A DNA stretch of 64,000 nt from Nibribacter ruber (GTDB taxonomy: Bacteria; Bacteroidota; Bacteroidia; Cytophagales; Hymenobacteraceae), in the NCBI RefSeq assembly GCF_009913235.1, contig NZ_CP047897.1:2851001-2915000 (forward strand), written 5' to 3'. The notes beneath the pieces are model-generated. The model did not search any database. It had not been told where the DNA came from and saw only the letters and a program-made list of their open reading frames with translations. A program made the translations under genes and the position numbers. Shown piece after piece: positions 1-64,000 of the stretch. Position 1 is the stretch's first letter; the number at the start of each line of letters is the position of its first letter.

Positions 1-2424
1 CGGATAGATTTCCAGTATAAGGACGCGGTGCTGGTATGCCATGAGCCGGCCTGGCTCTTGCTCAATGACACGCTCTACAACTTTGAGAAAGAGGTGGACG
101 GCAAGAAGCTTCAGCCGTTTTTGAACAAGCGCTTTATTGTAGTGCCCCGTAACGTGGAAGACAGCTACTACCGCAAGTTCGTGGCCCCTTTGGTAGAGCA
201 GTTTGACGTGTATGCCCGAGGCTTCTTGATAAAGTCTGAGCGCTATACCCCGCAACCGCAGATTGTCTTCTCAGAACTGGCGGTGGCAGAGACCTCAGTG
301 GCCTTGTTCACGGCGGGCGGTGAGATGCTGGAAGAAGAGGAGATAGTACAGCCGTCTGGCGCCGAGAAGATGGTGTTTCAGCTCAACTTCCAGTACGGCA
401 CGTATCACCTGCCCATGCAGGATGCCAAAAAGATGAGCGTGAGCGTGGAGAAAACGCCTGATTCTTACATCTTCCATAGAGTGCACCGGGATTTGGAGCA
501 GGAGCGCCATTTTGTGCGCGAGTTGGCCAGTCGGGGCTTAGAAATTAGAAACGGGAAAGCGGTGTTGGACAAGGCCTCTGCGTTTAGCTGGCTGAACCAA
601 TATGCGGGTGCGCTCGAGGAACTGGGCTTCTCTTTAAAGCAGAACCAATCAGACAAGAACTACTTCATCGGGGAGACCTCGGTGAACGTGGGCATCAATG
701 AGAACAACGACTGGTTTGACATTTACGGGACGGTGCGCTTCGGGCCGTATGAGATTCCGTTTATCAAGCTCAGGAATCATATTTTGACCAAACGGCGCGA
801 GTACAAACTGCCCAATGGTCAGATTGCCATCATCCCCGAGGAATGGTTTACGCAGTACCTGGAGCTCTTCGCGTTTGCCGAAGGTGAGGACGATGAACTG
901 AAACTGCGCAAGCATCACTTGGCACTGGTAAGTGACCTGCAGAACGGCAACCTGGCCACCGTCACCATGACCCGCAAGCTGGAGAAGCTACGCGAGTTTG
1001 AGATGGTGGAAGACAAGCCTCTGCCCGAAGGCTTTAAAGGCGAATTGCGTCCGTACCAAAAGGCTGGTTATAACTGGTTGCATTTTGTGCAAGACTACCA
1101 TTTTGGCGGTTGTCTGGCAGATGACATGGGTTTGGGAAAAACCGTGCAGACACTGGCCATGCTCCAGCACCGCAAGGAGAACGGCGCGCAGAGTGCTTCC
1201 TTGCTGGTTATGCCTACTTCTTTGATTTACAATTGGTTAGCCGAGGCCCAGAAATTCACTCCGCACCTGCGCATTCTGGTGTACACGGGCACGTACCGCA
1301 CTAAAAACGTGTCACAGTTCAAGCACTATGACGTGGTCTTGACATCTTATGGTATTGTGCGCTTGGATTCAGAGCTTCTACAGAAATACTACTTTGACTA
1401 CATCATTCTGGATGAGAGCCAAGCCATCAAAAACCCGAACTCCAATACCTCAGAAGCCATCCGGGAGCTCAAGTCGAAGCACAGGTTAATCCTGACGGGT
1501 ACGCCCGTAGAGAACAGCATCATGGACCTCTGGAGCCAGATGTCGTTTATCAATCCGGGTTTGCTGGGCACGCAGGCGTTTTTTAAGAAGGAGTTCCTGA
1601 AGCCCATTGAGAAGCTCAAAGACGAGCACAAGACCAAGCGCCTGCACGCCCTTATAAAGCCGTTCATTTTGCGCCGGCATAAAAGCCAGGTAGCCCGTGA
1701 ACTGCCCGAAAAGATTGAGCAAATCACCTACTGCAAAATGACCGAGGAGCAGGAGCACGCCTATGAGGAGACCAAGTCTTTCTACCGCAACAAAATCCTG
1801 AAGACCATTGAGGAGCAGGGCGCGGCTAAAAGCCAGTTCATGCTCTTGCAGGGTTTGATGAAGTTACGCCAAATTGCCAATCACCCCCGCATGGCCGACC
1901 CGTCTTATGAGGCGGAATCTGGCAAGCTGGGCGAGGTGATGCGCCTGACCAAGACCGTGGTGAGCAAAGGGCACAAGGTCTTAATCTTCAGTCAGTTTGT
2001 GAAGCACCTGGACATTGTGCGCGCTTCTTTGGACGAGCGCAAGATTAAGTACGCTTACCTGGACGGCTCCACCAAAGACCGCCAGGCCCAGGTGAATACC
2101 TTCCAGAACGACCCCAACCTACCCGTCTTCTTAATCTCCTTGAAAGCGGGTGGCGTGGGCCTCAACCTCACCGCCGCCGACTATGTCTTCATTCTGGACC
2201 CCTGGTGGAACCCCGCCGTAGAAGCCCAAGCCGTAGACCGTGCCCACCGCATTGGTCAGCAGAACACCGTCTTCACCTACAAGTTCATCACCAAGAACAG
2301 CGTAGAAGAGAAGATTCTGGCCCTGCAAGACAAGAAACTCCAACTGGTCTCAGACTTGATTTCTACGGACGAGGCCGTCATTAAAAACCTCACCAAAGAG
2401 GATATTGAGAGCTTGCTGAGCTAA
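1..2424 (+). CDS. SNF2-family DEAD/DEAH helicase, 5'-truncated by window edge
   Basis: ATP-dependent DNA translocase of the SNF2/RapA superfamily, expected to remodel protein-DNA complexes in the cytoplasm. The frame is open from base 1, so the true start lies outside; 807 codons are visible. The Walker A motif DDMGLGKT is at about 1120-1143 and the DEAH-type box DESQ at 1411-1422. The helicase C-terminal half follows, with LISLKAGGVGLNLTAAD and the closing motif VDRAHRIGQ near 2240-2265. The roughly 340 residues before the ATPase are a Bacteroidota-type N-terminal region; bacterial homologues often carry an additional SWIM zinc-finger segment, which would be upstream of the window. The family is certain; the cellular target cannot be told from the sequence. 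Confidence 0.93.
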   Translation, partial: RIDFQYKDAVLVCHEPAWLLLNDTLYNFEKEVDGKKLQPFLNKRFIVVPRNVEDSYYRKFVAPLVEQFDVYARGFLIKSERYTPQPQIVFSELAVAETSVALFTAGGEMLEEEEIVQPSGAEKMVFQLNFQYGTYHLPMQDAKKMSVSVEKTPDSYIFHRVHRDLEQERHFVRELASRGLEIRNGKAVLDKASAFSWLNQYAGALEELGFSLKQNQSDKNYFIGETSVNVGINENNDWFDIYGTVRFGPYEIPFIKLRNHILTKRREYKLPNGQIAIIPEEWFTQYLELFAFAEGEDDELKLRKHHLALVSDLQNGNLATVTMTRKLEKLREFEMVEDKPLPEGFKGELRPYQKAGYNWLHFVQDYHFGGCLADDMGLGKTVQTLAMLQHRKENGAQSASLLVMPTSLIYNWLAEAQKFTPHLRILVYTGTYRTKNVSQFKHYDVVLTSYGIVRLDSELLQKYYFDYIILDESQAIKNPNSNTSEAIRELKSKHRLILTGTPVENSIMDLWSQMSFINPGLLGTQAFFKKEFLKPIEKLKDEHKTKRLHALIKPFILRRHKSQVARELPEKIEQITYCKMTEEQEHAYEETKSFYRNKILKTIEEQGAAKSQFMLLQGLMKLRQIANHPRMADPSYEAESGKLGEVMRLTKTVVSKGHKVLIFSQFVKHLDIVRASLDERKIKYAYLDGSTKDRQAQVNTFQNDPNLPVFLISLKAGGVGLNLTAADYVFILDPWWNPAVEAQAVDRAHRIGQQNTVFTYKFITKNSVEEKILALQDKKLQLVSDLISTDEAVIKNLTKEDIESLLS

Positions 2425-2467
2425 GGCGTTTTTGGGTTAATTTTTGGGGAAAGAGGCTGGAAACGCC
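2425..2467. repeat. 40-nt palindromic repeat, copy 1 (decayed)
   Basis: It begins directly after the SNF2 helicase stop codon. The arms GGCGTTTTTGGG and GGCTGGAAACGCC still pair at their ends but the centre has diverged. Low-similarity member of the family described under findings. Confidence 0.6.
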
Positions 2468-2532
2468 TTAGCCACTTATCAGAGTTGAAAAGATGATGGT
2501 GCGTTTATCCATATGTTGTGGCAAATTAAAAG

Positions 2533-3438
2533 ATGAAAAATTCACCTTATACACTCTTGCTTTTTCTATTTCTAGGGTGTGGTCTTCCCGCTAAAGAACC
2601 GACAGAAAAAGTATGGTTAGAGAGCATAGATGAGTACTGGAGGCTATCTGAGGCAGAAGAGTACAGCAAAGCCTTAACAATAGCAAAAGAACAGGTGGGG
2701 TACGCTGAAAAGGAATTCCCAGAAAGTGCCTTTTTGGCTGAGTCACATGAAAGGCTAGGGAATACATATAAGAGTATCCACGATTACCAAAAGGCAGCTC
2801 ATTATTTAAGGAAGTCCATTTTCTTGGGAAAGAGTAAGGGATTTGCTACGTTAAGTGCTTACCAGAGGCTATCTCTTGTCTATGTGGAAGCTGGAAAGAT
2901 TGACTCAGCCCTGACTACATTGCATAAGGCATTCTCGGAAAATAGAGAAGCCACTGGTATTGATAGCATATACTGGTATGAGGCAAAAGTAAACTTGGCT
3001 GAGATACTTATCATGAAACGGGAGTACCAACAAGCAGAAAAGCTATTAGAGGCAGTCCATGTCTACAGCACTTCCAAAGGTGACTCATCTCTAATGATGA
3101 CGGCAGCAACTGTAAAAGTGAGGCTTGATATTTACAATGCCCATTACGATTCGGCCTTGAAAGCTTGCGAGATTCTAAAAGGGTATTATAAAAGAAACAA
3201 TGAGATGGAGAGGTATGGTTCGACGGTTAACAATATAGGAGCCATCTATTTTGCCAAAAAGAACTATGGAAAAGCGATTGAGTATTTCCAAAAGGCGGCC
3301 GACCAAAAACTAACACGTTTCAAAGATTCTGCATACGTAGCGACTGAACTGATAAATATTTCAGTGGCCTATGAGAAGAATCATGATACGTTAAAGTCTC
3401 AATACTACTATAGATTGCATAAAAGAGTATCAAAATAA
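2533..3438 (+). CDS. TPR-repeat lipoprotein, function unknown
   Basis: A 301-residue protein with a lipoprotein signal peptide (lipobox LFLGC, Cys16), so probably anchored to the outer face of a membrane. The body is tandem tetratricopeptide-like helical pairs, for example around AHYLRKSIFLGKSKG and KAIEYFQKAADQK, which usually mediate protein-protein contacts. No histidine kinase or DNA-binding domain follows, unlike many Bacteroidota TPR sensors. The gene is visibly AT-richer than the helicase before it and it precedes a toxin-antitoxin pair, which suggests an acquired accessory segment. No partner can be named. Confidence 0.8.
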   Translation: MKNSPYTLLLFLFLGCGLPAKEPTEKVWLESIDEYWRLSEAEEYSKALTIAKEQVGYAEKEFPESAFLAESHERLGNTYKSIHDYQKAAHYLRKSIFLGKSKGFATLSAYQRLSLVYVEAGKIDSALTTLHKAFSENREATGIDSIYWYEAKVNLAEILIMKREYQQAEKLLEAVHVYSTSKGDSSLMMTAATVKVRLDIYNAHYDSALKACEILKGYYKRNNEMERYGSTVNNIGAIYFAKKNYGKAIEYFQKAADQKLTRFKDSAYVATELINISVAYEKNHDTLKSQYYYRLHKRVSK

Positions 3439-3572
3439 CTTGCAACAATATGGTATAAACATCAGCCATCGGAAGACAGCCTCGCCGTTTAAACTAACCT
3501 TTGTTAAAAACTGAAGAAAAACCTTATATGCTAATTCGACGCTAAACAGAATAAGTGTTTATATATTGCTTT

Positions 3573-3896
3573 ATGAATGTAGTGGAACAAAATATCGCGA
3601 ACATCTCAGCACTTTGCCAAATACATAAGGTGGACAGGTTATTTGTGTTTGGCTCCATTCTATCAGATAAATTCCGCGCCGAAAGTGACATAGACTTCTT
3701 AGTTAAGTTTGGGGACGTTGACCCTTACTATTATTTCGACAACTACATGGAATTGAAGGAGGCGTTGGAAAAGCTGTTGCAACGGCCTATTGACTTAGTC
3801 GAAGAACAGACCGTTAAGAATCCTATTCTGCAAAAGTCAATTGATAGCACCAAAAAACTAATCTATGGACGAGAGAATAGAAAAGTGGCTGCTTGA
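3573..3896 (+). CDS. mntA: MntA-type nucleotidyltransferase antitoxin
   Basis: A minimal nucleotidyltransferase of 107 residues. The family signature GS-x10-DxD is complete: Gly27-Ser28 and Asp39/Asp41 in FGSILSDKFRAESDID. In characterised HepT-MntA modules this enzyme transfers AMP groups to a tyrosine of the HEPN toxin and so silences it. The ATG at 3573 is preferred to the GTG at 3555 because the shorter form matches the usual family N-terminus. The gene overlaps the following HEPN gene by 32 bp, the normal arrangement for translational coupling. Base composition is AT-rich compared with housekeeping neighbours. Confidence 0.87.
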   Translation: MNVVEQNIANISALCQIHKVDRLFVFGSILSDKFRAESDIDFLVKFGDVDPYYYFDNYMELKEALEKLLQRPIDLVEEQTVKNPILQKSIDSTKKLIYGRENRKVAA

Positions 3897-4206
3897 CATA
3901 CTACAGGCTATAGAAGAGACCGAACAATATTTCACTATCTATCCTAAAACCTTTCATTCCTTTCAATCCAACATCCTCCTTAAGCGGGCAACAGAAAGAA
4001 ATCTGGAAATCATTGGTGAAGCCATGAACCGAATCCTGTTAAGAGAGCCTAATTTTCCGATTGAAAACGCGAGAAGAATAGTAGGTCTGCGAAATCACAT
4101 AATTCATGCGTACGATAATATCTCAGATGAGAACATTTGGGCTATTGTTATCAATCATTTACCAAAGCTAAAAGCAGAGATAGACAAATTGCTGAACAGG
4201 CTCTAG
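3865..4206 (+). CDS. hepT: HepT-like HEPN-domain RNase toxin (DUF86)
   Basis: A 113-residue, all-helical HEPN protein. The catalytic motif RX4HXY is intact as Arg76, His81 and Tyr83 in RNHIIHAYD, so an active ribonuclease toxin is expected. Tyr83 is the residue that MntA partners adenylylate in studied systems. The gene overlaps mntA by 32 bp in a different frame and ends 58 bp before a MepB-like gene. Such pairs act as plasmid/island stabilisers or phage-defence modules; which role applies here is not visible. Confidence 0.88.
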   Translation: MDERIEKWLLDILQAIEETEQYFTIYPKTFHSFQSNILLKRATERNLEIIGEAMNRILLREPNFPIENARRIVGLRNHIIHAYDNISDENIWAIVINHLPKLKAEIDKLLNRL

Positions 4207-4264
4207 CACCAAAAGCATTACACTTTCTATCCAACCACTAAAAGGAGCATCAATCCCAATTCCC

Positions 4265-4780
4265 GTGATTGAAACAGAAACCCTGAATAGCGAATTAGCA
4301 AATGCTATAAAAGAAGTATATGAGGCGTGTTCCCTTCAAATCACAGACCTTGTAGTGGAGCCAGAAAGCCAGGAATATAAAGCTTGTCGGTTTAGGGTGA
4401 ATGGAGCGGTGGTGCTGGGCAGAGAGGCGAAGGTAACGCCCAAGAAGGTGGGGCAGTTTGTGACCTTTTGGAAAAGGAATGAGAAAGGCATCATTGCGCC
4501 CTTCTTCGAGACTGACCCGTTTGACTACTACACGGTGAATGTCAGGACGGAGAATCGCTTCGGGCAGTTTGTGTTTCCCAAAGCAGCTCTTATCAAAAAA
4601 GGCATCGTCTCTACAGAGCAAAAAGAAGGGAAGAGGGCGTTTAGGGTGTATCCGCCGTGGGATGTGGTACACAGCAAACAAGCAGAGCAATCACAGAAAT
4701 GGCAGTTGGCGTTTTTTCTAGATTTGCACTCTGCGCCAGATGTAACCCGCGCGAAGGAGTTGTACACCAACCATCTGTAA
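4265..4780 (+). CDS. MepB-family protein
   Basis: A 171-residue cytoplasmic protein recognised as the MepB family from the blocks RFRVNGAVVLGREAKVTPKK, VGQFVTFWKR and FFLDL near the C-terminus. MepB is named from the Staphylococcus mepRAB locus, but its biochemical function is not established. The start is a GTG at 4265; no in-frame ATG lies nearby. It is followed by a repeat copy and a hairpin terminator, so it closes the transcription unit that may begin with mntA. GC content is higher than in hepT, so it may not belong to the same acquired segment. Confidence 0.75.
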   Translation: MIETETLNSELANAIKEVYEACSLQITDLVVEPESQEYKACRFRVNGAVVLGREAKVTPKKVGQFVTFWKRNEKGIIAPFFETDPFDYYTVNVRTENRFGQFVFPKAALIKKGIVSTEQKEGKRAFRVYPPWDVVHSKQAEQSQKWQLAFFLDLHSAPDVTRAKELYTNHL

Positions 4781-4785
4781 TTATT

Positions 4786-4825
4786 CCGTTTTTAGCTTAT
4801 TTCCAGAAAAACAGGCCAAAAACGG
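4786..4825. repeat. 40-nt palindromic repeat, copy 2
   Basis: Arms CCGTTTTTAGCTTATTT and AACAGGCCAAAAACGG lie 5 bp after the MepB-family stop codon and directly before a hairpin terminator. Confidence 0.85.
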
Positions 4826-4828
4826 AGG

Positions 4829-4860
4829 GCCCATCCACTAAAAATGGATGCGCTTTTTTA
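4829..4860 (+). terminator. Intrinsic terminator after MepB-family gene
   Basis: The stem GCCCATCCA / TGGATGCGC with a short A-rich loop is followed by a run of T. It sits directly after repeat copy 2. Confidence 0.75.
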
Positions 4861-4976
4861 TGCCAGGCAAAGGTTAATGTTTTGTTAAAGGTGAGGCGGG
4901 CGCTAGCTGTCCTGTCATTTTTCTGGTAACTAGAAAGTATTGGATCACTTACCTACTACCCAGCCAAAGACCAGCT

Positions 4977-5591
4977 ATGAAAAATTGTATCCTCACCGTC
5001 CTTTTTCTCTTCACCCTCATCGTTGCCCAAGCCAAGGAAATCACCGCGCACGTCATCTTTGAGAACCGAACCGGGAAACAACTGACGGCGGGAAAGTTTT
5101 ACATCCCAGAATTAGAAAAAACACTAGACATCACCTCAGCAGAGGGCTTTACGGTGACCTTGCCAGAGAAAGGGAAGTACAGCTTCGGGTTTAGGACAGA
5201 TGAGTTTGAGGCCTACACTATGTACCCAGCCAGAATCACTGAAAACAAAAACATCATCACGGTAAGGCTAGAGGAGAAGCCGGCAAAGCAGGATACCATC
5301 ACTATCAGCTTTGAGACGGAAATCACCCAGTTGGAAGACGCGCAATTGGAAAGCATGATCACCAAAGGGAAAGTAGAGTTTATCTTCCATAGCATTCAGC
5401 AACTCAACCTAGACTTTGGCACGTTCCAAGAGAAATACGGCATTGGGTATATCTCTAAGAACTGCATTATGGACCCGCTCACCCTCAAGGCCAGCACTGC
5501 GCATAACAAAAGGCTAGAAGCATTTCTAAACCAGAAGTACGGCGAAGGCTGGAAGAAAGACCTGCCGCTGCATCCCTTCGGGATAGAGTAG
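4977..5591 (+). CDS. Exported protein of unknown function
   Basis: A 204-residue protein with a clear Sec signal peptide (residues 1-19, ending in AQA) and no lipobox, so probably periplasmic. The N-terminal half looks like a beta-sandwich of the kind found in Bacteroidota surface proteins. The C-terminal part (FQEKYGIGYISKNC ... NKRLEAFLNQKYGEGWKKDLP) is compact and soluble. I do not recognise a named family. Repeat copy 3 begins at its stop codon and a terminator follows, so it is probably a single-gene unit. Confidence 0.75.
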   Translation: MKNCILTVLFLFTLIVAQAKEITAHVIFENRTGKQLTAGKFYIPELEKTLDITSAEGFTVTLPEKGKYSFGFRTDEFEAYTMYPARITENKNIITVRLEEKPAKQDTITISFETEITQLEDAQLESMITKGKVEFIFHSIQQLNLDFGTFQEKYGIGYISKNCIMDPLTLKASTAHNKRLEAFLNQKYGEGWKKDLPLHPFGIE

Positions 5592-5630
5592 CGTTTTTGG
5601 CCTGATTTCCAGAAAACAGCCTAAAAACGC
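5591..5630. repeat. 40-nt palindromic repeat, copy 3
   Basis: It begins on the last base of the preceding stop codon. Arms GCGTTTTTGGCCTGATTT and AAACAGCCTAAAAACGC; a terminator hairpin follows at once. Confidence 0.87.
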
Positions 5631-5631
5631 A

Positions 5632-5666
5632 GAAGCCCCGCCTATCAGAAATAGACGGAGCTTTTT
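5632..5666 (+). terminator. Intrinsic terminator after exported protein gene
   Basis: Imperfect stem AGCCCCGCCTAT / ATAGACGGAGCT closed by CAGAA and followed by TTTTT. It lies 20 bp before the convergent lipoprotein gene and may serve both strands. Confidence 0.6.
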
Positions 5667-5688
5667 GCGGGTTCACATTTACGTGTCG

Positions 5689-6372
5689 TTACGCTTTCAG
5701 CTTGGCGTAGGGTATTTTCTTGGCCGCTTTGCGGGTAATGGCTTTGGTGATGGTGTTGGTATCACTACCCAGATAGCGCGCCAGGCCTTTTTCATAATTC
5801 CAGAGCAGACTGCCGGTGGCGCCATCATAAATCTTCATGACGGCCATGCCCGTGTTGGTGGGACCTCCCATGGATAAGTTTGGGGTGGCCAACAAATCAT
5901 ACACGGCCATGGCGGCGGCCACGCCGTTAGAGAGAGGCTTGTCAGTGGTCAAGGTGCCCATCATGACCGCATCAACGCCTAACATAGACGCCAGCTCCGT
6001 TGGGGTGAAGTTGACCAACTCCTCGGGCTGAATGTCTTTCTCCATCAAAATAGCGTTGGTAGTGGCTACGTCCTGCACGTGTACCTTCTCTTTGTTCTTA
6101 TTGATGGTCTGCAAGAAATGTACCTGCAAGGCTCCTTGAATGGCTCGGCCGTGCTGGCGCTCCAGTTCATAATGGCGCTCTTCGGTCATGGCGCGCTGCT
6201 CGTTGGGCCTGAGGCCTACTTTCACATCAAAGGGCAAGATGGCAATGGTCTTGTGCTGTTTGGCCACCGCGGTAAAAGAGGGACTGGTGTAGATGTTTCT
6301 GGATTGGTTGCAGCTCGGCAGGCCACAAACGGCAGCCAACAAGGCCACCACAACAAAATGCTTCGGTTTCAT
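5689..6372 (-). CDS. GNA1162/CsgG-like outer-membrane-associated lipoprotein
   Basis: A 227-residue lipoprotein: signal peptide MKPKHFVVVALLAAVC with the lipid-acceptor cysteine near residue 21 (LPSC). The mature part has TIAILPFDV, a long helical stretch, MLGVDAVMMGTL and GSLLWNYEKG. This is the pattern of GNA1162/DUF799 and CsgG-type periplasmic lipoproteins, which bind under the outer membrane and help assemble surface structures. The start at 6372 is chosen because it gives a proper lipoprotein signal; an upstream in-frame ATG at 6441 would add an implausible leader. Assignment rests on overall pattern, not on a catalytic motif. Confidence 0.72.
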   Translation of the reverse strand: MKPKHFVVVALLAAVCGLPSCNQSRNIYTSPSFTAVAKQHKTIAILPFDVKVGLRPNEQRAMTEERHYELERQHGRAIQGALQVHFLQTINKNKEKVHVQDVATTNAILMEKDIQPEELVNFTPTELASMLGVDAVMMGTLTTDKPLSNGVAAAMAVYDLLATPNLSMGGPTNTGMAVMKIYDGATGSLLWNYEKGLARYLGSDTNTITKAITRKAAKKIPYAKLKA

Positions 6373-6724
6373 GGTATAGATACTTAAACGGATCATCAAA
6401 AAGGTTCTCAGCCAGACAAAAGGAACCAAAGAGACGTGCACTTCTCCTTACGTTTCTAGGGTCTGTTTGCAGGCAAGATGCGTGGGGGTGGGAAAAGGTT
6501 GCCTACTTCTACTAGATGCGCGAAACCATTTTTACCCCTACCGCGCCTCCAAAATTTTAAATGAAAGCACCTGGTTTCGCCCTGATTCCCAGAAAACAGC
6601 CCAAAAACCAGCCATCCTTCATTTGTTTGCCTGCCTGCCGGCTAATGCCATGCCAGAAGATTCTTCCCAAGATTCCCAACCTACTGCCGCCGTACTGGTT
6701 ATACAGAAATAAAGCCCAGACTCC
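6373..6724. other. Gene-free divergent spacer
   Basis: A 352-bp spacer between the divergent lipoprotein and SRPBCC genes. It holds a decayed palindromic repeat at 6571-6611 and presumably both promoters. I see no convincing TAnnTTTG element and no small gene. Confidence 0.5.
6571..6611. repeat. 40-nt palindromic repeat, copy 4 (diverged arm ends)
   Basis: CTGGTTTCGCCCTGATT pairs with CAGCCCAAAAACCAG around the conserved centre CCCAGAAAA. The outer CG pair has changed to CTGG/CCAG on both sides, a compensatory pattern. Confidence 0.7.
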
Positions 6725-7165
6725 TTGAAAATTTCCCTTCAAACCCGCGTAGCCCAGCCGTATATAGCCGTCCTGAACCAGTTTAACCTGGAACTGTTCC
6801 AAGCGTTTGCTCCGGCCTTTCCTAAAATGAACGTCCTCAGGTTTGACGGCAGCCACCCCGGCGACAAGGTAGAAATTGAGCTGAGCGTAGGGCCACTGAA
6901 AAGACGCTGGACCAGCCTCATCACCGAGCGGCACCTAACCGAACAGGAGGCGTGGTTCACAGATGAAGGCCAGATTCTCCCCGCCCCGCTCACCTTCTGG
7001 CGACACCAGCACCTCATCACTCACCACGGCAGCTACAGCATCATCCATGACTTGATCGAGTTCAGGACTAGCAATAAGGTGTTAGACTATCTGGTGTACC
7101 CGGCATTATATGCCCAGTTCGCCCTGCGAGGCCCCGTCTATCAACGGATTTTCGGGAAGGCGTAG
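6725..7165 (+). CDS. SRPBCC-superfamily (START/Bet v1-like) protein
   Basis: A 146-residue helix-grip protein of the SRPBCC type: an N-terminal strand (KISLQTRVAQPY), a long helix, a curved sheet and a C-terminal helix ending PVYQRIFGKA. Members bind lipids, polyketides or other hydrophobic ligands. Genes of this type are common beside carotenoid genes in Bacteroidota, and crtD follows 282 bp downstream, so a pigment-related role is plausible but inferred. The start is a TTG; no in-frame ATG is available upstream. Confidence 0.75.
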   Translation: MKISLQTRVAQPYIAVLNQFNLELFQAFAPAFPKMNVLRFDGSHPGDKVEIELSVGPLKRRWTSLITERHLTEQEAWFTDEGQILPAPLTFWRHQHLITHHGSYSIIHDLIEFRTSNKVLDYLVYPALYAQFALRGPVYQRIFGKA

Positions 7166-7170
7166 GACTT

Positions 7171-7210
7171 GCGTTTTTAGTCAGTTTTGGGGAAAAGAGG
7201 CCAAAACCGG
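7171..7210. repeat. 40-nt palindromic repeat, copy 5 (decayed)
   Basis: GCGTTTTTAGTCAGTTTT and AAAGAGGCCAAAACCGG with a TGGGGA centre, 5 bp after the SRPBCC gene. Confidence 0.65.
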
Positions 7211-7241
7211 AATAAGACAAGTAAAAGGTAGCAATGCGCCA

Positions 7242-7265
7242 GAGACAGGGCGGTGCCGTTGTCTC
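7242..7265. repeat. Second palindromic repeat family, copy A
   Basis: An inverted repeat with arms GAGACAGGGC and GCCGTTGTCTC, followed by TAC. The same element with the same flanking CAATGCGC recurs at 51214-51237. Confidence 0.7.
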
Positions 7266-7321
7266 TACGTCTCCAACGCCAACTTTCTCATCCAAGCCTT
7301 CTCCCTCTGAGAGAAGGAACA

Positions 7322-7361
7322 GCGTTTTTTGCCTGTTTCCCAGAAATCAACTTGAAACCGG
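7322..7361. repeat. 40-nt palindromic repeat, copy 6 (right arm decayed)
   Basis: A good left arm GCGTTTTTTGCCTGTTT and centre CCCAGAAA, but the right arm reads CAACTTGAAACCGG. It lies 86 bp upstream of crtD. Confidence 0.6.
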
Positions 7362-7447
7362 AAGGCAGTTAACGTACCTTCACAAAACATTCTGTCGCAG
7401 TCAAGAGTTATGCCCACAAAAAGCACGATTCTGCGTAGATTGGCAAC

Positions 7448-8935
7448 ATGGCGAAAGCAGCAGTCATAGGTTCTGGGATTGGGGGAATTGCCGCGGCCAT
7501 ACGGTTGGCGGTGAAAGGCTATGACGTGACTGTGCTGGAGACCAACGCCAGCTTCGGGGGCAAGATGACCCAGTTTACGTTGCCCGGCGGGTATCGCTTT
7601 GATGCGGGCCCGTCTTTGTTCACGCTGCCTCATCTAGTAGACGAACTGTTTACGTTGGCTGGCCGGAGCCCGCAAGACTATTTCAAGTACCAGCGGCTGC
7701 CCGTAGTCACGCAATATTTTTGGCCAGACGGCACCAGGTTAACCGCTCATGCCAACGCCAGTGACTTCGCGCGCGAGGTTGAGGACAAGCTACAGGTACC
7801 CAAAGAGAAAGTAGAAGCGCATTTACAGAAAGTAGCCAGGTTGTACCATGCCACGGAGGCCACCTTTCTGCAGAAGTCCCTGCACAAAGTAAACACGTAT
7901 CTGAGCCCAGACGTGTTGAAAACGTTGCCGGCCCTTCCTGAATTAGGCCTGATGACCACCATGCATGCTGCCAACGCCCAAGCTTTCTCAGACCCGAGGT
8001 TGGTGCAGTTGCTAGACAGGTATGCTACCTACAATGGCTCAGACCCCTACCAGGCACCGGGCACCTTAAACCTGATTCCGCATTTAGAATTCAACATTGG
8101 CGCGTTTTACCCTTCGGGAGGAATCTATGCCATTGCGCAAAGCCTGGTAAAACTGGCGCAGGAACTGGGAGTAGAGTTCAGGTACCAGGAGCCGGTGCAG
8201 GAGATTCTGGTGAAGGGCAAACACACCCAAGGCGTCATAACAAACCAAGGATTCTATCCTGCTCAGGTGGTGGTGAGCAATATGGACATTGTGCCCACGT
8301 ACAGAAAGCTTTTGCCCACGCAGCCTGCCCCAGAAACCACGCTTAAGCAACCCCGCAGCAGCAGCGCACTCATTTTCTACTGGGGCATTGCCAGCAGCTT
8401 CCCCCAACTGGACCTCCACAACATCTTCTTCAGTGAAAGTTATCAACAGGAGTTTGAGCACATCTTCCAGAAGAAAACCGTGAGCCCAGACCCGACGGTG
8501 TATGTGAACATCACCTCCAAATATTCCCCTGAAGACGCGCCTTCCGGCCATGAGAACTGGTTTGTCATGGTCAACGTGCCGCACAATGAGGGACAGGACT
8601 GGAATGCGTTATTAACCCAGACGCGCACCGCCGTTTTGCAGAAAGTGAGCAAGGTGCTGGGTGTAGCCATAGAGCCATTAATCACTGCAGAACGGGTATG
8701 GGACCCCAAAGGCGTTGAGGCAGACACTTCTTCTTTTGCCGGTGCCTTGTACGGAAGCAGTTCCAACAACAAGATGGCCGCCTTTCTGCGCCACCCAAAT
8801 TTTTCATCCAGACTCAAAGGACTCTACTTTGTGGGGGGCAGCGTTCACCCCGGCGGAGGCATCCCGTTGTGCCTGCTTTCGGCTAAGATTGTGGGTGACC
8901 TGGTGCCGGCTCCTTCAACTTCTGTTTTACCATGA
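7448..8935 (+). CDS. crtD: CrtI-family carotenoid desaturase, probably 1-hydroxycarotenoid 3,4-desaturase
   Basis: A 495-residue FAD enzyme of the phytoene-desaturase superfamily. The dinucleotide-binding motif is at residues 5-12 (VIGSGIGG) followed by the acidic strand end VLETNASFGGK. The C-terminal FAD-contact block is GLYFVGGSVHPGGGIP near residue 460. CrtI-type paralogues perform several steps. CrtD (3,4-desaturation of 1-hydroxy-carotenoids) is favoured because the next gene, overlapping by 4 bp, is a CruF-type 1,2-hydratase; the two act in sequence to give the hydroxylated end group of flexixanthin-like red pigments. The substrate step is inference. No crtB or cyclase is in the window. 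Confidence 0.82.
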   Translation: MAKAAVIGSGIGGIAAAIRLAVKGYDVTVLETNASFGGKMTQFTLPGGYRFDAGPSLFTLPHLVDELFTLAGRSPQDYFKYQRLPVVTQYFWPDGTRLTAHANASDFAREVEDKLQVPKEKVEAHLQKVARLYHATEATFLQKSLHKVNTYLSPDVLKTLPALPELGLMTTMHAANAQAFSDPRLVQLLDRYATYNGSDPYQAPGTLNLIPHLEFNIGAFYPSGGIYAIAQSLVKLAQELGVEFRYQEPVQEILVKGKHTQGVITNQGFYPAQVVVSNMDIVPTYRKLLPTQPAPETTLKQPRSSSALIFYWGIASSFPQLDLHNIFFSESYQQEFEHIFQKKTVSPDPTVYVNITSKYSPEDAPSGHENWFVMVNVPHNEGQDWNALLTQTRTAVLQKVSKVLGVAIEPLITAERVWDPKGVEADTSSFAGALYGSSSNNKMAAFLRHPNFSSRLKGLYFVGGSVHPGGGIPLCLLSAKIVGDLVPAPSTSVLP

Positions 8936-9597
8936 TTTCAACGCTTCGCTCTTCTTCTGTCCCGTTTAGAGAACGGTTCCTTGCTGTTGGCATAGGCGTG
9001 TTGTTCCTGTTCTATGCCGTGGGCTTCTGGGGCCTGGGATTCAGTGACCATGAGCCTTGGTTTATTGCCCTGGTGCCGTTTAACCTCCTTCTCACCAACA
9101 CCATTCTGTTTCTTTTCCACAGAGACTGGCGGCCGTCCTTCCTTCTGTTTGCTTTTACCGCCTGGGCGGCTGGCTTTCTGTTTGAATGGGTAGGCGTGCA
9201 TACAGGCCTGCTTTTTGGCGAATACACCTATGGGGCAGCCCTTGGATTTAAGCTACACCAAATCCCTTTGTTGATAGGCTTGAACTGGCTTATGCTGGTG
9301 TATAGCTCTGGGCACCTGGTGCAACGGTTTGCCTCGCACTGGTTTCTGAGGGCGCTCCTAGGCGCCTTGATCATGGTGGGACTGGACATTCTCATTGAGC
9401 CCGTGGCTGTGCGATTTGATTTTTGGTCCTGGCACCAGAACCAGATTCCGTTCTCCAATTTCATAGGCTGGTTTGTAGTGGCCTTGCTGCTGCAGATGTA
9501 TTTCCATAGAGCCCGTTTTCAAAAGGACAATCCCATTGCGCCCTGGGTTTTTGGAGTGCAGGTGCTGTTTTTCCTGGGGCTGTGGTGGGTTATCTGA
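8932..9597 (+). CDS. cruF: Carotenoid 1,2-hydratase CruF-like membrane protein
   Basis: A 221-residue integral membrane protein with about six or seven hydrophobic segments, recognised as the carotenoid-biosynthesis (DUF422/CruF) family by FEWVGVHTGLLFGEYTYG and the segment IPLLIGLNWLMLVYSSG. CruF hydrates the psi end of gamma-carotene-type substrates to give a 1'-hydroxy group. Its start codon overlaps the crtD stop as ATGA, a sign of translational coupling. Together they imply a monocyclic, hydroxylated carotenoid. The activity is inferred from family and context. Confidence 0.85.
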   Translation: MISTLRSSSVPFRERFLAVGIGVLFLFYAVGFWGLGFSDHEPWFIALVPFNLLLTNTILFLFHRDWRPSFLLFAFTAWAAGFLFEWVGVHTGLLFGEYTYGAALGFKLHQIPLLIGLNWLMLVYSSGHLVQRFASHWFLRALLGALIMVGLDILIEPVAVRFDFWSWHQNQIPFSNFIGWFVVALLLQMYFHRARFQKDNPIAPWVFGVQVLFFLGLWWVI

Positions 9598-9630
9598 AAC
9601 AATTGGTAACTTGGGAGTAAACTCAATGCA

Positions 9631-11043
9631 TTGTTGAAAACTCTCAAGGAAAGCCTTCCCTTTATCATTCCGTTCTGCCTATTGGCCGTTTTGCTCACGG
9701 TTTGGGTGCGGCACAACGGCTTCTTCTGGGACAGCATTCTGCTAGGCTCTACCTATGGGCAATGGTATTACCAGACCAACTTTTCCACACTCTTCGTCCC
9801 GCAGGAGATAGCGGGCTATCCGCCGCTGTTTGGTATGTATCTGGCCTTTGGCTGGAAGCTCTTCGATAAGACCTTAGTGGTTAGCCACTTTTTAATGCTA
9901 CCCTTTCTGCTGGGGATTGTATGGCAAGTCTATCTGCTAGCCAAGCGGTATGTTCCTACTTTCTGGATAGGCATAGCCCTTCTTTTAGTCTTACTAGACC
10001 CAACGCTGGTGGCTCAAAGCGCGCAAATGGCTCCAGATGTAGTTTTAGTCTTCTTTTATCTACTGGCTATCAATTCTCTACTCCGCAAGGGTGCACTTCT
10101 ATATGCCGTCTGCTTAATCGCGTTGGTCCTCCTAAGCCCCAGAGGCCAGATAATGGTGGCTGCATTGTTCCTGACAGACCTACTTATCCACAGACTGCAC
10201 GGCGGTGGTTTAACCAAGGAATATCTCTTCCTGTTCTGTAAAAGGTATTTCCCGACTGGAATAGTTCTTCTGCTATGGTTGGTGCTTCATTTCCAGCATT
10301 TCGGGTGGGTGGGCTTTAACCGAGGATCAGACTGGGGAGCTTATGCGACCATGGTAAACTTGACTGGCTTCTTTAGAAACATAGGCATTCTTATTTGGCG
10401 GCTCATAGATTTTGGCCGAATCTTGCTGTGGATAACTGCCTTAGTATTGCTCTGGCAGATGAGAAGAAAGCTGCCTTTAGATGTAAAGGAGCTGATTTTG
10501 CTTCTCTTGGTGCCTTTTCTCACTCTAGGTTTAATTCTGGTCTGGTTCACCAATCCCATTGCGCATAGGTATTGGCTGGTGGTATATGTTTTCCTGGGGC
10601 TACTTACGGCCAGACTGCTTTTGCTCTTAAAGAACCCACAACCACGTTGGGGGGTAACGGCCTTGCTGGCACTGAGTTTGGTCAGCGGACATTTCTGGGT
10701 TTATCCACAACGCATTGCCAAGGGTTGGGATGCTACTTTGGCTCATCTGCCTTATTATGAGCTGCGGAAAGAAATGCTCCACTACCTGAATCAGCGGCAG
10801 ATTCCCTGGCAGCAGGTAGGGTCAGATTTCCCTAACCTGGCCTCACCGGCTGCCACAGATCTTACAACTGACACCCGCACCCTGGCTCCTAAAGACCTGT
10901 CAACGCAAACCTATATTCTCTATTCCAACGTGTTCAATGGCTTTACAGACCAAGAACTTGCCTCTTTGAACAGTGACGGTTGGCAAGTCATCAAAGAACT
11001 CCGAAGGGGGCAGGTCTATATGCGTTTGTATCAGAAAAAATAA
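9631..11043 (+). CDS. Polytopic membrane glycosyltransferase-like (GT-C type) protein
   Basis: A 470-residue protein with about ten to twelve transmembrane helices. A short luminal loop near residues 28-60 (HNGFFWDSILLGSTYGQWYY) resembles the first loop of GT-C/GT39 enzymes, which use polyprenyl-phosphate sugars to modify proteins or lipids. The soluble C-terminal tail (about residues 375-470) has no recognised domain. The start is TTG at 9631, 11 bp after a GGGAGTAA purine stretch; the next codon is also TTG. It lies 33 bp after cruF and may be cotranscribed, but a link to carotenoid glycosylation is speculative. Confidence 0.68.
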   Translation: MLKTLKESLPFIIPFCLLAVLLTVWVRHNGFFWDSILLGSTYGQWYYQTNFSTLFVPQEIAGYPPLFGMYLAFGWKLFDKTLVVSHFLMLPFLLGIVWQVYLLAKRYVPTFWIGIALLLVLLDPTLVAQSAQMAPDVVLVFFYLLAINSLLRKGALLYAVCLIALVLLSPRGQIMVAALFLTDLLIHRLHGGGLTKEYLFLFCKRYFPTGIVLLLWLVLHFQHFGWVGFNRGSDWGAYATMVNLTGFFRNIGILIWRLIDFGRILLWITALVLLWQMRRKLPLDVKELILLLLVPFLTLGLILVWFTNPIAHRYWLVVYVFLGLLTARLLLLLKNPQPRWGVTALLALSLVSGHFWVYPQRIAKGWDATLAHLPYYELRKEMLHYLNQRQIPWQQVGSDFPNLASPAATDLTTDTRTLAPKDLSTQTYILYSNVFNGFTDQELASLNSDGWQVIKELRRGQVYMRLYQKK

Positions 11044-11144
11044 TAGAAGCTCCTTGTTTATCCACAGGACTTAGCTCTTAAAATCCAGATGAGAGTGGAG
11101 GCTTCAGCATACTATTATTAAATAGAAGAAATCATATATATTTA

Positions 11145-11175
11145 TTTGCTATTCTAAGAAGAAAGGTTAAATTTG
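11145..11175 (+). promoter_or_regulatory. Bacteroidota-type promoter for first tetR gene
   Basis: TTTG at 11145-11148 and TAAATTTG at 11168-11175 are separated by exactly 19 bp, the consensus -33/-7 arrangement of the Bacteroidota primary sigma factor. Predicted transcription start is about 11182, 17 bp before the ATG. Confidence 0.75.
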
Positions 11176-11198
11176 TTTAGGGCCAAGCTTCACAGGAT

Positions 11199-11840
11199 AT
11201 GCAGCACTCCATCAGCAAAGAAGAGCTTTTACGCAGCGCCATGCGGTTCTTTTGTGCCAACGGCATAAAGGAAATCAACTACCGAAGCATCCTGCGCGAG
11301 TTCTCTCTGAGCCCTGAGGAGTTCCAAAGATTTTTCACCGACAAGGAGGATTTCATACGGCAGGCGGTGGAGCAGTATCTAGCCGAGCAGCGAGAAACCC
11401 AACTGGCCTTGCAACAGCACCATCCGCATCCCTTGGCCGAACTGGTGGTCATGCTGCGCCATCACATTCTGCAGCTTCAGCAAATTCATCCCAGCTTTTT
11501 CGTTCAGATCCAGTATCTCTACCCGCGCGTCTGGATGCTGTACCTGCGCCACGTGCAAATTCACTCGTACTACCTCTTTTACGACCTGCTCAACAAGGGC
11601 ATTGAGCAGAAATACCTTCGGCCGGACCTCAACATTGAGATTGTGACCAAGGTCTTGCTGGAGCAGATAAACATGCTCTTAAACCAGAGTCTGTTCCCGG
11701 GCAGCCGGTACAACCTCACCGAGGTGTTCAGGGGAATCTTCCGGTACTATTTAAAAGGGATTTCCACGGACAAAGGGAATCTCTCCCTGGAAAATTTGTT
11801 ATGTGATTTCAACCTCCCCGCTGGGAGCGAGAGAGAATAA
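11199..11840 (+). CDS. TetR/AcrR-family regulator (first of tandem pair)
   Basis: A 213-residue one-domain-plus-ligand-pocket regulator. The N-terminal helix-turn-helix spans about residues 6-50 (ELLRSAMRFFCANGIKEINY ... EEFQRFFTDKEDFIRQAVEQYL). The C-terminal half is helical and shares blocks with the next gene, including VTKVLLEQINMLLNQSLFP against VTKILMEQVAMLVNPAVFP. The recognition region is unusual for TetR in having SLSPEEFQRFF where most have a GVS(K/R)GTLYYHF-type turn. A perfect promoter lies directly upstream. The ligand and targets are unknown; TetR proteins normally repress neighbouring genes or their own. Confidence 0.85.
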   Translation: MQHSISKEELLRSAMRFFCANGIKEINYRSILREFSLSPEEFQRFFTDKEDFIRQAVEQYLAEQRETQLALQQHHPHPLAELVVMLRHHILQLQQIHPSFFVQIQYLYPRVWMLYLRHVQIHSYYLFYDLLNKGIEQKYLRPDLNIEIVTKVLLEQINMLLNQSLFPGSRYNLTEVFRGIFRYYLKGISTDKGNLSLENLLCDFNLPAGSERE

Positions 11841-11927
11841 AACCTAAACCATAGCAGGAAGATGAGTATCTTTATTTTCTGACACTAGAAACCTGCCCTC
11901 ATCCACCTTCTTGGAACAGAAATCAGC

Positions 11928-12542
11928 ATGACCATTAAAAACACGGTATTACAAGAAGCCCTGGCCCTTTTACAAAAAGAAGGGCTGCACGGCATTTCTG
12001 AGGAGCAGTTGGTTCATCGCCTGGGCATCTCCATGGCTACTTTTCAGGAACTGTTCGGGAGCAAGGAGAACTTGGTGCTGGAGGTGGTGCAGTATGACGT
12101 GCAGGGCCGCAAGCAGGCGCATGCCGCCCTTTTCAAAAACGAGTCCTCTGCCGTGAGAAAACTGCTGATGGTGGTGGAACATGGTCTGCAGCTTCTGCGC
12201 CAGGCCAACCCGCTCCTCATTGTAGAGCTCATTGAACATTACCCCAGGGCCTGGAACGTCTACCTGGACTATAACAGCGGCTATTCGGCCCATCTGGTGC
12301 ATGACCTGCTCAATGAAGGCGTGCTGGGCGGTGACCTGCGCCGGGATATCAACATCCATTTGGTGACCAAGATTCTGATGGAGCAGGTGGCCATGCTGGT
12401 GAATCCCGCGGTTTTTCCGCCGGAGACCTACAACTTAGGCGAGGCCTTCAGAAGCATATTCCTGTACTACATAAGAGGTTTATGCACAGAAGAAGGCATG
12501 AAAAAGGCCGAGGAGTTCTTCAGCCGCACAGCCTCTTTCTAA
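11928..12542 (+). CDS. TetR/AcrR-family regulator (second of tandem pair)
   Basis: A 204-residue paralogue of the preceding regulator, 87 bp downstream on the same strand. The helix-turn-helix is LLQKEGLHGISEEQLVHRLG followed by ISMATFQELFGSKENLVLEV. The C-terminal dimerisation/ligand half ends YNLGEAFRSIFLYYIRGLC, matching YNLTEVFRGIFRYYLKGIS of the first copy. The two probably arose by tandem duplication. No efflux or fatty-acid genes lie beside them, so the regulon is not evident. Confidence 0.85.
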   Translation: MTIKNTVLQEALALLQKEGLHGISEEQLVHRLGISMATFQELFGSKENLVLEVVQYDVQGRKQAHAALFKNESSAVRKLLMVVEHGLQLLRQANPLLIVELIEHYPRAWNVYLDYNSGYSAHLVHDLLNEGVLGGDLRRDINIHLVTKILMEQVAMLVNPAVFPPETYNLGEAFRSIFLYYIRGLCTEEGMKKAEEFFSRTASF

Positions 12543-12602
12543 AACCGGGGCGCGGTTGACGTGACGGTTTCGTATTTACTCTGGCACTGCCGAACTGGAA
12601 AA

Positions 12603-12641
12603 CCGTTTTTAGCCTGTTTCCTGGAAAATAGGCCAAAAACG
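12603..12641. repeat. 40-nt palindromic repeat, copy 7
   Basis: CCGTTTTTAGCCTGTTT and AAATAGGCCAAAAACG with centre CCTGG, which is the reverse orientation of the common centre. It lies between the second tetR and the convergent small gene. Confidence 0.86.
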
Positions 12642-12760
12642 AAGCCGTAGCCCGTACACATCCAACCATCGGAAGCATAAACCTACCGTTGACGTGCCCT
12701 AGAAATGGGTTAGACCAACTTAGGACGATTCTTTAATAGAGCAGCAAGCATATACCAAGA

Positions 12761-12793
12761 AAAAGGCCTGTCTTTACCAGACAGGCCTTTTTT
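12761..12793 (-). terminator. Terminator of the thioredoxin operon
   Basis: A strong hairpin, AAAAGGCCTGTCT / AGACAGGCCTTTT with a TTACC loop, flanked by A and T runs. It sits 4 bp beyond the stop of the convergent small gene and can also stop transcription from the tetR side. Confidence 0.88.
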
Positions 12794-12796
12794 GTA

Positions 12797-13039
12797 TTAG
12801 TTGATGGAGACTCTCACTTTCTGGGTGAACTCGCGCAGGGCGGTCTTAAAGTCTGAGCCCTTGTCTTCCATGTGGTTGAGGATGAAGATGGCCCCAAAGA
12901 CATGGGTAAGTTTCTCGCCTTCGTCCTCGCCAATGATCTCAAAGGCCGGGGTTTCTTCGTTTAACAATTGCTCTTCGGCGGCGCGCAGGCTCTCTAAGGT
13001 CTGCGTCTCTACCAGTTGTTTGATGGCAGGTATCTTCAT
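12797..13039 (-). CDS. Small conserved protein paired with thioredoxin (DUF6952-like)
   Basis: An 80-residue acidic protein beginning MKIPAIKQLVETQTLESLR, with EGEKLTHVFGAIFILNHMED in the middle. It starts 7 bp after the thioredoxin gene, so the two are one operon. Small proteins of this shape are regular neighbours of thioredoxin in Bacteroidota; I associate it with DUF6952 but cannot check. No cysteine is present, so it is not itself a redox protein. Function unknown. Confidence 0.75.
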   Translation of the reverse strand: MKIPAIKQLVETQTLESLRAAEEQLLNEETPAFEIIGEDEGEKLTHVFGAIFILNHMEDKGSDFKTALREFTQKVRVSIN

Positions 13040-13046
13040 AATCTAC

Positions 13047-13364
13047 TTACGCTAATTTTCTAACCATTTCTACCACGTATTCTTCTTTGCTGGTGGCAGA
13101 GCCTTCTACCAGCTCGCCGTTCTTGAACACCGCAAAGAAGGGCAGGTTGGTTACGCCGGCCAGCTTGCGGGCCTCTGGGCTGGTTTCAGCGTTCACGTCT
13201 ACAAAGGCTACGTTGGCAAACTCTTCATTGGCGGCCAGGCGCTTGAACTTAGGCGTGAACAGGCGGCAGTTGCCACACCAGTCTGCATAATATTTTACCA
13301 CTACGCGCTCATTGCCTTCCAGCACGTTTTTAAAATCAGCGTCACTTGCTTGTATGATTGCCAT
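13047..13364 (-). CDS. Thioredoxin-family protein
   Basis: A 105-residue single-domain thioredoxin without signal peptide, so cytoplasmic. The active site is WCGNC (Cys30, Cys33), a variant of the classical WCGPC; the change of Pro to Asn should raise the redox potential. The cis-proline is in TNLPFFAVF. It reduces disulfides of client enzymes using electrons from thioredoxin reductase or a substitute. It is the first gene of a two-gene unit with the small protein downstream. Confidence 0.92.
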   Translation of the reverse strand: MAIIQASDADFKNVLEGNERVVVKYYADWCGNCRLFTPKFKRLAANEEFANVAFVDVNAETSPEARKLAGVTNLPFFAVFKNGELVEGSATSKEEYVVEMVRKLA

Positions 13365-13552
13365 ATCTCAGTACAGTTAGTTTTAAGGATTATCTTTTTG
13401 CAAACCAGCGGGCCTGCGTATTGTTTGAGTGCCTTTTGTATAAAAACGCCTTCAAAACGCAAAATTACCACAGAAAGTTTGCTTATGCTATGACCTTACG
13501 GGAAAAGGAGTCACCTAAAGTATACTGCTGCCCGCAGGCGCCAGACGGCCTG

Positions 13553-14167
13553 TCATGGGCGTATACCCGAGGTAGGGAAGTAGATGACCCACAGGCCGGT
13601 GACGGTTCCCACCTCAAACCCTTCGGGGCGGCCCTGGGTAGAATAGACGCGCAACTGGTCCAGATCAGGAGCCATGAAGTTGAGGAGGCTGGGCTCATCG
13701 CAGCTGGCACAGTTTCGGCGCTTGACCTGGATGGGGCGTTGATAGATGAGCTGGCCTTGAGACTGCTGCACCTGGGCCTGTAGCGGCGCCCTGCCCGAAA
13801 AGAAAGTACTCTGGTACCGGCCGCTTTTTAGTTGTTTCTCGCTTAGGGGCTTTCTTTCCAGGCGGGCCTGGTAGCGCTGCAACAGCACCTGCACGGCAGG
13901 CAGTTTGTCGGGCTGGGCCACAAAAAGGGCTTGGGCGCGGGGCTGACCTTCGGCTAACTGCAAAAAGGAGCCTTCCACTAAATGCACCACTGAGTCGCCC
14001 ACGGCCAGGGCCACCGCTTCTGGTTTCTCCTGTAAGGCTACCGTCTGGGTATGAGAAGTCCCCGCCCCCGATGTGTCTGGGTACGCTTCTGGCCTAGGCG
14101 TGTCTGTACAGGCGCACGCCAGGCCCAGCAGGCATATTGTCACTACACGCTTGTAGAATGGCACCAT
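13553..14167 (-). CDS. Lipoprotein of unknown function
   Basis: A 204-residue lipoprotein starting MVPFYKRVVTICLLGLACAC, with the lipid-acceptor Cys about residue 18-20. The mature protein is Gln/Ala-rich. Two cysteines in RRNCASCDEPSLLNF form a CxxC near residue 145, which could bind a metal or form a disulfide. The start at 14167 is chosen for the signal peptide; longer in-frame starts run through a repeat and a terminator and are not believable. No family recognised. Confidence 0.7.
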   Translation of the reverse strand: MVPFYKRVVTICLLGLACACTDTPRPEAYPDTSGAGTSHTQTVALQEKPEAVALAVGDSVVHLVEGSFLQLAEGQPRAQALFVAQPDKLPAVQVLLQRYQARLERKPLSEKQLKSGRYQSTFFSGRAPLQAQVQQSQGQLIYQRPIQVKRRNCASCDEPSLLNFMAPDLDQLRVYSTQGRPEGFEVGTVTGLWVIYFPTSGIRP

Positions 14168-14255
14168 AGGGGATTGAAGGTAGCAGATAACTTCCTTACA
14201 GACAAAGATGGGGCGCAGGTTGTTCATTCGCAATGCAACGGATCTGCGGCGCTTT

Positions 14256-14293
14256 CGTTTTTGGCCTCTTTCCCAGAAAACAAGCCAGAAACG
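14256..14293. repeat. 40-nt palindromic repeat, copy 8
   Basis: CGTTTTTGGCCTCTTT and AAACAAGCCAGAAACG around CCCAG. It lies 10 bp before an orphan terminator. Confidence 0.84.
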
Positions 14294-14302
14294 ACGGGCA
14301 AC

Positions 14303-14335
14303 AAAAAACCCGACGCCTGGAGCATCGGGCTTTTT
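14303..14335. terminator. Strong orphan terminator hairpin
   Basis: CCCGACGC / GCATCGGG stem with a CTGGA loop, A-run before and T-run after, so functional on either strand. No coding sequence ends next to it, which suggests an unannotated RNA, most likely on the minus strand. Confidence 0.75.
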
Positions 14336-14636
14336 ACACACAACAGTAAAATTTACTTTACCTTGGGAACCGGGGCCACCGCCGTTCAGCAGGCATCTTT
14401 CTTTCATAAACTCCCTCTAGCCAGCGCATTGCCGTCTTCTACAGAAACAGTTATGCTTCTTGTTATTGACGTCTGCTGGGTGAGGTACGTTCAGAACAAC
14501 CGTTCAAGAGGGCAGCCCAGGCACTTGCCTATTAGTAGCGCAGAGAACCAAATTATTACAGAAGGGCCGAAGTAATTTCCCTTATCAGAGAAAAGAAAGA
14601 GTTGCGGCAGGCCGAAGGAGAGAGGAAGGAACAAGG

Positions 14637-14675
14637 CCGTTTTTGGGCTGTTTTACCCAAAACAAGCCAAAAACG
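14637..14675. repeat. 40-nt palindromic repeat, copy 9
   Basis: CCGTTTTTGGGCTGTTTT and AAAACAAGCCAAAAACG, centre ACCC. It lies in the gene-free stretch before a small membrane protein gene. Confidence 0.84.
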
Positions 14676-14815
14676 ACGGATCTTGGCCGGCTTGGGCCGA
14701 AGGAAAGGATTCAAATTTTAACGACCGGCCTTTGGGCTTTTGCCGCAGGAAAGGTATTTTCGTAGACACCCCAAGTAGTAGTAGACTCTCCACTCCCTTA
14801 TCCACAAAGCTGTTC

Positions 14816-14980
14816 ATGAAAAACAGATGGGCCATTTCTATCCTCTTCACGGTAGCCGCCGGGCTGGCGCTTATTTCTTTGGGCATCACCTATTACACCA
14901 CCGGCAAGATTGATTGGCTGCGGCTGCTCACGGTCTTGTTCTCCAGCGGTCTGGCCTACATTGTGTCTAAAAGGAGATAG
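14816..14980 (+). CDS. Small two-helix membrane protein
   Basis: A 54-residue protein: MKNRWAISILFTVAAGLALI forms the first transmembrane helix and LLTVLFSSGLAYIVSK the second, linked by GITYYTTGKIDW. The start at 14816 is preferred because it opens directly with a positively charged N-terminus followed by the first helix. It resembles other very small Bacteroidota membrane proteins of unknown function. No operon partner. Confidence 0.6.
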   Translation: MKNRWAISILFTVAAGLALISLGITYYTTGKIDWLRLLTVLFSSGLAYIVSKRR

Positions 14981-15007
14981 AGGTGCCTATTCTGGTAAAA
15001 ACGGCTG

Positions 15008-15397
15008 TTAGGTTTCAATCAAGGTGGTTTTTACGCCCATCCAGGTTTGGTCTTCGGCCTGGCCCACCACATAGGCCTGCACCTGCGTCTGACCTAGTCT
15101 GTACACTTTTACGTCCTTTAGATTCTTCTCCAGCCACTGTTGCAGGGCCATGAACTTCTGGGCGTTTTGGTTTTGTATAGCATCCTCTTCAGAAGGGCGT
15201 ACCATGTTCCGGAAGAAATGCGCCACCGTCACTTCCTCTACCGTCTGTTCTGGCTGACCTATGGCTTTTAAGAAACTGCTTGCCTCCTGCCCCGAGGTAC
15301 CTGCGGGCAAGGCAAACGGCTCTAGCGGGTATTCACTCTCACTGATGAACAACAGGCTCTGGCTCAATTGCTCAAGTTCTTGATAGTTAGATGACAT
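15008..15397 (-). CDS. NuiA-family nuclease A inhibitor
   Basis: A 129-residue cytoplasmic protein of the nuclease A inhibitor family, recognised by SLLFISESEYPLEPF near the N-terminus, VEEVTVAHFFRNMVRP in the middle and VYRLGQTQVQAYVVG near the end. In Anabaena, NuiA binds the catalytic site of the non-specific nuclease NucA with very high affinity. Here a NucA-type nuclease gene lies 66 bp upstream on the same strand, which strongly supports the assignment as its cognate inhibitor. A terminator-like hairpin lies between the two, its U-run ending about 8 bp before this start codon, so expression of the inhibitor may be separately controlled. Confidence 0.87.
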   Translation of the reverse strand: MSSNYQELEQLSQSLLFISESEYPLEPFALPAGTSGQEASSFLKAIGQPEQTVEEVTVAHFFRNMVRPSEEDAIQNQNAQKFMALQQWLEKNLKDVKVYRLGQTQVQAYVVGQAEDQTWMGVKTTLIET

Positions 15398-15404
15398 GGC
15401 TTTA

Positions 15405-15451
15405 CTAAAAAAAGCGGGGCCACTTTCCTAGTAAAGAAGAGCAGCCCCGCC
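15405..15451 (-). terminator. Terminator/attenuator-like hairpin between nuclease and inhibitor
   Basis: On the minus strand a stem GCGGGGC / GCCCCGC encloses a loop containing CTTTACTA and is followed by seven U residues. The sequence TAGTAAAG (plus-strand 15400-15407) just before the inhibitor ATG is exactly complementary to the loop CTTTACTA (plus-strand 15429-15436). An alternative pairing is therefore possible. Confidence 0.7.
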
Positions 15452-15463
15452 AATGAAATACAC

Positions 15464-16336
15464 TTATTGGGTTGGACCAGAATCTACGCGGGCCTCAATG
15501 GTGGCTTGTACCGTGGAGGACACGTTAGACAAAATGTTGTATCCCGTAGCGGCCTCAATAGCGTCTACCGTGGTGCGGTAAGAACCCCACGTGCTGCTTA
15601 TGCTGGTGGTGTTAGGCGTGTTCACGGCAATGACGCGGGTGCTGGTAGTCACGCGGGCTGCGTCACCGGTTCCGTTAGGCAACACCACTATCACCTTCCA
15701 GATACGGTTAGGCACGGTCACTTTGCCGCCGGCAATGGTTTCTTTGTAGCCATTCACGCCAGTACCGCCCACGCCATAGCTACCCATGATGATGTACAAC
15801 TCGTTTCCGGCATTGATCAAGTTACGGCAGTAGTTCTCCAGGCCGGCCCAGGTCTGCTGGTTGTTAGTACTCGCCTGCGGAATCATGTTGGACATCAGGA
15901 ACGTGGCAGAATTGTCCGTCACAGTCAAGGTACGGTCTGCTGATGGGCAGTTGTGGCCCCGGTCAAAACCGCTACCGGTGTAGTCAGAAGAAGTTACTCG
16001 GTAGAAAGCGCTTGGCAGGGAGGTGTCTGCCCTGAAATCATCCTGGCGCGGGGTGCTGCCTACCCAGGCGCTGCTCAGGTGCCAGCTTACCCAGTTGGGC
16101 GTGCCGCGGTAGCTGTTGTAGGACATAACGTACTGTGATTTGCTCACCAGGTAATTGCTATAGCTGGTGCCTGCACTGCTGGGATTGCCCATAGTGAGGT
16201 GTGAGTCTTTGGTGGCGGTAGCATCTTCAGTCCCCGTCGCCACGGGGGAATTTTTGGGCTCTACCATTTCCTTCTTACAGGACACACTAAAACCTACCAG
16301 CAAAGCCAGTACCAACGGACGATAAAATTTTTTCAT
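15464..16336 (-). CDS. NucA-type DNA/RNA non-specific endonuclease, lipoprotein
   Basis: A 290-residue beta-beta-alpha-metal nuclease. The lipoprotein signal ends at Cys20 (GFSVSC), followed by a Ser/Thr-rich linker to about residue 60, so the enzyme is probably displayed outside the cytoplasm. The catalytic motif DRGH is at residues 125-128 (His128 the general base). The metal-binding block is SNMIPQAS ... Asn159 ... Trp163 ... Glu167. It should cleave DNA and RNA of either strandedness, for nutrient scavenging, biofilm or attack on competitors. Its NuiA-type inhibitor gene follows. A TTTG-N18-TATATTTC promoter lies upstream. Confidence 0.92.
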   Translation of the reverse strand: MKKFYRPLVLALLVGFSVSCKKEMVEPKNSPVATGTEDATATKDSHLTMGNPSSAGTSYSNYLVSKSQYVMSYNSYRGTPNWVSWHLSSAWVGSTPRQDDFRADTSLPSAFYRVTSSDYTGSGFDRGHNCPSADRTLTVTDNSATFLMSNMIPQASTNNQQTWAGLENYCRNLINAGNELYIIMGSYGVGGTGVNGYKETIAGGKVTVPNRIWKVIVVLPNGTGDAARVTTSTRVIAVNTPNTTSISSTWGSYRTTVDAIEAATGYNILSNVSSTVQATIEARVDSGPTQ

Positions 16337-16366
16337 GGAAGGGGGTTAGGTTGGTTGAAAGTTCTA

Positions 16367-16396
16367 GAAATATAAGGCCTAACAACCTAATACAAA
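16367..16396 (-). promoter_or_regulatory. Candidate promoter of the nuclease gene
   Basis: On the minus strand TTTG (plus-strand 16393-16396) and TATATTTC (16367-16374) are 18 bp apart, one mismatch from the Bacteroidota consensus. The predicted start is about 25 nt before the nuclease ATG. Confidence 0.5.
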
Positions 16397-16464
16397 ACAA
16401 AATATAGCAAAATCCTATATTATTTTTCTGGCAACCGATTTCGTGTAACCTTCTTGCTGCGCAT

Positions 16465-16503
16465 CCGTTTTTGGCGTGTTTTCCAGGAAATAGGCCAAAA
16501 ACG
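16465..16503. repeat. 40-nt palindromic repeat, copy 10
   Basis: CCGTTTTTGGCGTGTTTT and AAATAGGCCAAAAACG around CCAGG. It lies in the divergent spacer between the nuclease and the glycosidase genes, 80 bp before the latter. Confidence 0.86.
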
Positions 16504-16582
16504 AAGCCACCCTGAAAAACCGGTTGGAAGAAACCCAAAAAGGCGGTTACTTGCCTGCTTTCCAGTTTACCTCGTCTCTCAC

Positions 16583-18121
16583 ATGAAGCTTTCTCCCCGC
16601 ATCCTGCCTTCGTTGCTCATCCTGTCTTTCTGTTTAAGTTTCTTCGCTATTAAAACCAAGGCCCAGACTGCTCCCAAGCGCGAATTCAGGGGCGTTTGGA
16701 TTGCCACCGTGGCCAACATTGACTGGCCCAGCCAGCAAGGACTTTCGCCGGTGACGCAGATGGAGGAGTTCAAGTATATTCTAGACGAGCACCAGAAAAA
16801 CGGCATCAACGCCCTGGTGGTGCAGGTGCGGCCCACCACAGACGCGCTGTATAGAAGCAACAAGGAACTCTGGTCGCATTGGCTGTCAGGGAAGCAGGGG
16901 CAGGCACCCAATCCGCCGTATGACCCGCTGGCGTTCCAGATTGAGGAGGCGCACAAGCGGGGCATGGAGTTTCATGCCTGGTTCAATCCATACCGGGCCA
17001 CCCATGACACTATCAGCGCCAACATTGCCGCCAACCACATCACCAAGACCCGGCCCGAGTGGTTTGTGACCTACGCCGGCAAAAAATACTTTAAGCCCGG
17101 CCTGCCCGAAGTGCGCGAATACATAGTGGACATCATCCTGGACGTAGTGCAGCGCTATGACGTAGACGCCATCCATTTTGACGACTACTTCTACCCGTAC
17201 CCCACCAGAGATACCTTCCCGGACGATGACGATTTTGCCCGGTACGGCGCAGGCTTTGCCACCAAGGATGACTGGCGCCGCCACAACGTGGACGAGGTCA
17301 TCAGAGTCTTGTCTACTGAAATAAAGAAGATAAAGCCGCATGTTAAGTTTGGCATCAGTCCGTTTGCCATCTGGCGCAACAAGAAGGAAGACCCGCTTGG
17401 CTCAGACACCAACGGCCTCACCAACTACGGCCAACTCTACGCAGACATCAGGGGCTGGCTGGAGAAAGGCTGGATTGACTACAACGTACCTCAACTCTAT
17501 TTCACCATCGGGTACCAAGTGGCCGACTACGCCAAACTGCTGGACTGGTGGAGTAAAAATAACTTCGGGAAGCATTTGTACATTGGCCAGGGCACCTACC
17601 GAGTGAACACAGACGCCAAAGTCAAGGAATGGTACAACCCGCTGGAGACCGGCAACCAACTGCGCCTGAACCGCCAGACGCCCAACGTGCACGGGAGCGT
17701 GTTCTTCAGCTCCAAATCCGTCATGAGTAATCCGCTGGGCGTACAGGACAGTCTACGGCAGAATTTCTACAAATACCCCGCGCTGGTGCCTACCATGCCC
17801 TGGCTGGATGACGTAGCGCCTTTAGCACCAAAAAGCGTGAAGGCCACGAACACACTTGACGGCATTCACCTCGCCTGGAAAGCGCCTGCGCCGGCCCCAG
17901 ACGGAGAAACGGCCCGCTATTATGTAGTGTACCGGGCTCCTAAAGGCACTGATATTGATATGGAAAACCCAGCGCATATCCTGAAAATACATCATGGCGG
18001 TACTTCCTATTTAGACACATCTGCTATTTCTGGCCAAAAGTACACCTACCTAGTAACCGCCGTGGACCGATTGCACAATGAAAGCCGACCTTCTGAGACC
18101 GTGAGAGCTAAGCGGCGGTAA
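16583..18121 (+). CDS. Family 10-like glycosyl hydrolase (GHL10, YngK-type), exported
   Basis: A 512-residue exported protein. Residues 1-27 form a signal peptide ending TKAQ. The GHL10 domain follows from about residue 30: REFRGVWIATVANIDWPS, FHAWFNPYRA and VDAIHFDDYFYPYP are family hallmarks, with acidic residues of the likely active site in the last. The final 90 residues form a fibronectin type III-like domain (PKSVKATNTLDGIHLAWKAP). The likely substrate is a bacterial surface or peptidoglycan-linked glycan, not proven for most members. The start is chosen at 16583 because it begins the signal peptide; upstream in-frame codons lie in a repeat. Confidence 0.88.
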   Translation: MKLSPRILPSLLILSFCLSFFAIKTKAQTAPKREFRGVWIATVANIDWPSQQGLSPVTQMEEFKYILDEHQKNGINALVVQVRPTTDALYRSNKELWSHWLSGKQGQAPNPPYDPLAFQIEEAHKRGMEFHAWFNPYRATHDTISANIAANHITKTRPEWFVTYAGKKYFKPGLPEVREYIVDIILDVVQRYDVDAIHFDDYFYPYPTRDTFPDDDDFARYGAGFATKDDWRRHNVDEVIRVLSTEIKKIKPHVKFGISPFAIWRNKKEDPLGSDTNGLTNYGQLYADIRGWLEKGWIDYNVPQLYFTIGYQVADYAKLLDWWSKNNFGKHLYIGQGTYRVNTDAKVKEWYNPLETGNQLRLNRQTPNVHGSVFFSSKSVMSNPLGVQDSLRQNFYKYPALVPTMPWLDDVAPLAPKSVKATNTLDGIHLAWKAPAPAPDGETARYYVVYRAPKGTDIDMENPAHILKIHHGGTSYLDTSAISGQKYTYLVTAVDRLHNESRPSETVRAKRR

Positions 18122-18147
18122 AACAGGAGAAAGGTTTCTGCCATGAA

Positions 18148-18187
18148 CCGTTTTTGGGCAGTTTTCCAGAAAATAAGCTAAAAACGG
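18148..18187. repeat. 40-nt palindromic repeat, copy 11
   Basis: CCGTTTTTGGGCAGTTTT and AAATAAGCTAAAAACGG around CCAG, 26 bp after the glycosidase stop; probably its terminator, as no other hairpin is present before fumC. Confidence 0.85.
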
Positions 18188-18224
18188 AAGTCTTCAATCG
18201 CGCGCGCTTTTTATAATTATTGCG

Positions 18225-18232
18225 TAGTTTTG
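18225..18232 (+). promoter_or_regulatory. Candidate -7 element for fumC
   Basis: TAGTTTTG matches TAnnTTTG exactly. No good TTTG lies 19 bp upstream. The predicted start gives a leader of about 30 nt to the ATG at 18269. Confidence 0.5.
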
Positions 18233-18268
18233 AGCGTATCTACAGTATTCACTTTATATCTTATAGAC

Positions 18269-19666
18269 ATGAGCATACGCATAGAGAAAGACACCATGGG
18301 ACCGGTAGAGGTACCCGCAGATAAATACTGGGGCGCCCAGACGCAACGCTCTAAAGACAACTTCACCATTGGCGGTCAATTAATGCCCACCGAGGTGATT
18401 GAGGCCTTCGCTATTCTAAAGAAAGCCGCCGCTTACACCAACGCTGAGTTGGGCGTTCTGTCTCAGGACAAAGCCGAAATCATTGGCCGTGTATGCGACG
18501 AAATTCTGGCTGGTGACCTGGCAGGCGAGTTTCCGCTGGTGGTGTGGCAGACCGGTTCTGGTACGCAGAGCAACATGAACGTGAACGAGGTAGTAGCCAA
18601 CCGCGCGCACGTGTTGCTAGGCGGCGATTTGATGGACGAGAAAAAGCAGATTCACCCCAATGATGACGTGAACAAGTCTCAGTCTTCTAATGACACCTTC
18701 CCGACGGCCATGCACATTGCCGGCTACAAAATTGTGGCCGAGCATACCTTGCCCATGATTCAAAAGCTGCGTGATACCCTGCATGCCAAGTCACAGGAGT
18801 ACATGAACGTGGTGAAGATTGGCCGCACGCACTTAATGGATGCCACGCCGCTGACCCTGGGCCAGGAGCTTTCTGGTTACGTGTCACAGCTAGACCACGG
18901 CATGCGCGCCCTTAAAAACACGCTAGACCACCTAAGTGAGCTAGCCTTGGGCGGTTCTGCCGTTGGTACTGGTCTAAACACCCCGCAAGGCTACGCCGAA
19001 CTGGTGGCCAAGAAAATCTCTGAGTTCTCTGGCCTTCCGTTGAAAACTGCTGAGAACAAGTTTGAGTCACTAGCTGCCCATGACGCCATTGTAGAAACTT
19101 CTGGTGCTTTGAAGCAGATTGCCGTGAGCCTGATGAAGATTGCCAATGACATCCGTCTGTTGGCTTCTGGTCCTCGTTCTGGTATTGGCGAGATCATCAT
19201 CCCAGAAAACGAGCCGGGTTCTTCCATCATGCCGGGTAAAGTAAACCCAACCCAGGCCGAGGCTATGACCATGGTCTGTGCGCAGGTGATTGGTAATGAC
19301 GTAGCTATCTCTGTGGGCGGCATGAACGGTCACTTTGAGCTGAACGTGTTCAAGCCGGTGATGATCTTCAACCTCTTAATGAGCGCTAGATTATTAGGCG
19401 ATGCCTGTGATTCTTTTGACAAGCACTGCGCCGTAGGCATTGAACCGAACTACGAGGTCATCAAGCGCCAATTAGAGAACTCTCTCATGTTGGTAACCGC
19501 CTTGAACCCGCACGTAGGGTATGACAACGCCGCCAAGATTGCCAAGAAAGCGCACAAAGAAGGCACTACGCTTCGTCAGGCCGCTTTGGATTTAGGCTTG
19601 TTGACAGATGAGCAGTTCACCGAATGGGTGAGACCAGAAGACATGATTGGTTCTTTAAAAAGCTAA
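18269..19666 (+). CDS. fumC: Class II fumarate hydratase
   Basis: A 465-residue cytoplasmic TCA-cycle enzyme that interconverts fumarate and malate without an iron-sulfur cluster. The aspartase/fumarase signature [11 protein letters not shown] is present, as are [14 protein letters not shown] and [10 protein letters not shown], which bind substrate, and [15 protein letters not shown] with the catalytic His. Length is normal for FumC. The start at 18269 ([16 protein letters not shown]) matches the usual N-terminus; a GTG 39 bp upstream would add an unlikely leader. A TAnnTTTG element and a repeat lie upstream; a repeat and a terminator lie downstream, so it is a single-gene unit. Confidence 0.97.
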
Positions 19667-19667
19667 A

Positions 19668-19707
19668 CCGTTTTTAGCCTCTTTTGGCCAAAACAGCCCA
19701 AAAAACG
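19668..19707. repeat. 40-nt palindromic repeat, copy 12
   Basis: CCGTTTTTAGCCTCTTTT and AAAACAGCCCAAAAAACG with centre GGCC, 1 bp after the fumC stop codon and directly before a terminator. Confidence 0.86.
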
Positions 19708-19708
19708 A

Positions 19709-19743
19709 AAACCCTTCTGCTCTGTAGCGGAAGGGTTTTTTTT
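19709..19743 (+). terminator. fumC terminator
   Basis: The stem AAACCCTTCTGCT / AGCGGAAGGGTTT is followed by a long T-run. It directly abuts repeat copy 12. Confidence 0.85.
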
Positions 19744-19766
19744 ATGAATGGAGGTTAAGAGAAAAC

Positions 19767-19795
19767 AAAGGCCGCCCTGTTGCAGGACGGCCTTT
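19767..19795 (-). terminator. Terminator of the SusC/SusD operon
   Basis: AAAGGCCGCCCTG / CAGGACGGCCTTT with a TTG loop. It lies 26 bp beyond the stop of the last minus-strand gene of the Sus-like operon. Confidence 0.8.
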
Positions 19796-19821
19796 GCTGT
19801 AAGTATATCTACGGGTTAAAA

Positions 19822-21060
19822 TTATAGATACTTGTAGTCCATGGTAACAGTGGCTCCCGTTTCTGTGCGGTTGATGGCCGTTACTTTAAAGATCACATAG
19901 TTGTCTGTGCCTACCAATTTGGCAATGTACACGTCACCTACCAACAGATCAGCAATTGACGTTACCACGGTAGTAGGCACGGCATTGGCTCCGGTGTAAT
20001 AGGTTTGGCGCACGCTGGAGAAAGTAGCGGCATTGTAGGCCGCCGTGGTAGACTTCACAAAAGCGGTAGTATTGTCTGCTTTCACGGCTACCTTGTTCCC
20101 GGCCACGCTGGTCACCGTAATGTCCTTGTTGGCCACCACATCAGACCCGGCGTTGGTTCTGGTCACAAAGTTAAAAGAGGCCATATTGGCGTCTCCGTTC
20201 AAGCCAATGGTAGCAGTACTGGTACCAGTGAAGGCCGTAGCCGCTACCGGCGTAACCGGTGCCGAGGTAACCGATGCCGCCAGTTTTGGCAATAGTGATT
20301 TCACCTCGAAACGGAACGTCACTTCCTGGCCGGCAGAACTGGCTGGTACGGTTACGTCTACGTTTCTGGTCACGGCCGCACCAGACTTGGTTAAGCCAAT
20401 CCGTTGTACTCTGGTCTCAGCGGCTGCGCCTACTTTGGCGTATACGTTCAAGCTGTCCAAGTCTTTGTAAAGTATGGCGCTGGCTGGCGTGGTAGCCGTC
20501 ACAGAGGTAACACCACCTTCATTCAGCAACAACTCATACCTGATCACATCACTGGCTGCGTTGCCGTACTGAGCCGTAGCCGTGCGGTTGGTCACGCTTT
20601 TGATTTTGATGGTAGGCATGGCCTCGGCCACTCTAAAGCTCACGCTTCTGGTTTTGGTGGCATTGTTGAAACCAACTCCCTTGGCGTCTAAACGAATGAG
20701 GGTCTTATTGGCCAATCCTTGCGGCACCACATATTCTACCACCAGCGTATCTGCCTTTTTACGGAGAGAGTAAGCGCCTTGGGCGGGTATGGTTCTCACC
20801 ACGGAGGAATCCTGGGTGTCTAGCTTCTGGAGTAGTACAATCTCCTTTATGTCAGACTTGTTGTACACCAGTTCCATTTTCACGGTCTCGCCGGTGGCGT
20901 ATTTGGTGGCTACCGGTAACGTACCGGTAGTCTGCAAAATCTGGAAAGAATCTTCAGTGATTTGGTAAGAGGGCTCATAGTCCTCTTCGCAGGAGACGGC
21001 CGTAAACCCTAGAAGGGCAATTGCCGGCACAGCCATGTATTTATTAAAAATGCTTTTCAT
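19822..21060 (-). CDS. Sus-locus accessory lipoprotein, SusE/F-like position
   Basis: A 412-residue lipoprotein (signal ending TAVSC, Cys24). The mature part is Thr/Val/Ala-rich and looks like several tandem beta-sandwich modules, for example KTRSVSFRVAEAMPTIKIKS and GQEVTFRFEVKSLLP. It is the third gene of a SusC-SusD operon, 28 bp after susD, a position normally held by surface glycan- or peptide-binding lipoproteins. No enzymatic motif is seen. The ligand imported by the locus is unknown; no glycosidase or peptidase is in the operon. Confidence 0.75.
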   Translation of the reverse strand: MKSIFNKYMAVPAIALLGFTAVSCEEDYEPSYQITEDSFQILQTTGTLPVATKYATGETVKMELVYNKSDIKEIVLLQKLDTQDSSVVRTIPAQGAYSLRKKADTLVVEYVVPQGLANKTLIRLDAKGVGFNNATKTRSVSFRVAEAMPTIKIKSVTNRTATAQYGNAASDVIRYELLLNEGGVTSVTATTPASAILYKDLDSLNVYAKVGAAAETRVQRIGLTKSGAAVTRNVDVTVPASSAGQEVTFRFEVKSLLPKLAASVTSAPVTPVAATAFTGTSTATIGLNGDANMASFNFVTRTNAGSDVVANKDITVTSVAGNKVAVKADNTTAFVKSTTAAYNAATFSSVRQTYYTGANAVPTTVVTSIADLLVGDVYIAKLVGTDNYVIFKVTAINRTETGATVTMDYKYL

Positions 21061-21088
21061 GTCTTTTTACGTTAAATGCCTTATCGCC

Positions 21089-22561
21089 TTATTGCTTGTC
21101 CCACCAAACCGGAAGGGTCACGTAGTCTGGTGCTCCCCAACCCATTCTGGCTACTTCGCCGGGGTTGTACTGGGTTTCTGTCTGCGCCGGTGGCATTCTG
21201 CGCACAAACTTACCGCCTAAGTTGGGATTCACGCCCGTTGGCACTGCATAGTCAGGGTAGATGGCAGGATCAAAGTCAAATCTGCGCAAATCTGACCAAG
21301 ACTCTGGGTTCAGGAACATGGCGATGTACTTCTGCTCCATGATGTGCTTGAAGGTAAGCGCGCTTTCGCTTTGCGCCACGGCTGCGCTGGACAGATACGT
21401 GGTTTGAGCGGCGGCAGGCACACCCAGCTTGGTCATATGCGCTGTGATACCAGCCTTGTAAGCCGTAAAGGCCCGGCTTTTGTCATTCTTCCGGAAAGCA
21501 GCCTCCGCCTCAATAAAGCGCATCTCGGCGTTGGTTACCATGGGGAACGGACTGTTGTCTGTAGAATACCAGCCACCATAGAAATCAGTTACGGCAGGAG
21601 CGGACGGTTGTCCGGCACCCGGTATGGCGCCGTTGCTCAAGGTAGGAGAGATGATTGGGAATCTAGGGTCATCAGCGGCAGTGGCATCTCCAAGCAGCGT
21701 GGTACCATTCATGTAGTTCACGAACATTCTACCAAAGGTATAAGAGCCCATGTTGGCTCTGGTAGGCCCAAAGATGCTGGTAGTGCTAGACTCTACGCTG
21801 GTAGGTTGTCTGTAGCCCAGCATGGCGTCATCTGCATTGTTCTTGATGCCCTTGTCAATGGCGGCCAACACGGCGTCTGCACTGTAGTTGGCTTTCTTGG
21901 TCAAGTGGTTCAACTGACGGGCTCTGATGGAATTGACTAATTTAATCCATTTGGCTGCGTCTCCCTGGTACAAAATGTCTCCGCTCACCGGGTTGGAGGT
22001 GTAGAAAGGCCGCTTGTTAGCAGTGGCTGGTTTGGAGAACTCCGCCTCGGCTTCATCTAACAACTTGAAGATGGTGGCGTAGATTTCTTCCTGTGGGTCA
22101 TACTTGGGAGCAATGTTGGTATATCCCTTCCAAGCCTCTGCATAAGGAACATCGCCTAGCATGTCTGTTACGTGGGCCAGGATAATGGCTTTCATGGTTT
22201 TGCCGGCACCTACGTAATACGGAGACCCTTCTGCCTCTGCCGCCTCTATCATGGGGCCAATGTTGCTGCCCACCAGATAATAGGTGTTGTTGAAGGTAGA
22301 GGTAGAGTTACCCGGCGTGAAGTAGTACTGGTCTGTGGTGATGTTGGCCGTTCTGCCCGCCACGTTCTGGGTAATCTGTCCCACGCGTAGCTCGGTTAGG
22401 AGCTGTATCTGCAGACCGTTGCCAATGATGCTGGGTAGCAGGTAATTGGGGGTAGTAGAAACGGGGTTATTTGGATCTGTGTTTACATCCAAAAAGCCGT
22501 CTTCACAAGAGGTAAGCCCTAAGCCCACCACCGTGCAAAATCCTATTATAAATTTTTTCAT
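21089..22561 (-). CDS. SusD/RagB-family nutrient-binding lipoprotein
   Basis: A 490-residue surface lipoprotein (signal MKKFIIGFCTVVGLGLTSC, acceptor Cys19) followed by the typical SusD opening EDGFLDVNTDPNNP. TPR-like helical framework with FIEAEAAFRKNDKSRAFTAYKAGI and near the end SWSDLRRFDFDP is the pattern of the SusD-like_2 group. It forms the hinged lid over the SusC barrel and presents the ligand. It begins 19 bp after susC and precedes the accessory lipoprotein. The start is taken at the lipoprotein Met at 22561; a Met five codons earlier would break the signal peptide. Confidence 0.93.
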   Translation of the reverse strand: MKKFIIGFCTVVGLGLTSCEDGFLDVNTDPNNPVSTTPNYLLPSIIGNGLQIQLLTELRVGQITQNVAGRTANITTDQYYFTPGNSTSTFNNTYYLVGSNIGPMIEAAEAEGSPYYVGAGKTMKAIILAHVTDMLGDVPYAEAWKGYTNIAPKYDPQEEIYATIFKLLDEAEAEFSKPATANKRPFYTSNPVSGDILYQGDAAKWIKLVNSIRARQLNHLTKKANYSADAVLAAIDKGIKNNADDAMLGYRQPTSVESSTTSIFGPTRANMGSYTFGRMFVNYMNGTTLLGDATAADDPRFPIISPTLSNGAIPGAGQPSAPAVTDFYGGWYSTDNSPFPMVTNAEMRFIEAEAAFRKNDKSRAFTAYKAGITAHMTKLGVPAAAQTTYLSSAAVAQSESALTFKHIMEQKYIAMFLNPESWSDLRRFDFDPAIYPDYAVPTGVNPNLGGKFVRRMPPAQTETQYNPGEVARMGWGAPDYVTLPVWWDKQ

Positions 22562-22580
22562 GTTATGAGTTCTCAATAAT

Positions 22581-25500
22581 CTAGAATGATAGCTTAATAC
22601 CTAAATCAACACCTTTAGTTCCGGGTACGCTACCGTAGTCAAATCCGCCAGAACCACCACCACGTACGCCAGAACCGGCAGCAGCGGTCTCTGGGTCAGA
22701 GCCTGAGTATTTGGTGAGCAGAAGAAGGTTGCGGCCGGTCACGTTCAGCTCCACATTCTTGAAAGGAATTCTTCCAAAAAACTCTTTAGGCAAGCTGTAT
22801 GCCATGGTAACGTAGCGCAAGCGTACCCACGAAGCGTCTTCAATGAAGTTAGTACCTACCACAGACATGATGTTGCGGTAGTAGCTTTCCGTTAATTCCA
22901 CTTCTCTGGTGTTAGGCACATAGGTTACGTTACCATCTGCACCCGTCACTGCCACTACGCCTGGGAATACGGCTTTCTTGTATCTGTCCAGAGTCCGGTT
23001 GCTCAAGCCGCTGTTTACCAGGGCCGCCTCGTTACCATTTACCACCACGCCGCCTTTTCTAATGTCTGCCAAGAAAGAAAGTGACAGGTTATTGTATTTG
23101 AAGGTGTTGGTGATCTGCAGAGTGAAATCTGGGGCACGGTCTCCGGCGTAGGTAAACTTCTGGTCTACAAACGTAGGGTAACCGGTAGAACTGATGATCA
23201 TCTGGCCGTCTGGGGCACGCTCATACTGCATGGCACCCAAGGCGCTCAGCGAGCTTCCCTGGAAAACAGAACCTCTGGCAAAACCTACAATCCAAGAGTC
23301 AGACTGGTAGATTTCTGTCAATGGATAAGGAATGGAGATTACTTCGCTTCTGTTGCGGGCAAAGTTGGCTACTACATCCCAAGAGAAGTCTCCTTTTTCA
23401 ATGGCCGTTCCAGACAAGATGGCCTCAATACCGCGGTTCTCCACGGTACCGCCGTTCACGTACTGCAGAATGAAACCAGACGCCTGGCTCAGACGAGGGG
23501 CGATGATCTGGTCAATGGTTCTGTCTTGGTAGTAAGTAACGTTGAAGCGCAGGTTGTTTTTAGAGAAGTTGAAGTCCAGACCGGTCTCAAAAGAAGTCTT
23601 GGTTTCTGGCTTCAACTCTGGGTTACCACCAAAGAAGTTGTTTCTGAAACCGCCCCCCAAGAAGGTGTTGTTGGTCAACGGAGAAGAAACGCGGTACGGC
23701 GGTGAGTCTTTACCTACCTGGGCATAGGAGATGTTGAACTTACCAAACTTCAGGAAAGAGTCAGTGGCTAGCGGCAGGTGCTCTGTGAACACGTACCCTA
23801 AGCTGGCCGAACCATAGGCAAAGGAACGGTTTTTCACCGGCAGGGTAGAAGACCAATCATTACGGCCCTGTAATTCTAAGAACAGGAAGTTGTCATAGTC
23901 TAAGCTTACACGGGCAAAGGCACCAATCAGTCTGCGCAGAGAGTTTCTCTGAATCACGCTTCTGTTGGTGGTATTGTTGAGGCCTACAAAGTCTGGGTTC
24001 TGGAAAATCAAGCCCAGGTAATCCACGCCTTTGGTCTCTGTCTGCTCTACGGTGTTACCCAACACCAGGCCAGCGCCCAGCTTCTCCGTGAAGTTCTTGT
24101 TGGCGGTCACTACAAAGTTAGAGGTGTATTGCTGGAACTGGTTCACAGACACGGCCAGGCCACCTTGCTGGTTGTTAGGCAAAGAAGTACCAGGAGAACG
24201 CACGCTCTCTGTACGCTCTGTGTACACGTCTGATCCCAAACGGTAGTTGATCTTCAGCCAGTCAGTAGGGTCCAGGGTCACGCCCACGTTGCCAATCATG
24301 CGTTCTACTCTGTCTGTCTGTGGGTTTTTGTTTACGGTGAAGTAAGGGTTGTCAATGTCACCGGTTACGCTTTCCAGCAGACGACGGCGGGAACCGTCTG
24401 GGTTCTGCCAGTCAGACATGTTATCATTCAAAGGCCAGTTAAAGATACTTACCAAGAAACCGCCGGTACCACCAAAGAGGCCAGGACCTTGCAAGGCTCT
24501 TTTACCGCTGGTCTGCAAGTAGTTGGCAGAACCGTCAAAAGACAGGATGTCATTGAACTTGGCCGTACCAGATACGCGCACAGAGTTTTTCTCATACTCT
24601 GTTTCTGGCACCACGCCCCCCTGGTCCAGGTGGTTGGCAGAAATATAGAAGCTGGTTTTCTCAGAACCGCCAGATACGCTCAGGTTATGGTTCATCTTAA
24701 AGCCCGTCTGGAAGAAGTCGCCTATGTTGTCATACTGCGGATCGCCTTCCTGGAACTTAGGTCCCCATGAACGACGGGTAGTACCGTCAAACACCCCGTT
24801 GGTGCCTTGCATGTACACGTTCTGCACTTCAGGGAGTCTGTTCACCTTGTCAAAAGAGAACAAGGCGTTGTAAGACACAGACGTCTGTCCGGCCACGCCT
24901 TTTTTAGTGGTGATAATTACGGCACCGTTACCAGCGCGCAGACCGTACAAGGCCGCTGCGGCTGGTCCTTTCAACACGGTGATAGAGGCAATGTCCTCTG
25001 GGTTCAGGTCACCGGCGCGGTTAGAAGATCCTACAGAGCGCCCCAAAATACCATTGAAGCCGCTACCAGCGCCTGGTGCTGTGGACTCTTGGAAAGAAGA
25101 GTTGTCAATAGGAATACCGTCAATCACAAACAAAGGCTGGTTGTCGCCGTCAATAGAGGAACCGCCTCTAATCACAATGCTGGCTCCCTCGCCGGCGCCA
25201 CCACCAGAACTGATGATGTTCACCCCGGCTACCTTGCCTTGCAGGGCGTTCACCACGTTCTGCTGACGGCTGTCTTCCAGCGCCTTGCCAGAAACAGACT
25301 GTACCGCATAGTTAATGGTCTTTTGCTCCTGGGCAATGTTAAAGCCAGTCACCACCACCTCTTCCAAGGCTTTGGCATCTGATTTAAGCACCACGTCAAT
25401 GGTGTTGTCTACGCCCACGGTGCGCTCCTGAGAGACCATACCAATAAAGGTGTACACCAATACGCTCCCAGATGAGGCTTGGATGGAGTATTTACCCTCA

Positions 25501-25673
25501 CCGTCTGTAGAGGCACCGTTGGAAGTTCCTTTGACTACCACACTCACCCCGGGCAGGGCAGAGCCGTCATCTGCAGAAGTGACCCTTCCAGTAATGGTCT
25601 TGCTTTGAGCAAAACCCGTTTGCGCAATGAGAAAACTCAAAGCGAATAACATAAGCCGTAACGCTATTTTCAT
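22581..25673 (-). CDS. SusC/RagA-family TonB-linked outer-membrane protein
   Basis: A 1030-residue TonB-dependent transporter. The signal peptide ends FAQ (about residue 23). A carboxypeptidase-regulatory-like domain follows (TITGRVTSADDGSALPGVSVVVKG), then the plug (VVTGFNIAQ ... VNALQGKVAGVNI, IVIRGGSS, PLFVIDGIPI) and a 22-strand barrel to a C-terminal aromatic residue (LGIKLSF). With SusD it forms the energised importer of a glycan, peptide or siderophore-like compound. It is the first gene of a three-gene operon. The start at 25673 is the Met that opens the signal peptide. Confidence 0.95.
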   Translation of the reverse strand: MKIALRLMLFALSFLIAQTGFAQSKTITGRVTSADDGSALPGVSVVVKGTSNGASTDGEGKYSIQASSGSVLVYTFIGMVSQERTVGVDNTIDVVLKSDAKALEEVVVTGFNIAQEQKTINYAVQSVSGKALEDSRQQNVVNALQGKVAGVNIISSGGGAGEGASIVIRGGSSIDGDNQPLFVIDGIPIDNSSFQESTAPGAGSGFNGILGRSVGSSNRAGDLNPEDIASITVLKGPAAAALYGLRAGNGAVIITTKKGVAGQTSVSYNALFSFDKVNRLPEVQNVYMQGTNGVFDGTTRRSWGPKFQEGDPQYDNIGDFFQTGFKMNHNLSVSGGSEKTSFYISANHLDQGGVVPETEYEKNSVRVSGTAKFNDILSFDGSANYLQTSGKRALQGPGLFGGTGGFLVSIFNWPLNDNMSDWQNPDGSRRRLLESVTGDIDNPYFTVNKNPQTDRVERMIGNVGVTLDPTDWLKINYRLGSDVYTERTESVRSPGTSLPNNQQGGLAVSVNQFQQYTSNFVVTANKNFTEKLGAGLVLGNTVEQTETKGVDYLGLIFQNPDFVGLNNTTNRSVIQRNSLRRLIGAFARVSLDYDNFLFLELQGRNDWSSTLPVKNRSFAYGSASLGYVFTEHLPLATDSFLKFGKFNISYAQVGKDSPPYRVSSPLTNNTFLGGGFRNNFFGGNPELKPETKTSFETGLDFNFSKNNLRFNVTYYQDRTIDQIIAPRLSQASGFILQYVNGGTVENRGIEAILSGTAIEKGDFSWDVVANFARNRSEVISIPYPLTEIYQSDSWIVGFARGSVFQGSSLSALGAMQYERAPDGQMIISSTGYPTFVDQKFTYAGDRAPDFTLQITNTFKYNNLSLSFLADIRKGGVVVNGNEAALVNSGLSNRTLDRYKKAVFPGVVAVTGADGNVTYVPNTREVELTESYYRNIMSVVGTNFIEDASWVRLRYVTMAYSLPKEFFGRIPFKNVELNVTGRNLLLLTKYSGSDPETAAAGSGVRGGGSGGFDYGSVPGTKGVDLGIKLSF

Positions 25674-26033
25674 AGAAAAAAATTTGGGAGGAAATAAAGG
25701 TTTAAACTGCTTGTTGGTAATTGCTAAGGAATAAAAATTATTAAATGAATCCCATTCATGCCAAAGCAATGGACACACTTTGACAACTTGTCCCAAATTT
25801 AAACTTTCCACAATTTAATGCTACACCTCGGGCCTACTTTTTAAAATTTATTAATCGATCTTGCATTTGCCTGTCATTTTATGATTAATTACCTTAAGAA
25901 TTTAAAAGATGGGCTACTCTTTAAAATAATTGGGTTATGTTTAACCAATAGCGAAACCCCTACTTTTTACTTGAACTATTAAGCTCATAGTGAACCCGTT
26001 GTAAAATAACTATACCTGTAAACTGCTTCTATT
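25674..26033. other. AT-rich divergent promoter region
   Basis: A 360-bp AT-rich spacer between susC (minus) and the acyltransferase gene (plus). It holds a candidate susC -7 element and an inverted repeat GGTTATGTTTAACC near 25932. No gene and no palindromic repeat copy are present, which is notable given how common the repeat is elsewhere. Confidence 0.55.
25794..25801 (-). promoter_or_regulatory. Candidate -7 element for the Sus operon
   Basis: The minus strand reads TAAATTTG, an exact TAnnTTTG match, about 120 nt before the susC start. No TTTG lies at the usual 19-bp distance, which would fit a promoter needing an activator or ECF sigma factor. Confidence 0.35.
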
Positions 26034-27200
26034 TTGGCCACCTCTGTCTCTGCCACACCCCTTTCAGCTTCTGTCCCGCAGGCTGCCGTTCCCCGTCCCG
26101 CGCGGTTAAAATCACTGGATGTCTTTAGAGGTATCACGGTGCTGTCTATGATTTTAGTGAACAACCCCGGCAACTGGGGAAAGATCTACGCTCCTTTGAA
26201 ACACGCGCCTTGGAACGGCTGCACTCCTACAGACCTGGTCTTTCCATTCTTTCTGTTCATTGTGGGCGTTTCTATTGCCTATGCCCTAGAAAGCAGCAAA
26301 CACCACCCAGACACCCACAAAGCCGTCCTTATAAGAATTGTAAGACGCGGCCTCACTCTCTTTGCTTTGGGCATGTTTCTGGCGCTGTTTCCTAAGTTTG
26401 ACTTTGACACGGTGCGCATACCCGGGGTGCTGCAAAGAATAGGAGTGGTCTTCATCATTGCCGCCATCCTTTTCCTCAAGACAGATAGAAAAACCCAAAT
26501 CTGGACCATTGCCACGCTGTTGGTAGGTTACTGGGCGCTGATGATGTTTATACCGGTGCCGGGCATAGGGCAGGCCAACCTGCAACCTACCACCAACCTG
26601 GCTGCCTGGCTAGACAACCTCCTCCTCTCTGAGCATCTCTGGAAGCAGTCCAAAGTCTGGGACCCCGAAGGAATCCTAAGTACGCTGCCAGCCGTGGCCA
26701 CCGCGCTCACAGGCGTGTTGGTGGGCCAGTGGCTCAAGAAACCCACCGCGCCCGGCGACAAGATTGCCTGGCTAATGGTCTGGGGTGTCATCTGCGTCTG
26801 CCTGGGGCTTATCTGGGACCTGCACTTTCCCATCAACAAAATCCTCTGGACCAGCTCGTATGTGTTGTACACCTCAGGACTGGCCATGCTGGGACTAGGG
26901 CTCTGCTACTGGCTGATTGACGTGAAAGGTTATCAGAAGTTCACCACGCCGTTTCTGGTGTATGGAGTCAATGCCATCACCGTGTTTTTCCTGTCTGGCT
27001 TGATTCCGCGCATCATGGGCATGATAAAAGTAGACACGGCCAATGGAGAGGTAGACAGCAAAACCTGGCTGTATGAGTCTTTTTACACGCCGTTCCTGTC
27101 GCCTATCAATGCCTCGCTGGCCTGGGCACTCACCTGGATCGCCTTCTGGATGGTCATCCTCTATATTATGTACAAGAAGAACATCATTATCAAAGTCTAA
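26034..27200 (+). CDS. NagX/HGSNAT-like membrane acyltransferase (DUF5009 type)
   Basis: A 388-residue protein with about ten or eleven transmembrane helices. The opening RLKSLDVFRGITVLSMILVNNPG and then APWNGCTPTDLVFPFFLFIVG are the signature of the heparan-alpha-glucosaminide N-acetyltransferase-like family; the His/Asp in this region are thought to take part in acetyl transfer across the membrane. Bacterial members (NagX) lie with N-acetylglucosamine catabolic genes, but no such genes are here; the nearest is the divergent Sus locus, which could supply the sugar. The start is a TTG; the cytosolic N-terminus before the first helix is Ala/Pro-rich and could begin a little later. Confidence 0.85.
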   Translation: MATSVSATPLSASVPQAAVPRPARLKSLDVFRGITVLSMILVNNPGNWGKIYAPLKHAPWNGCTPTDLVFPFFLFIVGVSIAYALESSKHHPDTHKAVLIRIVRRGLTLFALGMFLALFPKFDFDTVRIPGVLQRIGVVFIIAAILFLKTDRKTQIWTIATLLVGYWALMMFIPVPGIGQANLQPTTNLAAWLDNLLLSEHLWKQSKVWDPEGILSTLPAVATALTGVLVGQWLKKPTAPGDKIAWLMVWGVICVCLGLIWDLHFPINKILWTSSYVLYTSGLAMLGLGLCYWLIDVKGYQKFTTPFLVYGVNAITVFFLSGLIPRIMGMIKVDTANGEVDSKTWLYESFYTPFLSPINASLAWALTWIAFWMVILYIMYKKNIIIKV

Positions 27201-27236
27201 GCCGAAGGCACCTTCCAACAAACTGCCTGGCAATAT

Positions 27237-27275
27237 CCGTTTTTGGGCTGATTCCTGGAAAACAGCCCAAAAACG
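27237..27275. repeat. 40-nt palindromic repeat, copy 13
   Basis: CCGTTTTTGGGCTGATT and AAACAGCCCAAAAACG with centre CCTGG, 36 bp after the acyltransferase gene. Left and right arms carry a matching GGGCT/AGCCC change, so pairing is kept. Confidence 0.87.
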
Positions 27276-27398
27276 TTATTTCTTGCTTTAAGGCACCATC
27301 CTGCTTTTGCTTTTGGCAGGAGACAGTCCTGAAGAGCAAGCCGTGCGCCAGAGAGCAGTTTGTTACCTTCCGGAAAAAATCGCGTAGACTGGCAGCAT

Positions 27399-27803
27399 AT
27401 GGAAAAGACCAGACCTTCCTTCATTCGGCAGCGGGCCAACAGCTTCGGGTATGCGGTAAAAGGCATTGCGGCGGCATTCCGGTCTGAGGTGAACCTGCGC
27501 TGGCACGTTCTTTCTGCCGGACTGGTAGTGGCCCTGGGCTTGTATGTGCGCCTGACCACCGTGGAGTGGGCGCTGGTCTGCGCCGCCATAGGCCTGGTCT
27601 GGATGGCCGAGCTGTTCAACACGGCCATTGAGGTGGTGGTCAATCTGGTCTCCCCAGACCGGCACCCGCTGGCCGGCAAGGCCAAGGACATTGCTGCTGG
27701 GGCTGTTTTGATTGCTTCTCTGACGGCCGCCGCCGTTGGCTTGCTGGTCTTCTGGCCGTATTTGCTGCAATTGGTGGAAATAACAAGTAAACATTCTTTC
27801 TGA
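27399..27803 (+). CDS. dgkA: Diacylglycerol kinase family protein
   Basis: A 134-residue membrane kinase of the DgkA family with three predicted transmembrane helices. The active-site blocks are complete: WMAELFNTAIEVVVN (Glu71, Asn74, Glu78) and KAKDIAAGAV (residues 94-103). It phosphorylates diacylglycerol or, in many Gram-positive and Bacteroidota members, undecaprenol, feeding lipid recycling. The start at 27399 gives the usual cytosolic amphipathic helix. TAGACTGG, a weak match to TAnnTTTG, lies 7 bp before the ATG with TTTG 22 bp further upstream, so the mRNA leader may be extremely short. Confidence 0.93.
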   Translation: MEKTRPSFIRQRANSFGYAVKGIAAAFRSEVNLRWHVLSAGLVVALGLYVRLTTVEWALVCAAIGLVWMAELFNTAIEVVVNLVSPDRHPLAGKAKDIAAGAVLIASLTAAAVGLLVFWPYLLQLVEITSKHSF

Positions 27804-27816
27804 GGCACCCGTTTAC

Positions 27817-27824
27817 TACTTTTG
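27817..27824 (+). promoter_or_regulatory. Candidate -7 element for the DinB gene
   Basis: TACTTTTG is an exact TAnnTTTG match starting 14 bp after the dgkA stop. The -33 region is poor (TTTC at 16 bp). The predicted leader is about 40 nt. Confidence 0.45.
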
Positions 27825-27872
27825 CGCAATTTCCAGGGCGCGCCTCTGGGGCTACTTACCAAATTTACTTTT

Positions 27873-28358
27873 ATGACTACAAATGACGTCCTCCAGAACT
27901 TGACGCACTACAACGTATGGGCCAACGCCCGGGTGCTGAAAAGCTTTGACAAAATAGAAGGCGAACTACCTGATTACGCAGTTTTGATGTTCAGCCACGT
28001 GTTGAACGCCCAAGCCATCTGGATTGCCCGCATCACCGGCACCAAAAGCCCCGTAACCGTTCTCCAAAAGCATTCTCTGGAAGAATTGCACCGCCTGGCC
28101 CAGGACACGTCTACCAAACTGGTGGAAATTTACGCCAACGCTGACGAGGCTGAGCTGAACCGCCAAATTGAATACACCAACACCCAGGGCAAGGCCTATT
28201 CTACCAAAGTGCAGGACATCTTGACCCACGCCATCAACCATGCCACTTACCACCGCGGCCAGGTGGCCCGTGAGCTGAGACTGGCCGGCCATGAACCCAT
28301 CAACTCAGACTACGTGACGTACGTGCGCATTCAGTACGGCCAGGACTTAGAACTGTAA
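27873..28358 (+). CDS. DinB/YfiT-family metal-dependent protein
   Basis: A 161-residue four-helix-bundle protein of the DinB superfamily. Likely metal ligands are the His in FSHVLNAQ and the pair in HAINHATYHRGQ near residues 122-133, which give the family's three-His site. Such proteins act as thiol-dependent transferases or hydrolases (bacillithiol, mycothiol), but the substrate here is unknown. The start at 27873 matches the family N-terminus (LTHYNVWANARVL). It is followed by a repeat and a bidirectional terminator shared with a convergent lipoprotein gene. Confidence 0.85.
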   Translation: MTTNDVLQNLTHYNVWANARVLKSFDKIEGELPDYAVLMFSHVLNAQAIWIARITGTKSPVTVLQKHSLEELHRLAQDTSTKLVEIYANADEAELNRQIEYTNTQGKAYSTKVQDILTHAINHATYHRGQVARELRLAGHEPINSDYVTYVRIQYGQDLEL

Positions 28359-28363
28359 TCCCT

Positions 28364-28401
28364 CGTTTTTGGCCTGTTTCCCAGAAAATACGCCAAAAAC
28401 G
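28364..28401. repeat. 40-nt palindromic repeat, copy 14
   Basis: CGTTTTTGGCCTGTTT and AAATACGCCAAAAACG around CCCAG, 5 bp after the DinB gene and 15 bp before a terminator. Confidence 0.88.
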
Positions 28402-28416
28402 AAATACCAGATAAAG

Positions 28417-28450
28417 AAAAAGGGAGCCTATAAGTTAGGCTCCCTTTTTT
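28417..28450. terminator. Bidirectional terminator between convergent genes
   Basis: AAAGGGAGCCTA / TAGGCTCCCTTT with a TAAGT loop, A-run on one side and T-run on the other. It serves the DinB gene (plus) and the DUF4382 gene (minus). Confidence 0.9.
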
Positions 28451-28472
28451 ATGGGTCATGCAGTAAGGCAGA

Positions 28473-29267
28473 TTAGTTCAGGTCTGTTACCGGCATCTCC
28501 GTGATTTGGTCATTGGTCACTACCACGTTGGCTACCTCTTTGTTTTTGTATGGCTCAGTGGTGGTGAACTGCACTTTGTAGGTACCGGCTCTCAGGCCCT
28601 TGATCAGGAAGCGTCCGGCATCATCGGCGAAGCCACCCACGCTATCACCAGCCGCAGAAATTACCAGAATACCCGGCTTGGCGGCGGCTGGCGTTACGGT
28701 TCCTTTGATACCTCCAGCCACCGCCTGGGTAATGGTTCTGATGACCGGTTTCAAGTTGTACTCGCCGCTGTTACCGCGGGGCACCACAGATTTGGCAGCG
28801 TCAAAGTCCAGCAACACTACGTAGGTCACATCTTCCTCCAGGGTGGTGTTCAAGGCCAGTTTCAGGCCTGATGTCTGGCCGCTAGGCGTAGTCAGGGATC
28901 TAAGCGTGTTTTCGCCTTTCAGTTTTAGGGAGTTGTTGTTGCCTAACACCAGTCTTATCTGGGTGATGGCACCGGCTGGCAAGGTCGCGCTGGCTAATAA
29001 CGTGTCACGGCCATTGGCGAAGTCCAGCAGGTTGTACACACCTGGCTTGATGTTGTCCAGCGTAATCCAGCCAGACTCGTCGCCGGTGGCGTCTCTGTGA
29101 ATCTGTACCGAGCGGATGTCTACGTTTACTTCGTCATAGTCGCCGGGGGCGTCTGTTAGGCGCACTTCCATGCGGGAGGTGCCGGTGGTTTCCTTGTCAT
29201 CGTCTGAGCAGGCAGAGAAGCCAAGGGCACCTACTAAAAACAGGGCTGCTACAAGTTGCTTTTTCAT
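28473..29267 (-). CDS. DUF4382 lipoprotein
   Basis: A 264-residue lipoprotein: MKKQLVAALFLVGALGFSAC, then an acidic start (SDDDKETTG). The DUF4382 domain spans about residues 30-165 (MEVRLTDAPGDYDEVNVDIRS, IKPGVYNLLDF, LPAGAITQIRLVLG). A small carboxypeptidase-regulatory-like beta module closes the protein (GIKGTVTPAAAKPG ... FLIKGLRAGTYKVQF). Both are exported beta folds of unknown ligand. The start at 29267 is the signal-peptide Met; the longer frame runs into a repeat. Confidence 0.87.
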   Translation of the reverse strand: MKKQLVAALFLVGALGFSACSDDDKETTGTSRMEVRLTDAPGDYDEVNVDIRSVQIHRDATGDESGWITLDNIKPGVYNLLDFANGRDTLLASATLPAGAITQIRLVLGNNNSLKLKGENTLRSLTTPSGQTSGLKLALNTTLEEDVTYVVLLDFDAAKSVVPRGNSGEYNLKPVIRTITQAVAGGIKGTVTPAAAKPGILVISAAGDSVGGFADDAGRFLIKGLRAGTYKVQFTTTEPYKNKEVANVVVTNDQITEMPVTDLN

Positions 29268-29374
29268 TTTGGTAAAATTTAGGTTGGGGGAAATATTCTG
29301 ATTGTCTATAGTAACGAGACCTATACGAAATATTGCATAAGAGTTTACAAGAGTTGGGCCCGCACATAAAAAAA

Positions 29375-29418
29375 TCCCGTTTTTAGCTTCTTTTCCAGAA
29401 AAGAAGCCAAAAACGGGA
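29375..29418. repeat. 40-nt palindromic repeat, copy 15 (extended arms)
   Basis: The arms reach 44 nt: TCCCGTTTTTAGCTTCTTTT and AAAAGAAGCCAAAAACGGGA. It lies between two minus-strand genes, 22 bp beyond the AsmA-like stop, and probably terminates that gene. Confidence 0.88.
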
Positions 29419-29440
29419 TCAAGCAGTTGCAAAACTTAGG

Positions 29441-32400
29441 TTACTGCTTAGTTGTGTCTGGCGGCGTTGTGGTGGTGGCGGGCTTCTTAGGCCTGTTGAA
29501 GATATTGTTCAGCTGTTTTTTAGCCTCGTCGCGCACTTTCTGCTCTGCCTCCAGGCGTTTTTTCTCCAACTCCTGCTGGGCTTTCACCTTGGCTTCTTCC
29601 TGCTTTCTGGCAAATTCGGCTTTTAAGCTGTCTTTGCTGGTAGGCACGTTCACGTTCAGCTTTTCCTTCACGCCTTCCAGCTTGCTGCTCACCACTTGTT
29701 TCACCAGGTCCTTGGCTTCGGCTTTGAGGCTGCTGCTGCGCAGGGCCACGGTGGGGTTGGTAAGCGTACCGCCCACGCCCAGTTGCAAGGTCACGCGCTC
29801 CAGGCTGTTGATGTTCTGCACCCCAGACATGGCCGTGAGTTTAGAGGCCAAAGCGCCGCCTACTTTGCCAGAAGGCACATCCATGGCCACCACGTAGTCC
29901 ATGGTGCCAGCCAGGTTGTTGGTGCCGCCCACGGTCATTTTCATATCGCCTACGTTAAAATCAAAGGGTTTCACCACCAGGTTACCGGCCAAAATCTCAG
30001 CCGCGAAGCCTTTGTTCTTCACCACGAAGTTCTGCACGTCTTTGAGCTGCGTCACTTCACTGATCTTGGTAAGCGCTTTGATGTTGGTCACCACGGCTTG
30101 CACTACTTCTACCATGCCCTTGCCCGTTAAAGTGCTCATAACCGGCATCATGTCTGCCCCTAGTTCACCGGTTAAGCTGAACTTGGTGGAGAACTGGCCG
30201 TCCAAGGCCTTAGAAATAGGAGCAATCTTCTGCAAGGTATTAAAGGCGGTGAAGGCACTCTTGAAATCCAGGTTCTTGATATCCAGCCCGAAGGAGAACT
30301 TAGGATGGATCAGGTCTCTGGAGTCATAGGAACCGGTGGTCACAAACTGGCCGCCCAGCGTGTTGAAGCTCACGTTCTCCAGCTTGGCAATCTGGTCTTT
30401 GATGGCCACTTTTCCTTTGAAGTCCTGCAGTTTTAAGTTGTCATAAATAACGGTACCCGCCTGCGTATTCAGCACCAGCTCCAGATCTGCCGGAACCTGC
30501 ACCACACCTTGGGCCTGGGTAGCAGAAGAAGGAGCGGCCTGGCCGGTGTGCTCGTCTACGGTCCACTCGTTCACGTTGAACGTACCGGCGCGCAGGTTAA
30601 AATTACCGCGCAAGGGCTGGTTTTCTGAGAACAGGTAGCCCATGTAGTTGGTCACGGTACCGTCCATCTGCACATCGCTCTTGCCCAGGAAGCCGTTCAG
30701 GTTCTCCAGACGCACCTGGTCATTGTTGAAGGTGGCTTTGGCCGTGTTGATGCGCATGCCCTGCGGCAGGTCTGTGCTCTTGTAGTTCAACTGGCTGATT
30801 TGCATGGCGCCGCTGGCCGTAATGTTGCCGTACTTGCCAGCCTCTACATCGGTCATTTTGCCTTTGGCAGCAATGTTTCCGTTCAGGCGACCGCTGAGCG
30901 TGGTACCCTCAATAGGGAAAATCTTGGTGAGCTTGGTCAAATCCAGCACGCCATTCACTACTGCGTCAAATTGCGGCTGGGCCAGGTTCTTGATAGATAC
31001 GCGCCCATCTAATGGCTCTTTGTCCAGCAGCATTCTAAATTTAGAGATGTTAATGTCAGTGTCGGCGGCCTGGCCGGTGCTGTTGGTCACAGTAGAGACT
31101 ACCGTCACCTGCTCCAGCGGTGCCGGGAAGGAGGTTGATTTCACATAGCCGTTGGTGAGGTTCAGCTTGGCCACCACTTTGGGCATGTGGTTCTCAAAAT
31201 ACACGCCATTGGCCGTCGCGTCCACGTCCAGCAAACCGCGCAGGGTAGTGCCTTCTAATGGGAACACTTTGGTCATTTCGGCTAGGTCCAGCTTGGCTTT
31301 CAGGTTACCGTTAATCTTCATAGGCGACAGACCGTCAATGAGCACCTGACCGTCTACCGGGTTCTTGCCCAGGTCTAAGTGCAGCTTCTTGATGTTGACC
31401 TGCGTATGGTCTACCACGCCGTCTGCGTTCTTCACGCTCATGTTCACGTTGATGTTGCGGGCCTCCTGGGGCAGGTCTGGGTATTTAAACCGGCCGTTGT
31501 TCACCTGCAAATCTACCCCGAAGCCCGGCATGGTGGTCTCATTGAACGTGCCTTTCACGTAGCCATTGAAGGCCAGCTTGCCATCTGTGTCAATGTCTTT
31601 GAATTTGTCCGTGAACACGCCGGGCACCAGAGAGAACAGGTTTTTAAAATCGGTTTCCAGGGCTTTGAAGGTCAGGTCCAGAATGATATCCTCAGTCGGC
31701 ATGGCCACCGAGCCCGCCATTCCTAATGCAAAGTCATTTATCCTGAAGTTGTTGTCCTTGAAAGTGTATTTCATATTGGCCAGGTCCATGGCCATGGTCA
31801 CATCTGCGTCCAGCTTCTTGTTCTCTATGTAGTTGATGCCGTCATAGGTCATGGTGAAGCGCTCGGCCTGAGTCTGGGTCTTCATGTCAAAGATGTCTTT
31901 GGCTAAATCGCCACTGCCGGTGTGCTGCACATTGTAGGCGGCCACTCCAAATGGAATGCTCAGGTCTTGGTACACAATCTGGCCGTTGGTCATCTCCCAG
32001 CTGTCAATGCCCATCTTAAAGTCTGAGGTGTCTGTCTGGGCCGCCTGCGCCGAGTCCGGAATAAAGATGTCCCAGTTGGCCTTGCCAGATTTCAGCACCA
32101 ACAGCTTTAACTGAGGCCGGTCCATCTGCACGGACTTGATCACCATCTCATCTCCAGAAATCACGCTCATAAGGTCTAAGCCTAGGGAAAAATCTGGCAG
32201 GTAGGCGAGGGTGTCCCTTTGAAAAGAGTCTTTGCCAATGATGCGTAGTTCCTTTACGCTCAGGCCCAGGTCTGGGAATGTGCGAAACAAGGACAGCGAT
32301 ACGTTGTCAGTTTCGTATAGGACCCGGGCGTTAATATTCTTAGCTATTTCTTTATCTAGCCGGTCTTTGATTTTATCTTTGAAGAGAACCGGTACCAGCA

Positions 32401-32458
32401 CGGCCGCGGCCACCAGCACTACAAAGAAAATGGCTAATCCAATGAATACTTTTTTCAT
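29441..32458 (-). CDS. AsmA-like inner-membrane/periplasmic protein
   Basis: A 1005-residue protein with one N-terminal transmembrane helix (VFIGLAIFFVVLVAAAVLVPVLF) and a long periplasmic part. The opening DKIKDRLDKEIAKNINARV and LSLFRTFPDLGLSVKELRI mark the AsmA family. The body is repetitive beta-strand (chorein-like) sequence with recurrent PLDGRVSIKNL and FPIEGTTLRGLLDVDA units, as expected for a bridge that moves phospholipid between membranes. The last 80 residues are a charged coiled coil (KQEEAKVKAQQELEKKRLEA). Divergent from porP with only 44 bp between starts. Confidence 0.87.
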   Translation of the reverse strand: MKKVFIGLAIFFVVLVAAAVLVPVLFKDKIKDRLDKEIAKNINARVLYETDNVSLSLFRTFPDLGLSVKELRIIGKDSFQRDTLAYLPDFSLGLDLMSVISGDEMVIKSVQMDRPQLKLLVLKSGKANWDIFIPDSAQAAQTDTSDFKMGIDSWEMTNGQIVYQDLSIPFGVAAYNVQHTGSGDLAKDIFDMKTQTQAERFTMTYDGINYIENKKLDADVTMAMDLANMKYTFKDNNFRINDFALGMAGSVAMPTEDIILDLTFKALETDFKNLFSLVPGVFTDKFKDIDTDGKLAFNGYVKGTFNETTMPGFGVDLQVNNGRFKYPDLPQEARNINVNMSVKNADGVVDHTQVNIKKLHLDLGKNPVDGQVLIDGLSPMKINGNLKAKLDLAEMTKVFPLEGTTLRGLLDVDATANGVYFENHMPKVVAKLNLTNGYVKSTSFPAPLEQVTVVSTVTNSTGQAADTDINISKFRMLLDKEPLDGRVSIKNLAQPQFDAVVNGVLDLTKLTKIFPIEGTTLSGRLNGNIAAKGKMTDVEAGKYGNITASGAMQISQLNYKSTDLPQGMRINTAKATFNNDQVRLENLNGFLGKSDVQMDGTVTNYMGYLFSENQPLRGNFNLRAGTFNVNEWTVDEHTGQAAPSSATQAQGVVQVPADLELVLNTQAGTVIYDNLKLQDFKGKVAIKDQIAKLENVSFNTLGGQFVTTGSYDSRDLIHPKFSFGLDIKNLDFKSAFTAFNTLQKIAPISKALDGQFSTKFSLTGELGADMMPVMSTLTGKGMVEVVQAVVTNIKALTKISEVTQLKDVQNFVVKNKGFAAEILAGNLVVKPFDFNVGDMKMTVGGTNNLAGTMDYVVAMDVPSGKVGGALASKLTAMSGVQNINSLERVTLQLGVGGTLTNPTVALRSSSLKAEAKDLVKQVVSSKLEGVKEKLNVNVPTSKDSLKAEFARKQEEAKVKAQQELEKKRLEAEQKVRDEAKKQLNNIFNRPKKPATTTTPPDTTKQ

Positions 32459-32502
32459 CTTGTGAGAAGGTGAGTTCAGACTGTAAGTTTACTATTTTTA
32501 GA

Positions 32503-33576
32503 ATGAAGATAGGCGTTAGAAACACATCGCAATTTACGTGCCGTCTCTCAAAGGCCGTACGGTTGGGTAGATTTCTGCCGTTTCTTTTTTTCGGGGGGTC
32601 TCTGATGGCGCCCCTTGCTAAGGCCCAGGAGTTACCCTCTGCCCAGCAATTTGCGCACCGTGTCTTTCTTAACCCCGCATTCACGGGTTTATTGTCTGAC
32701 TACAGCGTTACGGCCGGTCACAGAGCGCAATGGACCGGCGCCCAGAACGGTTTTTCCACCCAGTGGCTCAGTGGCGAGTATCGGTTTCAGGAGAGCAAGA
32801 CGGGTGTGGGGCTCACCTTGCAGGCAGACCGCGCCCCTGCGGGTGGCTATGCTCGGGTGCAGGCGGGTGCTGTATATGCCTATCATACTAAGCTTAGGGA
32901 GAACATAGACTTCAGTGCGGGGCTGCAGGCGGCCTATGCCTCCCAGAAACCCGGCTTCTCTGATCTTATTTTTGAAGATCAGCTGGGAGCAGGCGGCACC
33001 GTGCAGCAACCCACCACCGAGGCGCTGGGGAAGGAGCGTTCTTCTTATGCCACCTTCGCCACCGGATTTTTACTTTTCACAGACCAGTTCTGGGTGGGCG
33101 CTTCTGCGCAACATATAAATAATCCAACCACGGGCGTAGGGTCAGGGGCGTCCTTGCCTCCCATATTTCAGGTGCAGACCGGGTACAGATTCTACGTAAA
33201 AAACTACTACGCCCAAAATTCTTTAAAGGAGATAAGCTTTGTGCCAACGCTTGCGTTTACGCAGCAGCAAAGTTTTAAAAGGCTGGACGGGAACCTTTAT
33301 ACTATTGTAACACCTATCACGTTAGGACTTGGGTACAGCTACCTGCCCGCCGGTGCGCAAACGTCTGCTAGTAATGGCTTTAGCGGCCTGTTTGGCGTAA
33401 TGTACCAAGGGTTTAAGGTGGGCTATGCTTATAGGGCGGCGCTCTCTGAAGAAGCCTCAGCCTTGGGTCCAACCCATGAGATAAGCATAGGGTTTGCCAA
33501 GGCAGATTTCAAGAAGATTTTTAAAAGATTAGGTTCTGATAAAAATTACAATCGCATTGCTTGTCCAGAATTTTGA
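32503..33576 (+). CDS. PorP/SprF-family type IX secretion outer-membrane protein
   Basis: A 357-residue beta-barrel protein with an N-terminal signal region ending AKAQ. The family start is clear: FAHRVFLNPAFTGLLSDYSV then GHRAQWTG. PorP/SprF proteins help anchor type IX secreted adhesins or form part of the secretion machine. The start at 32503 is favoured over one 33 bp upstream because it is an ATG with an AT-rich leader and gives a shorter, still basic N-terminus. A GldJ-type lipoprotein gene follows after 85 bp, as in porPK loci, but gldL, gldM and gldN are not here. Confidence 0.9.
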   Translation: MKIGVRNTSQFTCRLSKAVRLGRFLPFLFFGGSLMAPLAKAQELPSAQQFAHRVFLNPAFTGLLSDYSVTAGHRAQWTGAQNGFSTQWLSGEYRFQESKTGVGLTLQADRAPAGGYARVQAGAVYAYHTKLRENIDFSAGLQAAYASQKPGFSDLIFEDQLGAGGTVQQPTTEALGKERSSYATFATGFLLFTDQFWVGASAQHINNPTTGVGSGASLPPIFQVQTGYRFYVKNYYAQNSLKEISFVPTLAFTQQQSFKRLDGNLYTIVTPITLGLGYSYLPAGAQTSASNGFSGLFGVMYQGFKVGYAYRAALSEEASALGPTHEISIGFAKADFKKIFKRLGSDKNYNRIACPEF

Positions 33577-33661
33577 TTTTGTCTATTTTTACACGTTAAA
33601 GGCAAACCGTTTTTAGAGAACACAATTATCACCTATTATTATTTGGCATCAACCAAAATTT

Positions 33662-34849
33662 ATGAGACTGTCTAAGCAACTTTTGTACACGATGGTAGCA
33701 GGCGCCCTTGCTATTTCTTCCTGCAAAAAAGGAAACCATCCCACTAGCCGCGACCCCGGCGACGTGAGTACAGCCACTGGGGTAGAATTTGATCAAGAAG
33801 AAGGCGATTTTGCTGTAGCTGATTATAGTGACACTCCAGAAGGACCGGGTTTGGTGTTTATTGAAGGTGGTAGAACTACCTTGGGTTCTTCTGAGGAAGA
33901 CATTGCCATGACCCGTGACAACATTGAGCGTACCATCACCATCGCTTCTTTCTACATGGACGAGGCAGAGGTGGCCAACATTCACTGGTTGGAGTACCTT
34001 CACTACGTAAGAAAAGACTCTTCTGAGGAAATCTATACCAAGGCCTTGCCAGACACTACCGTTTGGGAGCGTGAATTGTCTTTCAATGACCCATACGTAA
34101 ACTATTATCTGCGTTACCCAGGTTTCCGTTTCTACCCTGTGGTAGGCGTGAGCTGGGAGCAGGCCCAGGACTTCTGCTTGTGGCGTACTGCCATGGTGAA
34201 TAAGAACCTGGCCAAGGACTATGATGGTGATTTAGAAGAAGGTGCCGTGCCACCCATTGAGTCTGGTGCCGTTCTGCCCAACTACCGTCTCCCAACAGAA
34301 GCTGAGTGGGAATATGCTGCTCAAGCTTTGATTGGTGTACAGTTAGACGAAGAAGAAAACCAATTGAACAAGCGTATCTACCCATGGGATGGCCACCAAG
34401 TGCGTAACCCATACGGGAAAGGCATGGGTCAGTTCCTGGCTAACTTCAAACGCGGCCGTGGTGACTACGCTGGTATTGCCGGTTCTTTGAACGATGGTGC
34501 CATGATCACAGAATACATCTACGCCTACCCGCCAAACGACTTCGGTTTGTACAACATGGCTGGTAACGTGAACGAGTGGGTACAAGACGTGTACCGTCCG
34601 TTGTCCTTCCAAGACGTGGAAGACTTGAACCCAGTGCGTAGAAACGGTGTGTTGGATGACACTTCCAACTATGACGTGGCTGGTTTCAAATCATTGATCG
34701 GGAACAACGTAAGAGTGTACAAAGGTGGTTCATGGAAAGATGTGGCTTACTGGTTGTCTCCAGGAACGCGTCGCTTCATGGCTCAGGACTCTGCTACCTC
34801 TACCATCGGTTTCCGTTGCGCCATGATCAACACTGGATCAAACAAGTAA
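33662..34849 (+). CDS. gldJ: GldJ/GldK-type gliding and type IX secretion lipoprotein
   Basis: A 395-residue lipoprotein (signal ending SISSC, about Cys21) with a formylglycine-generating-enzyme-like (SUMF1) fold: GPGLVFIEGGRTTLGS, FRFYPVVGVSWEQAQDFC, YRLPTEAEWEYAA, NDFGLYNMAGNVNEWV and a closing TIGFRCAM. In the T9SS both GldJ and GldK have this fold and are structural, forming rings or helical tracks with the motor. The combination VQDVYRP plus IGFRCAM and the lack of gldLMN downstream favour GldJ; GldK/PorK remains possible because PorP precedes it. A half-repeat (CCGTTTTTAG at about 33607) lies upstream and a strong terminator downstream. Confidence 0.8.
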   Translation: MRLSKQLLYTMVAGALAISSCKKGNHPTSRDPGDVSTATGVEFDQEEGDFAVADYSDTPEGPGLVFIEGGRTTLGSSEEDIAMTRDNIERTITIASFYMDEAEVANIHWLEYLHYVRKDSSEEIYTKALPDTTVWERELSFNDPYVNYYLRYPGFRFYPVVGVSWEQAQDFCLWRTAMVNKNLAKDYDGDLEEGAVPPIESGAVLPNYRLPTEAEWEYAAQALIGVQLDEEENQLNKRIYPWDGHQVRNPYGKGMGQFLANFKRGRGDYAGIAGSLNDGAMITEYIYAYPPNDFGLYNMAGNVNEWVQDVYRPLSFQDVEDLNPVRRNGVLDDTSNYDVAGFKSLIGNNVRVYKGGSWKDVAYWLSPGTRRFMAQDSATSTIGFRCAMINTGSNK

Positions 34850-34869
34850 TCTCTTTAGAGTTTCATACA

Positions 34870-34900
34870 GAAAGGGCTGGTGTACACCAGCCCTTTTTTT
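34870..34900 (+). terminator. gldJ terminator
   Basis: A perfect palindrome AAAGGGCTGGTGT / ACACCAGCCCTTT followed by more T. It lies 20 bp after the gldJ stop and before repeat copy 16. Confidence 0.9.
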
Positions 34901-34936
34901 GTGCCCACTTGCCACAAATTAATTCAAAGACACATT

Positions 34937-34978
34937 ATCGTTTTTGGCCTGTTCCCCAGAAAGTAGCCTAAAAACGAT
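34937..34978. repeat. 40-nt palindromic repeat, copy 16
   Basis: ATCGTTTTTGGCCTGTT and AGTAGCCTAAAAACGAT around CCCCAG. Between the gldJ terminator and the convergent comF gene. Confidence 0.86.
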
Positions 34979-35029
34979 ACCCTTACTTCAGATTAAGTTT
35001 ACTCTACTCCTTAGTATATAAAGAGTAGG

Positions 35030-35743
35030 TTACAATGTATAGGCGATGGTGGCAATGCTGACAGCCTTGGCGCCTGCGGCGAGCAGGGCAGAAGAGCAGG
35101 CTTCCAGGGTGGCGCCGGTGGTCACAACGTCATCTATCAACAGCACGTGCTTCCCTACAATACGCTCCTTCTGTGCCACACTATACAACTGCCGCATGGC
35201 CTCCCAACGCTGCTGACGGTTCTTCTTGGTCTGCGTCTTGCTGCTCCTGGATTTCTTGAGGACATACTCTTCAAAGGATACTTGCAGCGCTGAGGCAATC
35301 TCCTGCCCGAAGGCGCTTACCTGGTTATAGCCGCGTTGCTGTCGTTTGGCTTTGTACAGGGGCACAGGAATTACCACGTCAACATCTGTAAAAGCCTCCT
35401 GTTGTTGCAATTGAGCGCCATACCATCGGCCTAATACTTCGCCTACTTCCTCACGGCCCCGGTATTTAAGTTGGTGCAGGAGGCGCTGCACGCGGCTTTT
35501 CTCCTGGAACATGAGGTAAGAAACCGCTAGTTGCACGGGTACCCGCCCCCAGAAGACCTTGTGCAGGACGTTGTCCTTGGGCATCAGGTGGAAATTGGTA
35601 TAGGGGAGTTTAATGCGGCAGTGGCTGCAGATAACGTCCTCGCCAATGGCCAGCTCGCCGCCACAGGCCCGGCATTCCTCCGGGAAAAGCAAACTTAGAA
35701 AGTCCTGGAACAAGGAGGAGACACTCACCGAAGCCTTAACCAT
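35030..35743 (-). CDS. ComF-family phosphoribosyltransferase-like protein
   Basis: A 237-residue cytoplasmic protein of the ComF/GntX family, linked to DNA uptake. The N-terminal zinc ribbon is intact (Cys24, Cys27, Cys39, Cys42 in ECRACGG ... CSHC). The C-terminal half is a phosphoribosyltransferase fold with the PRPP-binding loop VLLIDDVVTTGATL near residue 200. The protein is thought to work with ComFA/ComEC in natural transformation; neither is in the window. Divergent from the AhpD-like gene. Confidence 0.92.
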   Translation of the reverse strand: MVKASVSVSSLFQDFLSLLFPEECRACGGELAIGEDVICSHCRIKLPYTNFHLMPKDNVLHKVFWGRVPVQLAVSYLMFQEKSRVQRLLHQLKYRGREEVGEVLGRWYGAQLQQQEAFTDVDVVIPVPLYKAKRQQRGYNQVSAFGQEIASALQVSFEEYVLKKSRSSKTQTKKNRQQRWEAMRQLYSVAQKERIVGKHVLLIDDVVTTGATLEACSSALLAAGAKAVSIATIAYTL

Positions 35744-35809
35744 ACACTCTTGCGTTTTTTGATGTAACTTTACTTTAGAGGCGCTTGCCTTCTACTTACC
35801 GCAATACAT

Positions 35810-36160
35810 ATGAGCTTAGTTACAGAATTCAACGACTACCGCACCCGCATGAACGAGAAGATCATGGAGGCGGACAATAAAGTAATCAAACGCTTTTTCA
35901 ACCTGGATACCAACGCTTACGCCGAGGGCGCCATTGACGTGAAGACCAAAGAGATGCTGGGCTTGGCCTGCTCCATGGTGCTGCGCTGCGATGACTGCAT
36001 CAAGTACCACCTGGGCAAATGCTTTGAATGCGGCCTCACAGATGAGCAGGTGTACGAGGTCTTTGCCATTGCCAACCTGATTGGCGGTTCCATTGTGATC
36101 CCGCACTTTAGAAGGGCCGTGGAATACTGGGAAGAACTGAAAACGGAACAGCAGGCCTAG
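35810..36160 (+). CDS. AhpD-like carboxymuconolactone decarboxylase-family protein
   Basis: A 116-residue helical protein of the CMD/AhpD superfamily. The redox-active pair and partner His are Cys60, Cys63 and His67 (CDDCIKYHLGKC), the typical AhpD-core signature for peroxide defence. The rest of the helical bundle (DEQVYEVFAIANLIGGSIVIP) fits. It probably acts as a small thiol oxidoreductase or peroxidase. The gene is monocistronic, divergent from comF and followed by a repeat. Confidence 0.88.
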   Translation: MSLVTEFNDYRTRMNEKIMEADNKVIKRFFNLDTNAYAEGAIDVKTKEMLGLACSMVLRCDDCIKYHLGKCFECGLTDEQVYEVFAIANLIGGSIVIPHFRRAVEYWEELKTEQQA

Positions 36161-36182
36161 TTTCTTTGTCTCTATCAGAAGG

Positions 36183-36228
36183 ATTCCGTTTTTGGCGTAT
36201 TTCCCAGGAAACAGGCCAAAAACGGAAT
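36183..36228. repeat. 40-nt palindromic repeat, copy 17 (extended arms)
   Basis: ATTCCGTTTTTGGCGTATTT and AAACAGGCCAAAAACGGAAT around CCCAGG, 22 bp after the AhpD-like gene. The outer ATTCC/GGAAT pair extends the stem. Confidence 0.88.
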
Positions 36229-36240
36229 TCTGTCATCTAT

Positions 36241-36283
36241 TGATTGAGTGAAAGGCAGAGTCATTCACGCCTTCACTCAATCA
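36241..36283 (+). promoter_or_regulatory. Long hairpin in the leader of the following gene
   Basis: TGATTGAGTGAA pairs perfectly with TTCACTCAATCA (12 bp), with an inner GGC/GCC, leaving a small loop. TCACTCA-type units then continue to about 36296. The start codon is at 36304, so the hairpin lies in the probable 5' leader. Confidence 0.5.
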
Positions 36284-36303
36284 CTCACTCATTCAATACC
36301 AAT

Positions 36304-36648
36304 ATGGAGCACGAAGAGGACTTTGACGTACGGTGGGCTGCGCTTCGGCAGGACATCAAGCAGCGCTTCGGGAAGAAACCAGACTTGAACGCTATTCTCT
36401 TCTTGATTGGCGTGCAGGAACTGGGGCAGGGCGTGCAGGAGTTCACCAAAGAGCAGAAGCAGGATCTGATGCACATTGCCACCTGCAAGATATTGAGCCT
36501 GTCTGGCTATTATGAACTGGAAGGCGCCGACCAGGACGGTTGGCCCCATTGGAAAGCCGTGAAAGCCCTGCCGTTTTGCAACCTGAAAGAGCAGGAACGC
36601 ATGATGCGCTGGCACGTGCTGGAATATTTTGACCAAATGAATAAATGA
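36304..36648 (+). CDS. Conserved small protein upstream of xth, unknown function
   Basis: A 114-residue soluble protein, MEHEEDFDVRWAALRQDIKQ then DLNAILFLIGVQELGQG and a helical C-terminus. I do not recognise a characterised family. Its stop overlaps the xth start as ATGA, so the two are translationally coupled and may share a DNA-metabolism context. The start at 36304 is preferred; an upstream GTG would run through a hairpin. Confidence 0.8.
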   Translation: MEHEEDFDVRWAALRQDIKQRFGKKPDLNAILFLIGVQELGQGVQEFTKEQKQDLMHIATCKILSLSGYYELEGADQDGWPHWKAVKALPFCNLKEQERMMRWHVLEYFDQMNK

Positions 36649-37415
36649 AAATCATCAGTTATAATGTGAATGGGATCAGGTCTGCGTTGTCTAAGGGCTT
36701 CGCGGACTGGGTGAGAGCGGCCAATCCAGATGTGTTGTGTCTGCAGGAGATAAAGGCAGATGAAACCAAGTTTGACAAAACCGTCTGGCAGGAGCTAGGC
36801 TACCATGTCTACATTCATCCGGCGCAGAAGAAAGGCTACAGCGGCGTGGCCATTCTCTCTAAGCAGGAGCCTAAAAACGTGTGCATAGGCTGCGGCATTG
36901 AGCACTATGATCAGGAAGGAAGAGTAATTCGGGTAGATTTTGACGGCTATTCAGTGTTGAACGTGTACATGCCCTCTGGCTCCAGCGGAGAGCATAGACA
37001 AGCGTTTAAGATACAATGGCTGCAGGATTTTCAACAGTACATTCAGACGCTCAAGAATACGGTGCCGGGTTTGGTCATCTGCGGCGACTACAACATCTGT
37101 CACCAGGCCATAGATATCCACAACCCCAAATCCAACGCCAACAGCTCTGGCTTCCTGCCCGAGGAACGCAATTGGTTCAGTGGCTTTCTGCAGGATGGGT
37201 TCATAGACTCGTTCCGGCACTTTAACACGGAGCCGCACCAGTATACGTGGTGGAGTTACCGGGCCAACGTGCGGGCCAAGAACCTGGGCTGGCGCATTGA
37301 CTACCTGCTGGTGTCTGACCATTTAAAGCCGCACATGAAACGCGCCGCCATCCTTTCTGAGGCCAAACACTCTGACCATTGCCCGGTTCTATTAGAAATG
37401 CACCCGCTGGCGTAG
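36645..37415 (+). CDS. xth: Exodeoxyribonuclease III (AP endonuclease)
   Basis: A 256-residue Mg-dependent base-excision-repair nuclease of the ExoIII family. The metal and catalytic residues are in place: Asn7 (SYNVNGIRS), Glu35 (LQEIKADE), GDYN with Asp and Asn in mid-protein, and the C-terminal SDHCP with the catalytic His. It cuts 5' to abasic sites and removes 3' blocking groups. Length is normal. It is translationally coupled to the small upstream protein. Confidence 0.95.
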   Translation: MKIISYNVNGIRSALSKGFADWVRAANPDVLCLQEIKADETKFDKTVWQELGYHVYIHPAQKKGYSGVAILSKQEPKNVCIGCGIEHYDQEGRVIRVDFDGYSVLNVYMPSGSSGEHRQAFKIQWLQDFQQYIQTLKNTVPGLVICGDYNICHQAIDIHNPKSNANSSGFLPEERNWFSGFLQDGFIDSFRHFNTEPHQYTWWSYRANVRAKNLGWRIDYLLVSDHLKPHMKRAAILSEAKHSDHCPVLLEMHPLA

Positions 37416-37516
37416 CATTCTTGCAATAATTTAATAGTATAATTAGTTACTGTATTGTTACTTACGTATGGCTAAATAGAAAACGGATTGAAGCAGGAAA
37501 CACTTTCTTCTTCCAT

Positions 37517-37553
37517 CCGTTTTTGGGCTATTTTTCTTAAAACTCATCAAAAC
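37517..37553. repeat. 40-nt palindromic repeat, copy 18 (decayed)
   Basis: The left half CCGTTTTTGGGCTATTTT is good; the right half is degraded to AAAACTCATCAAAACC. It ends 1 bp before the start codon of the DUF4175 gene. Confidence 0.55.
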
Positions 37554-37554
37554 C

Positions 37555-40500
37555 ATGCAGGCTGCCGGTTCCTTACATACTGTACTACAGCAGCTTCAGG
37601 CGTTTAAGCGTAAGTTCTACCTGAACCTGTTGTTCAAAGGCGCGCTTCTCACCGCAGGACTCCTGCTTTCCTTTTTCCTGCTCTTCACTTTACTAGAATA
37701 CTTCTTTTACTTCCAACCAGAAATCAGAGCCTTTCTGCTTTTCTCGTTTCTTGCCATTACCGTTTTTGCCGTAGGGCGCTGGCTCTGGACGCCGCTCATG
37801 GCCTTGGCCAATTTAAAGAAGCTGCTGTCAGATGAGCAGGCTGCCCAACAAGTAACCACTTACTTTCCCGAGATTCAGGACCGCTTGCTCAACCTGCTGC
37901 AATTGCGCCAACAGGCTGCAGAGAATGACTTGGTGGCCGCCAGCGTGGAACAGCGCTCCAGAGAATTAGAAGGTTATAAATTTCCGGAGCGGGTGCGCAT
38001 GGCGCAGAACAGGCCGTATTTAAAATATGTACTGTTGCCGTCTGCGCTGGTGTTGGTCTTGGCCTTCATTTACCCCAGCTTCTTTGTACAGGGCAGCCAA
38101 CGCATCATCAACTTCAAAACCCGGTACACGCCCAAAGCCCCATTTGAATTTAAGATCCTGAATAGAAATCTACAGGCTTTCCAGGGCGAGGATTTTCAGC
38201 TGAAAGTAGCCATCACCGGAGACAAGGTGCCAGAAGCGGTGGCCCTGGTGATGGATGGCAGAGAGATTCCGCTGCGCAAAGACAAAGACAACACGTATAG
38301 CTATGACTTCCAGCGGGTAGAGGAGACTGTGGATTTCCAACTCACCGGAGCCGGCTTTTACTCAGAGGAGAATCAACTGACGGTGGTGCCCAGGCCTTTG
38401 CTACGCGCTTTAAAAGCAGAATTACGCTACCCAGGCTACCTGCGCAAGCCCATGGAAGTTGTGGAAAACACCGGCGACCTGACCGTTCCCGAAGGCACGC
38501 AGGTTACCTGGCACCTGGAGGCAGAACACGCAGACTCCCTCTGGCTGCATTTCCAGAACCCCGCACAACGCGTGAAGGCCGAAGAACAGGAAGGTGCCTT
38601 TGTAGTGCGCAAAACGTTTCTGCAAAGCCAGCCCTACAGCATGCACCTGCGCAACAAGTACAGTGACAACAAAGAACGCATCAACTACCAGGTCAACGTC
38701 ATTCCAGACAGGACTCCCGAGATTACGCTGGAGCAGTTCAGGGATTCGGTGCTGTTCTCGTATTTGGTAGTGGGAGGAAACATTTCAGATGACTACGGTT
38801 TTAGCAGACTGGCCTTATATTATAGAGTGTCTAAACCCGGAAAGACCAGCGGCGGGTTCAAAGCCATTCCGGTTCCTTTCAACAAGACCATTCCCACGCA
38901 GGCGTACTTCCATCAGTTCAACTTAAAGCCGCTGGCCCTACATCCCGGTGACAAGGTGGAATATTTTGTACAGGTAACAGACAATGATGAGGTGCCTACG
39001 CCCAAGAGCGCGCGTTCTTCTACCTTCCTGTTTACCTATCCAGACCCGGCGCAGCTGCAGAAGTCCATTGACGCCACCTCGCAGAAAGTACAGTCGCAGT
39101 TAAAATCTTCATTGTCCAAGGCCGAGGAGCTGAAGAAGTCTCTGGAGCAGAACGAGGAGAAAACCAAACTGAAGCGTGAGCTGAGCTATCAAGACAAGAA
39201 GGCGTTGCAAGAATTGGCTGAGAAAAAGAAAGCCCTGCAGGAAGACTTGTCCTCTTTGCAAGAACTCAACAACCAGCTCAACCAACAGCAGGAGCGTTTT
39301 TCGCCTGAAAACGAGAAAATAGCCGAAAAACGAGACCAGCTCAAAAAGATGATGGACGAGCTATTGGATGAGGAGACCAAGAAGCTGTATGATGAGTTGG
39401 AAAAACTCCTGGAGCAGCGCCAGCCTAATCCGGCAGCCATTCAACCGCTTCTGGACCAGCTCAACCAAAAAGAAGAAAACCTGCAGAAAGAACTAGACCG
39501 CTTGTTAGAACTCTTCCAGCAGCTACAGGTAGAGCAGAAACTAGACCAGGCCACCCAGCAGTTAGAGCAACTAGCCAAAGAGCAGGAAGAGCTGTCGCAG
39601 AAATCACTGGACAAAAATCAATCAGAGAAAGCGCTGCAAGAAGAACAGAAGAAACTGCAGGAAGAATTCAAGGAGGCGCAAAAGGCGTTGGAGGAGGCCA
39701 AGAAACAAAACGAGAAACTGGAGAACCCAGAGTCCATTCCAGATTCAGAGAAACTAGAAGAGCAGATTGAGCAAGAGCAGGAAAACGCCCAAGAGTCTTT
39801 AGAGAAGAGCCAGAACAAGAAGGCCAGCCAGTCGCAGAAAGCCGCCGCTCAGAAAATGCAGCAGATGGCCCAGCAGATGAAAAGCGAGGAAATGTCTGGC
39901 GACATGGAACAGATGCAACAGAACCTGGACCACCTCAGAGACATCCTGGAGAATTTGGTGACGCTTTCCTTTGATCAGGAGAACCTCATGAAGTCCTTTA
40001 GAAGCGTGCACCAGAGCGACCCTCGGTTTATCAATCTGGCCCAGCAGCAACTCAAACTCTCAGATGATGCCAAGATCATTGAAGATAGTTTATTGTCCTT
40101 GGCCAAGCGAGTTTTCCAGATCCAGTCGTTTGTGACGCGGGAGGTAGGGGAGATGGAAGACAACATGGACAAGAGTTCAGAATCCATTAAAGACCGCAAC
40201 CTCTCCAAAACGGGGACACACCAGCAACTGGCCATGACGTCTATGAACAACCTGGCACTCATGCTCAGTGACGTGCAAAAGCAGATGCAACAAGCCATGA
40301 TGGCTGCACAGCAGGCGGGACCGGGTAAGAAGAAAGGCAAGAGCGGCAAGAATCAACCGGGGGCCTTGGGACAGATGCAACAGCAGCTCAACCAACAGAT
40401 ACAGCAATTGCAGCAGAGCGGCCAATCGGGGAAGGCCTTGTCAGAATCACTGGCCAAGTTGGCTGCCCAGCAGGAGCGGTTGCGCAACGCCTTGAAAGAC

Positions 40501-40560
40501 ATCACCCCGTCGTCCACTTCTCCGGGGGAAAGGAGCAGGGTCAGAATCTGTCTAATTTGA
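37555..40560 (+). CDS. DUF4175 membrane protein, C-terminus lost by a frameshift
   Basis: A large Bacteroidota DUF4175 protein. Two N-terminal transmembrane helices lie at about residues 23-45 and 55-75, a third near 155-175. Beta-sandwich modules follow to about residue 500, then a very long Gln/Glu/Lys-rich coiled coil (about 505-830) and a helical C-terminal region. The frame ends abnormally as GERSRVRICLI at 40560. The natural continuation, KEQGQNLSNLSKLMEQTEAD, is in the -1 frame and runs to 40865. The switch maps to a run of five G at 40524-40528; six G would restore one protein of about 1100 residues. Function unknown; it heads the gene cluster that includes ybeY and mnmG. Confidence 0.82.
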   Translation: MQAAGSLHTVLQQLQAFKRKFYLNLLFKGALLTAGLLLSFFLLFTLLEYFFYFQPEIRAFLLFSFLAITVFAVGRWLWTPLMALANLKKLLSDEQAAQQVTTYFPEIQDRLLNLLQLRQQAAENDLVAASVEQRSRELEGYKFPERVRMAQNRPYLKYVLLPSALVLVLAFIYPSFFVQGSQRIINFKTRYTPKAPFEFKILNRNLQAFQGEDFQLKVAITGDKVPEAVALVMDGREIPLRKDKDNTYSYDFQRVEETVDFQLTGAGFYSEENQLTVVPRPLLRALKAELRYPGYLRKPMEVVENTGDLTVPEGTQVTWHLEAEHADSLWLHFQNPAQRVKAEEQEGAFVVRKTFLQSQPYSMHLRNKYSDNKERINYQVNVIPDRTPEITLEQFRDSVLFSYLVVGGNISDDYGFSRLALYYRVSKPGKTSGGFKAIPVPFNKTIPTQAYFHQFNLKPLALHPGDKVEYFVQVTDNDEVPTPKSARSSTFLFTYPDPAQLQKSIDATSQKVQSQLKSSLSKAEELKKSLEQNEEKTKLKRELSYQDKKALQELAEKKKALQEDLSSLQELNNQLNQQQERFSPENEKIAEKRDQLKKMMDELLDEETKKLYDELEKLLEQRQPNPAAIQPLLDQLNQKEENLQKELDRLLELFQQLQVEQKLDQATQQLEQLAKEQEELSQKSLDKNQSEKALQEEQKKLQEEFKEAQKALEEAKKQNEKLENPESIPDSEKLEEQIEQEQENAQESLEKSQNKKASQSQKAAAQKMQQMAQQMKSEEMSGDMEQMQQNLDHLRDILENLVTLSFDQENLMKSFRSVHQSDPRFINLAQQQLKLSDDAKIIEDSLLSLAKRVFQIQSFVTREVGEMEDNMDKSSESIKDRNLSKTGTHQQLAMTSMNNLALMLSDVQKQMQQAMMAAQQAGPGKKKGKSGKNQPGALGQMQQQLNQQIQQLQQSGQSGKALSESLAKLAAQQERLRNALKDITPSSTSPGERSRVRICLI

Positions 40561-40865
40561 GCAAGCTCATGGAACAAACGGAGGCTGATCTCGTTAATAA
40601 ACGTCTTACGGAGCAGACAATAACGCGTCAGAAAGAAATTATGACGCGTTTATTACAAGCTGAGAAAGCAGCCAACGAGCGGGACTTAGATGAGAAGCGG
40701 GAAGCAAACACGGCAAAAGACCTGCCGGCGCGCATTCCTGCGGCTTTACAGAAGTACAAACAGCGGCAGCTGCAGCAAACAGAAACGCTCCGGGAGAGCT
40801 TACCTGCCTTTACCCCGTATTACAAAAAACAGGTAGACGCTTATTTAAAAAAATTAGGTTATTAG
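40524..40865 (+). pseudogene. Out-of-frame C-terminal segment of the DUF4175 gene
   Basis: Read in the -1 frame from the G-run at 40524-40528, this gives GGKEQGQNLSNLSKLMEQ then about 100 helical residues ending VDAYLKKLGY. It is the normal C-terminus of DUF4175 proteins and not an independent gene, although a short open frame with an alternative TTG start at 40557 exists. Whether the cell carries the mutation or the base was lost in sequencing cannot be told here. Confidence 0.75.
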
Positions 40866-40868
40866 TAT

Positions 40869-40876
40869 TAGATTTG
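40869..40876 (+). promoter_or_regulatory. Candidate -7 element for the anti-sigma-type ATPase gene
   Basis: TAGATTTG matches TAnnTTTG exactly; TTTA lies 20 bp upstream as a weak -33. The predicted leader is about 22 nt to the ATG at 40905. Confidence 0.5.
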
Positions 40877-40904
40877 CAGACATTTCAGATATAGTAAACA
40901 TATT

Positions 40905-41312
40905 ATGAATCAAGTAAAAATTCAGATTCCTTCTATCATTGAGAACATTCGGATAGTGGAGAGCTTCATTGACAACTCCCGCGAAAAATTCCAGATTGAA
41001 GATGACATCTATGGCAATATCATGGTGGCTGTTACGGAATCTGTCAACAACGCTATCCGTCACGGCAATAAATTTGATAAAGACAAGAACGTTTACCTTT
41101 CTTTATTTGTAGAGCCTAAACAACTCAGGTTTGAAGTAGAGGATGAAGGTACCGGGTTTGACCCAGAGGCTTTGTCTGATCCTACCGCTCCTGAGAACCT
41201 GGAGAATCCAGGGGGCCGCGGCATTTTCTTGATGCGCAACCTCTGTGATGACGTGTCCTTCAGCAATGACGGCCGCACCGTTTCGTTAACCTTCAACATT
41301 GAAAATGCCTGA
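40905..41312 (+). CDS. Anti-sigma-factor-type serine kinase/ATP-binding protein (HATPase)
   Basis: A 135-residue GHKL ATPase domain of the RsbW/SpoIIAB type. N-box VTESVNNAIRHGN, G1 box DEGTGFDP and G2 box GGRGIFLMRN are all present. It has no sensor or dimerisation domain, so it is a stand-alone switch kinase that may hold a sigma factor or phosphorylate an anti-anti-sigma protein. Neither partner is in the window. It overlaps ybeY by 8 bp and is a conserved neighbour of ybeY-mnmG in Bacteroidota. Confidence 0.88.
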   Translation: MNQVKIQIPSIIENIRIVESFIDNSREKFQIEDDIYGNIMVAVTESVNNAIRHGNKFDKDKNVYLSLFVEPKQLRFEVEDEGTGFDPEALSDPTAPENLENPGGRGIFLMRNLCDDVSFSNDGRTVSLTFNIENA

Positions 41313-41736
41313 ATCACCCATTGAGTTTTTTACCGAGGACGTTGAGTTTGAAATAAAGAACGAACAAAAAGTTAAAGAATGGTTAGAAGAGGTCATCTCA
41401 AACTATTCCTTTGAATTAGAATCTTTGAACTACATTTTGTGTTCTGATGAATATCTTCATCAAATGAATGTAGAGTACTTAGATCATGATACACTCACTG
41501 ATGTCATCACCTTTGATAATTCCGATGTAGAAGGAGTTATTGAAGGTGATGTTTTCATTAGTATAGACCGGGTTGTGGACAATGCGCAGTCTTTCAACAT
41601 TACTGTAGAAAACGAGCTACACCGGGTAATGGCCCACGGCTTGCTGCACCTACTTGGTTTTGACGATAAAACCCCCGAATTGAAGGACTTAATGCGTTCT
41701 AAAGAGAATGCTGCTTTAGAAGCCTTAAAGTTCTAA
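41305..41736 (+). CDS. ybeY: Endoribonuclease YbeY (16S rRNA maturation)
   Basis: A 143-residue zinc-dependent RNase for 16S rRNA 3'-end maturation and ribosome quality control. The metal site is HRVMAHGLLHLLGFDDKT: the first two histidines of the usual HGxLHLxGYDH are present, while the third ligand position is Asp, as is common in Bacteroidota. The start at 41305 (MPESPIEFF) is preferred over a TTG two codons upstream. The gene overlaps the ATPase gene by 8 bp, so they are probably translationally coupled. Confidence 0.93.
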   Translation: MPESPIEFFTEDVEFEIKNEQKVKEWLEEVISNYSFELESLNYILCSDEYLHQMNVEYLDHDTLTDVITFDNSDVEGVIEGDVFISIDRVVDNAQSFNITVENELHRVMAHGLLHLLGFDDKTPELKDLMRSKENAALEALKF

Positions 41737-41773
41737 ACATAGGTTATCCTAGTTTTACCTCAGTTATCAACAA

Positions 41774-41789
41774 TGTTTCACGTGAAACA
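41774..41789. promoter_or_regulatory. parS centromere site (ParB binding)
   Basis: TGTTTCACGTGAAACA is a perfect 16-bp palindrome identical to the broadly conserved chromosomal parS consensus. It lies in the 70-bp gap between ybeY and mnmG, flanked by TTATCAACA (41764-41772) and TAATCCACA (41796-41804), both near DnaA boxes. parS sites normally cluster near the replication origin. Confidence 0.88.
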
Positions 41790-41806
41790 TCACAGTAATC
41801 CACAAT

Positions 41807-43669
41807 ATGTTCACAGAGTATGATGTAATAGTAGTAGGGGCAGGACATGCAGGTTGTGAAGCTGCACATGCAGCCGCTACCATGGGTTCAAAAGTATTAT
41901 TGGTGACCATGAACATGAACACCATTGCCCAGATGTCCTGTAACCCAGCCATGGGTGGCGTGGCCAAAGGGCAGATAGTACGCGAGGTAGATGCTTTGGG
42001 CGGAATGAGTGGAATTGTCACCGACAAAACCATGATTCAGTTCAGGATGCTAAATATGTCCAAAGGCCCTGCCATGTGGAGCCCGCGGGCCCAGAGTGAC
42101 AGAATGCGTTTTGCCGAAGAATGGAGAATGGTGTTGGAACAAACGCCCAACCTGGACTTCTGGCAGGAGATGGTTTCAGAACTACTAGTAGAAGAAGGGA
42201 AAGTAGTAGGCGTCAAGACGAGTTTAGGTATAGAAATCAAAGGCAAGTCAGTAGTCTTAACCAATGGTACTTTCTTGAATGGGATCATTCATATTGGGGA
42301 GAAACAATTAGGAGGAGGCCGCGCAGCTGAGAAATCTGCCAAGGGACTTACCGAACAATTAATACAATTGGGCTTTGAAGCAGGCCGCATGAAAACCGGA
42401 ACTCCGCCAAGAGTAGACGGCCGCAGCCTTAACTATGATTTGATGGAAGAGCAGAAAGGGGATGAGAATCCTTCTAAGTTCTCCTATACAGATACCCCGG
42501 CATTGCCATCCCAAAGAAGCTGCTACATTACCTATACCAATACCAAAGTCCATGAGATTCTAAAGACAGGGTTTGAGCAATCACCTATGTTCAAAGGAAG
42601 AATCCAAGGCTTGGGGCCACGGTACTGTCCATCCATTGAAGATAAAATCAATCGGTTTGCCGAGCGAGATCGTCATCAAATCTTTGTAGAGCCAGAAGGC
42701 TGGAATACAGTAGAAGTGTATGTGAACGGTTTCTCTAGTTCCTTGCCAGAAGACGTACAGTTGAAAGCATTGCGTGAGATAGCTGGTTTTGAGAATGCCA
42801 AGATGTTCCGGCCAGGCTACGCCATTGAATATGACTTCTTCCCACCCACCCAGTTGAACCTCACACTTGAGACCAAGCGCGTGGAAAACCTATACTTCGC
42901 GGGACAAATCAATGGAACCACTGGGTATGAGGAAGCGGCTTGCCAAGGGCTTATGGCGGGAATCAACGCCCACAACAAGGTGCATAACCTGGAGCCGTTC
43001 GTTCTGAAAAGATCAGAGGCTTACATAGGTGTATTGATTGACGATTTGGTAAACAAAGGCACCGAGGAACCTTACCGTATGTTCACGTCTCGTGCAGAGC
43101 ACCGGATTTTATTACGCCAGGATAACGCCGATATTAGATTAACCGAGAAAGGCCATAAGCTAGGTCTTGCCTCTGATGAGCGTTTAGAAAAAGTGCAACG
43201 CAAGATTCAAGAGACCAAAGAAGTATTGGCATATTTACAGCAGAAGGGCATAGAACCAGAAGAGGTAAACGCTACGTTGCTGGAAATGGAATCAGCGCCC
43301 ATCAGTGAAAGAGCCAAAGCGGCAAACCTGCTTAAGCGGCCTAACATTGAACTGGAGCATTTATTGAAATCCTCAGAAAGCCTTAACTTGTACCTGAGCA
43401 AATACCTGCCAGACAGTTTGGAGCAAGCGGTGATTTCCATTAAATATGCCAGCTACATTGAGAAGGAAAACCAGTTGGCCACTAAAATGGAAGAGCTGGA
43501 AAACTATCTCATTAAAGACAGACTAGATTACAAAGCCATACCGGCGCTCTCAAATGAAGCCCGCGAAAAGCTGTTTAAGATACAACCCGAAACGTTAGGC
43601 CAAGCCTCCAGAATAAGCGGTGTCTCCCCGGCAGACATCTCTATCCTGATGGTTTACTTAGGAAAATAA
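41807..43669 (+). CDS. mnmG: tRNA uridine-5-carboxymethylaminomethyl modification enzyme MnmG (GidA)
   Basis: A 620-residue FAD enzyme which, with MnmE, places the cmnm5 group on U34 of several tRNAs. The FAD-binding motif is at residues 8-20 ([13 protein letters not shown]). [11 protein letters not shown] and the C-terminal helical MnmE-binding region (EREAR-type [33 protein letters not shown]) are complete. Its historical name gidA reflects its location beside oriC in many bacteria, which is relevant here because a parS site and DnaA-box-like sequences flank it. The methyltransferase gene begins at the base after its stop. Confidence 0.97.
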
Positions 43670-44557
43670 ATGAGCTACGAACGGCTAGAACAGTGCCCTG
43701 TTTGCCAGAAAACCGACTTCAAGAATTTTTTAGTAGTACAAGACAAAAGCGTTTCTCAGGAGAGTTTTGTTATTGTCCAGTGCACCAACTGCGGTCTTAA
43801 ATTCACCAACCCCAGACCGGCAGAAGAACACATAGGACCCTATTATTCCTCTGAGGCGTACATCTCGCATAGTGACACAGACAAAGGTTTACTCAACAAG
43901 ACCTACCGTTTGGTGAGATCCATGGCCGTGCGGAAGAAGGTGGACCTGGTGAATAGCCTTTCTAAAAAAGGAAAACTGTTGGACTACGGTTGCGGAGTGG
44001 GTTACTTTTTGCAAGCATGTAAAAAGGACGGCTGGCAGGTAGAAGGGTTTGAGCCCAATCAACTGGCCCGCGAACAAACAGAAGAGAAGCTTGGCCAGAA
44101 GATACATCATGAAAACCTGGCGGAATTTGAAAACGAAACCTTCAACGTGACCACCTTATGGCATGTACTAGAGCATGTGCACCAGGTAAATGAAACTCTG
44201 AAGGAGCTGGTAAGAGTCACGCAGAAAGGGGGCCATATTGTGATAGCCGTACCCAACGCTGATTCTTATGACGCCAAAAAGTATGGCGCCGACTGGGCCG
44301 CGTATGATGTGCCACGCCATCTGTACCACTTCCACAAGGCCAGCATGCAAAAGCTTTTGAAGAAGCATAAGCTGGATCTGAAAGAAGTACTGCCCATGCG
44401 CTGGGATTCTTATTACGTGAGCCTATTGAGCGAGAAGTACAAGCACGGCGAAATGAAAATGATCAGTCCTTTCTGGACGGGCTTCAGGTCCAACCTGCAC
44501 GGCTACCGCAATGGGAACTCCTATTCCAGTCAGATTTTCATAGCCCAGAAAAAGTAA
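43670..44557 (+). CDS. Zinc-ribbon class I SAM-dependent methyltransferase
   Basis: A 295-residue methyltransferase. An N-terminal zinc-ribbon-like module has paired cysteines (Cys9, Cys12 and Cys38, Cys41). The SAM-binding motif I is LLDYGCGVGYF (residues 103-113), with TTLWHVLEHVHQV as the post-motif typical of this group. Relatives methylate sugars or other small molecules; the substrate cannot be told. It begins immediately after the mnmG stop with no gap, so it is in the same operon. Confidence 0.88.
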   Translation: MSYERLEQCPVCQKTDFKNFLVVQDKSVSQESFVIVQCTNCGLKFTNPRPAEEHIGPYYSSEAYISHSDTDKGLLNKTYRLVRSMAVRKKVDLVNSLSKKGKLLDYGCGVGYFLQACKKDGWQVEGFEPNQLAREQTEEKLGQKIHHENLAEFENETFNVTTLWHVLEHVHQVNETLKELVRVTQKGGHIVIAVPNADSYDAKKYGADWAAYDVPRHLYHFHKASMQKLLKKHKLDLKEVLPMRWDSYYVSLLSEKYKHGEMKMISPFWTGFRSNLHGYRNGNSYSSQIFIAQKK

Positions 44558-44579
44558 TTTCAGGAATACCGTATATTCA

Positions 44580-44610
44580 AATGACCTTATAGACTACTAT
44601 AAGGTCATTT
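44580..44610 (+). terminator. Terminator after the methyltransferase gene
   Basis: AATGACCTTATAG / CTATAAGGTCATT with a short ACTA loop and trailing T. Only a short U-run follows, so it may be leaky. Confidence 0.65.
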
Positions 44611-44627
44611 CCGTTTTAAAACAGAAC

Positions 44628-46211
44628 ATGAAAAAAACACTTCTACCTATATTAATCTTAGCAGTAGCCTTCCTAGAAGGGTGCGCCAGCATCAGTTCAC
44701 CAGAAGGAGGCGACAAAGACATCATTGCCCCCAAACTGGTATCCAGCTACCCTAAGAATGGGCAAACCAACGTGAGTCCTGAGAAAATCACGCTCACCTT
44801 TGATGAAGCCATCCAGGCACCAGACATCACCCAGCAACTCATCATAGCGCCGTTCACAGAAAACACCTATAAAACTAAAATAAAGGATGGCACGCTGGAA
44901 CTGGAATTCTCAAAACCCTGGCAGCCCAACACCACCTATAGCTTAAATTTCAGGCAGAGCATAGGCGACATCACAGAAAAAAATCCGGCTAGGAAAGTGA
45001 TCCTTACTTTTAGCACAGGTGCGAGTTTAGACTCTGGCTCAGTGTCAGGGAAAGTGACTCCGTTGTTCAGTCCTACATTAAACAAGGAGGTGAACGTCTT
45101 ACTGTACCGCGCTGCAGATACAGCCCAGGTCCAGAAGGGGAGACCGCTTTACGTGACGCTTTCAGACTCCAGCGGAAACTACGGCTTCCAGAATATTAAG
45201 GAAGGGAGCTACCACCTCTATGCCTTGGCAGAAACCAACAACAACCTGCGCTATGACAGTGAAAAGGAACAAATAGCATACCTGGCCCAGCCACTGCAAA
45301 TCACTGACAAGCCCACCACGGCTAACTTGCAGCTGCACGTGCAAGACAACACCAATCCCATCTTGACCTCCCGGAAAAGCTTTGCCAACCTGTATGAAGT
45401 AGAATACAATGAGGGGCTGGCCAGCGCTACGGTATTAGACGCCGCCGAAGACATCAAATGGAACCTAATCAACAACGGAAAGACCCTTCAACTGTTTCCG
45501 GCGGTAACGCAAGAAAAAACCTGGCGGGTACAAGTGCAGGACAGCGCCGGTAATACCAAGACAGACTCGGTGGCCGTGCGCCTGGCCGGGGCCAAGGCAA
45601 CCAGAAGAAACAACACCTTTGTGCTCCAGAACGGAGAGACCATCAAGCCCGGCGAGGAGCTCAAGCTAAAGTTTGACGTGCCTGTGAAAATTACTCAACC
45701 TGCCGGCGCCATCAATCTAGTCATAGATTCTTTGACCAATGCGGCCACCGCTACCCCCAAAGACTTCGCGCTCACAGAAAACCAGACTCTGCTCACTTTG
45801 AAACTTCCCGTTAAAGCCATCAGAAGCGTGCAGGTGAGCATTGACTCCACCAAGGTGCTTCCGTTCTTAGGCGAGCACTTCACCAAAGGCACCAAGAAGG
45901 TCAACGTGAGTGACAAAGCCACCACGGGCAGCCTGAAGATCACGCTAAAGACGGCAGAGAAAAGCTATTTGGTGCAGTTACTCCGCGATGACAAAATCAT
46001 CTTCACCGAGAAAAACATCAAGGCCAAAACCTGGCCAGAACTGGAACCGGGCAAATACCAAATCAGAATTCTGGTAGATAAAAACGGAAACGGCCGCTGG
46101 GACAATGGCTCTTTAAAAGACAGAAGACTCCCAGAGCCGGTGGTGCTGATCCCCGAGGTGCAGGAAGTACGAGCCAACTGGGAGGTGGAAATGAACGCTA
46201 TTGAATTTTAG
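44628..46211 (+). CDS. Ig-like-domain (Big_5) lipoprotein
   Basis: A 527-residue lipoprotein (signal ending FLEGC, Cys19). The Big_5 Ig-like domain follows: IAPKLVSSYPKNGQTNVSPEKITLTFDEAI through TYSLNFRQSIGDIT. The mid region has a carboxypeptidase-regulatory-like segment (GSYHLYALAETNNNLRYD). The final part, PELEPGKYQIRILVDKNGNGRWD, has an acidic metal-binding-like DKNGNGRWD turn. Exposed beta modules of this kind are typical Bacteroidota surface lipoproteins of unknown ligand. Family naming from pattern only. Confidence 0.85.
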   Translation: MKKTLLPILILAVAFLEGCASISSPEGGDKDIIAPKLVSSYPKNGQTNVSPEKITLTFDEAIQAPDITQQLIIAPFTENTYKTKIKDGTLELEFSKPWQPNTTYSLNFRQSIGDITEKNPARKVILTFSTGASLDSGSVSGKVTPLFSPTLNKEVNVLLYRAADTAQVQKGRPLYVTLSDSSGNYGFQNIKEGSYHLYALAETNNNLRYDSEKEQIAYLAQPLQITDKPTTANLQLHVQDNTNPILTSRKSFANLYEVEYNEGLASATVLDAAEDIKWNLINNGKTLQLFPAVTQEKTWRVQVQDSAGNTKTDSVAVRLAGAKATRRNNTFVLQNGETIKPGEELKLKFDVPVKITQPAGAINLVIDSLTNAATATPKDFALTENQTLLTLKLPVKAIRSVQVSIDSTKVLPFLGEHFTKGTKKVNVSDKATTGSLKITLKTAEKSYLVQLLRDDKIIFTEKNIKAKTWPELEPGKYQIRILVDKNGNGRWDNGSLKDRRLPEPVVLIPEVQEVRANWEVEMNAIEF

Positions 46212-46744
46212 ATCTTCGGTGGGTAACCTGTGGGTAACTGGTGGAATAAAAAGGGCATAAGTCTGAAAACTCAACATCAAAGGAGAGTCCACCCCCAAAG
46301 TCAACCACCTTTTGTGAATGAGCGTTTACAAAACAGACAATCCCTGAGAGTTATTCACGTATGCATAACTTGAAAAGGTTTTCACCAGGTCATTTTGTGA
46401 ATTAGTGGAAAAGGCAGATAACTACTTGAACCAGAATAAAAACAAATTCACAACGTAAAGGAAAAGTGTGCATGAAACGGGCTGCTTGTACACAAACAGA
46501 AAACAGCCGTGTGTATACCCAAACTTATCCACTTGCTAACAGCCCTAATGATGAAAGAGATTCTTTTTAAGAAAAATTGTTTTATCATAAATGTCATGTG
46601 AACATTGTTGAGAACTGGAAAAAGAAAAAATTTGAAGAGGCCCACCGCCCCAAGAAATAAAAAGCAGAGCGTGTACAGTATCTGTTTTTGTGTAGTTTTA
46701 TAAAAAGTAAGCCAAAAACGGCATCATCAATCAAGAGCAATAAT
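46212..46744. other. Gene-free region with clustered DnaA-box-like sites; candidate oriC
   Basis: A 533-bp AT-rich spacer. Boxes within one or two mismatches of TTATNCACA: GGTGGGTAA (46218-46226) and TGTGGGTAA (46229-46237, minus-strand boxes, with a third related GGTGGAATA unit at 46240), TGTGAATGA (46313-46321), TTATTCACG (46351-46359), TGTGAATTA (46396-46404), AAATTCACA (46444-46452) and TTATCCACT (46525-46533). The first three are 11-bp tandem units, one helical turn apart. A very AT-rich stretch at 46556-46634 could be the unwinding element. It lies 2.5 kb from mnmG and 4.4 kb from the parS site. The call is inference; boxes are individually imperfect. Confidence 0.5.
46682..46721. repeat. 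40-nt palindromic repeat, copy 19 (left arm decayed)
   Basis: CTGTTTTTGTGTAGTTTT and AAGTAAGCCAAAAACGG. It ends 23 bp before the start codon of the small acidic protein gene, in its probable leader. Confidence 0.65.
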
Positions 46745-47218
46745 ATGGAAGAAGGAAACGAAGCATTCGACAATGAAATACGCTTAGGACAGGGCATCGG
46801 GGATTTAAAATTCGGGATCACCATGGAAGACGTAGAGGAACTCATGGGCGAGCCTGAAGAAGTAGAAGAGTCTGACGAGGAAGATGAATTTGAGCACAAG
46901 GCCTGGAACTACTGGGACACCGGCTTCTCCTTCTACTTTGACAAAGAGGACGACTACCGCCTGAGCTGCATTGAGACCGCCAACCCCAACGTGACGCTTT
47001 GGGGCGAGAAGATATTTGAAATGGACATGAACAAAGTGCAGGATCTGTTCAAAGCCAAGGGCATCACCAGCGTAGAGAAAGAGACCATGGAGAACGATGT
47101 GGTTTGCCTATCCTATGACAAGGAGATGATTGACCTTTACTTTGAAGAAGGCAAGCTTCTAGCCGTTAACTTCGGTGTTCATATGGATGACAATCTGGAA
47201 GTGAAGTGGCCCGCCTAA
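46745..47218 (+). CDS. Small acidic protein of unknown function
   Basis: A 157-residue soluble, very acidic protein: MEEGNEAFDNEIRLGQGIGD then LKFGITMEDVEELMGEPEE and a string of Glu/Asp (ESDEEDEFE). The pattern of a hydrophobic strand followed by TMEDVEELMGEP resembles the start of SmpA/BamE-like or immunity-type small proteins, but I cannot place it. It has no signal peptide. It lies beside the candidate origin and carries a repeat copy in its leader and a strong terminator after it. Confidence 0.75.
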   Translation: MEEGNEAFDNEIRLGQGIGDLKFGITMEDVEELMGEPEEVEESDEEDEFEHKAWNYWDTGFSFYFDKEDDYRLSCIETANPNVTLWGEKIFEMDMNKVQDLFKAKGITSVEKETMENDVVCLSYDKEMIDLYFEEGKLLAVNFGVHMDDNLEVKWPA

Positions 47219-47249
47219 GCGAAGGCTCACTCACTCTATAAACGATTTA

Positions 47250-47280
47250 AAAAGGGCAGCTATTCAGCTGCCCTTTTTTA
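47250..47280 (+). terminator. Terminator after the small acidic protein gene
   Basis: AAAGGGCAGC / GCTGCCCTTT stem with a TATTCA loop and a T-run, 31 bp after the stop codon. Confidence 0.88.
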
Positions 47281-47344
47281 TGCAAGTTCGTTCATGGTGC
47301 TAGCTTATCAGAAGACCTCATTATGTACTGACTACCAGGTCGCA

Positions 47345-47384
47345 TCGTTTTTAGCCTCTTTTCCAGAAAACAGCCTAAAAACGA
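47345..47384. repeat. 40-nt palindromic repeat, copy 20
   Basis: TCGTTTTTAGCCTCTTTT and AAAACAGCCTAAAAACGA around CCAG, a compact, well-paired copy not adjacent to any gene end. Confidence 0.87.
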
Positions 47385-47718
47385 AACTCAGAAAGTGTAC
47401 CACAGCAAACTCCCATTGGACGGAAAAGCTCCATTACCGTGAAACCTAGATCTAAGGATGAGCAAGGCGGGGTTCTTAGAAAGAGCCTTTGAGACGCATT
47501 CATTATGAGATAGGAAAGGCTTATCAGTTGCAGAGGACAATTTAATATAGGATTGTACGCTTTGCTCCGTGGCACCTTACCGTTTCACGCAACTACGCTA
47601 CAAGGGCAGTTTGTAGGGTTAATATGATACTAATAGCAAAAATGCCACCCGCTGGCGTTGGTTTCCAGATTTGTGCCTTGAGATGCTGGGTAAATTCTTA
47701 ATTCGTAAACTGACTCCT

Positions 47719-47756
47719 CGTTTTTCGCCCCTTTCCCAGAAAACAGACCAAAAACG
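47719..47756. repeat. 40-nt palindromic repeat, copy 21
   Basis: CGTTTTTCGCCCCTTT and AAACAGACCAAAAACG around CCCAG, 24 bp upstream of the terminator of the convergent transporter gene. Confidence 0.82.
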
Positions 47757-47779
47757 GCAAATCATCAAACCATAGCCAC

Positions 47780-47813
47780 AAAAAAAGCCGCTCTGGAAGG
47801 AACGGCTTTTTTA
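47780..47813 (-). terminator. Terminator of the phosphate-transporter gene
   Basis: AAAAAAGCCG / CGGCTTTTTT with a 12-nt loop. It lies 17 bp beyond the stop of the minus-strand transporter gene. Confidence 0.8.
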
Positions 47814-47829
47814 TTTTAAAAGGCGGAGA

Positions 47830-49236
47830 CTAGCTCAACATCCATCTGAACAACAAGAACAGGGATCCTGAGAGGAACATGGACACCGGCAAGGTTAATA
47901 CCCAGGCCATGGCAATGCTCCGGATGGTGCCCGCGTTGAGGTTCTTAATGCCCTTGTTGGCTACCATACTACCAGCAATACCAGAAGATAGAATGTGAGT
48001 AGTACTTACGGGCAGTTTGAAGACAAACGTAGAAAAGCCAATTACGCTGGCCGCCATCAGCTCGGCAGAGGCGCCTTGCGCGTAGGTCAGGTGTTCTTTG
48101 CCAATCTTCTCGCCAATGGTTTTTACAATCCGTTTCCAGCCAATCATGGTCCCGACGCCCAAAGAAAGTGCAATCATCATGATCACCCAGTCCGGAGCAT
48201 AATCTGTGAAGGAGCGCATGCCTTTCACACCCTCTTCCAGCTGTTCACGGTCTCTGGGGCTCAGGCTTACATCCTTGCTTTCCAATAGGTTTTTAGTCCC
48301 TTTGGTAATCAAGAGAATGTCTCTGCGTAAGGCAAAGCGGGTATCCTTCGGGAGGGTTTTCAAAGTCTGGTTGGCGGCAAAGATTCCTTTCATTTCAGCC
48401 AGTTCAGCATTGAGCTTGTTCATTTCCTCTTTGTCAGAGGCAGACAGGGTGGTTAGGTTCACTTTGCCCAACACCTGCTCCACCTTGGTAATGGAGCCTT
48501 GCATCTCAAACGGGTCGCGGCTGCTGTCCAGGGCAAAATAAGTAGGCACAATGGCAATCAGAATCAACATCACCAGCCCCACACCTTTCTGACCATCGTT
48601 AGAGCCGTGGAAAAAAGAAACCAGCGTACAGGTGATGATCAAGATCAAACGGATCCACAAGGGAGGCGCTTTGCGTTTGTGCGGTTCCTTGAAAATGCTT
48701 TTGTTTTTCACGAAGCGCTTCAAAACAAACATCAGGAACACCGTCAACGTGAAACCTAGGAAAGGCGAAACGATGAGGGACATCCCGGTTTTGGTAGCCT
48801 CGTCCCAGGCGAAGGTGGCACCGTTAGAAGAAGGCAGAAGGGAAAATGCGATGCCCAGACCCAGAATGGAGCCAATTAAAGTATGCGAACTGGAAGAAGG
48901 CAAACCGTAATACCAAGTGCCCAGGTTCCAGAGGATGGCACTTATCAGGAGCGCGCCAATCATAGCCACGCCGTGCCAGACATCCTGGTCAATGAGCGTT
49001 TCAATGGGCAGCAAATACACAATACCCATGGCCACCCCAATACCGCCGGCAAACACGCCAATGAAGTTCCAGAAGCCAGACCAAACCACGGCCGCCCAAG
49101 GGCGTAAGGAGTTGGTGTAAATAACGGTAGCTACCGCGTTGGCCGTGTCATGGAAACCATTCACAAACTCAAAGGCGCAGGCGGCAAACAAACACAGTAA
49201 TAGCAGGAGGAGCAAGTCAGTCTCTAATCCAAACAT
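47830..49236 (-). CDS. PiT-family inorganic phosphate transporter
   Basis: A 468-residue membrane permease with about ten transmembrane helices. Both PiT signatures are visible: GFHDTANAVATVIYTN in the N-terminal half and FFHGSNDGQKGVG in the C-terminal half. The central cytosolic part (about residues 240-340) is longer than in E. coli PitA and is charged and helical, as in other Bacteroidota. It imports phosphate with cations down their gradient. It is monocistronic and convergent with the small acidic protein gene. Confidence 0.94.
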   Translation of the reverse strand: MFGLETDLLLLLLLCLFAACAFEFVNGFHDTANAVATVIYTNSLRPWAAVVWSGFWNFIGVFAGGIGVAMGIVYLLPIETLIDQDVWHGVAMIGALLISAILWNLGTWYYGLPSSSSHTLIGSILGLGIAFSLLPSSNGATFAWDEATKTGMSLIVSPFLGFTLTVFLMFVLKRFVKNKSIFKEPHKRKAPPLWIRLILIITCTLVSFFHGSNDGQKGVGLVMLILIAIVPTYFALDSSRDPFEMQGSITKVEQVLGKVNLTTLSASDKEEMNKLNAELAEMKGIFAANQTLKTLPKDTRFALRRDILLITKGTKNLLESKDVSLSPRDREQLEEGVKGMRSFTDYAPDWVIMMIALSLGVGTMIGWKRIVKTIGEKIGKEHLTYAQGASAELMAASVIGFSTFVFKLPVSTTHILSSGIAGSMVANKGIKNLNAGTIRSIAMAWVLTLPVSMFLSGSLFLLFRWMLS

Positions 49237-49466
49237 AAAATAGGTGAGATAAAATAAAAACTACCAAAGCTACTAGAACAGAAGAAACCCAATGTTACTT
49301 AATTGTTAAATCTACAAGGCCAGATAGTAATTGAGATACTTAAAAGGGAAACAGCCTTGAAACTGAGTTTCTTGGTAACAGAAAGTACGTACGGAAATAA
49401 AGAAAATAAGTAGGTGCACGCCCAAGCCCAGCCACCCGCGTTTGGGGAAAGTGCCACAGAAACCTC

Positions 49467-49474
49467 TATATTTG
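49467..49474 (+). promoter_or_regulatory. Promoter -7 element just before glyS
   Basis: TATATTTG matches TAnnTTTG exactly and ends 5 bp before the glyS ATG; TTTG at 49441-49444 lies 22 bp upstream. Transcription would begin at or within a few bases of the start codon, giving a leaderless or nearly leaderless message. Confidence 0.6.
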
Positions 49475-49479
49475 CAGCC

Positions 49480-50976
49480 ATGAGCACTACTGAGAAGACA
49501 ACAGAGAACGCACAATTAAAAGATATCATCTCGCACGCCAAGGAATACGGCTTCGTGTTCCCGTCCAGCGAGATTTACGACGGTCTGCAGGCCGTATATG
49601 ATTACGGGCAAAACGGGGTTGAATTAAAAAACAACCTCAAGATGCTGTGGTGGAAGTGCATGACCCAACTGCACCAGAACGTGGTAGGCATTGACGCCGC
49701 TATTTTCATGCACCCGCTCACCTGGAAGGCATCGGGCCACATTGACTCGTTCAATGACCCCATGATTGACAACCTGGACTCTAAAAAACGCTACCGCGCC
49801 GACGTGCTCCTGGAAGACAAAGCCGCCGAGTACGAGAAAGCCGGTGATGTGGACAAAGCTCAGTCTCTGCTTAAGGAAATGGGCCGTCTGTTAGAGGCCG
49901 AAGACCTGAAAGGCGTACAGCAACTCATTATCTCAGAAAACATAAAGTGCCCTATTTCAGGGACTTCTAACTGGACAGACGTGCGTCAATTCAACCTGAT
50001 GTTCTCCACACAGGTAGGATCCGTGGCCGAGGACTCCAGCACCATCTACCTTCGCCCAGAAACCGCCCAAGGAATTTTCGTGAACTTCTTGAACGTGCAG
50101 AAATCGGGTCGTATGAAAGTGCCATTTGGCATCGCCCAGATTGGGAAAGCGTTTAGAAACGAGATTGTGGCCCGTCAGTTCATCTTCAGGATGCGCGAGT
50201 TTGAGCAGATGGAGATGCAGTTCTTCGTGCGCCCCGGCACCGAGATGGAATGGTACCAGCACTGGCGCACCATGCGCAAGAACTGGCACGAGGCTTTGGG
50301 CGTTCCTTCCAACAAACTGCGCTACCATGACCACGAAAAACTTGCCCATTACGCCAATGCTGCCGTGGACATTGAGTTTGAATTCCCGTTCGGTTTCAAA
50401 GAAGTAGAAGGCATCCACTCCCGTACCGACTTTGATCTGAAACAACACCAGGAACTAAGCCGCAAAAAGCTTCAGTACTTTGACAACGACCTGAACGAAG
50501 ACGGCAAACCCTATGGTAATTACGTGCCCTACGTGGTAGAAACGTCCGTAGGCGCTGACCGTCTGTTCCTGATGACGCTCTGCAATGCCTACCAAGAAGA
50601 GGAAATTACCGAAGGCGAAAACACCAAGACCCGTACTTTCCTGAAGTTCCACCCGGCCATTGCCCCAGTGAAAGCCGCCGTGTTCCCGCTGGTGAAGAAA
50701 GACGGACTACCTGAGAAAGCCATGGAGATCTTCAACGACCTGCGCTTTGACTTCAACATGATTTACGAAGAGCGCGACGCCATCGGTAAACGCTACACCC
50801 GCCAAGACCTAATCGGTACGCCGTTCTGTATTGCCGTAGACTACGAGACGCTAGAGAACAACACCGTCACGGTACGGGAGCGCGACAGCCGCGAGCAAAA
50901 ACGCATGCACATCTCTGAGCTTCGTCAGTACATTGGCGACGCCGTCAGCTTCAAGCGTATTTTTGAGAAATTATAA
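49480..50976 (+). CDS. glyS: Glycine-tRNA ligase
   Basis: A 498-residue class II synthetase of the homodimeric (alpha2) type, charging tRNA-Gly. The N-terminal part is LKDIISHAKEYGFVFPSSEIYDGLQ; motif 2 FRNEIVARQFIFRMREFEQMEM and the motif-3-region block (PYVVETSVGADRLFL) are present, and the anticodon-binding domain closes the protein (PEKAMEIFNDLRFDFN ... RYTRQDLIGTPFC). The start at 49480 is chosen because a -7 promoter element lies 5 bp before it; an ATG 66 bp upstream lies in front of that promoter. A repeat and a terminator follow. Confidence 0.96.
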   Translation: MSTTEKTTENAQLKDIISHAKEYGFVFPSSEIYDGLQAVYDYGQNGVELKNNLKMLWWKCMTQLHQNVVGIDAAIFMHPLTWKASGHIDSFNDPMIDNLDSKKRYRADVLLEDKAAEYEKAGDVDKAQSLLKEMGRLLEAEDLKGVQQLIISENIKCPISGTSNWTDVRQFNLMFSTQVGSVAEDSSTIYLRPETAQGIFVNFLNVQKSGRMKVPFGIAQIGKAFRNEIVARQFIFRMREFEQMEMQFFVRPGTEMEWYQHWRTMRKNWHEALGVPSNKLRYHDHEKLAHYANAAVDIEFEFPFGFKEVEGIHSRTDFDLKQHQELSRKKLQYFDNDLNEDGKPYGNYVPYVVETSVGADRLFLMTLCNAYQEEEITEGENTKTRTFLKFHPAIAPVKAAVFPLVKKDGLPEKAMEIFNDLRFDFNMIYEERDAIGKRYTRQDLIGTPFCIAVDYETLENNTVTVRERDSREQKRMHISELRQYIGDAVSFKRIFEKL

Positions 50977-50981
50977 TTGTG

Positions 50982-51019
50982 CGTTTTTAGGCAGTTTTCC
51001 AGAAAATAAGCCAAAAACG
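50982..51019. repeat. 40-nt palindromic repeat, copy 22
   Basis: CGTTTTTAGGCAGTTTT and AAATAAGCCAAAAACG around CCAG, 5 bp after the glyS stop and directly before its terminator. Confidence 0.86.
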
Positions 51020-51027
51020 AAAATACT

Positions 51028-51062
51028 AAAAAGGCTCCTCTATAGCAGAGGAGCCTTTTTTA
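51028..51062 (+). terminator. glyS terminator
   Basis: AAAAGGCTCCTCT / AGAGGAGCCTTTT stem with an ATAGC loop and T-run. Confidence 0.9.
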
Positions 51063-51213
51063 TTGTGGATAGTTGAAGAGAGCTAAATCTGTTTACCCAC
51101 AGCTTCAGCATCAAAATGAAGGCCGCAACCCAAACGCTGATTCCCCCTTTGAGGGGGGCGAATGGGGGTGTTTATACCAGCAGAGAAACTCAGCAAAAGA
51201 AGACAATGCGCAG

Positions 51214-51237
51214 GAGACAAGGCGATGCCGTTGTCTC
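51214..51237. repeat. Second palindromic repeat family, copy B
   Basis: Arms GAGACAAGGC and GCCGTTGTCTC, preceded by CAATGCGC and followed by TAC exactly as in the copy at 7242-7265. Confidence 0.7.
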
Positions 51238-51489
51238 TACATAAATTCCATTTCAGTCCTTGGTCTGTCCCCTGACAGACCGATACGCGTCTTCTCCCTA
51301 CGTTGATTTTGTTGGCAGGCACACCTCGGTAATTTACGCAAGAAATTTCGCGGTGCCCGCGAGGGTAGTCAGTAGACTTCCCGGCATCCTAAGTCACGAG
51401 TCTGGAGACTCGCGCCAGCAAAATTAAATTCAACCAACGTCCAACTCTCGTTCTAACTTTATCCCTAAGGGAGCAGGGCGGCGCTGTTC

Positions 51490-51527
51490 CGTTTTTGGCC
51501 TGTTTCCCAGAAAACAGGCCAAAAACG
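51490..51527. repeat. 40-nt palindromic repeat, copy 23 (consensus-like)
   Basis: CGTTTTTGGCCTGTTT and AAACAGGCCAAAAACG flank CCCAGA; the arms are fully paired and match the family consensus. It ends 12 bp before the stop of the convergent epimerase gene. Confidence 0.9.
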
Positions 51528-51539
51528 ATTCTACCAAAC

Positions 51540-52616
51540 TTACCCTAACTTCACGCCGTGCCCAGGCGCATCCAAATCCAACGTCAAATGCGGGCCATTT
51601 TGTGCAAAGCCACCGGTGAAGGGATGGCTGGCGATGAAAAGTGGTGTATCCAAATCCACGAAGTCAAATCCGCCTAAGCCGGCCGCGAAGTGCGCAGAGA
51701 AACTCATGGCCAAGATACTTTCTACCATGCCGCCAATCATCAAACGCAGATTATAGGCTTTGGCCAGGCTCACCATTTCCAGGGCTTCCAACACCCCGCA
51801 TTTCATCAGTTTGATGTTGACAACAGCCGCACTTTGGTCATGGGCCAGCCTGATTACATCTGAACCGTTACGCGCCGACTCATCTGCGGCAATGGGGAAA
51901 GGGCTGGCAGTTGCCAACAGTTGCAAATCTTCCCAATCTTCTCTGGGAAGCGGCTGTTCCAGCAACACCACCGGTATTTGGGCCACTTGTAAACGGTGGA
52001 CAAAGTCTTGGGCACGGGCCAGGTCATAGCCGCAGTTGCCGTCAATAATCAAGTTAGCCCCCGGCGCAGCACTGTGAATAGCCTGGATTCTTCTGAAATC
52101 ATAATCCACATCCACGCCTTCGGTTTTTACCTTGATGGTAGAGAAGCCCCGGTCCATGATAGACTTGGCAGAGGCAACAGCATGGGCTTCGTCTCCGGCG
52201 GTGATGGTCAAATCCGTTTCCAGTTCAGTACCCACCCCTCCGAAGAATACATACAAGGGCATGTTGTAATGCTGGCAGAGCGCGTCTAACATGGCCATCT
52301 CCAATCCACATCTGGCGGAGGGCGCTTCATGGGCGATTTCATCCAGATTCTTGGCCAGTGTGCGCCATTCCCGCACGTCTTGGTTTACCAGATGGGTTTC
52401 CAGCACCACCAAAGCGCCAAGGGTGCTGGTCTGGGTTTCGCCGTTGACCGCCGGAAATGGAGCAGCTTCGCCCAAGCCCACGGTTCCGTCTGCCAGTTCC
52501 ACGCGTATCAAGACGTTCTCTACCTGGTACTGAGTGCCGGTGGCTATGGCGAAGGGTTCTTTCAAATCCAGGTCCAGCGGTTGATAGGTGACGGAGACGA
52601 TGCGGGTAGGGGTCAT
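51540..52616 (-). CDS. Dipeptide epimerase (L-Ala-D/L-Glu type, enolase superfamily)
   Basis: A 358-residue enolase-superfamily enzyme of the mandelate racemase/muconate cycloisomerase group. Catalytic lysines are Lys162 and Lys164 (TIKVK) and Lys269 (NIKLMK); metal ligands are Asp192 (IDGN), Glu220 (LLEQPL) and Asp245 (ADES). The DLDTPL block at 321-326 is the substrate-binding signature of dipeptide epimerases. It probably epimerises L-Ala-D-Glu or related dipeptides from recycled peptidoglycan. The exact dipeptide specificity cannot be read from the sequence. Confidence 0.9.
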   Translation of the reverse strand: MTPTRIVSVTYQPLDLDLKEPFAIATGTQYQVENVLIRVELADGTVGLGEAAPFPAVNGETQTSTLGALVVLETHLVNQDVREWRTLAKNLDEIAHEAPSARCGLEMAMLDALCQHYNMPLYVFFGGVGTELETDLTITAGDEAHAVASAKSIMDRGFSTIKVKTEGVDVDYDFRRIQAIHSAAPGANLIIDGNCGYDLARAQDFVHRLQVAQIPVVLLEQPLPREDWEDLQLLATASPFPIAADESARNGSDVIRLAHDQSAAVVNIKLMKCGVLEALEMVSLAKAYNLRLMIGGMVESILAMSFSAHFAAGLGGFDFVDLDTPLFIASHPFTGGFAQNGPHLTLDLDAPGHGVKLG

Positions 52617-52713
52617 AGGGGATGGTGGTTAGTGAGCAGACAAGAAAAGAAAGATTCTGGCTAATCTCAACAGATAAGACTAGACCAGACAGCAAGCAGC
52701 TAGGATGCCCGTG

Positions 52714-52753
52714 CCGTTTTTAGGCTGTTTTCTGGAAAATAGGCAAAAAACGG
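52714..52753. repeat. 40-nt palindromic repeat, copy 24
   Basis: CCGTTTTTAGGCTGTTTT and AAAATAGGCAAAAAACGG with centre CTGG, the reverse orientation. It lies in the divergent spacer between the epimerase and exporter genes. Confidence 0.86.
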
Positions 52754-52793
52754 AGGTTTCCAATAGGTGACCGCTCACCACCCAATTATTCCG

Positions 52794-52801
52794 TACCTTT
52801 G
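52794..52801 (+). promoter_or_regulatory. Candidate -7 element for the exporter-ileS unit
   Basis: TACCTTTG, an exact TAnnTTTG match 17 bp before the ATG at 52819, implying a leader of about 11 nt. No clear -33 element. Confidence 0.5.
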
Positions 52802-52818
52802 CGGGATTATTGAGGATT

Positions 52819-55317
52819 ATGTGGACTAGACTTGCGATTTTTATCATAAAACAGCGCTTACCCCTAATAGCGCTGTTAGCCGTCATGACCGCGTTTATGG
52901 CCTACAAAGCCAAGGACGTAGAAATGACCTATGACTTTGCCAAAGTAGTATCAGCCGATGACCCGGACATGATGTACTACAAACGGTTCCATGACCAGTT
53001 CGGCGAAGACGGAAACGTATTGGTGGCGGGCATGCAGGACAGCAGTGTGTATGAACTGGCCAACTTCAAACATCTAAGCGACCTTTCTAAAAACTTAAAC
53101 AATGTGGAAGGCGTGACGGCGGTCATCTCGCTTCCTAACTTAATCAACATCTCCAAAGACACGGTAGAGCGCAAATTTACCACCAGTAAAATTTTTGAGC
53201 CGTTCCCACAGAGTCAACAACAGTTAGATTCTCTGCTCAAGAAGGTACAGGAACTGCATTTCTACGACGGCCAGATTATCAACCAAAAAACGGGTGCCAC
53301 ACTCCTGGCCATCACGGTAGACCCGGCCTACCTTAATTCTTCTAGAAGAGCATCCGTGATGAACAACATCATGACGCTCACAGATGATTTCTCGGCCAAG
53401 ACCAAAATCAAACTCCACTTGGCGGGGCTTCCGTTTGTGCGGGCCATCATGACCACCAAGGTAGCCGATGAGATGAAGCTGTTCCTGTTGCTGGCTTTGG
53501 TCGTAACGGGTGTCACACTGTATCTGTCCTTCCGGTCTATGTCAGCGGTAGTGTTCCCGCTGTTGATCATCAGTCTGGCGGTGATTTGGGTATTGGGGAC
53601 TATATCCTTGATGGGCTACAAAATCTCGCTTTTGACGGGTTTGATTCCGGCCATCATAGTCGTGATTGGGGTTCCCAACTCCACGTACTTGCTGGCCACG
53701 TATCATCAGGAGTTCAGGAAGCACGGGAACCAGGTGCTGGCCATGGCACGGGTGATTAGCAAGCTGGGCCTGGTGATTTTCATCAACAACGCTACCACGG
53801 CCATCGGGTTCATTGTGTTCATGTTCACAGACATTGCCATTCTCTATGAGTTTGGGGTAGTGGCCGGGGTAAATACCTTCGTGACGTTCTTGTTGTCCAT
53901 TATTCTGGTGCCGGCGGTGTTCATTTATTTGAAGCCCCCCACTGAGAAACAGCTCAAGCACCTGGACGCCCGCACGCTTACCAAACTGTTGGAGTTCATG
54001 GATTACCTGGTGTTGAAAAAGCGCGGGTTCATCTATGGCTTTACCATTGCATTGGTGGTGCTGGGAAGCTGGGGTGTCTACAAAATGAAGGCCGTTTCTT
54101 ACATGGTAGATGATCTGCCCGAAGAAAGCAGTGTGAACAAAGACCTTCAATTCTTTGAGCACCATTTCAACGGGGTCATGCCGCTGGAGATAGTTGTCAA
54201 CACGGGTCAGAAACAGGGGGTGCTAAAATTGCCCAACCTTCGGAAGATGGAAGAACTGGAAAACTTCCTGCAGACCCAGCCCATCCTGACCACGCCTATC
54301 TCTATTGTGGGACTGGTGAAGACGGCCACCCAGTCCTTTTATAACGGTGACGAAAGCTCGTTTAGACTGCCAGACAATACGGAACGTAACTTCATCTTCA
54401 GTTACCTGGCCAAGCAACCCAAAGCCGAAACCCAGAAGCTGCTCAGAAGCTTCGTGGACAGCACCGGACAGGAAGCGCGCATCTCTTTAAAGGTAGCAGA
54501 TGTTGGTTCGCAGGAGTTGGATTCCTTGATCATCAACAAACTCAAACCAGAGATAAGAAAGATTTGGGGCGGCGAGGACGTGAAGATCACCGAGGAAGGC
54601 AACACCATGAATTTCACGCGGGTAGACAGTGATCGGAAGCAGTCGGTGAGTTTGACGGGTACTACGCTCTTGTTTATAAAAGGCAATCAGTATTTGATAG
54701 ACAGTTTGGGATCAAGCTTGCTGCAGGCGTTCATTGCGGTGATATTGATTGTGGTTTTCCTGTTCAGGACGTCCAAATCTGTGATCATCACTTTAATTCC
54801 CAACATCATTCCCTTGTTATTAGTGGGCGGATTTATGGGCTTTTTCAACATCGCTTTAAAGCCGAGCACGGCACTTATCTTCACCATTGCGTTGGGGATA
54901 ACCGTAGACAACACCGTGCACTTTCTGGCTTACTACAGACACACGTTAGTAGCCAATGGCTTTAACGTGATGAAGGCTATTAGCACCAGTATTGTGGAAG
55001 CAGGAACCAGTATGATCTATACCACGGTTACATTGTTCTTCGGGTTTGGTATCTTCGCTTTTTCAGAGTTTGGGGGTACCAAGGCGCTGGGCGTTTTGAT
55101 GGCCTTGACCTTGCTCATTGCCTTGTTCACCAACTTGATTATTTTACCGGCCTTGCTGGTGAGCTTTGACAAAGGAAAATATATCCATGAGTCAGATGCA
55201 CCCATTCAAGATTATGACGAGCTTTATACCCAAGACGCTGAAGAGCTGAACGAAGCTTTGTCTGAAGACATTAAGAAATCAACGAACCTAGATACGGAGA
55301 AGAAAGGTGAAGTATAA
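52819..55317 (+). CDS. RND-superfamily (MMPL-type) exporter
   Basis: An 832-residue inner-membrane transporter of the RND/MMPL group with two repeated halves. Each half has one helix, a large periplasmic loop and five more helices; the second-half helices include AFIAVILIVVFLF and ALGITVDNTVHFLAYY, where the Asp is the probable proton relay. The first half has VVIGVPNSTYLLATYHQEF at the matching position. Family members move lipids, hopanoids or sterol-like molecules. The substrate is unknown. Its last 11 bp overlap ileS, which suggests coupled translation. Confidence 0.88.
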   Translation: MWTRLAIFIIKQRLPLIALLAVMTAFMAYKAKDVEMTYDFAKVVSADDPDMMYYKRFHDQFGEDGNVLVAGMQDSSVYELANFKHLSDLSKNLNNVEGVTAVISLPNLINISKDTVERKFTTSKIFEPFPQSQQQLDSLLKKVQELHFYDGQIINQKTGATLLAITVDPAYLNSSRRASVMNNIMTLTDDFSAKTKIKLHLAGLPFVRAIMTTKVADEMKLFLLLALVVTGVTLYLSFRSMSAVVFPLLIISLAVIWVLGTISLMGYKISLLTGLIPAIIVVIGVPNSTYLLATYHQEFRKHGNQVLAMARVISKLGLVIFINNATTAIGFIVFMFTDIAILYEFGVVAGVNTFVTFLLSIILVPAVFIYLKPPTEKQLKHLDARTLTKLLEFMDYLVLKKRGFIYGFTIALVVLGSWGVYKMKAVSYMVDDLPEESSVNKDLQFFEHHFNGVMPLEIVVNTGQKQGVLKLPNLRKMEELENFLQTQPILTTPISIVGLVKTATQSFYNGDESSFRLPDNTERNFIFSYLAKQPKAETQKLLRSFVDSTGQEARISLKVADVGSQELDSLIINKLKPEIRKIWGGEDVKITEEGNTMNFTRVDSDRKQSVSLTGTTLLFIKGNQYLIDSLGSSLLQAFIAVILIVVFLFRTSKSVIITLIPNIIPLLLVGGFMGFFNIALKPSTALIFTIALGITVDNTVHFLAYYRHTLVANGFNVMKAISTSIVEAGTSMIYTTVTLFFGFGIFAFSEFGGTKALGVLMALTLLIALFTNLIILPALLVSFDKGKYIHESDAPIQDYDELYTQDAEELNEALSEDIKKSTNLDTEKKGEV

Positions 55318-58300
55318 CGAGTATAAACAACTGGACTATGCGAATCTTGCCGAAGAGGTAAGAGCCTACTGGAAACAGAACCGCATATTTGAGAAATCAG
55401 TGGAAACCCGCGAGGGGCAGGAGAGCTTCGTGTTTTATGAAGGGCCGCCCTCTGCCAACGGCGCTCCGGGCATTCACCACGTGATGGCCCGCGCAGTAAA
55501 AGACATTTTCTGCCGGTACAAAACCCTGCAAGGCTTTCAGGTGCAACGCAAAGGCGGTTGGGACACCCACGGTCTACCCATTGAGTTACAGGTAGAGAAA
55601 GAGTTGGGCATCACCAAGGAAGACATCGGCAAGACCATCTCTGTGGAGGAATACAATGCCCGTTGCCGTGAAACCGTGATGCGGTTCAAGGACCAGTGGG
55701 ATGACCTTACTGAGCGCATGGGCTACTGGGTAGACCTGGACAACCCGTACATCACCTTTGACAACAAATACATTGAGTCTAACTGGGCCTTGCTCAAGAA
55801 GCTCTATGACAAAGGCTACCTCTACAAAGGCTACACCATCCAGCCATTCTCTCCAGCGGCCGGTACTGGTTTGTCTAGCCATGAACTGAACCAGCCGGGC
55901 ACTTATCGCAACGTGAAGGACACGTCCATTGTGGCGCAGTTCAAAATCCAGCAGAGCGAGAAGTCTGACTTCCTGTTCCAGGACAGCCAAGACAACTACT
56001 TCCTGGCGTGGACAACTACGCCTTGGACGCTTCCGGCCAACACCGCGTTGGCGGTGGGTAAGAACATCAAGTATGTGCAGGTAAAGACGTTCAACCCGTA
56101 CACTTTTGCGCCTATTACGGTGGTATTGGCCAAAGACCTGGTGGGTAAGTACTTCTCAGAGAAAGCCAAAGAAGCTTCTTTTGAAGACTTTAAACCTGGG
56201 GATAAAGTAATTCCTTTCCACATACTACAAGAGTTTACCGGCGAGCAAATCAAGGATGTGACCTATGAGCAGTTGATGCCCTACGTACAGCCAGACAAGC
56301 CAGCCTTTAGAGTTGTGATTGGCGACTTTGTCACTACGGAGGACGGTACCGGTATTGTGCATATCTCACCTACGTTTGGTGCGGATGACTTTAGAGTGGC
56401 CGCCCAGAATGACATTCCGGCGCTGTTGGTAATGGATGAGAACGGTAAGCCTTCTCCACTGGTGAACCGCCAGGGACGCTTTGTGCAAGAGGTAACGGAC
56501 TTTGCCGGAATGCCTGTCAAGAACTATGACAAGCTAGACGAGAACGGCGCTGACTACAAGAGCACTGATGTATTAATCGCTATCAAGCTCAAAGAAGAAG
56601 GCAAGGCGTTCAAGGTAGAGAAGTACGAGCACAGCTATCCACACTGCTGGCGTACGGACATGCCTATCTTGTATTACCCACTGGACAGCTGGTTTATCCA
56701 GACCACGGCGGTAAAGGCAAGACTGATAGAACTGAACAAGACCATCAACTGGAAACCAGAATCTACCGGCGCCGGTCGTTTTGGTAACTGGCTGGAGAAT
56801 CTGGTGGACTGGAACTTGTCACGGTCCCGCTATTGGGGAACGCCCTTACCAATCTGGCGCACCGAAGACGGCACCGAGGAAATCTGCATAGGGTCTGTAG
56901 CGCAGTTGGACAAAGAGATTGAGCGCAGTATCCAGTTAGGGTTCATGCAGGAGAATCCGTTGCGCAAAGGCAAGCCGGCACCCAAGCCTGTACATACTGG
57001 CACTAAGGATGAGAAAGAGGCGAACAATTTACTAGAGTTCGCCGGCGAGTTTGCTCTTAGTCCTACCGGAAATGAGGAGCCCCGCGAAGAATTCTACCTG
57101 ACGGACATTGACTACGACGGCTTCGACTTGCATAGACCGTATGTGGATAACATCATCCTGGCCAGCGCCAAAGGTGAGCCTATGCAACGTGAGACGGATT
57201 TAATTGACGTTTGGTTTGACTCGGGTGCCATGCCGTATGCACAGTGGCATTACCCATTTGACAACCATGATAAGTTTAAGGCCAACTTCCCGGCAGACTT
57301 CATCGCCGAAGGCGTAGACCAAACCCGTGGCTGGTTCTTTACTCTGCATGCACTAGCGGTAATGCTGGAAGACAGCGTGGCATTCAAAAATGTGATTGCC
57401 AACGGGCTGGTATTGGACAAGAACGGCAACAAGATGAGCAAACGCCTAGGCAACGCCATTGACCCGTTTGAGACCATCGGTCGTTTCGGACCAGATGCCA
57501 CCAGATGGTACATGATTGTGAACGCGCCACCATGGGATAACCTCAAGTTCAACCTGGACGGCGTCACCGAGGTTCAGCGCCGTTTCTTCGGGACCTTGCA
57601 GAACACGTACTCGTTCTTTGCGCTATACGCGAATTTGGACGGTTTCACGTTCCAAGAAGGAGACGAGGTACCGGTAAGCCAGCGCACCGAAAGCGACCGT
57701 TGGATCATCTCGCGTTTGAACACCTTGGTTAGAGAAGTAGAAAGCTACTTTGATGACTATGACCCAACCAAAGCGGCTAGAGCCATCCAGGACTTCGTGG
57801 CAGATGAATTGAGCAACTGGTACGTGCGCCTGAACCGTAAACGCTTCTGGAAAGGCGAACTGAATCAAGACAAAAAAGCCGCTTACCAAACGCTATACAC
57901 ATGTCTAGAAACCGTGGCCAAGTTGGGAGCGCCTATCGCGCCGTTCTACATGGACCGTCTGTTCCTGGATTTGAACCGCGTGAGTGGTCGTAGCCTATCT
58001 GAGTCTGTGCACTTGGAGCGTTTCCCGCTAATCAATGAGAACCTAGTGGATACTGATTTGGAAGAGCGCATGCAGTTGGCCCAAAGCGTTTCTTCACTGG
58101 TGCACTCGCTGCGCAAGAAGCAGATGATCAAAGTGCGTCAGCCGTTGAGCCGTATCCTGGTACCTATCCTGGATGACAAGATGAAGACCCAGTTGCAGGC
58201 CGTAGAAGACCTGATCCTCTCTGAGGTGAACGTGAAAAGCGTGGAATATCTGGAAGACACGACCGGTATCTTGGTGAAGAAAATCAAGCCTAACTTCAAA

Positions 58301-58807
58301 CGCCTGGGCCAAGTATTCGGACCTAAGTTGAAGATAGTGGCCGCACAGATTCAGGAGATGGGCCAAGAGGACATTGCCCGTATGGAGCGCGAAGGCTTCT
58401 TTGAGATTGCCGTGGACGGTGATACCACCGTGTTGAGCCGGGAGGATGTGGAAATCATGTCAGAGGATATCCCGGGTTGGCTGGTGGCTTCTGAAGGCGC
58501 CATCACAGTAGCTTTGGACATTACCATCACAGAAGAGTTGCGCTTAGAAGGAATGGCGCGTGAACTGGTAAATCGTCTGCAGAACCTGCGCAAAGATAGC
58601 GGCCTGGAAGTACAAGACAAAATCAGGGTCTACATTCAGGACGGACAGGAAGAAGTGCGCGCCGCCTTGCAACTCTTCGGCAACTACATAGCTGAAGAAG
58701 TACAAGCCGTAGACTTGGCCTTGGTGCCTAACTTAGAAGGAACAGACGCCACCGTGCTGGACATGGAAGGCCTTTCTTTGCCGGTTCGTATAGAAGTAGC
58801 GCGCTAA
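55307..58807 (+). CDS. ileS: Isoleucyl-tRNA synthetase, IleRS2 type with GXHH signature
   Basis: A 1166-residue class I synthetase that charges tRNA-Ile and edits valine. The KMSKR loop is near residue 709 (NKMSKRLGNAID) and the editing domain occupies about residues 190-420. The first signature, normally HXGH, reads GIHH (residues 55-58, 55469-55480), the altered GXHH form reported for IleRS2 enzymes that are highly resistant to mupirocin. Length and overall pattern fit the eukaryote-like IleRS2 group. The start is a GTG overlapping the exporter gene by 11 bp. lspA follows after a palindromic repeat. Confidence 0.96.
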   Translation: MKYNEYKQLDYANLAEEVRAYWKQNRIFEKSVETREGQESFVFYEGPPSANGAPGIHHVMARAVKDIFCRYKTLQGFQVQRKGGWDTHGLPIELQVEKELGITKEDIGKTISVEEYNARCRETVMRFKDQWDDLTERMGYWVDLDNPYITFDNKYIESNWALLKKLYDKGYLYKGYTIQPFSPAAGTGLSSHELNQPGTYRNVKDTSIVAQFKIQQSEKSDFLFQDSQDNYFLAWTTTPWTLPANTALAVGKNIKYVQVKTFNPYTFAPITVVLAKDLVGKYFSEKAKEASFEDFKPGDKVIPFHILQEFTGEQIKDVTYEQLMPYVQPDKPAFRVVIGDFVTTEDGTGIVHISPTFGADDFRVAAQNDIPALLVMDENGKPSPLVNRQGRFVQEVTDFAGMPVKNYDKLDENGADYKSTDVLIAIKLKEEGKAFKVEKYEHSYPHCWRTDMPILYYPLDSWFIQTTAVKARLIELNKTINWKPESTGAGRFGNWLENLVDWNLSRSRYWGTPLPIWRTEDGTEEICIGSVAQLDKEIERSIQLGFMQENPLRKGKPAPKPVHTGTKDEKEANNLLEFAGEFALSPTGNEEPREEFYLTDIDYDGFDLHRPYVDNIILASAKGEPMQRETDLIDVWFDSGAMPYAQWHYPFDNHDKFKANFPADFIAEGVDQTRGWFFTLHALAVMLEDSVAFKNVIANGLVLDKNGNKMSKRLGNAIDPFETIGRFGPDATRWYMIVNAPPWDNLKFNLDGVTEVQRRFFGTLQNTYSFFALYANLDGFTFQEGDEVPVSQRTESDRWIISRLNTLVREVESYFDDYDPTKAARAIQDFVADELSNWYVRLNRKRFWKGELNQDKKAAYQTLYTCLETVAKLGAPIAPFYMDRLFLDLNRVSGRSLSESVHLERFPLINENLVDTDLEERMQLAQSVSSLVHSLRKKQMIKVRQPLSRILVPILDDKMKTQLQAVEDLILSEVNVKSVEYLEDTTGILVKKIKPNFKRLGQVFGPKLKIVAAQIQEMGQEDIARMEREGFFEIAVDGDTTVLSREDVEIMSEDIPGWLVASEGAITVALDITITEELRLEGMARELVNRLQNLRKDSGLEVQDKIRVYIQDGQEEVRAALQLFGNYIAEEVQAVDLALVPNLEGTDATVLDMEGLSLPVRIEVAR

Positions 58808-58831
58808 AATAGTACATTTGATTCTACTTGC

Positions 58832-58877
58832 CCTTCGTTTTTGGCCTGTTTTCTAGAAAACAGGCCAAAAACGAAGG
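58832..58877. repeat. 40-nt palindromic repeat, copy 25 (perfect 46 nt)
   Basis: A mathematically perfect 46-nt palindrome: CCTTCGTTTTTGGCCTG and its exact reverse complement CAGGCCAAAAACGAAGG. Its right end is shared with a second palindrome, GAAGGTTAACCTTC (58873-58886), which lies 4 bp before the lspA ATG. Confidence 0.93.
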
Positions 58878-58890
58878 TTAACCTTCTCTC

Positions 58891-59490
58891 ATGAAGTACA
58901 CAAAATACTACCTGCTCACCTTGCTGGTGATTGCCATTGACCAGGCCGTGAAGATGCTGGTCCATTATAAGATGCAGATGGGTCTGCCCGGCGAAATTCC
59001 GGTTTTCGGCGATTGGTTCAAGCTGCACTACACGCTCAATCCAGGCATGGCCTTTGGCGTGGAGATCGGCTCTGACTATGGTAAGTTGATTTTGACTTCC
59101 TTCAGAATGGTGGCCATGGTGGGCATTGGGTACTTGGTGTATTACTTGGTAAAAACCAGAGCGCACCAAGGCTTGGTATGGTGCGTAGCCGCCATTTTAG
59201 GCGGGGCCATTGGCAACTTAATTGACAGTACCTTCTACGGTGTGTGGTTTGACAACGCCCCGTATGGCGTGGTGACGCCCTGGCTGCATGGCCAGGTGAT
59301 TGACATGTTCTACCTGGACATCTGGGAGGGTATTTTGCCGCACTGGATTCCCATCATCGGCGGAACGCCCATGTCTTTGTGGCCTATCTTCAATATAGCA
59401 GATGCGGCCATCTTTGTAGGCGTGTTAATCATTGTACTCAATCAGAACAGATTCCTGAATCAGACACCGGCTCCGCAGGTACAGGCGTAA
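58891..59490 (+). CDS. lspA: Lipoprotein signal peptidase
   Basis: A 199-residue aspartic membrane peptidase that removes signal peptides from prolipoproteins after lipidation, required by the many lipoproteins in this window. Four transmembrane helices are visible. Catalytic residues: Asp138 (HGQVIDMF) and Asp171 (FNIADAAIF); NPGMAFG and GGAIGNLID are the other family motifs. It follows ileS, a widely conserved order. Many Bacteroidota have a DksA-like gene between them; it is absent here and a perfect repeat occupies the gap. Confidence 0.96.
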   Translation: MKYTKYYLLTLLVIAIDQAVKMLVHYKMQMGLPGEIPVFGDWFKLHYTLNPGMAFGVEIGSDYGKLILTSFRMVAMVGIGYLVYYLVKTRAHQGLVWCVAAILGGAIGNLIDSTFYGVWFDNAPYGVVTPWLHGQVIDMFYLDIWEGILPHWIPIIGGTPMSLWPIFNIADAAIFVGVLIIVLNQNRFLNQTPAPQVQA

Positions 59491-59505
59491 AACCAGAATC
59501 CTGTA

Positions 59506-59565
59506 AAACGAAGAGGCGTTTTTGGCCTGTTTCCCGGGAAACAGGCCAAAAACGCCTCTTCGTTT
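59506..59565. repeat. 40-nt palindromic repeat, copy 26 (perfect 60 nt)
   Basis: The longest copy: AAACGAAGAGGCGTTTTTGG then CCTGTTTCCC, followed by the exact reverse complement of both. It lies between the convergent lspA and OmpW-like-sized barrel genes, 15 bp after one stop and 18 bp before the other, and is the only hairpin there. It is probably the terminator for both. Confidence 0.93.
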
Positions 59566-59583
59566 AAGTTACGTGACTGGAGT

Positions 59584-60192
59584 CTAGAAAGAGTAACCCA
59601 TGTTCAGGCCCACAGAAAAGATAGACGTGCCTTTGTTGTACAAATAACCAGTGGCGCGCCAGCCGAAGAACAGGCGGTTGTCACTGAAGAAGTCGTTCTC
59701 CAGGGCAATCTTTCCCCCGAAGTCCTTCTGTCGGTTATGGATGAACTGTTCGTCTGAGGTCTGACCCGGTGTGGTATTGTCACCTAGTGCTCCTTTGGCC
59801 AGGTCTACCTCTGAGCGTCTGCGTACGGCCGGGCCTGCACCAATCTTGATGGTAAAGCGGTCGTTCTCCAGCAAATCAAAGTACATGGAGGCATCAAACA
59901 TGACAAAGGCTTTTCTGGAGGTGAAGATTTTCTTGCCCTGGTCATACCTGGACGAGCTCAGATATTCACCAGACACCGTCATGTTTAATCTATCCGTCAG
60001 CTCACGGCTGTACTGGTTAGAGAACAAGGCCCCGCTATTGTCTCCCTCTACAATGTAGGCAAAAGCTACACCCGTCCGGAATGAATTTTTGTAGACGTGC
60101 TGCGCTGAGGCAGAAAAGGAGAGGGCGCCGCACAAAACGGCCACAAAGGCTGTTTTTAGGCATAGTGAGGTTAGGTAGTGGATGTGTTTCAT
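59584..60192 (-). CDS. Exported beta-barrel-like protein of unknown function
   Basis: A 202-residue protein with a signal peptide ending SASAQ. The mature part alternates aromatic and polar residues in strand-turn-strand order (NSFRTGVAFAYIVEGDNSG, LNMTVSGEYLSSSRYD, RLFFGWRATGYLYNKG) and ends in GYSF with a C-terminal aromatic, the usual pattern of a small eight-stranded outer-membrane barrel. No named family is recognised. Convergent with lspA; the shared palindrome between them probably ends both transcripts. Confidence 0.75.
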   Translation of the reverse strand: MKHIHYLTSLCLKTAFVAVLCGALSFSASAQHVYKNSFRTGVAFAYIVEGDNSGALFSNQYSRELTDRLNMTVSGEYLSSSRYDQGKKIFTSRKAFVMFDASMYFDLLENDRFTIKIGAGPAVRRRSEVDLAKGALGDNTTPGQTSDEQFIHNRQKDFGGKIALENDFFSDNRLFFGWRATGYLYNKGTSIFSVGLNMGYSF

Positions 60193-60383
60193 AAAAGTTT
60201 TTCTGTAGTAAGCTTATTAAGCGGGGGAGAATGGTCAACTTGGGGTATTGTGGCATACTTAGGTTTATCTAATTTAGTTGTATAGGAATCCCTGAATTTT
60301 TAAAGAATACCTACTGCTGACCTAAGAACCAGTAGCTTGCTGCCTCAATCAATGTTAAAATTTTTCCCTTCTGCCCCTCAACT

Positions 60384-62150
60384 TTGGTAAATCCTGTTCC
60401 TCTTCTAAGCGTTTCTGGCCTGCAGATAAACTTTTGCGGGGGCAAAGAGGCGCCTGTCAGGGTTGTAGAAGGCGTGCACCTCACGCTGCAGAAGGGCGAA
60501 GTACTGGCACTGGTAGGAGAGACCGGCTCTGGCAAGACGGCTACCTCCTTGGCCCTGTTACAATTGCTACCCAGTTCGCCGGCCCAAGTGGTGGCAGGCA
60601 AGGCCATCTTTCAGTCTAGGCAGCTTGGTGAGGTAGATTTACTACAGCTGCCTGCCAAAGAAATGCAGAAGATACGGGGGCGTGAGATTTCCATGGTGTT
60701 TCAAGAGCCTATGTCGGCGCTCAATCCGGTCATGCGCTGTGGAAAACAGGTTGCCGAGGCCCTGCAGATTCACTTTAACCTATCCAAAACAGCGGCCAGA
60801 CAGCAAGCCATAGAACTTTTAGCCTTGGTGCAGCTGCCCAATCCAGAACAGAAGTACCAGGCTTATCCACATGAATTGTCTGGCGGGCAGAAGCAGAGGG
60901 TCATGATTGCCATGGCCTTGGCGTGTAACCCGTCTGTCCTGATGGCAGATGAACCCACCACCGCACTGGATGTGACGGTGCAGTCAGCCATTCTGGACTT
61001 GTTGCGCACCCTCTGCCAGCAGCGCCAAATGGCTATGCTCTTCGTTACTCATGATTTGGGCGTGGTGGCTGAGATTGCTGATAGGGTGGCAGTGCTCTAC
61101 CAAGGGAAGGTAGTGGAAGAAGGAACCGTGAAGGAGGTTCTCCAGCACCCGCAGCACCCATACACCAAAGGATTGCTGGCCTGTAGACCTTCTTTGCACA
61201 CTAAAAGCGCCATCCTGCCCACCGTAGCCGATTTTCTTTTATCAGAGTCAGCAGCAGAGCAAGTACCAGAGATTCTAGGCAAGGATAAACAAGTCAAAGT
61301 GAATAGGGAAGAACTTCTCCAACCAGTGAGCCAAAGTCAGCCTCCGCTTATTCAAGTAAAAGACTTGCGGGTGCATTTGCCGCTGGGGCGCAATTTCTTT
61401 GGCAGGCCCAGAGACGTGGTAAAAGCCGTGGACGGTGTTTCCTTTGAGATTCACCCCGGAGAAACGGTGGCTTTGGTGGGAGAGTCGGGCTGTGGAAAAA
61501 CCACCTTGGGCAGGGCCTTGCTACGTCTGTTGGAGCCTACGGCGGGTACCATCTTACTCAACGGCGAGACGTGGAAAAACCTTTCAGCGGCAGAGTTGAG
61601 AAAACGTAGAAAAGAGTTCCAGATCATCTTTCAGGATCCCCTGGCGGCCCTGAATCCCTATACCAGGATAGGGGAAGCCATCATGGAACCTATGCAGGCA
61701 CATGGCGTGTTAAAGAGCGGCCGGGAACGGAAACAGCACGTAGAAGTATTGCTTCAGAAAGTGAACCTCCGGCCAGAACATTTTCATCGTTATCCACATC
61801 AATTGTCAGGCGGGCAACTACAGCGTATCAACATAGCCCGCGCCCTGGCCCTGCAGCCTTCTTGTATCGTCTGTGACGAAGCCGTCTCCTCTCTGGACGC
61901 ATCTGTGCAGGCCCAGGTCTTGAACCTGCTCAACCAGCTCAAGCAGGAATTTAACATGACGTATCTGTTCATTACCCATGACCTGGCCGTGGCTAGGTTT
62001 ATGGCCGACCGTATCTTTGTCATGCACCAGGGCAAGATAGTTGAGCAAGGCACGGCAGAGCAGATTTTTGAAAACCCACAGCATGGCTACACCAAAACGC
62101 TCCTGCAGTCTGTACCCGGTGCAAGTGTTCATGATTTTTTAACACCCTGA
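60384..62150 (+). CDS. Fused dipeptide-type ABC transporter ATPase (two ATPase domains)
   Basis: A 588-residue protein with two complete ABC ATPase domains, equivalent to DppD and DppF joined. The first has Walker A GETGSGKT (45-52) and signature LSGGQKQR; the second has GESGCGKT near 366 and LSGGQLQR. Both have the C-terminal oligopeptide-type extension (HPQHPYTKGLLACRP and NPQHGYTKTLLQSVPG). It would energise uptake of dipeptides, oligopeptides or nickel. No permease or binding protein gene is in the window. The start is a TTG at 60384; an ATG is not available near it. Confidence 0.9.
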   Translation: MVNPVPLLSVSGLQINFCGGKEAPVRVVEGVHLTLQKGEVLALVGETGSGKTATSLALLQLLPSSPAQVVAGKAIFQSRQLGEVDLLQLPAKEMQKIRGREISMVFQEPMSALNPVMRCGKQVAEALQIHFNLSKTAARQQAIELLALVQLPNPEQKYQAYPHELSGGQKQRVMIAMALACNPSVLMADEPTTALDVTVQSAILDLLRTLCQQRQMAMLFVTHDLGVVAEIADRVAVLYQGKVVEEGTVKEVLQHPQHPYTKGLLACRPSLHTKSAILPTVADFLLSESAAEQVPEILGKDKQVKVNREELLQPVSQSQPPLIQVKDLRVHLPLGRNFFGRPRDVVKAVDGVSFEIHPGETVALVGESGCGKTTLGRALLRLLEPTAGTILLNGETWKNLSAAELRKRRKEFQIIFQDPLAALNPYTRIGEAIMEPMQAHGVLKSGRERKQHVEVLLQKVNLRPEHFHRYPHQLSGGQLQRINIARALALQPSCIVCDEAVSSLDASVQAQVLNLLNQLKQEFNMTYLFITHDLAVARFMADRIFVMHQGKIVEQGTAEQIFENPQHGYTKTLLQSVPGASVHDFLTP

Positions 62151-62216
62151 GAGAAACGAAAAGCGCTGAAAGCAAGTATAGATGAATAGATATATTTGCA
62201 AAGCGTTCTCCCGCTT

Positions 62217-62255
62217 CCGTTTTTGGCCTCTTTTGCAGGAATTAAGCCAAAAACG
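62217..62255. repeat. 40-nt palindromic repeat, copy 27
   Basis: CCGTTTTTGGCCTCTTTT and AATTAAGCCAAAAACG around GCAGG, between the ABC ATPase and rnr genes. Confidence 0.83.
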
Positions 62256-62387
62256 ACTCATCAACCATACTTCTGGCAGCAACCAACATCAATTTTGCCC
62301 GAGTATCACTGGCAGTAGAAGTACGGCCGGCAATGGCAGAGATCATAAAAGTCGTGTTCCTGCCAGACACAAATTGTAATTTTTAGA

Positions 62388-64000
62388 ATGGAAAGAAAAA
62401 GAAGAGACCGTAACGAAAAAGGGGAATCTGCCCCACGGTCCGAAAGATCAAGAAACAGCAGAGGCTCGGCCTCAAAAGATAAAAGAGGTTCTGGAAAGAA
62501 AGGCGGACCAAACGTGGGCCAGATTTCGGCGGGCGTGTTGATTAACATCTTCAGCCAGAACCCAGAGAAAGTATTCACCTATCGCCAACTGCACCGCCGC
62601 CTAGGCATCAATGATCAGCGCGGCCGCGAAGAGGTGTTCGGCATCCTTAAACAATTGCGCAAAACCGGAGAGTTGGTGCATTTGCAGAACGACGCCTATG
62701 TCTTCAACCCAGACTTTAAAGGCGAGCGCACACGCAGTCCTAAACGCGAAGATGCCGGTGACCGCGGTGAAAGACGCACTACGTCTACCCGTTTCAGCGG
62801 ACGTGGCAGTGAGACGCTTATTGGCAAGGTAGACTTGGCCAACGGACGTTTTGCTTATGTCATCTGCGAGGATTCTGAGCAGGACGTGCGCGTCCCTACA
62901 GACAAGCTCATGTTTGCCATGACCGGTGACACCGTGCGCGTAGCCGTAAGACGCGGTCGCAAGCCGAGTGACCGTCCAGAAGGTGAAGTGGTGGAAGTAC
63001 TCAAGCGCGAGCGCGAAGAAGTGGTGGGCCGTCTGCAAATGGGCAAGGGCTTCGGCTTCTTGGTGCCAGACCAGAAACGCATGTACTTTGACGTGTTTGT
63101 GGGCGAGCGCAACCTGGCAGACGCTAAAGACGGCGACAAGGTATTGGTGAAAGTAACTGAGTGGCCAGAAGACCCTAAAAAAAGCCCGACGGGTGAAATC
63201 ATCAGGGTATTCGGTCCGGCCGGTGAACACAACGCCGAGATTCACGCGATTATGGCCGAATTCGGACTTCCGTTTGAATTCCCGGAGAGCGTGGAAAAAG
63301 AAGCGGATGCCATCCCTGAGGGAATCACCAAGGAGGAAATTGCCAAGCGCCGTGACTTTAGGGACGTGACCACCTTTACCATTGACCCCGCAGACGCCAA
63401 GGACTTTGATGATGCCTTGAGCATGCGTCAACTGGAGAACGGTAACTGGGAGATTGGCGTGCACATTGCAGATGTAACGCACTATGTTCAGCCCAACACC
63501 AAACTAGAGAAGGAAGCCTACCGAAGAGCCACGTCTGTGTACCTGGTAGACCGTACCATCCCTATGTTGCCAGAGCGTTTGTCTAATGGCCTTTGCTCGC
63601 TAAGACCCAATGAAGACAAACTCACGTTCTCTGTGGTGTTTGAGATGGATGACAACGCCAAAATCCATGACTATTGGATTGGACGCACCATCATCCACTC
63701 AGACCGTCGTTTTGCTTATGAAGACGCCCAAGAGGTGATTGAAACCGGTGAAGGCGACTACAAAGACGAGATTCTGAAGCTGAACGAACTCGCCAAGAAA
63801 TTCAAGGACAAGCGCTTTAAAAACGGTGCTGTGAACTTTGAAACCATTGAGGTGAAGTTCAAACTGGATGAGAACGGCAAGCCTTTGTCTTTGTACATCA
63901 AGGAACGCAAGGACGCGCACAAACTGATTGAGGAATTCATGCTATTGGCCAACAAGTATGTAGCTGAGCATGTGTACCACATCAAAAAGGGCAAGAACAA
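62388..64000 (+). CDS. rnr: Ribonuclease R, 3'-truncated by window edge
   Basis: A processive 3'-5' exoribonuclease of the RNase II/R family that degrades structured RNA. About 537 codons are visible. The basic N-terminus (MERKRRDRNEKG) leads to a helix-turn-helix-like segment (VFTYRQLHRRLGINDQRGRE). Cold-shock domains lie near residues 140-290 (FAYVICEDSEQDVRV, GKGFGFLVPDQ). The catalytic RNB domain has metal-binding Asp333, Asp339, Asp341 and Asp342 (DPADAKDFDDA). The end lies beyond the window. A long open frame on the opposite strand is only its shadow. Confidence 0.96.
   Translation, partial: MERKRRDRNEKGESAPRSERSRNSRGSASKDKRGSGKKGGPNVGQISAGVLINIFSQNPEKVFTYRQLHRRLGINDQRGREEVFGILKQLRKTGELVHLQNDAYVFNPDFKGERTRSPKREDAGDRGERRTTSTRFSGRGSETLIGKVDLANGRFAYVICEDSEQDVRVPTDKLMFAMTGDTVRVAVRRGRKPSDRPEGEVVEVLKREREEVVGRLQMGKGFGFLVPDQKRMYFDVFVGERNLADAKDGDKVLVKVTEWPEDPKKSPTGEIIRVFGPAGEHNAEIHAIMAEFGLPFEFPESVEKEADAIPEGITKEEIAKRRDFRDVTTFTIDPADAKDFDDALSMRQLENGNWEIGVHIADVTHYVQPNTKLEKEAYRRATSVYLVDRTIPMLPERLSNGLCSLRPNEDKLTFSVVFEMDDNAKIHDYWIGRTIIHSDRRFAYEDAQEVIETGEGDYKDEILKLNELAKKFKDKRFKNGAVNFETIEVKFKLDENGKPLSLYIKERKDAHKLIEEFMLLANKYVAEHVYHIKKGKN

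What the first reader, a model, noticed from the sequence alone, without database searches (positions are those of the whole stretch)
2425..62255. A 27-copy family of roughly 40-nt intergenic palindromes
Copies occur about every 2.4 kb, always outside recognised coding sequence. The consensus arms are CGTTTTTGGCCTGTTT and AAACAGGCCAAAAACG around CCAGA or its reverse. Many lie 1-36 bp after a stop codon, often immediately beside an ordinary hairpin terminator, so they are not simply the only terminator. Arms show paired substitutions (GGGCT/AGCCC at 27237, TCCCG/CGGGA at 29375, ATTCC/GGAAT at 36183), which implies selection or copying of the hairpin and not of the base sequence. Copies range from perfect to decayed. 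No transposase of the REP-associated type is in the window. The family could be a REP/MITE-like element spread by a distant transposase, an RNA-stabilising 3' hairpin, or a DNA-binding protein site. I do not know of a description of it.
Basis: seen in the sequence. Interest (0 to 1): 0.85.

Follow-up and report, generated by a model that had tools for sequence, protein, structure and literature searches.

The report
Conserved palindromic sites at gene ends
One genus of environmental bacteria carries over a thousand similar 36-letter DNA palindromes, mostly just after genes, that stay in the same places while the DNA around them changes, which points to binding sites of a still unidentified protein and not to wandering junk DNA.

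Summary
The family is real: 28 copies in the window, 191 in a 464-kb sample of this genome, 0 in its Markov control; about 1,800 per genome by extrapolation. It is confined to the genus that includes Rufibacter ruber: 15 of 15 same-genus genomes have 92-1,609 pattern hits, 21 genomes of sister genera 0-3. It does not behave like a drifting mobile repeat: against the nearest relative G007, 98 of 109 anchored copies lie at the same spot, with core identity 0.83 against 0.49/0.53 in the flanks, and no clean insertion was seen. Species have their own dialects at orthologous sites. In tandem copies G-U and A-C mismatches on the sense strand are equal in four species, so DNA rather than an RNA hairpin seems to be read; 43 of 266 copies, however, are tips of longer terminator-like hairpins. 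Copies mark transcription-unit ends: 56 of 72 convergent, 117 of 219 tandem, 28 of 76 divergent intergenic regions. Best reading: sites of an unknown two-fold symmetric DNA-binding protein acting as boundary or roadblock. The protein was not found. Location and number resemble REPs; the REP foot, RAYT link and turnover do not.

The parts
2428..2464 (.). palindrome copy, weak, 37-nt spacing variant
   Evidence: score 15.4; spacing
4788..4823 (.). palindrome copy
   Evidence: score 50.8; copy aligned in G007
5593..5628 (.). palindrome copy
   Evidence: score 58.7; copy aligned in G007
6573..6608 (.). palindrome copy
   Evidence: score 46.5; copy in the orthologous region of G007
7173..7208 (.). 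palindrome copy
   Evidence: score 40.8; one G007 copy for this and 7324
7324..7359 (.). palindrome copy
   Evidence: score 35.9; one G007 copy for this and 7173
12605..12640 (.). palindrome copy
   Evidence: score 58.7; not anchored
14257..14292 (.). palindrome copy
   Evidence: score 52.1; copy aligned in G007
14639..14674 (.). palindrome copy
   Evidence: score 49.9; G007 has an altered, longer palindrome here
16467..16502 (.). palindrome copy
   Evidence: score 55.2; copy aligned in G007
18150..18185 (.). palindrome copy
   Evidence: score 53.3; copy aligned in G007
19670..19705 (.). palindrome copy, followed by a terminator-like hairpin
   Evidence: score 38.9; copy aligned in G007
27239..27274 (.). 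palindrome copy
   Evidence: score 55.3; copy in G007, flanks diverged
28365..28400 (.). palindrome copy
   Evidence: score 56.6; copy aligned in G007
29379..29414 (.). palindrome copy with 5-bp pairing extension
   Evidence: score 52.7; extension
34940..34975 (.). palindrome copy
   Evidence: score 45.6; copy aligned in G007
36188..36223 (.). palindrome copy with 5-bp pairing extension
   Evidence: score 54.7; extension not kept in G007
37519..37554 (.). palindrome copy, weak right arm
   Evidence: score 29.4; copy aligned in G007
39296..39331 (.). copy-like sequence inside a called gene (37555-40560)
   Evidence: score 31.5; in gene
46684..46719 (.). palindrome copy, weak, right flank unusually conserved
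   Evidence: score 30.9
47347..47382 (.). palindrome copy
   Evidence: score 57.1; two copies in the G007 region
47720..47755 (.). palindrome copy
   Evidence: score 49.1; two copies in the G007 region
50983..51018 (.). palindrome copy 6 bp after a stop codon; a copy at 6-7 bp in 7 of 8 relatives
   Evidence: score 52.7
51491..51526 (.). palindrome copy, best score in the window
   Evidence: score 61.6; copy aligned in G007
52716..52751 (.). palindrome copy
   Evidence: score 56.2; copy aligned in G007
58837..58872 (.). palindrome copy between ileS and lspA; a copy in 8 of 8 relatives
   Evidence: score 59.4
59518..59553 (.). palindrome copy with 12-bp pairing extension
   Evidence: score 56.1; extension also in G007 with paired changes
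62219..62254 (.). palindrome copy; a copy in the orthologous region of 8 of 8 relatives
   Evidence: score 48.3

Best explanation
Each copy is a fixed, functional double-stranded DNA site: two inverted half-sites, (C)GTTTTTgGccTgTTT and its complement, at nearly rigid spacing (36 nt end to end), read by a two-fold symmetric DNA-binding protein that exists, or has this specificity, only in the genus that includes Rufibacter ruber. Shown: copy number, genus restriction, nearly invariant base positions, obligate pairing of half-sites, conservation in place with diverged flanks, species dialects at orthologous sites, no sense-strand RNA signature in tandem copies, preference for transcription-unit ends. 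Inferred: that a protein binds, and that the bound site keeps neighbouring transcription units apart (roadblock to read-through, insulation between converging polymerases, or a topological barrier). In a minority (43 of 266) the site is also the tip of a longer, terminator-type hairpin. The sites were probably seeded by some copying process in the genus ancestor (inference) and then kept by selection.
For: 0 control hits and a single score peak. Genus restriction. 98 of 109 anchored copies at the same place in G007, core 0.83 against flanks 0.49/0.53, positions 3-5, 14-15, 22 and 32-34 at 0.97-1.00. Orthologous intergenic regions: 21 of 21 with and 13 of 13 without a copy agree with G007; 48 of 59 region comparisons with a copy agree over seven other species. 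No clean insertion among the differences displayed. Half-sites paired in 351 of 356; spacing 36 in 255 of 272 pairs. Partner columns independent in G000; non-extended copies no better paired than arm-swapped controls in four species, G-U against A-C 117:110, 86:74, 90:90, 108:99. Position: convergent 56/72, tandem 117/219, divergent 28/76; between genes shared with G007 convergent 21/21 in each species.
Against: No binding protein was identified. All copies taken together pair better than swapped controls in G006 (z 6.3) and G009 (z 2.5), and non-extended copies of four pooled species do too (z 3.3, n 37); folding energies say the same for G006, G010 and the pooled set. Convergent copies in one sample had G-U 65 to A-C 42 (p 0.03). 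Spacing is looser in G010 (28 of 57 pairs at 36). In G009, whose matrix is weak, 46 of 208 hits lie deep in called genes. 28 of 76 divergent regions, which have no gene end, carry a copy. Among regions without a copy in G000, 8 of 36 in seven other species have one, so gain or loss does occur. REPs of other bacteria sit at similar places (PMC3733652, section 15).
Confidence: 0.5

Rival explanations
1. REP-type repeats spread by a RAYT (HuH tyrosine transposase), now immobile, preserved by inertia or mild selection.
For: Similar size, number and gene-end location (PMC3733652, section 15); three RAYT genes in G000, one with copies 40 bp before and 121 bp after it; 15 of 15 same-genus genomes have some NF047646 match.
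Against: No GTAG/GTGG foot (14 of 267 against 20 in a control stretch) and no target duplication; no match to the L011 RAYT in G007, whose NF047646 matches are weak (best 5e-9), though it has 1,409 pattern hits; 19 of 21 sister-genus genomes have RAYT matches and 0-3 palindromes; diverged flanks around a conserved core. The flank test at RAYT genes is imperfect because gene ends were misread at several loci.
Confidence: 0.13
2. RNA element: a 3' hairpin that ends or stabilises transcripts.
For: Gene-end preference; extended copies have near-perfect arms (14.1 of 16 pairs against 12.2, p 2e-8), T-tracts (36% against 8%) and outer stems that differ between species yet pair; excess pairing in some species.
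Against: No G-U/A-C asymmetry in tandem copies of four species and no excess pairing in non-extended copies of G000, G007, G006, G009; rigid spacing; no Rfam match in the window; copies in 28 of 76 divergent regions.
Confidence: 0.14
3. A DNA uptake or recombination signal kept by transformation drive, like Neisseriaceae DUS dialects.
For: Over a thousand copies, species dialects, stability in place; DUS show dialects and inverted pairs near terminators (PMC3630211, passages).
Against: Half-sites do not occur alone; site much longer than a DUS; rarely deep inside genes in G000 (12 of 269); gene-end preference at equal intergenic length. Competence genes were not examined.
Confidence: 0.1
4. 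Mutational upkeep: palindromes kept symmetric by template switching between arms, without function.
For: Copy-specific pairing outside the core in a minority.
Against: 186 of 191 cores are distinct, arms vary independently inside the core in G000 and G007, and specific bases are invariant, the opposite of arm correction.
Confidence: 0.05

Closest known systems
GTAG and CGTC REPs, REP-RAYT systems (PMC2817692, PMC3686654, PMC3733652)
   Same: High-copy 20-40 bp extragenic palindromes, near 3' ends, more between convergent and tandem genes; species-specific variants; RAYT genes in the same genome.
   Different: No GTAG or CGTC foot, symmetric on both strands, no consistent RAYT link, copies fixed at orthologous positions between species with diverged flanks, arms conserved as bases.
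DNA uptake sequences and their dialects (PMC3630211)
   Same: Thousands of short sites, species dialects, inverted pairs near terminators.
   Different: Here 36-38 bp, always paired at fixed spacing, seldom in genes in G000.
Intrinsic transcription terminators
   Same: Hairpin-capable, at gene ends; about a sixth of copies sit on a terminator-like stem.
   Different: Most copies lack a T-tract, tolerate mismatches and have conserved base sequence.
Chromosome-organising site systems such as MatP/matS or Noc (recalled, not searched)
   Same: Palindromic DNA sites read by one dedicated protein.
   Different: From recall those have tens of copies in defined chromosome regions; here over a thousand, even along the chromosome (4-14 per 20 kb) and tied to gene ends.

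Membership tests
REP (GTAG type) | high-copy extragenic palindrome | tested here: met
   1,651 pattern hits in the genome; 12 of 269 deep in genes
REP (GTAG type) | conserved GTAG/GTGG at the foot | tested here: not met
   14 of 267 within 8 nt, control stretch 20
REP (GTAG type) | flanks a cognate RAYT gene | tested here: inconclusive
   one RAYT of G000 flanked on both sides, others in the genus not regularly; gene ends misread at several loci; L011 RAYT has no match in G007
REP (CGTC type) | CGTC foot and stem of 8-9 bp | tested here: not met
   CGTC at foot in 9 of 267; arms of about 15 nt; definition from PMC3733652 section 6
Transposon / MITE | target-site duplication | tested here: not met
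   direct-repeat flanks within the range of swapped controls, 267 copies
Transposon / MITE | presence/absence as clean insertions | tested here: not met
   none among 7 of 8 G000-only and 2 of 2 G007-only cases looked at
Intrinsic terminator | stable stem followed by a T-tract | tested here: not met
   T-tract in 8% of 212 copies with extension 0-2 and 36% of 36 with 5 or more; met only by a minority
DNA uptake sequence | single short sites, also alone | tested here: not met
   351 of 356 half-sites lie in palindromes
DNA uptake sequence | promotes DNA uptake | not testable with these tools
   needs transformation assays
Protein-binding DNA site | conserved bases in symmetric half-sites at fixed spacing | tested here: met
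   (looser in G010)
Protein-binding DNA site | a protein that binds it | not testable with these tools
   no candidate found

The most novel reading that the evidence does not exclude
A genus-specific, chromosome-wide boundary system: most junctions of convergent transcription units, and about half of tandem ones, carry a 36-38-bp palindrome bound by an undiscovered protein that fences transcription units apart, a bacterial analogue of insulator or roadblock-terminator sites, whose recognition code has drifted into species dialects while the positions stayed fixed.
Probability: 0.38. Interest if true: 0.88.

Novelty: new variant of a known kind. Interest (0 to 1): 0.75.

Why it matters
Extragenic palindromes are often read as selfish repeats with borrowed roles. 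Here over a thousand copies arose in one genus, stay at orthologous positions while surrounding bases turn over, and change dialect by species. That makes the old question, whether such repeats at gene ends are junk or machinery, directly testable: the sites are defined to the base, sister genera are clear negatives, and the missing protein can be fished out with the palindrome itself. A boundary protein of this kind is not known to me in bacteria (recall, not a search result).

Tried and rejected
RAYT origin: PF01797 in this genome, NF047646 in this genome and 58 relatives, one RAYT protein in G000 and G007; RAYTs do not track the palindromes. Rfam at gathering level in the window: none. Viral contigs, exact-arm pattern: 0. 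PLSDB plasmids with the 36-mer: none. G037 (another family, 14 pattern hits against 2 in control) holds an unrelated long interspersed repeat. Uptake-sequence idea tested with half-sites. Compensation between half-site strengths, expected under simple selection on total affinity: not found. Stronger upstream half in tandem copies: mean difference 1.67, p 0.051, not used. Fewer ordinary terminators at convergent junctions of G000 and G007 (39 of 73) than in other Hymenobacteraceae (19 of 24, p 0.03), but other genomes of the genus have 29 of 38: not used. Finding the protein was not attempted beyond RAYT. Literature: searches listed no description of this family (open-access library; subscription journals mostly missing, bioRxiv not held as a library); two searches were for uptake sequences and roadblocks. 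The window-only test (a copy in the orthologous region of 25 of 26 anchored copies) is looser than the same-place count, which I rely on. Rows dropped: 6 of 115 copies without anchors and 3 of 98 same-place pairs without full flanks; copies too near stretch ends (269 to 266 or 267); L025 from samples that include L188/L189, which it overlaps. Gene calls come from my own dicodon script, not a published caller. L216 was fetched and not analysed.
Full report
WHAT IS THERE. The window lies at 2,851,001-2,915,000 of a 4.35-Mb single-contig genome, G000. The closest named ileS listed is that of Rufibacter ruber, 78% (that search may leave out the window's own or very near records). I therefore speak of the genus that includes R. 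ruber; the species of G000 is not known. The consensus is GTTTTTGGCCTGTTTTCCAGAAAACAGGCCAAAAAC, usually with C before and G after it. The window holds 28 copies. A position matrix finds 191 copies in 464 kb (window plus 20 evenly placed 20-kb stretches) and none in Markov-shuffled sequence, about 0.41 per kb or roughly 1,800 per genome by extrapolation. A pattern allowing three mismatches counts 1,651 in the whole genome.

GENUS RESTRICTION AND DIALECTS. The pattern counts 92-1,609 in 15 of 15 same-genus genomes, 0-3 in 21 genomes of five sister genera, and 0-14, mostly near its reversed control, in 22 genomes of other families of the order. Low counts inside the genus are at least partly due to dialect. 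With matrices refitted to each species, density is 0.37-0.75 per kb in the eight relatives examined (control 0 to 2 hits): G009, with 92 pattern hits in its whole genome, has 211 matrix hits in 420 kb against 4 in control. In G013 positions 12-13 read CA in 68% of half-sites; in G000, G007, G006 and G010 GT is commonest at 38-77%. Twenty loci of other genera show terminator-like or no inverted repeats of this size, and four Hymenobacteraceae loci of other genera have no copy.

CONSERVED IN PLACE. Against G007 (ileS 97% identical), 264 kb of G000 holds 115 copies. 109 could be anchored on both sides: 98 have a copy at the same aligned place, 3 a copy elsewhere in the region, 8 none. Over 95 pairs, gapless identity is 0.83 in the core, with 0.99-1.00 at positions 3-5 and 32-34, against 0.49 and 0.53 in the 40-nt flanks. 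Orthologous intergenic regions agree: 21 of 21 with a copy have one in G007 and 13 of 13 without have none. Of regions with a copy in G000, 11 of 15 in G006, 8 of 10 in G010, 10 of 12 in G013, 6 of 9 in G008, 4 of 4 in G004, 4 of 4 in G009 and 5 of 5 in R. ruber have one too; of regions without, 2 of 10, 2 of 8, 1 of 8, 2 of 6, 0 of 1, 0 of 1 and 1 of 2 have one. Between ileS and lspA all eight relatives carry a copy, 29-48 bp after ileS; after the stop codon at 50976 seven of eight carry one at 6-7 bp. Of the differences between G000 and G007, I looked at 7 of 8 G000-only and both G007-only cases (2 of 101 anchored): they are replaced, missing or unalignable regions, one altered longer palindrome and one substitution-type change, and no clean insertion of the unit.

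WHAT IS READ. The conserved positions are specific bases in two half-sites. Half-sites hardly occur alone: 351 of 356 lie in palindromes. Spacing is 36 nt in 255 of 272 half-site pairs of this genome and 30 of 31 in G013, but only 28 of 57 in G010. Inside the core, partner columns in G000 vary independently. Swapping right arms between copies does not lower pairing in most tests: G000 all copies z -1.0, non-extended -4.7; G007 -1.6 and -4.2; but G006 +6.3 and +0.6; G009 +2.5 and -0.5. A pooled set of four species gave +3.3 for non-extended copies (n 37), and folding energies of the core alone favour real arms in G006, G010 and the pooled set, not in G000, G007 and G013. If a sense-strand RNA hairpin were the selected form, G-U should exceed A-C mismatches: in tandem copies the counts are 117:110, 86:74, 90:90 and 108:99 in G000, G007, G006 and G009. 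In an earlier sample convergent copies gave 65:42 (p 0.03) and tandem 81:78. On balance I read this as recognition of double-stranded DNA, with pairing added in a subset.

THE EXTENDED MINORITY. In 43 of 266 copies the palindrome continues outward by 4 bp or more of copy-specific pairing; in the first sample 33 of 191 did, where swapped flanks predict about 5. These have near-perfect arms (14.1 of 16 pairs against 12.2, p 2e-8). T-tracts lie next to the stem more often (36% of 36 copies with 5 bp or more against 8% of 212 with 0-2). Extension length correlates between orthologs (r 0.67; 13 of 95 pairs extended in both, 11 in one), and outer stems can differ in sequence yet still pair. So about a sixth of sites double as tips of terminator-type hairpins.

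WHERE. Of intergenic regions of at least 60 bp in 644 kb of G000, a copy is present in 56 of 72 convergent, 117 of 219 tandem and 28 of 76 divergent ones; 12 of 269 copies lie deep in called genes. At equal length (120-250 bp) the rates are 18/21, 50/89 and 7/31 (convergent against divergent p 1e-5). G007 has 30 of 34, 63 of 112 and 15 of 40; G006 35 of 52, 82 of 153, 13 of 49; G009 31 of 49, 67 of 116, 18 of 51, but with 46 of 208 hits deep in genes, where its matrix is weakest. Between genes shared by G000 and G007, 21 of 21 convergent regions carry one in each species; with accessory genes the convergent rates are 3/7 and 0/1 in G000, 6/7 and 4/6 in G007. In tandem regions the median distance is 47 bp from the upstream stop and 111 bp to the downstream start. 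Copies lie before and after a detected terminator equally often (24:24, 5 overlapping, 96 with none found); terminators accompany copies at tandem ends (24 of 80 against 11 of 84 without a copy) but not at convergent ends (44 of 89 against 13 of 25). Density is even along the chromosome, 4-14 per 20 kb.

TRANSPOSASE. Three genes over the NF047646 (REP-associated tyrosine transposase) cut-off lie outside the window. One (L011/L120) has copies 40 bp before and 121 bp after it; RAYT loci of other species in the genus are not regularly flanked, with the caveat that my script misread gene ends at several of them. G007 has no match to that protein and two weak family matches. 19 of 21 sister-genus genomes have RAYT matches and 0-3 palindromes. 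No GTAG foot, CGTC foot or target duplication is present.

CONCLUSION. A dedicated two-fold symmetric DNA-binding protein that recognises these sites at transcription-unit ends best explains the base conservation, geometry, obligate pairing, stability in place, dialects and location. Whether the bound site terminates, insulates or relieves supercoiling is inference. The protein is missing from this analysis and is the decisive gap. The family resembles REPs in location and number but lacks their defining foot and turnover, so it is not filed as REP.

LITERATURE. PMC3733652: abstract, passages, sections 6 and 15. Passages only: PMC3686654, PMC2817692, PMC3630211. Other papers were seen as search listings only. 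No description of this family was listed in searches.

Noticed in passing
L009:2255-2290 (G000) and L117:2391-2426 (G013): G000 carries, downstream of a RAYT gene and upstream of a thioredoxin-like gene, a palindrome of G013 dialect nearly identical to the one at the matching G013 locus; dialect may mark gene transfer within the genus.
   Followed up: partly
L215:3063-3098 (G035, another genus): A solitary good copy just after a stop codon in a sister genus, perhaps brought in with its neighbour gene from this genus.
   Followed up: partly
L205-L214 (G037, another family): An interspersed repeat family of several hundred bp that chances on a similar 36-mer; unrelated to the palindromes.
   Followed up: partly
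window 46684-46719: This weak copy has an unusually conserved right flank in G007, just before the start of the next gene; it may have another role.
   Followed up: no
core positions 12 and 25 of non-extended copies: These partners pair less often than chance (z -4.4 in G000, -3.9 in G007), as if full symmetry were avoided; unexplained.
   Followed up: partly
window 39296-39331: A copy-like sequence inside a coding gene, conserved in G007; chance or an old in-frame insertion.
   Followed up: no
L011:1326-1361 and L011:2075-2110: A RAYT gene of G000 is bracketed by two copies, the first extended by a pairing stem and followed by a T-tract; with about half of tandem regions carrying a copy this may be coincidence.
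   Followed up: partly
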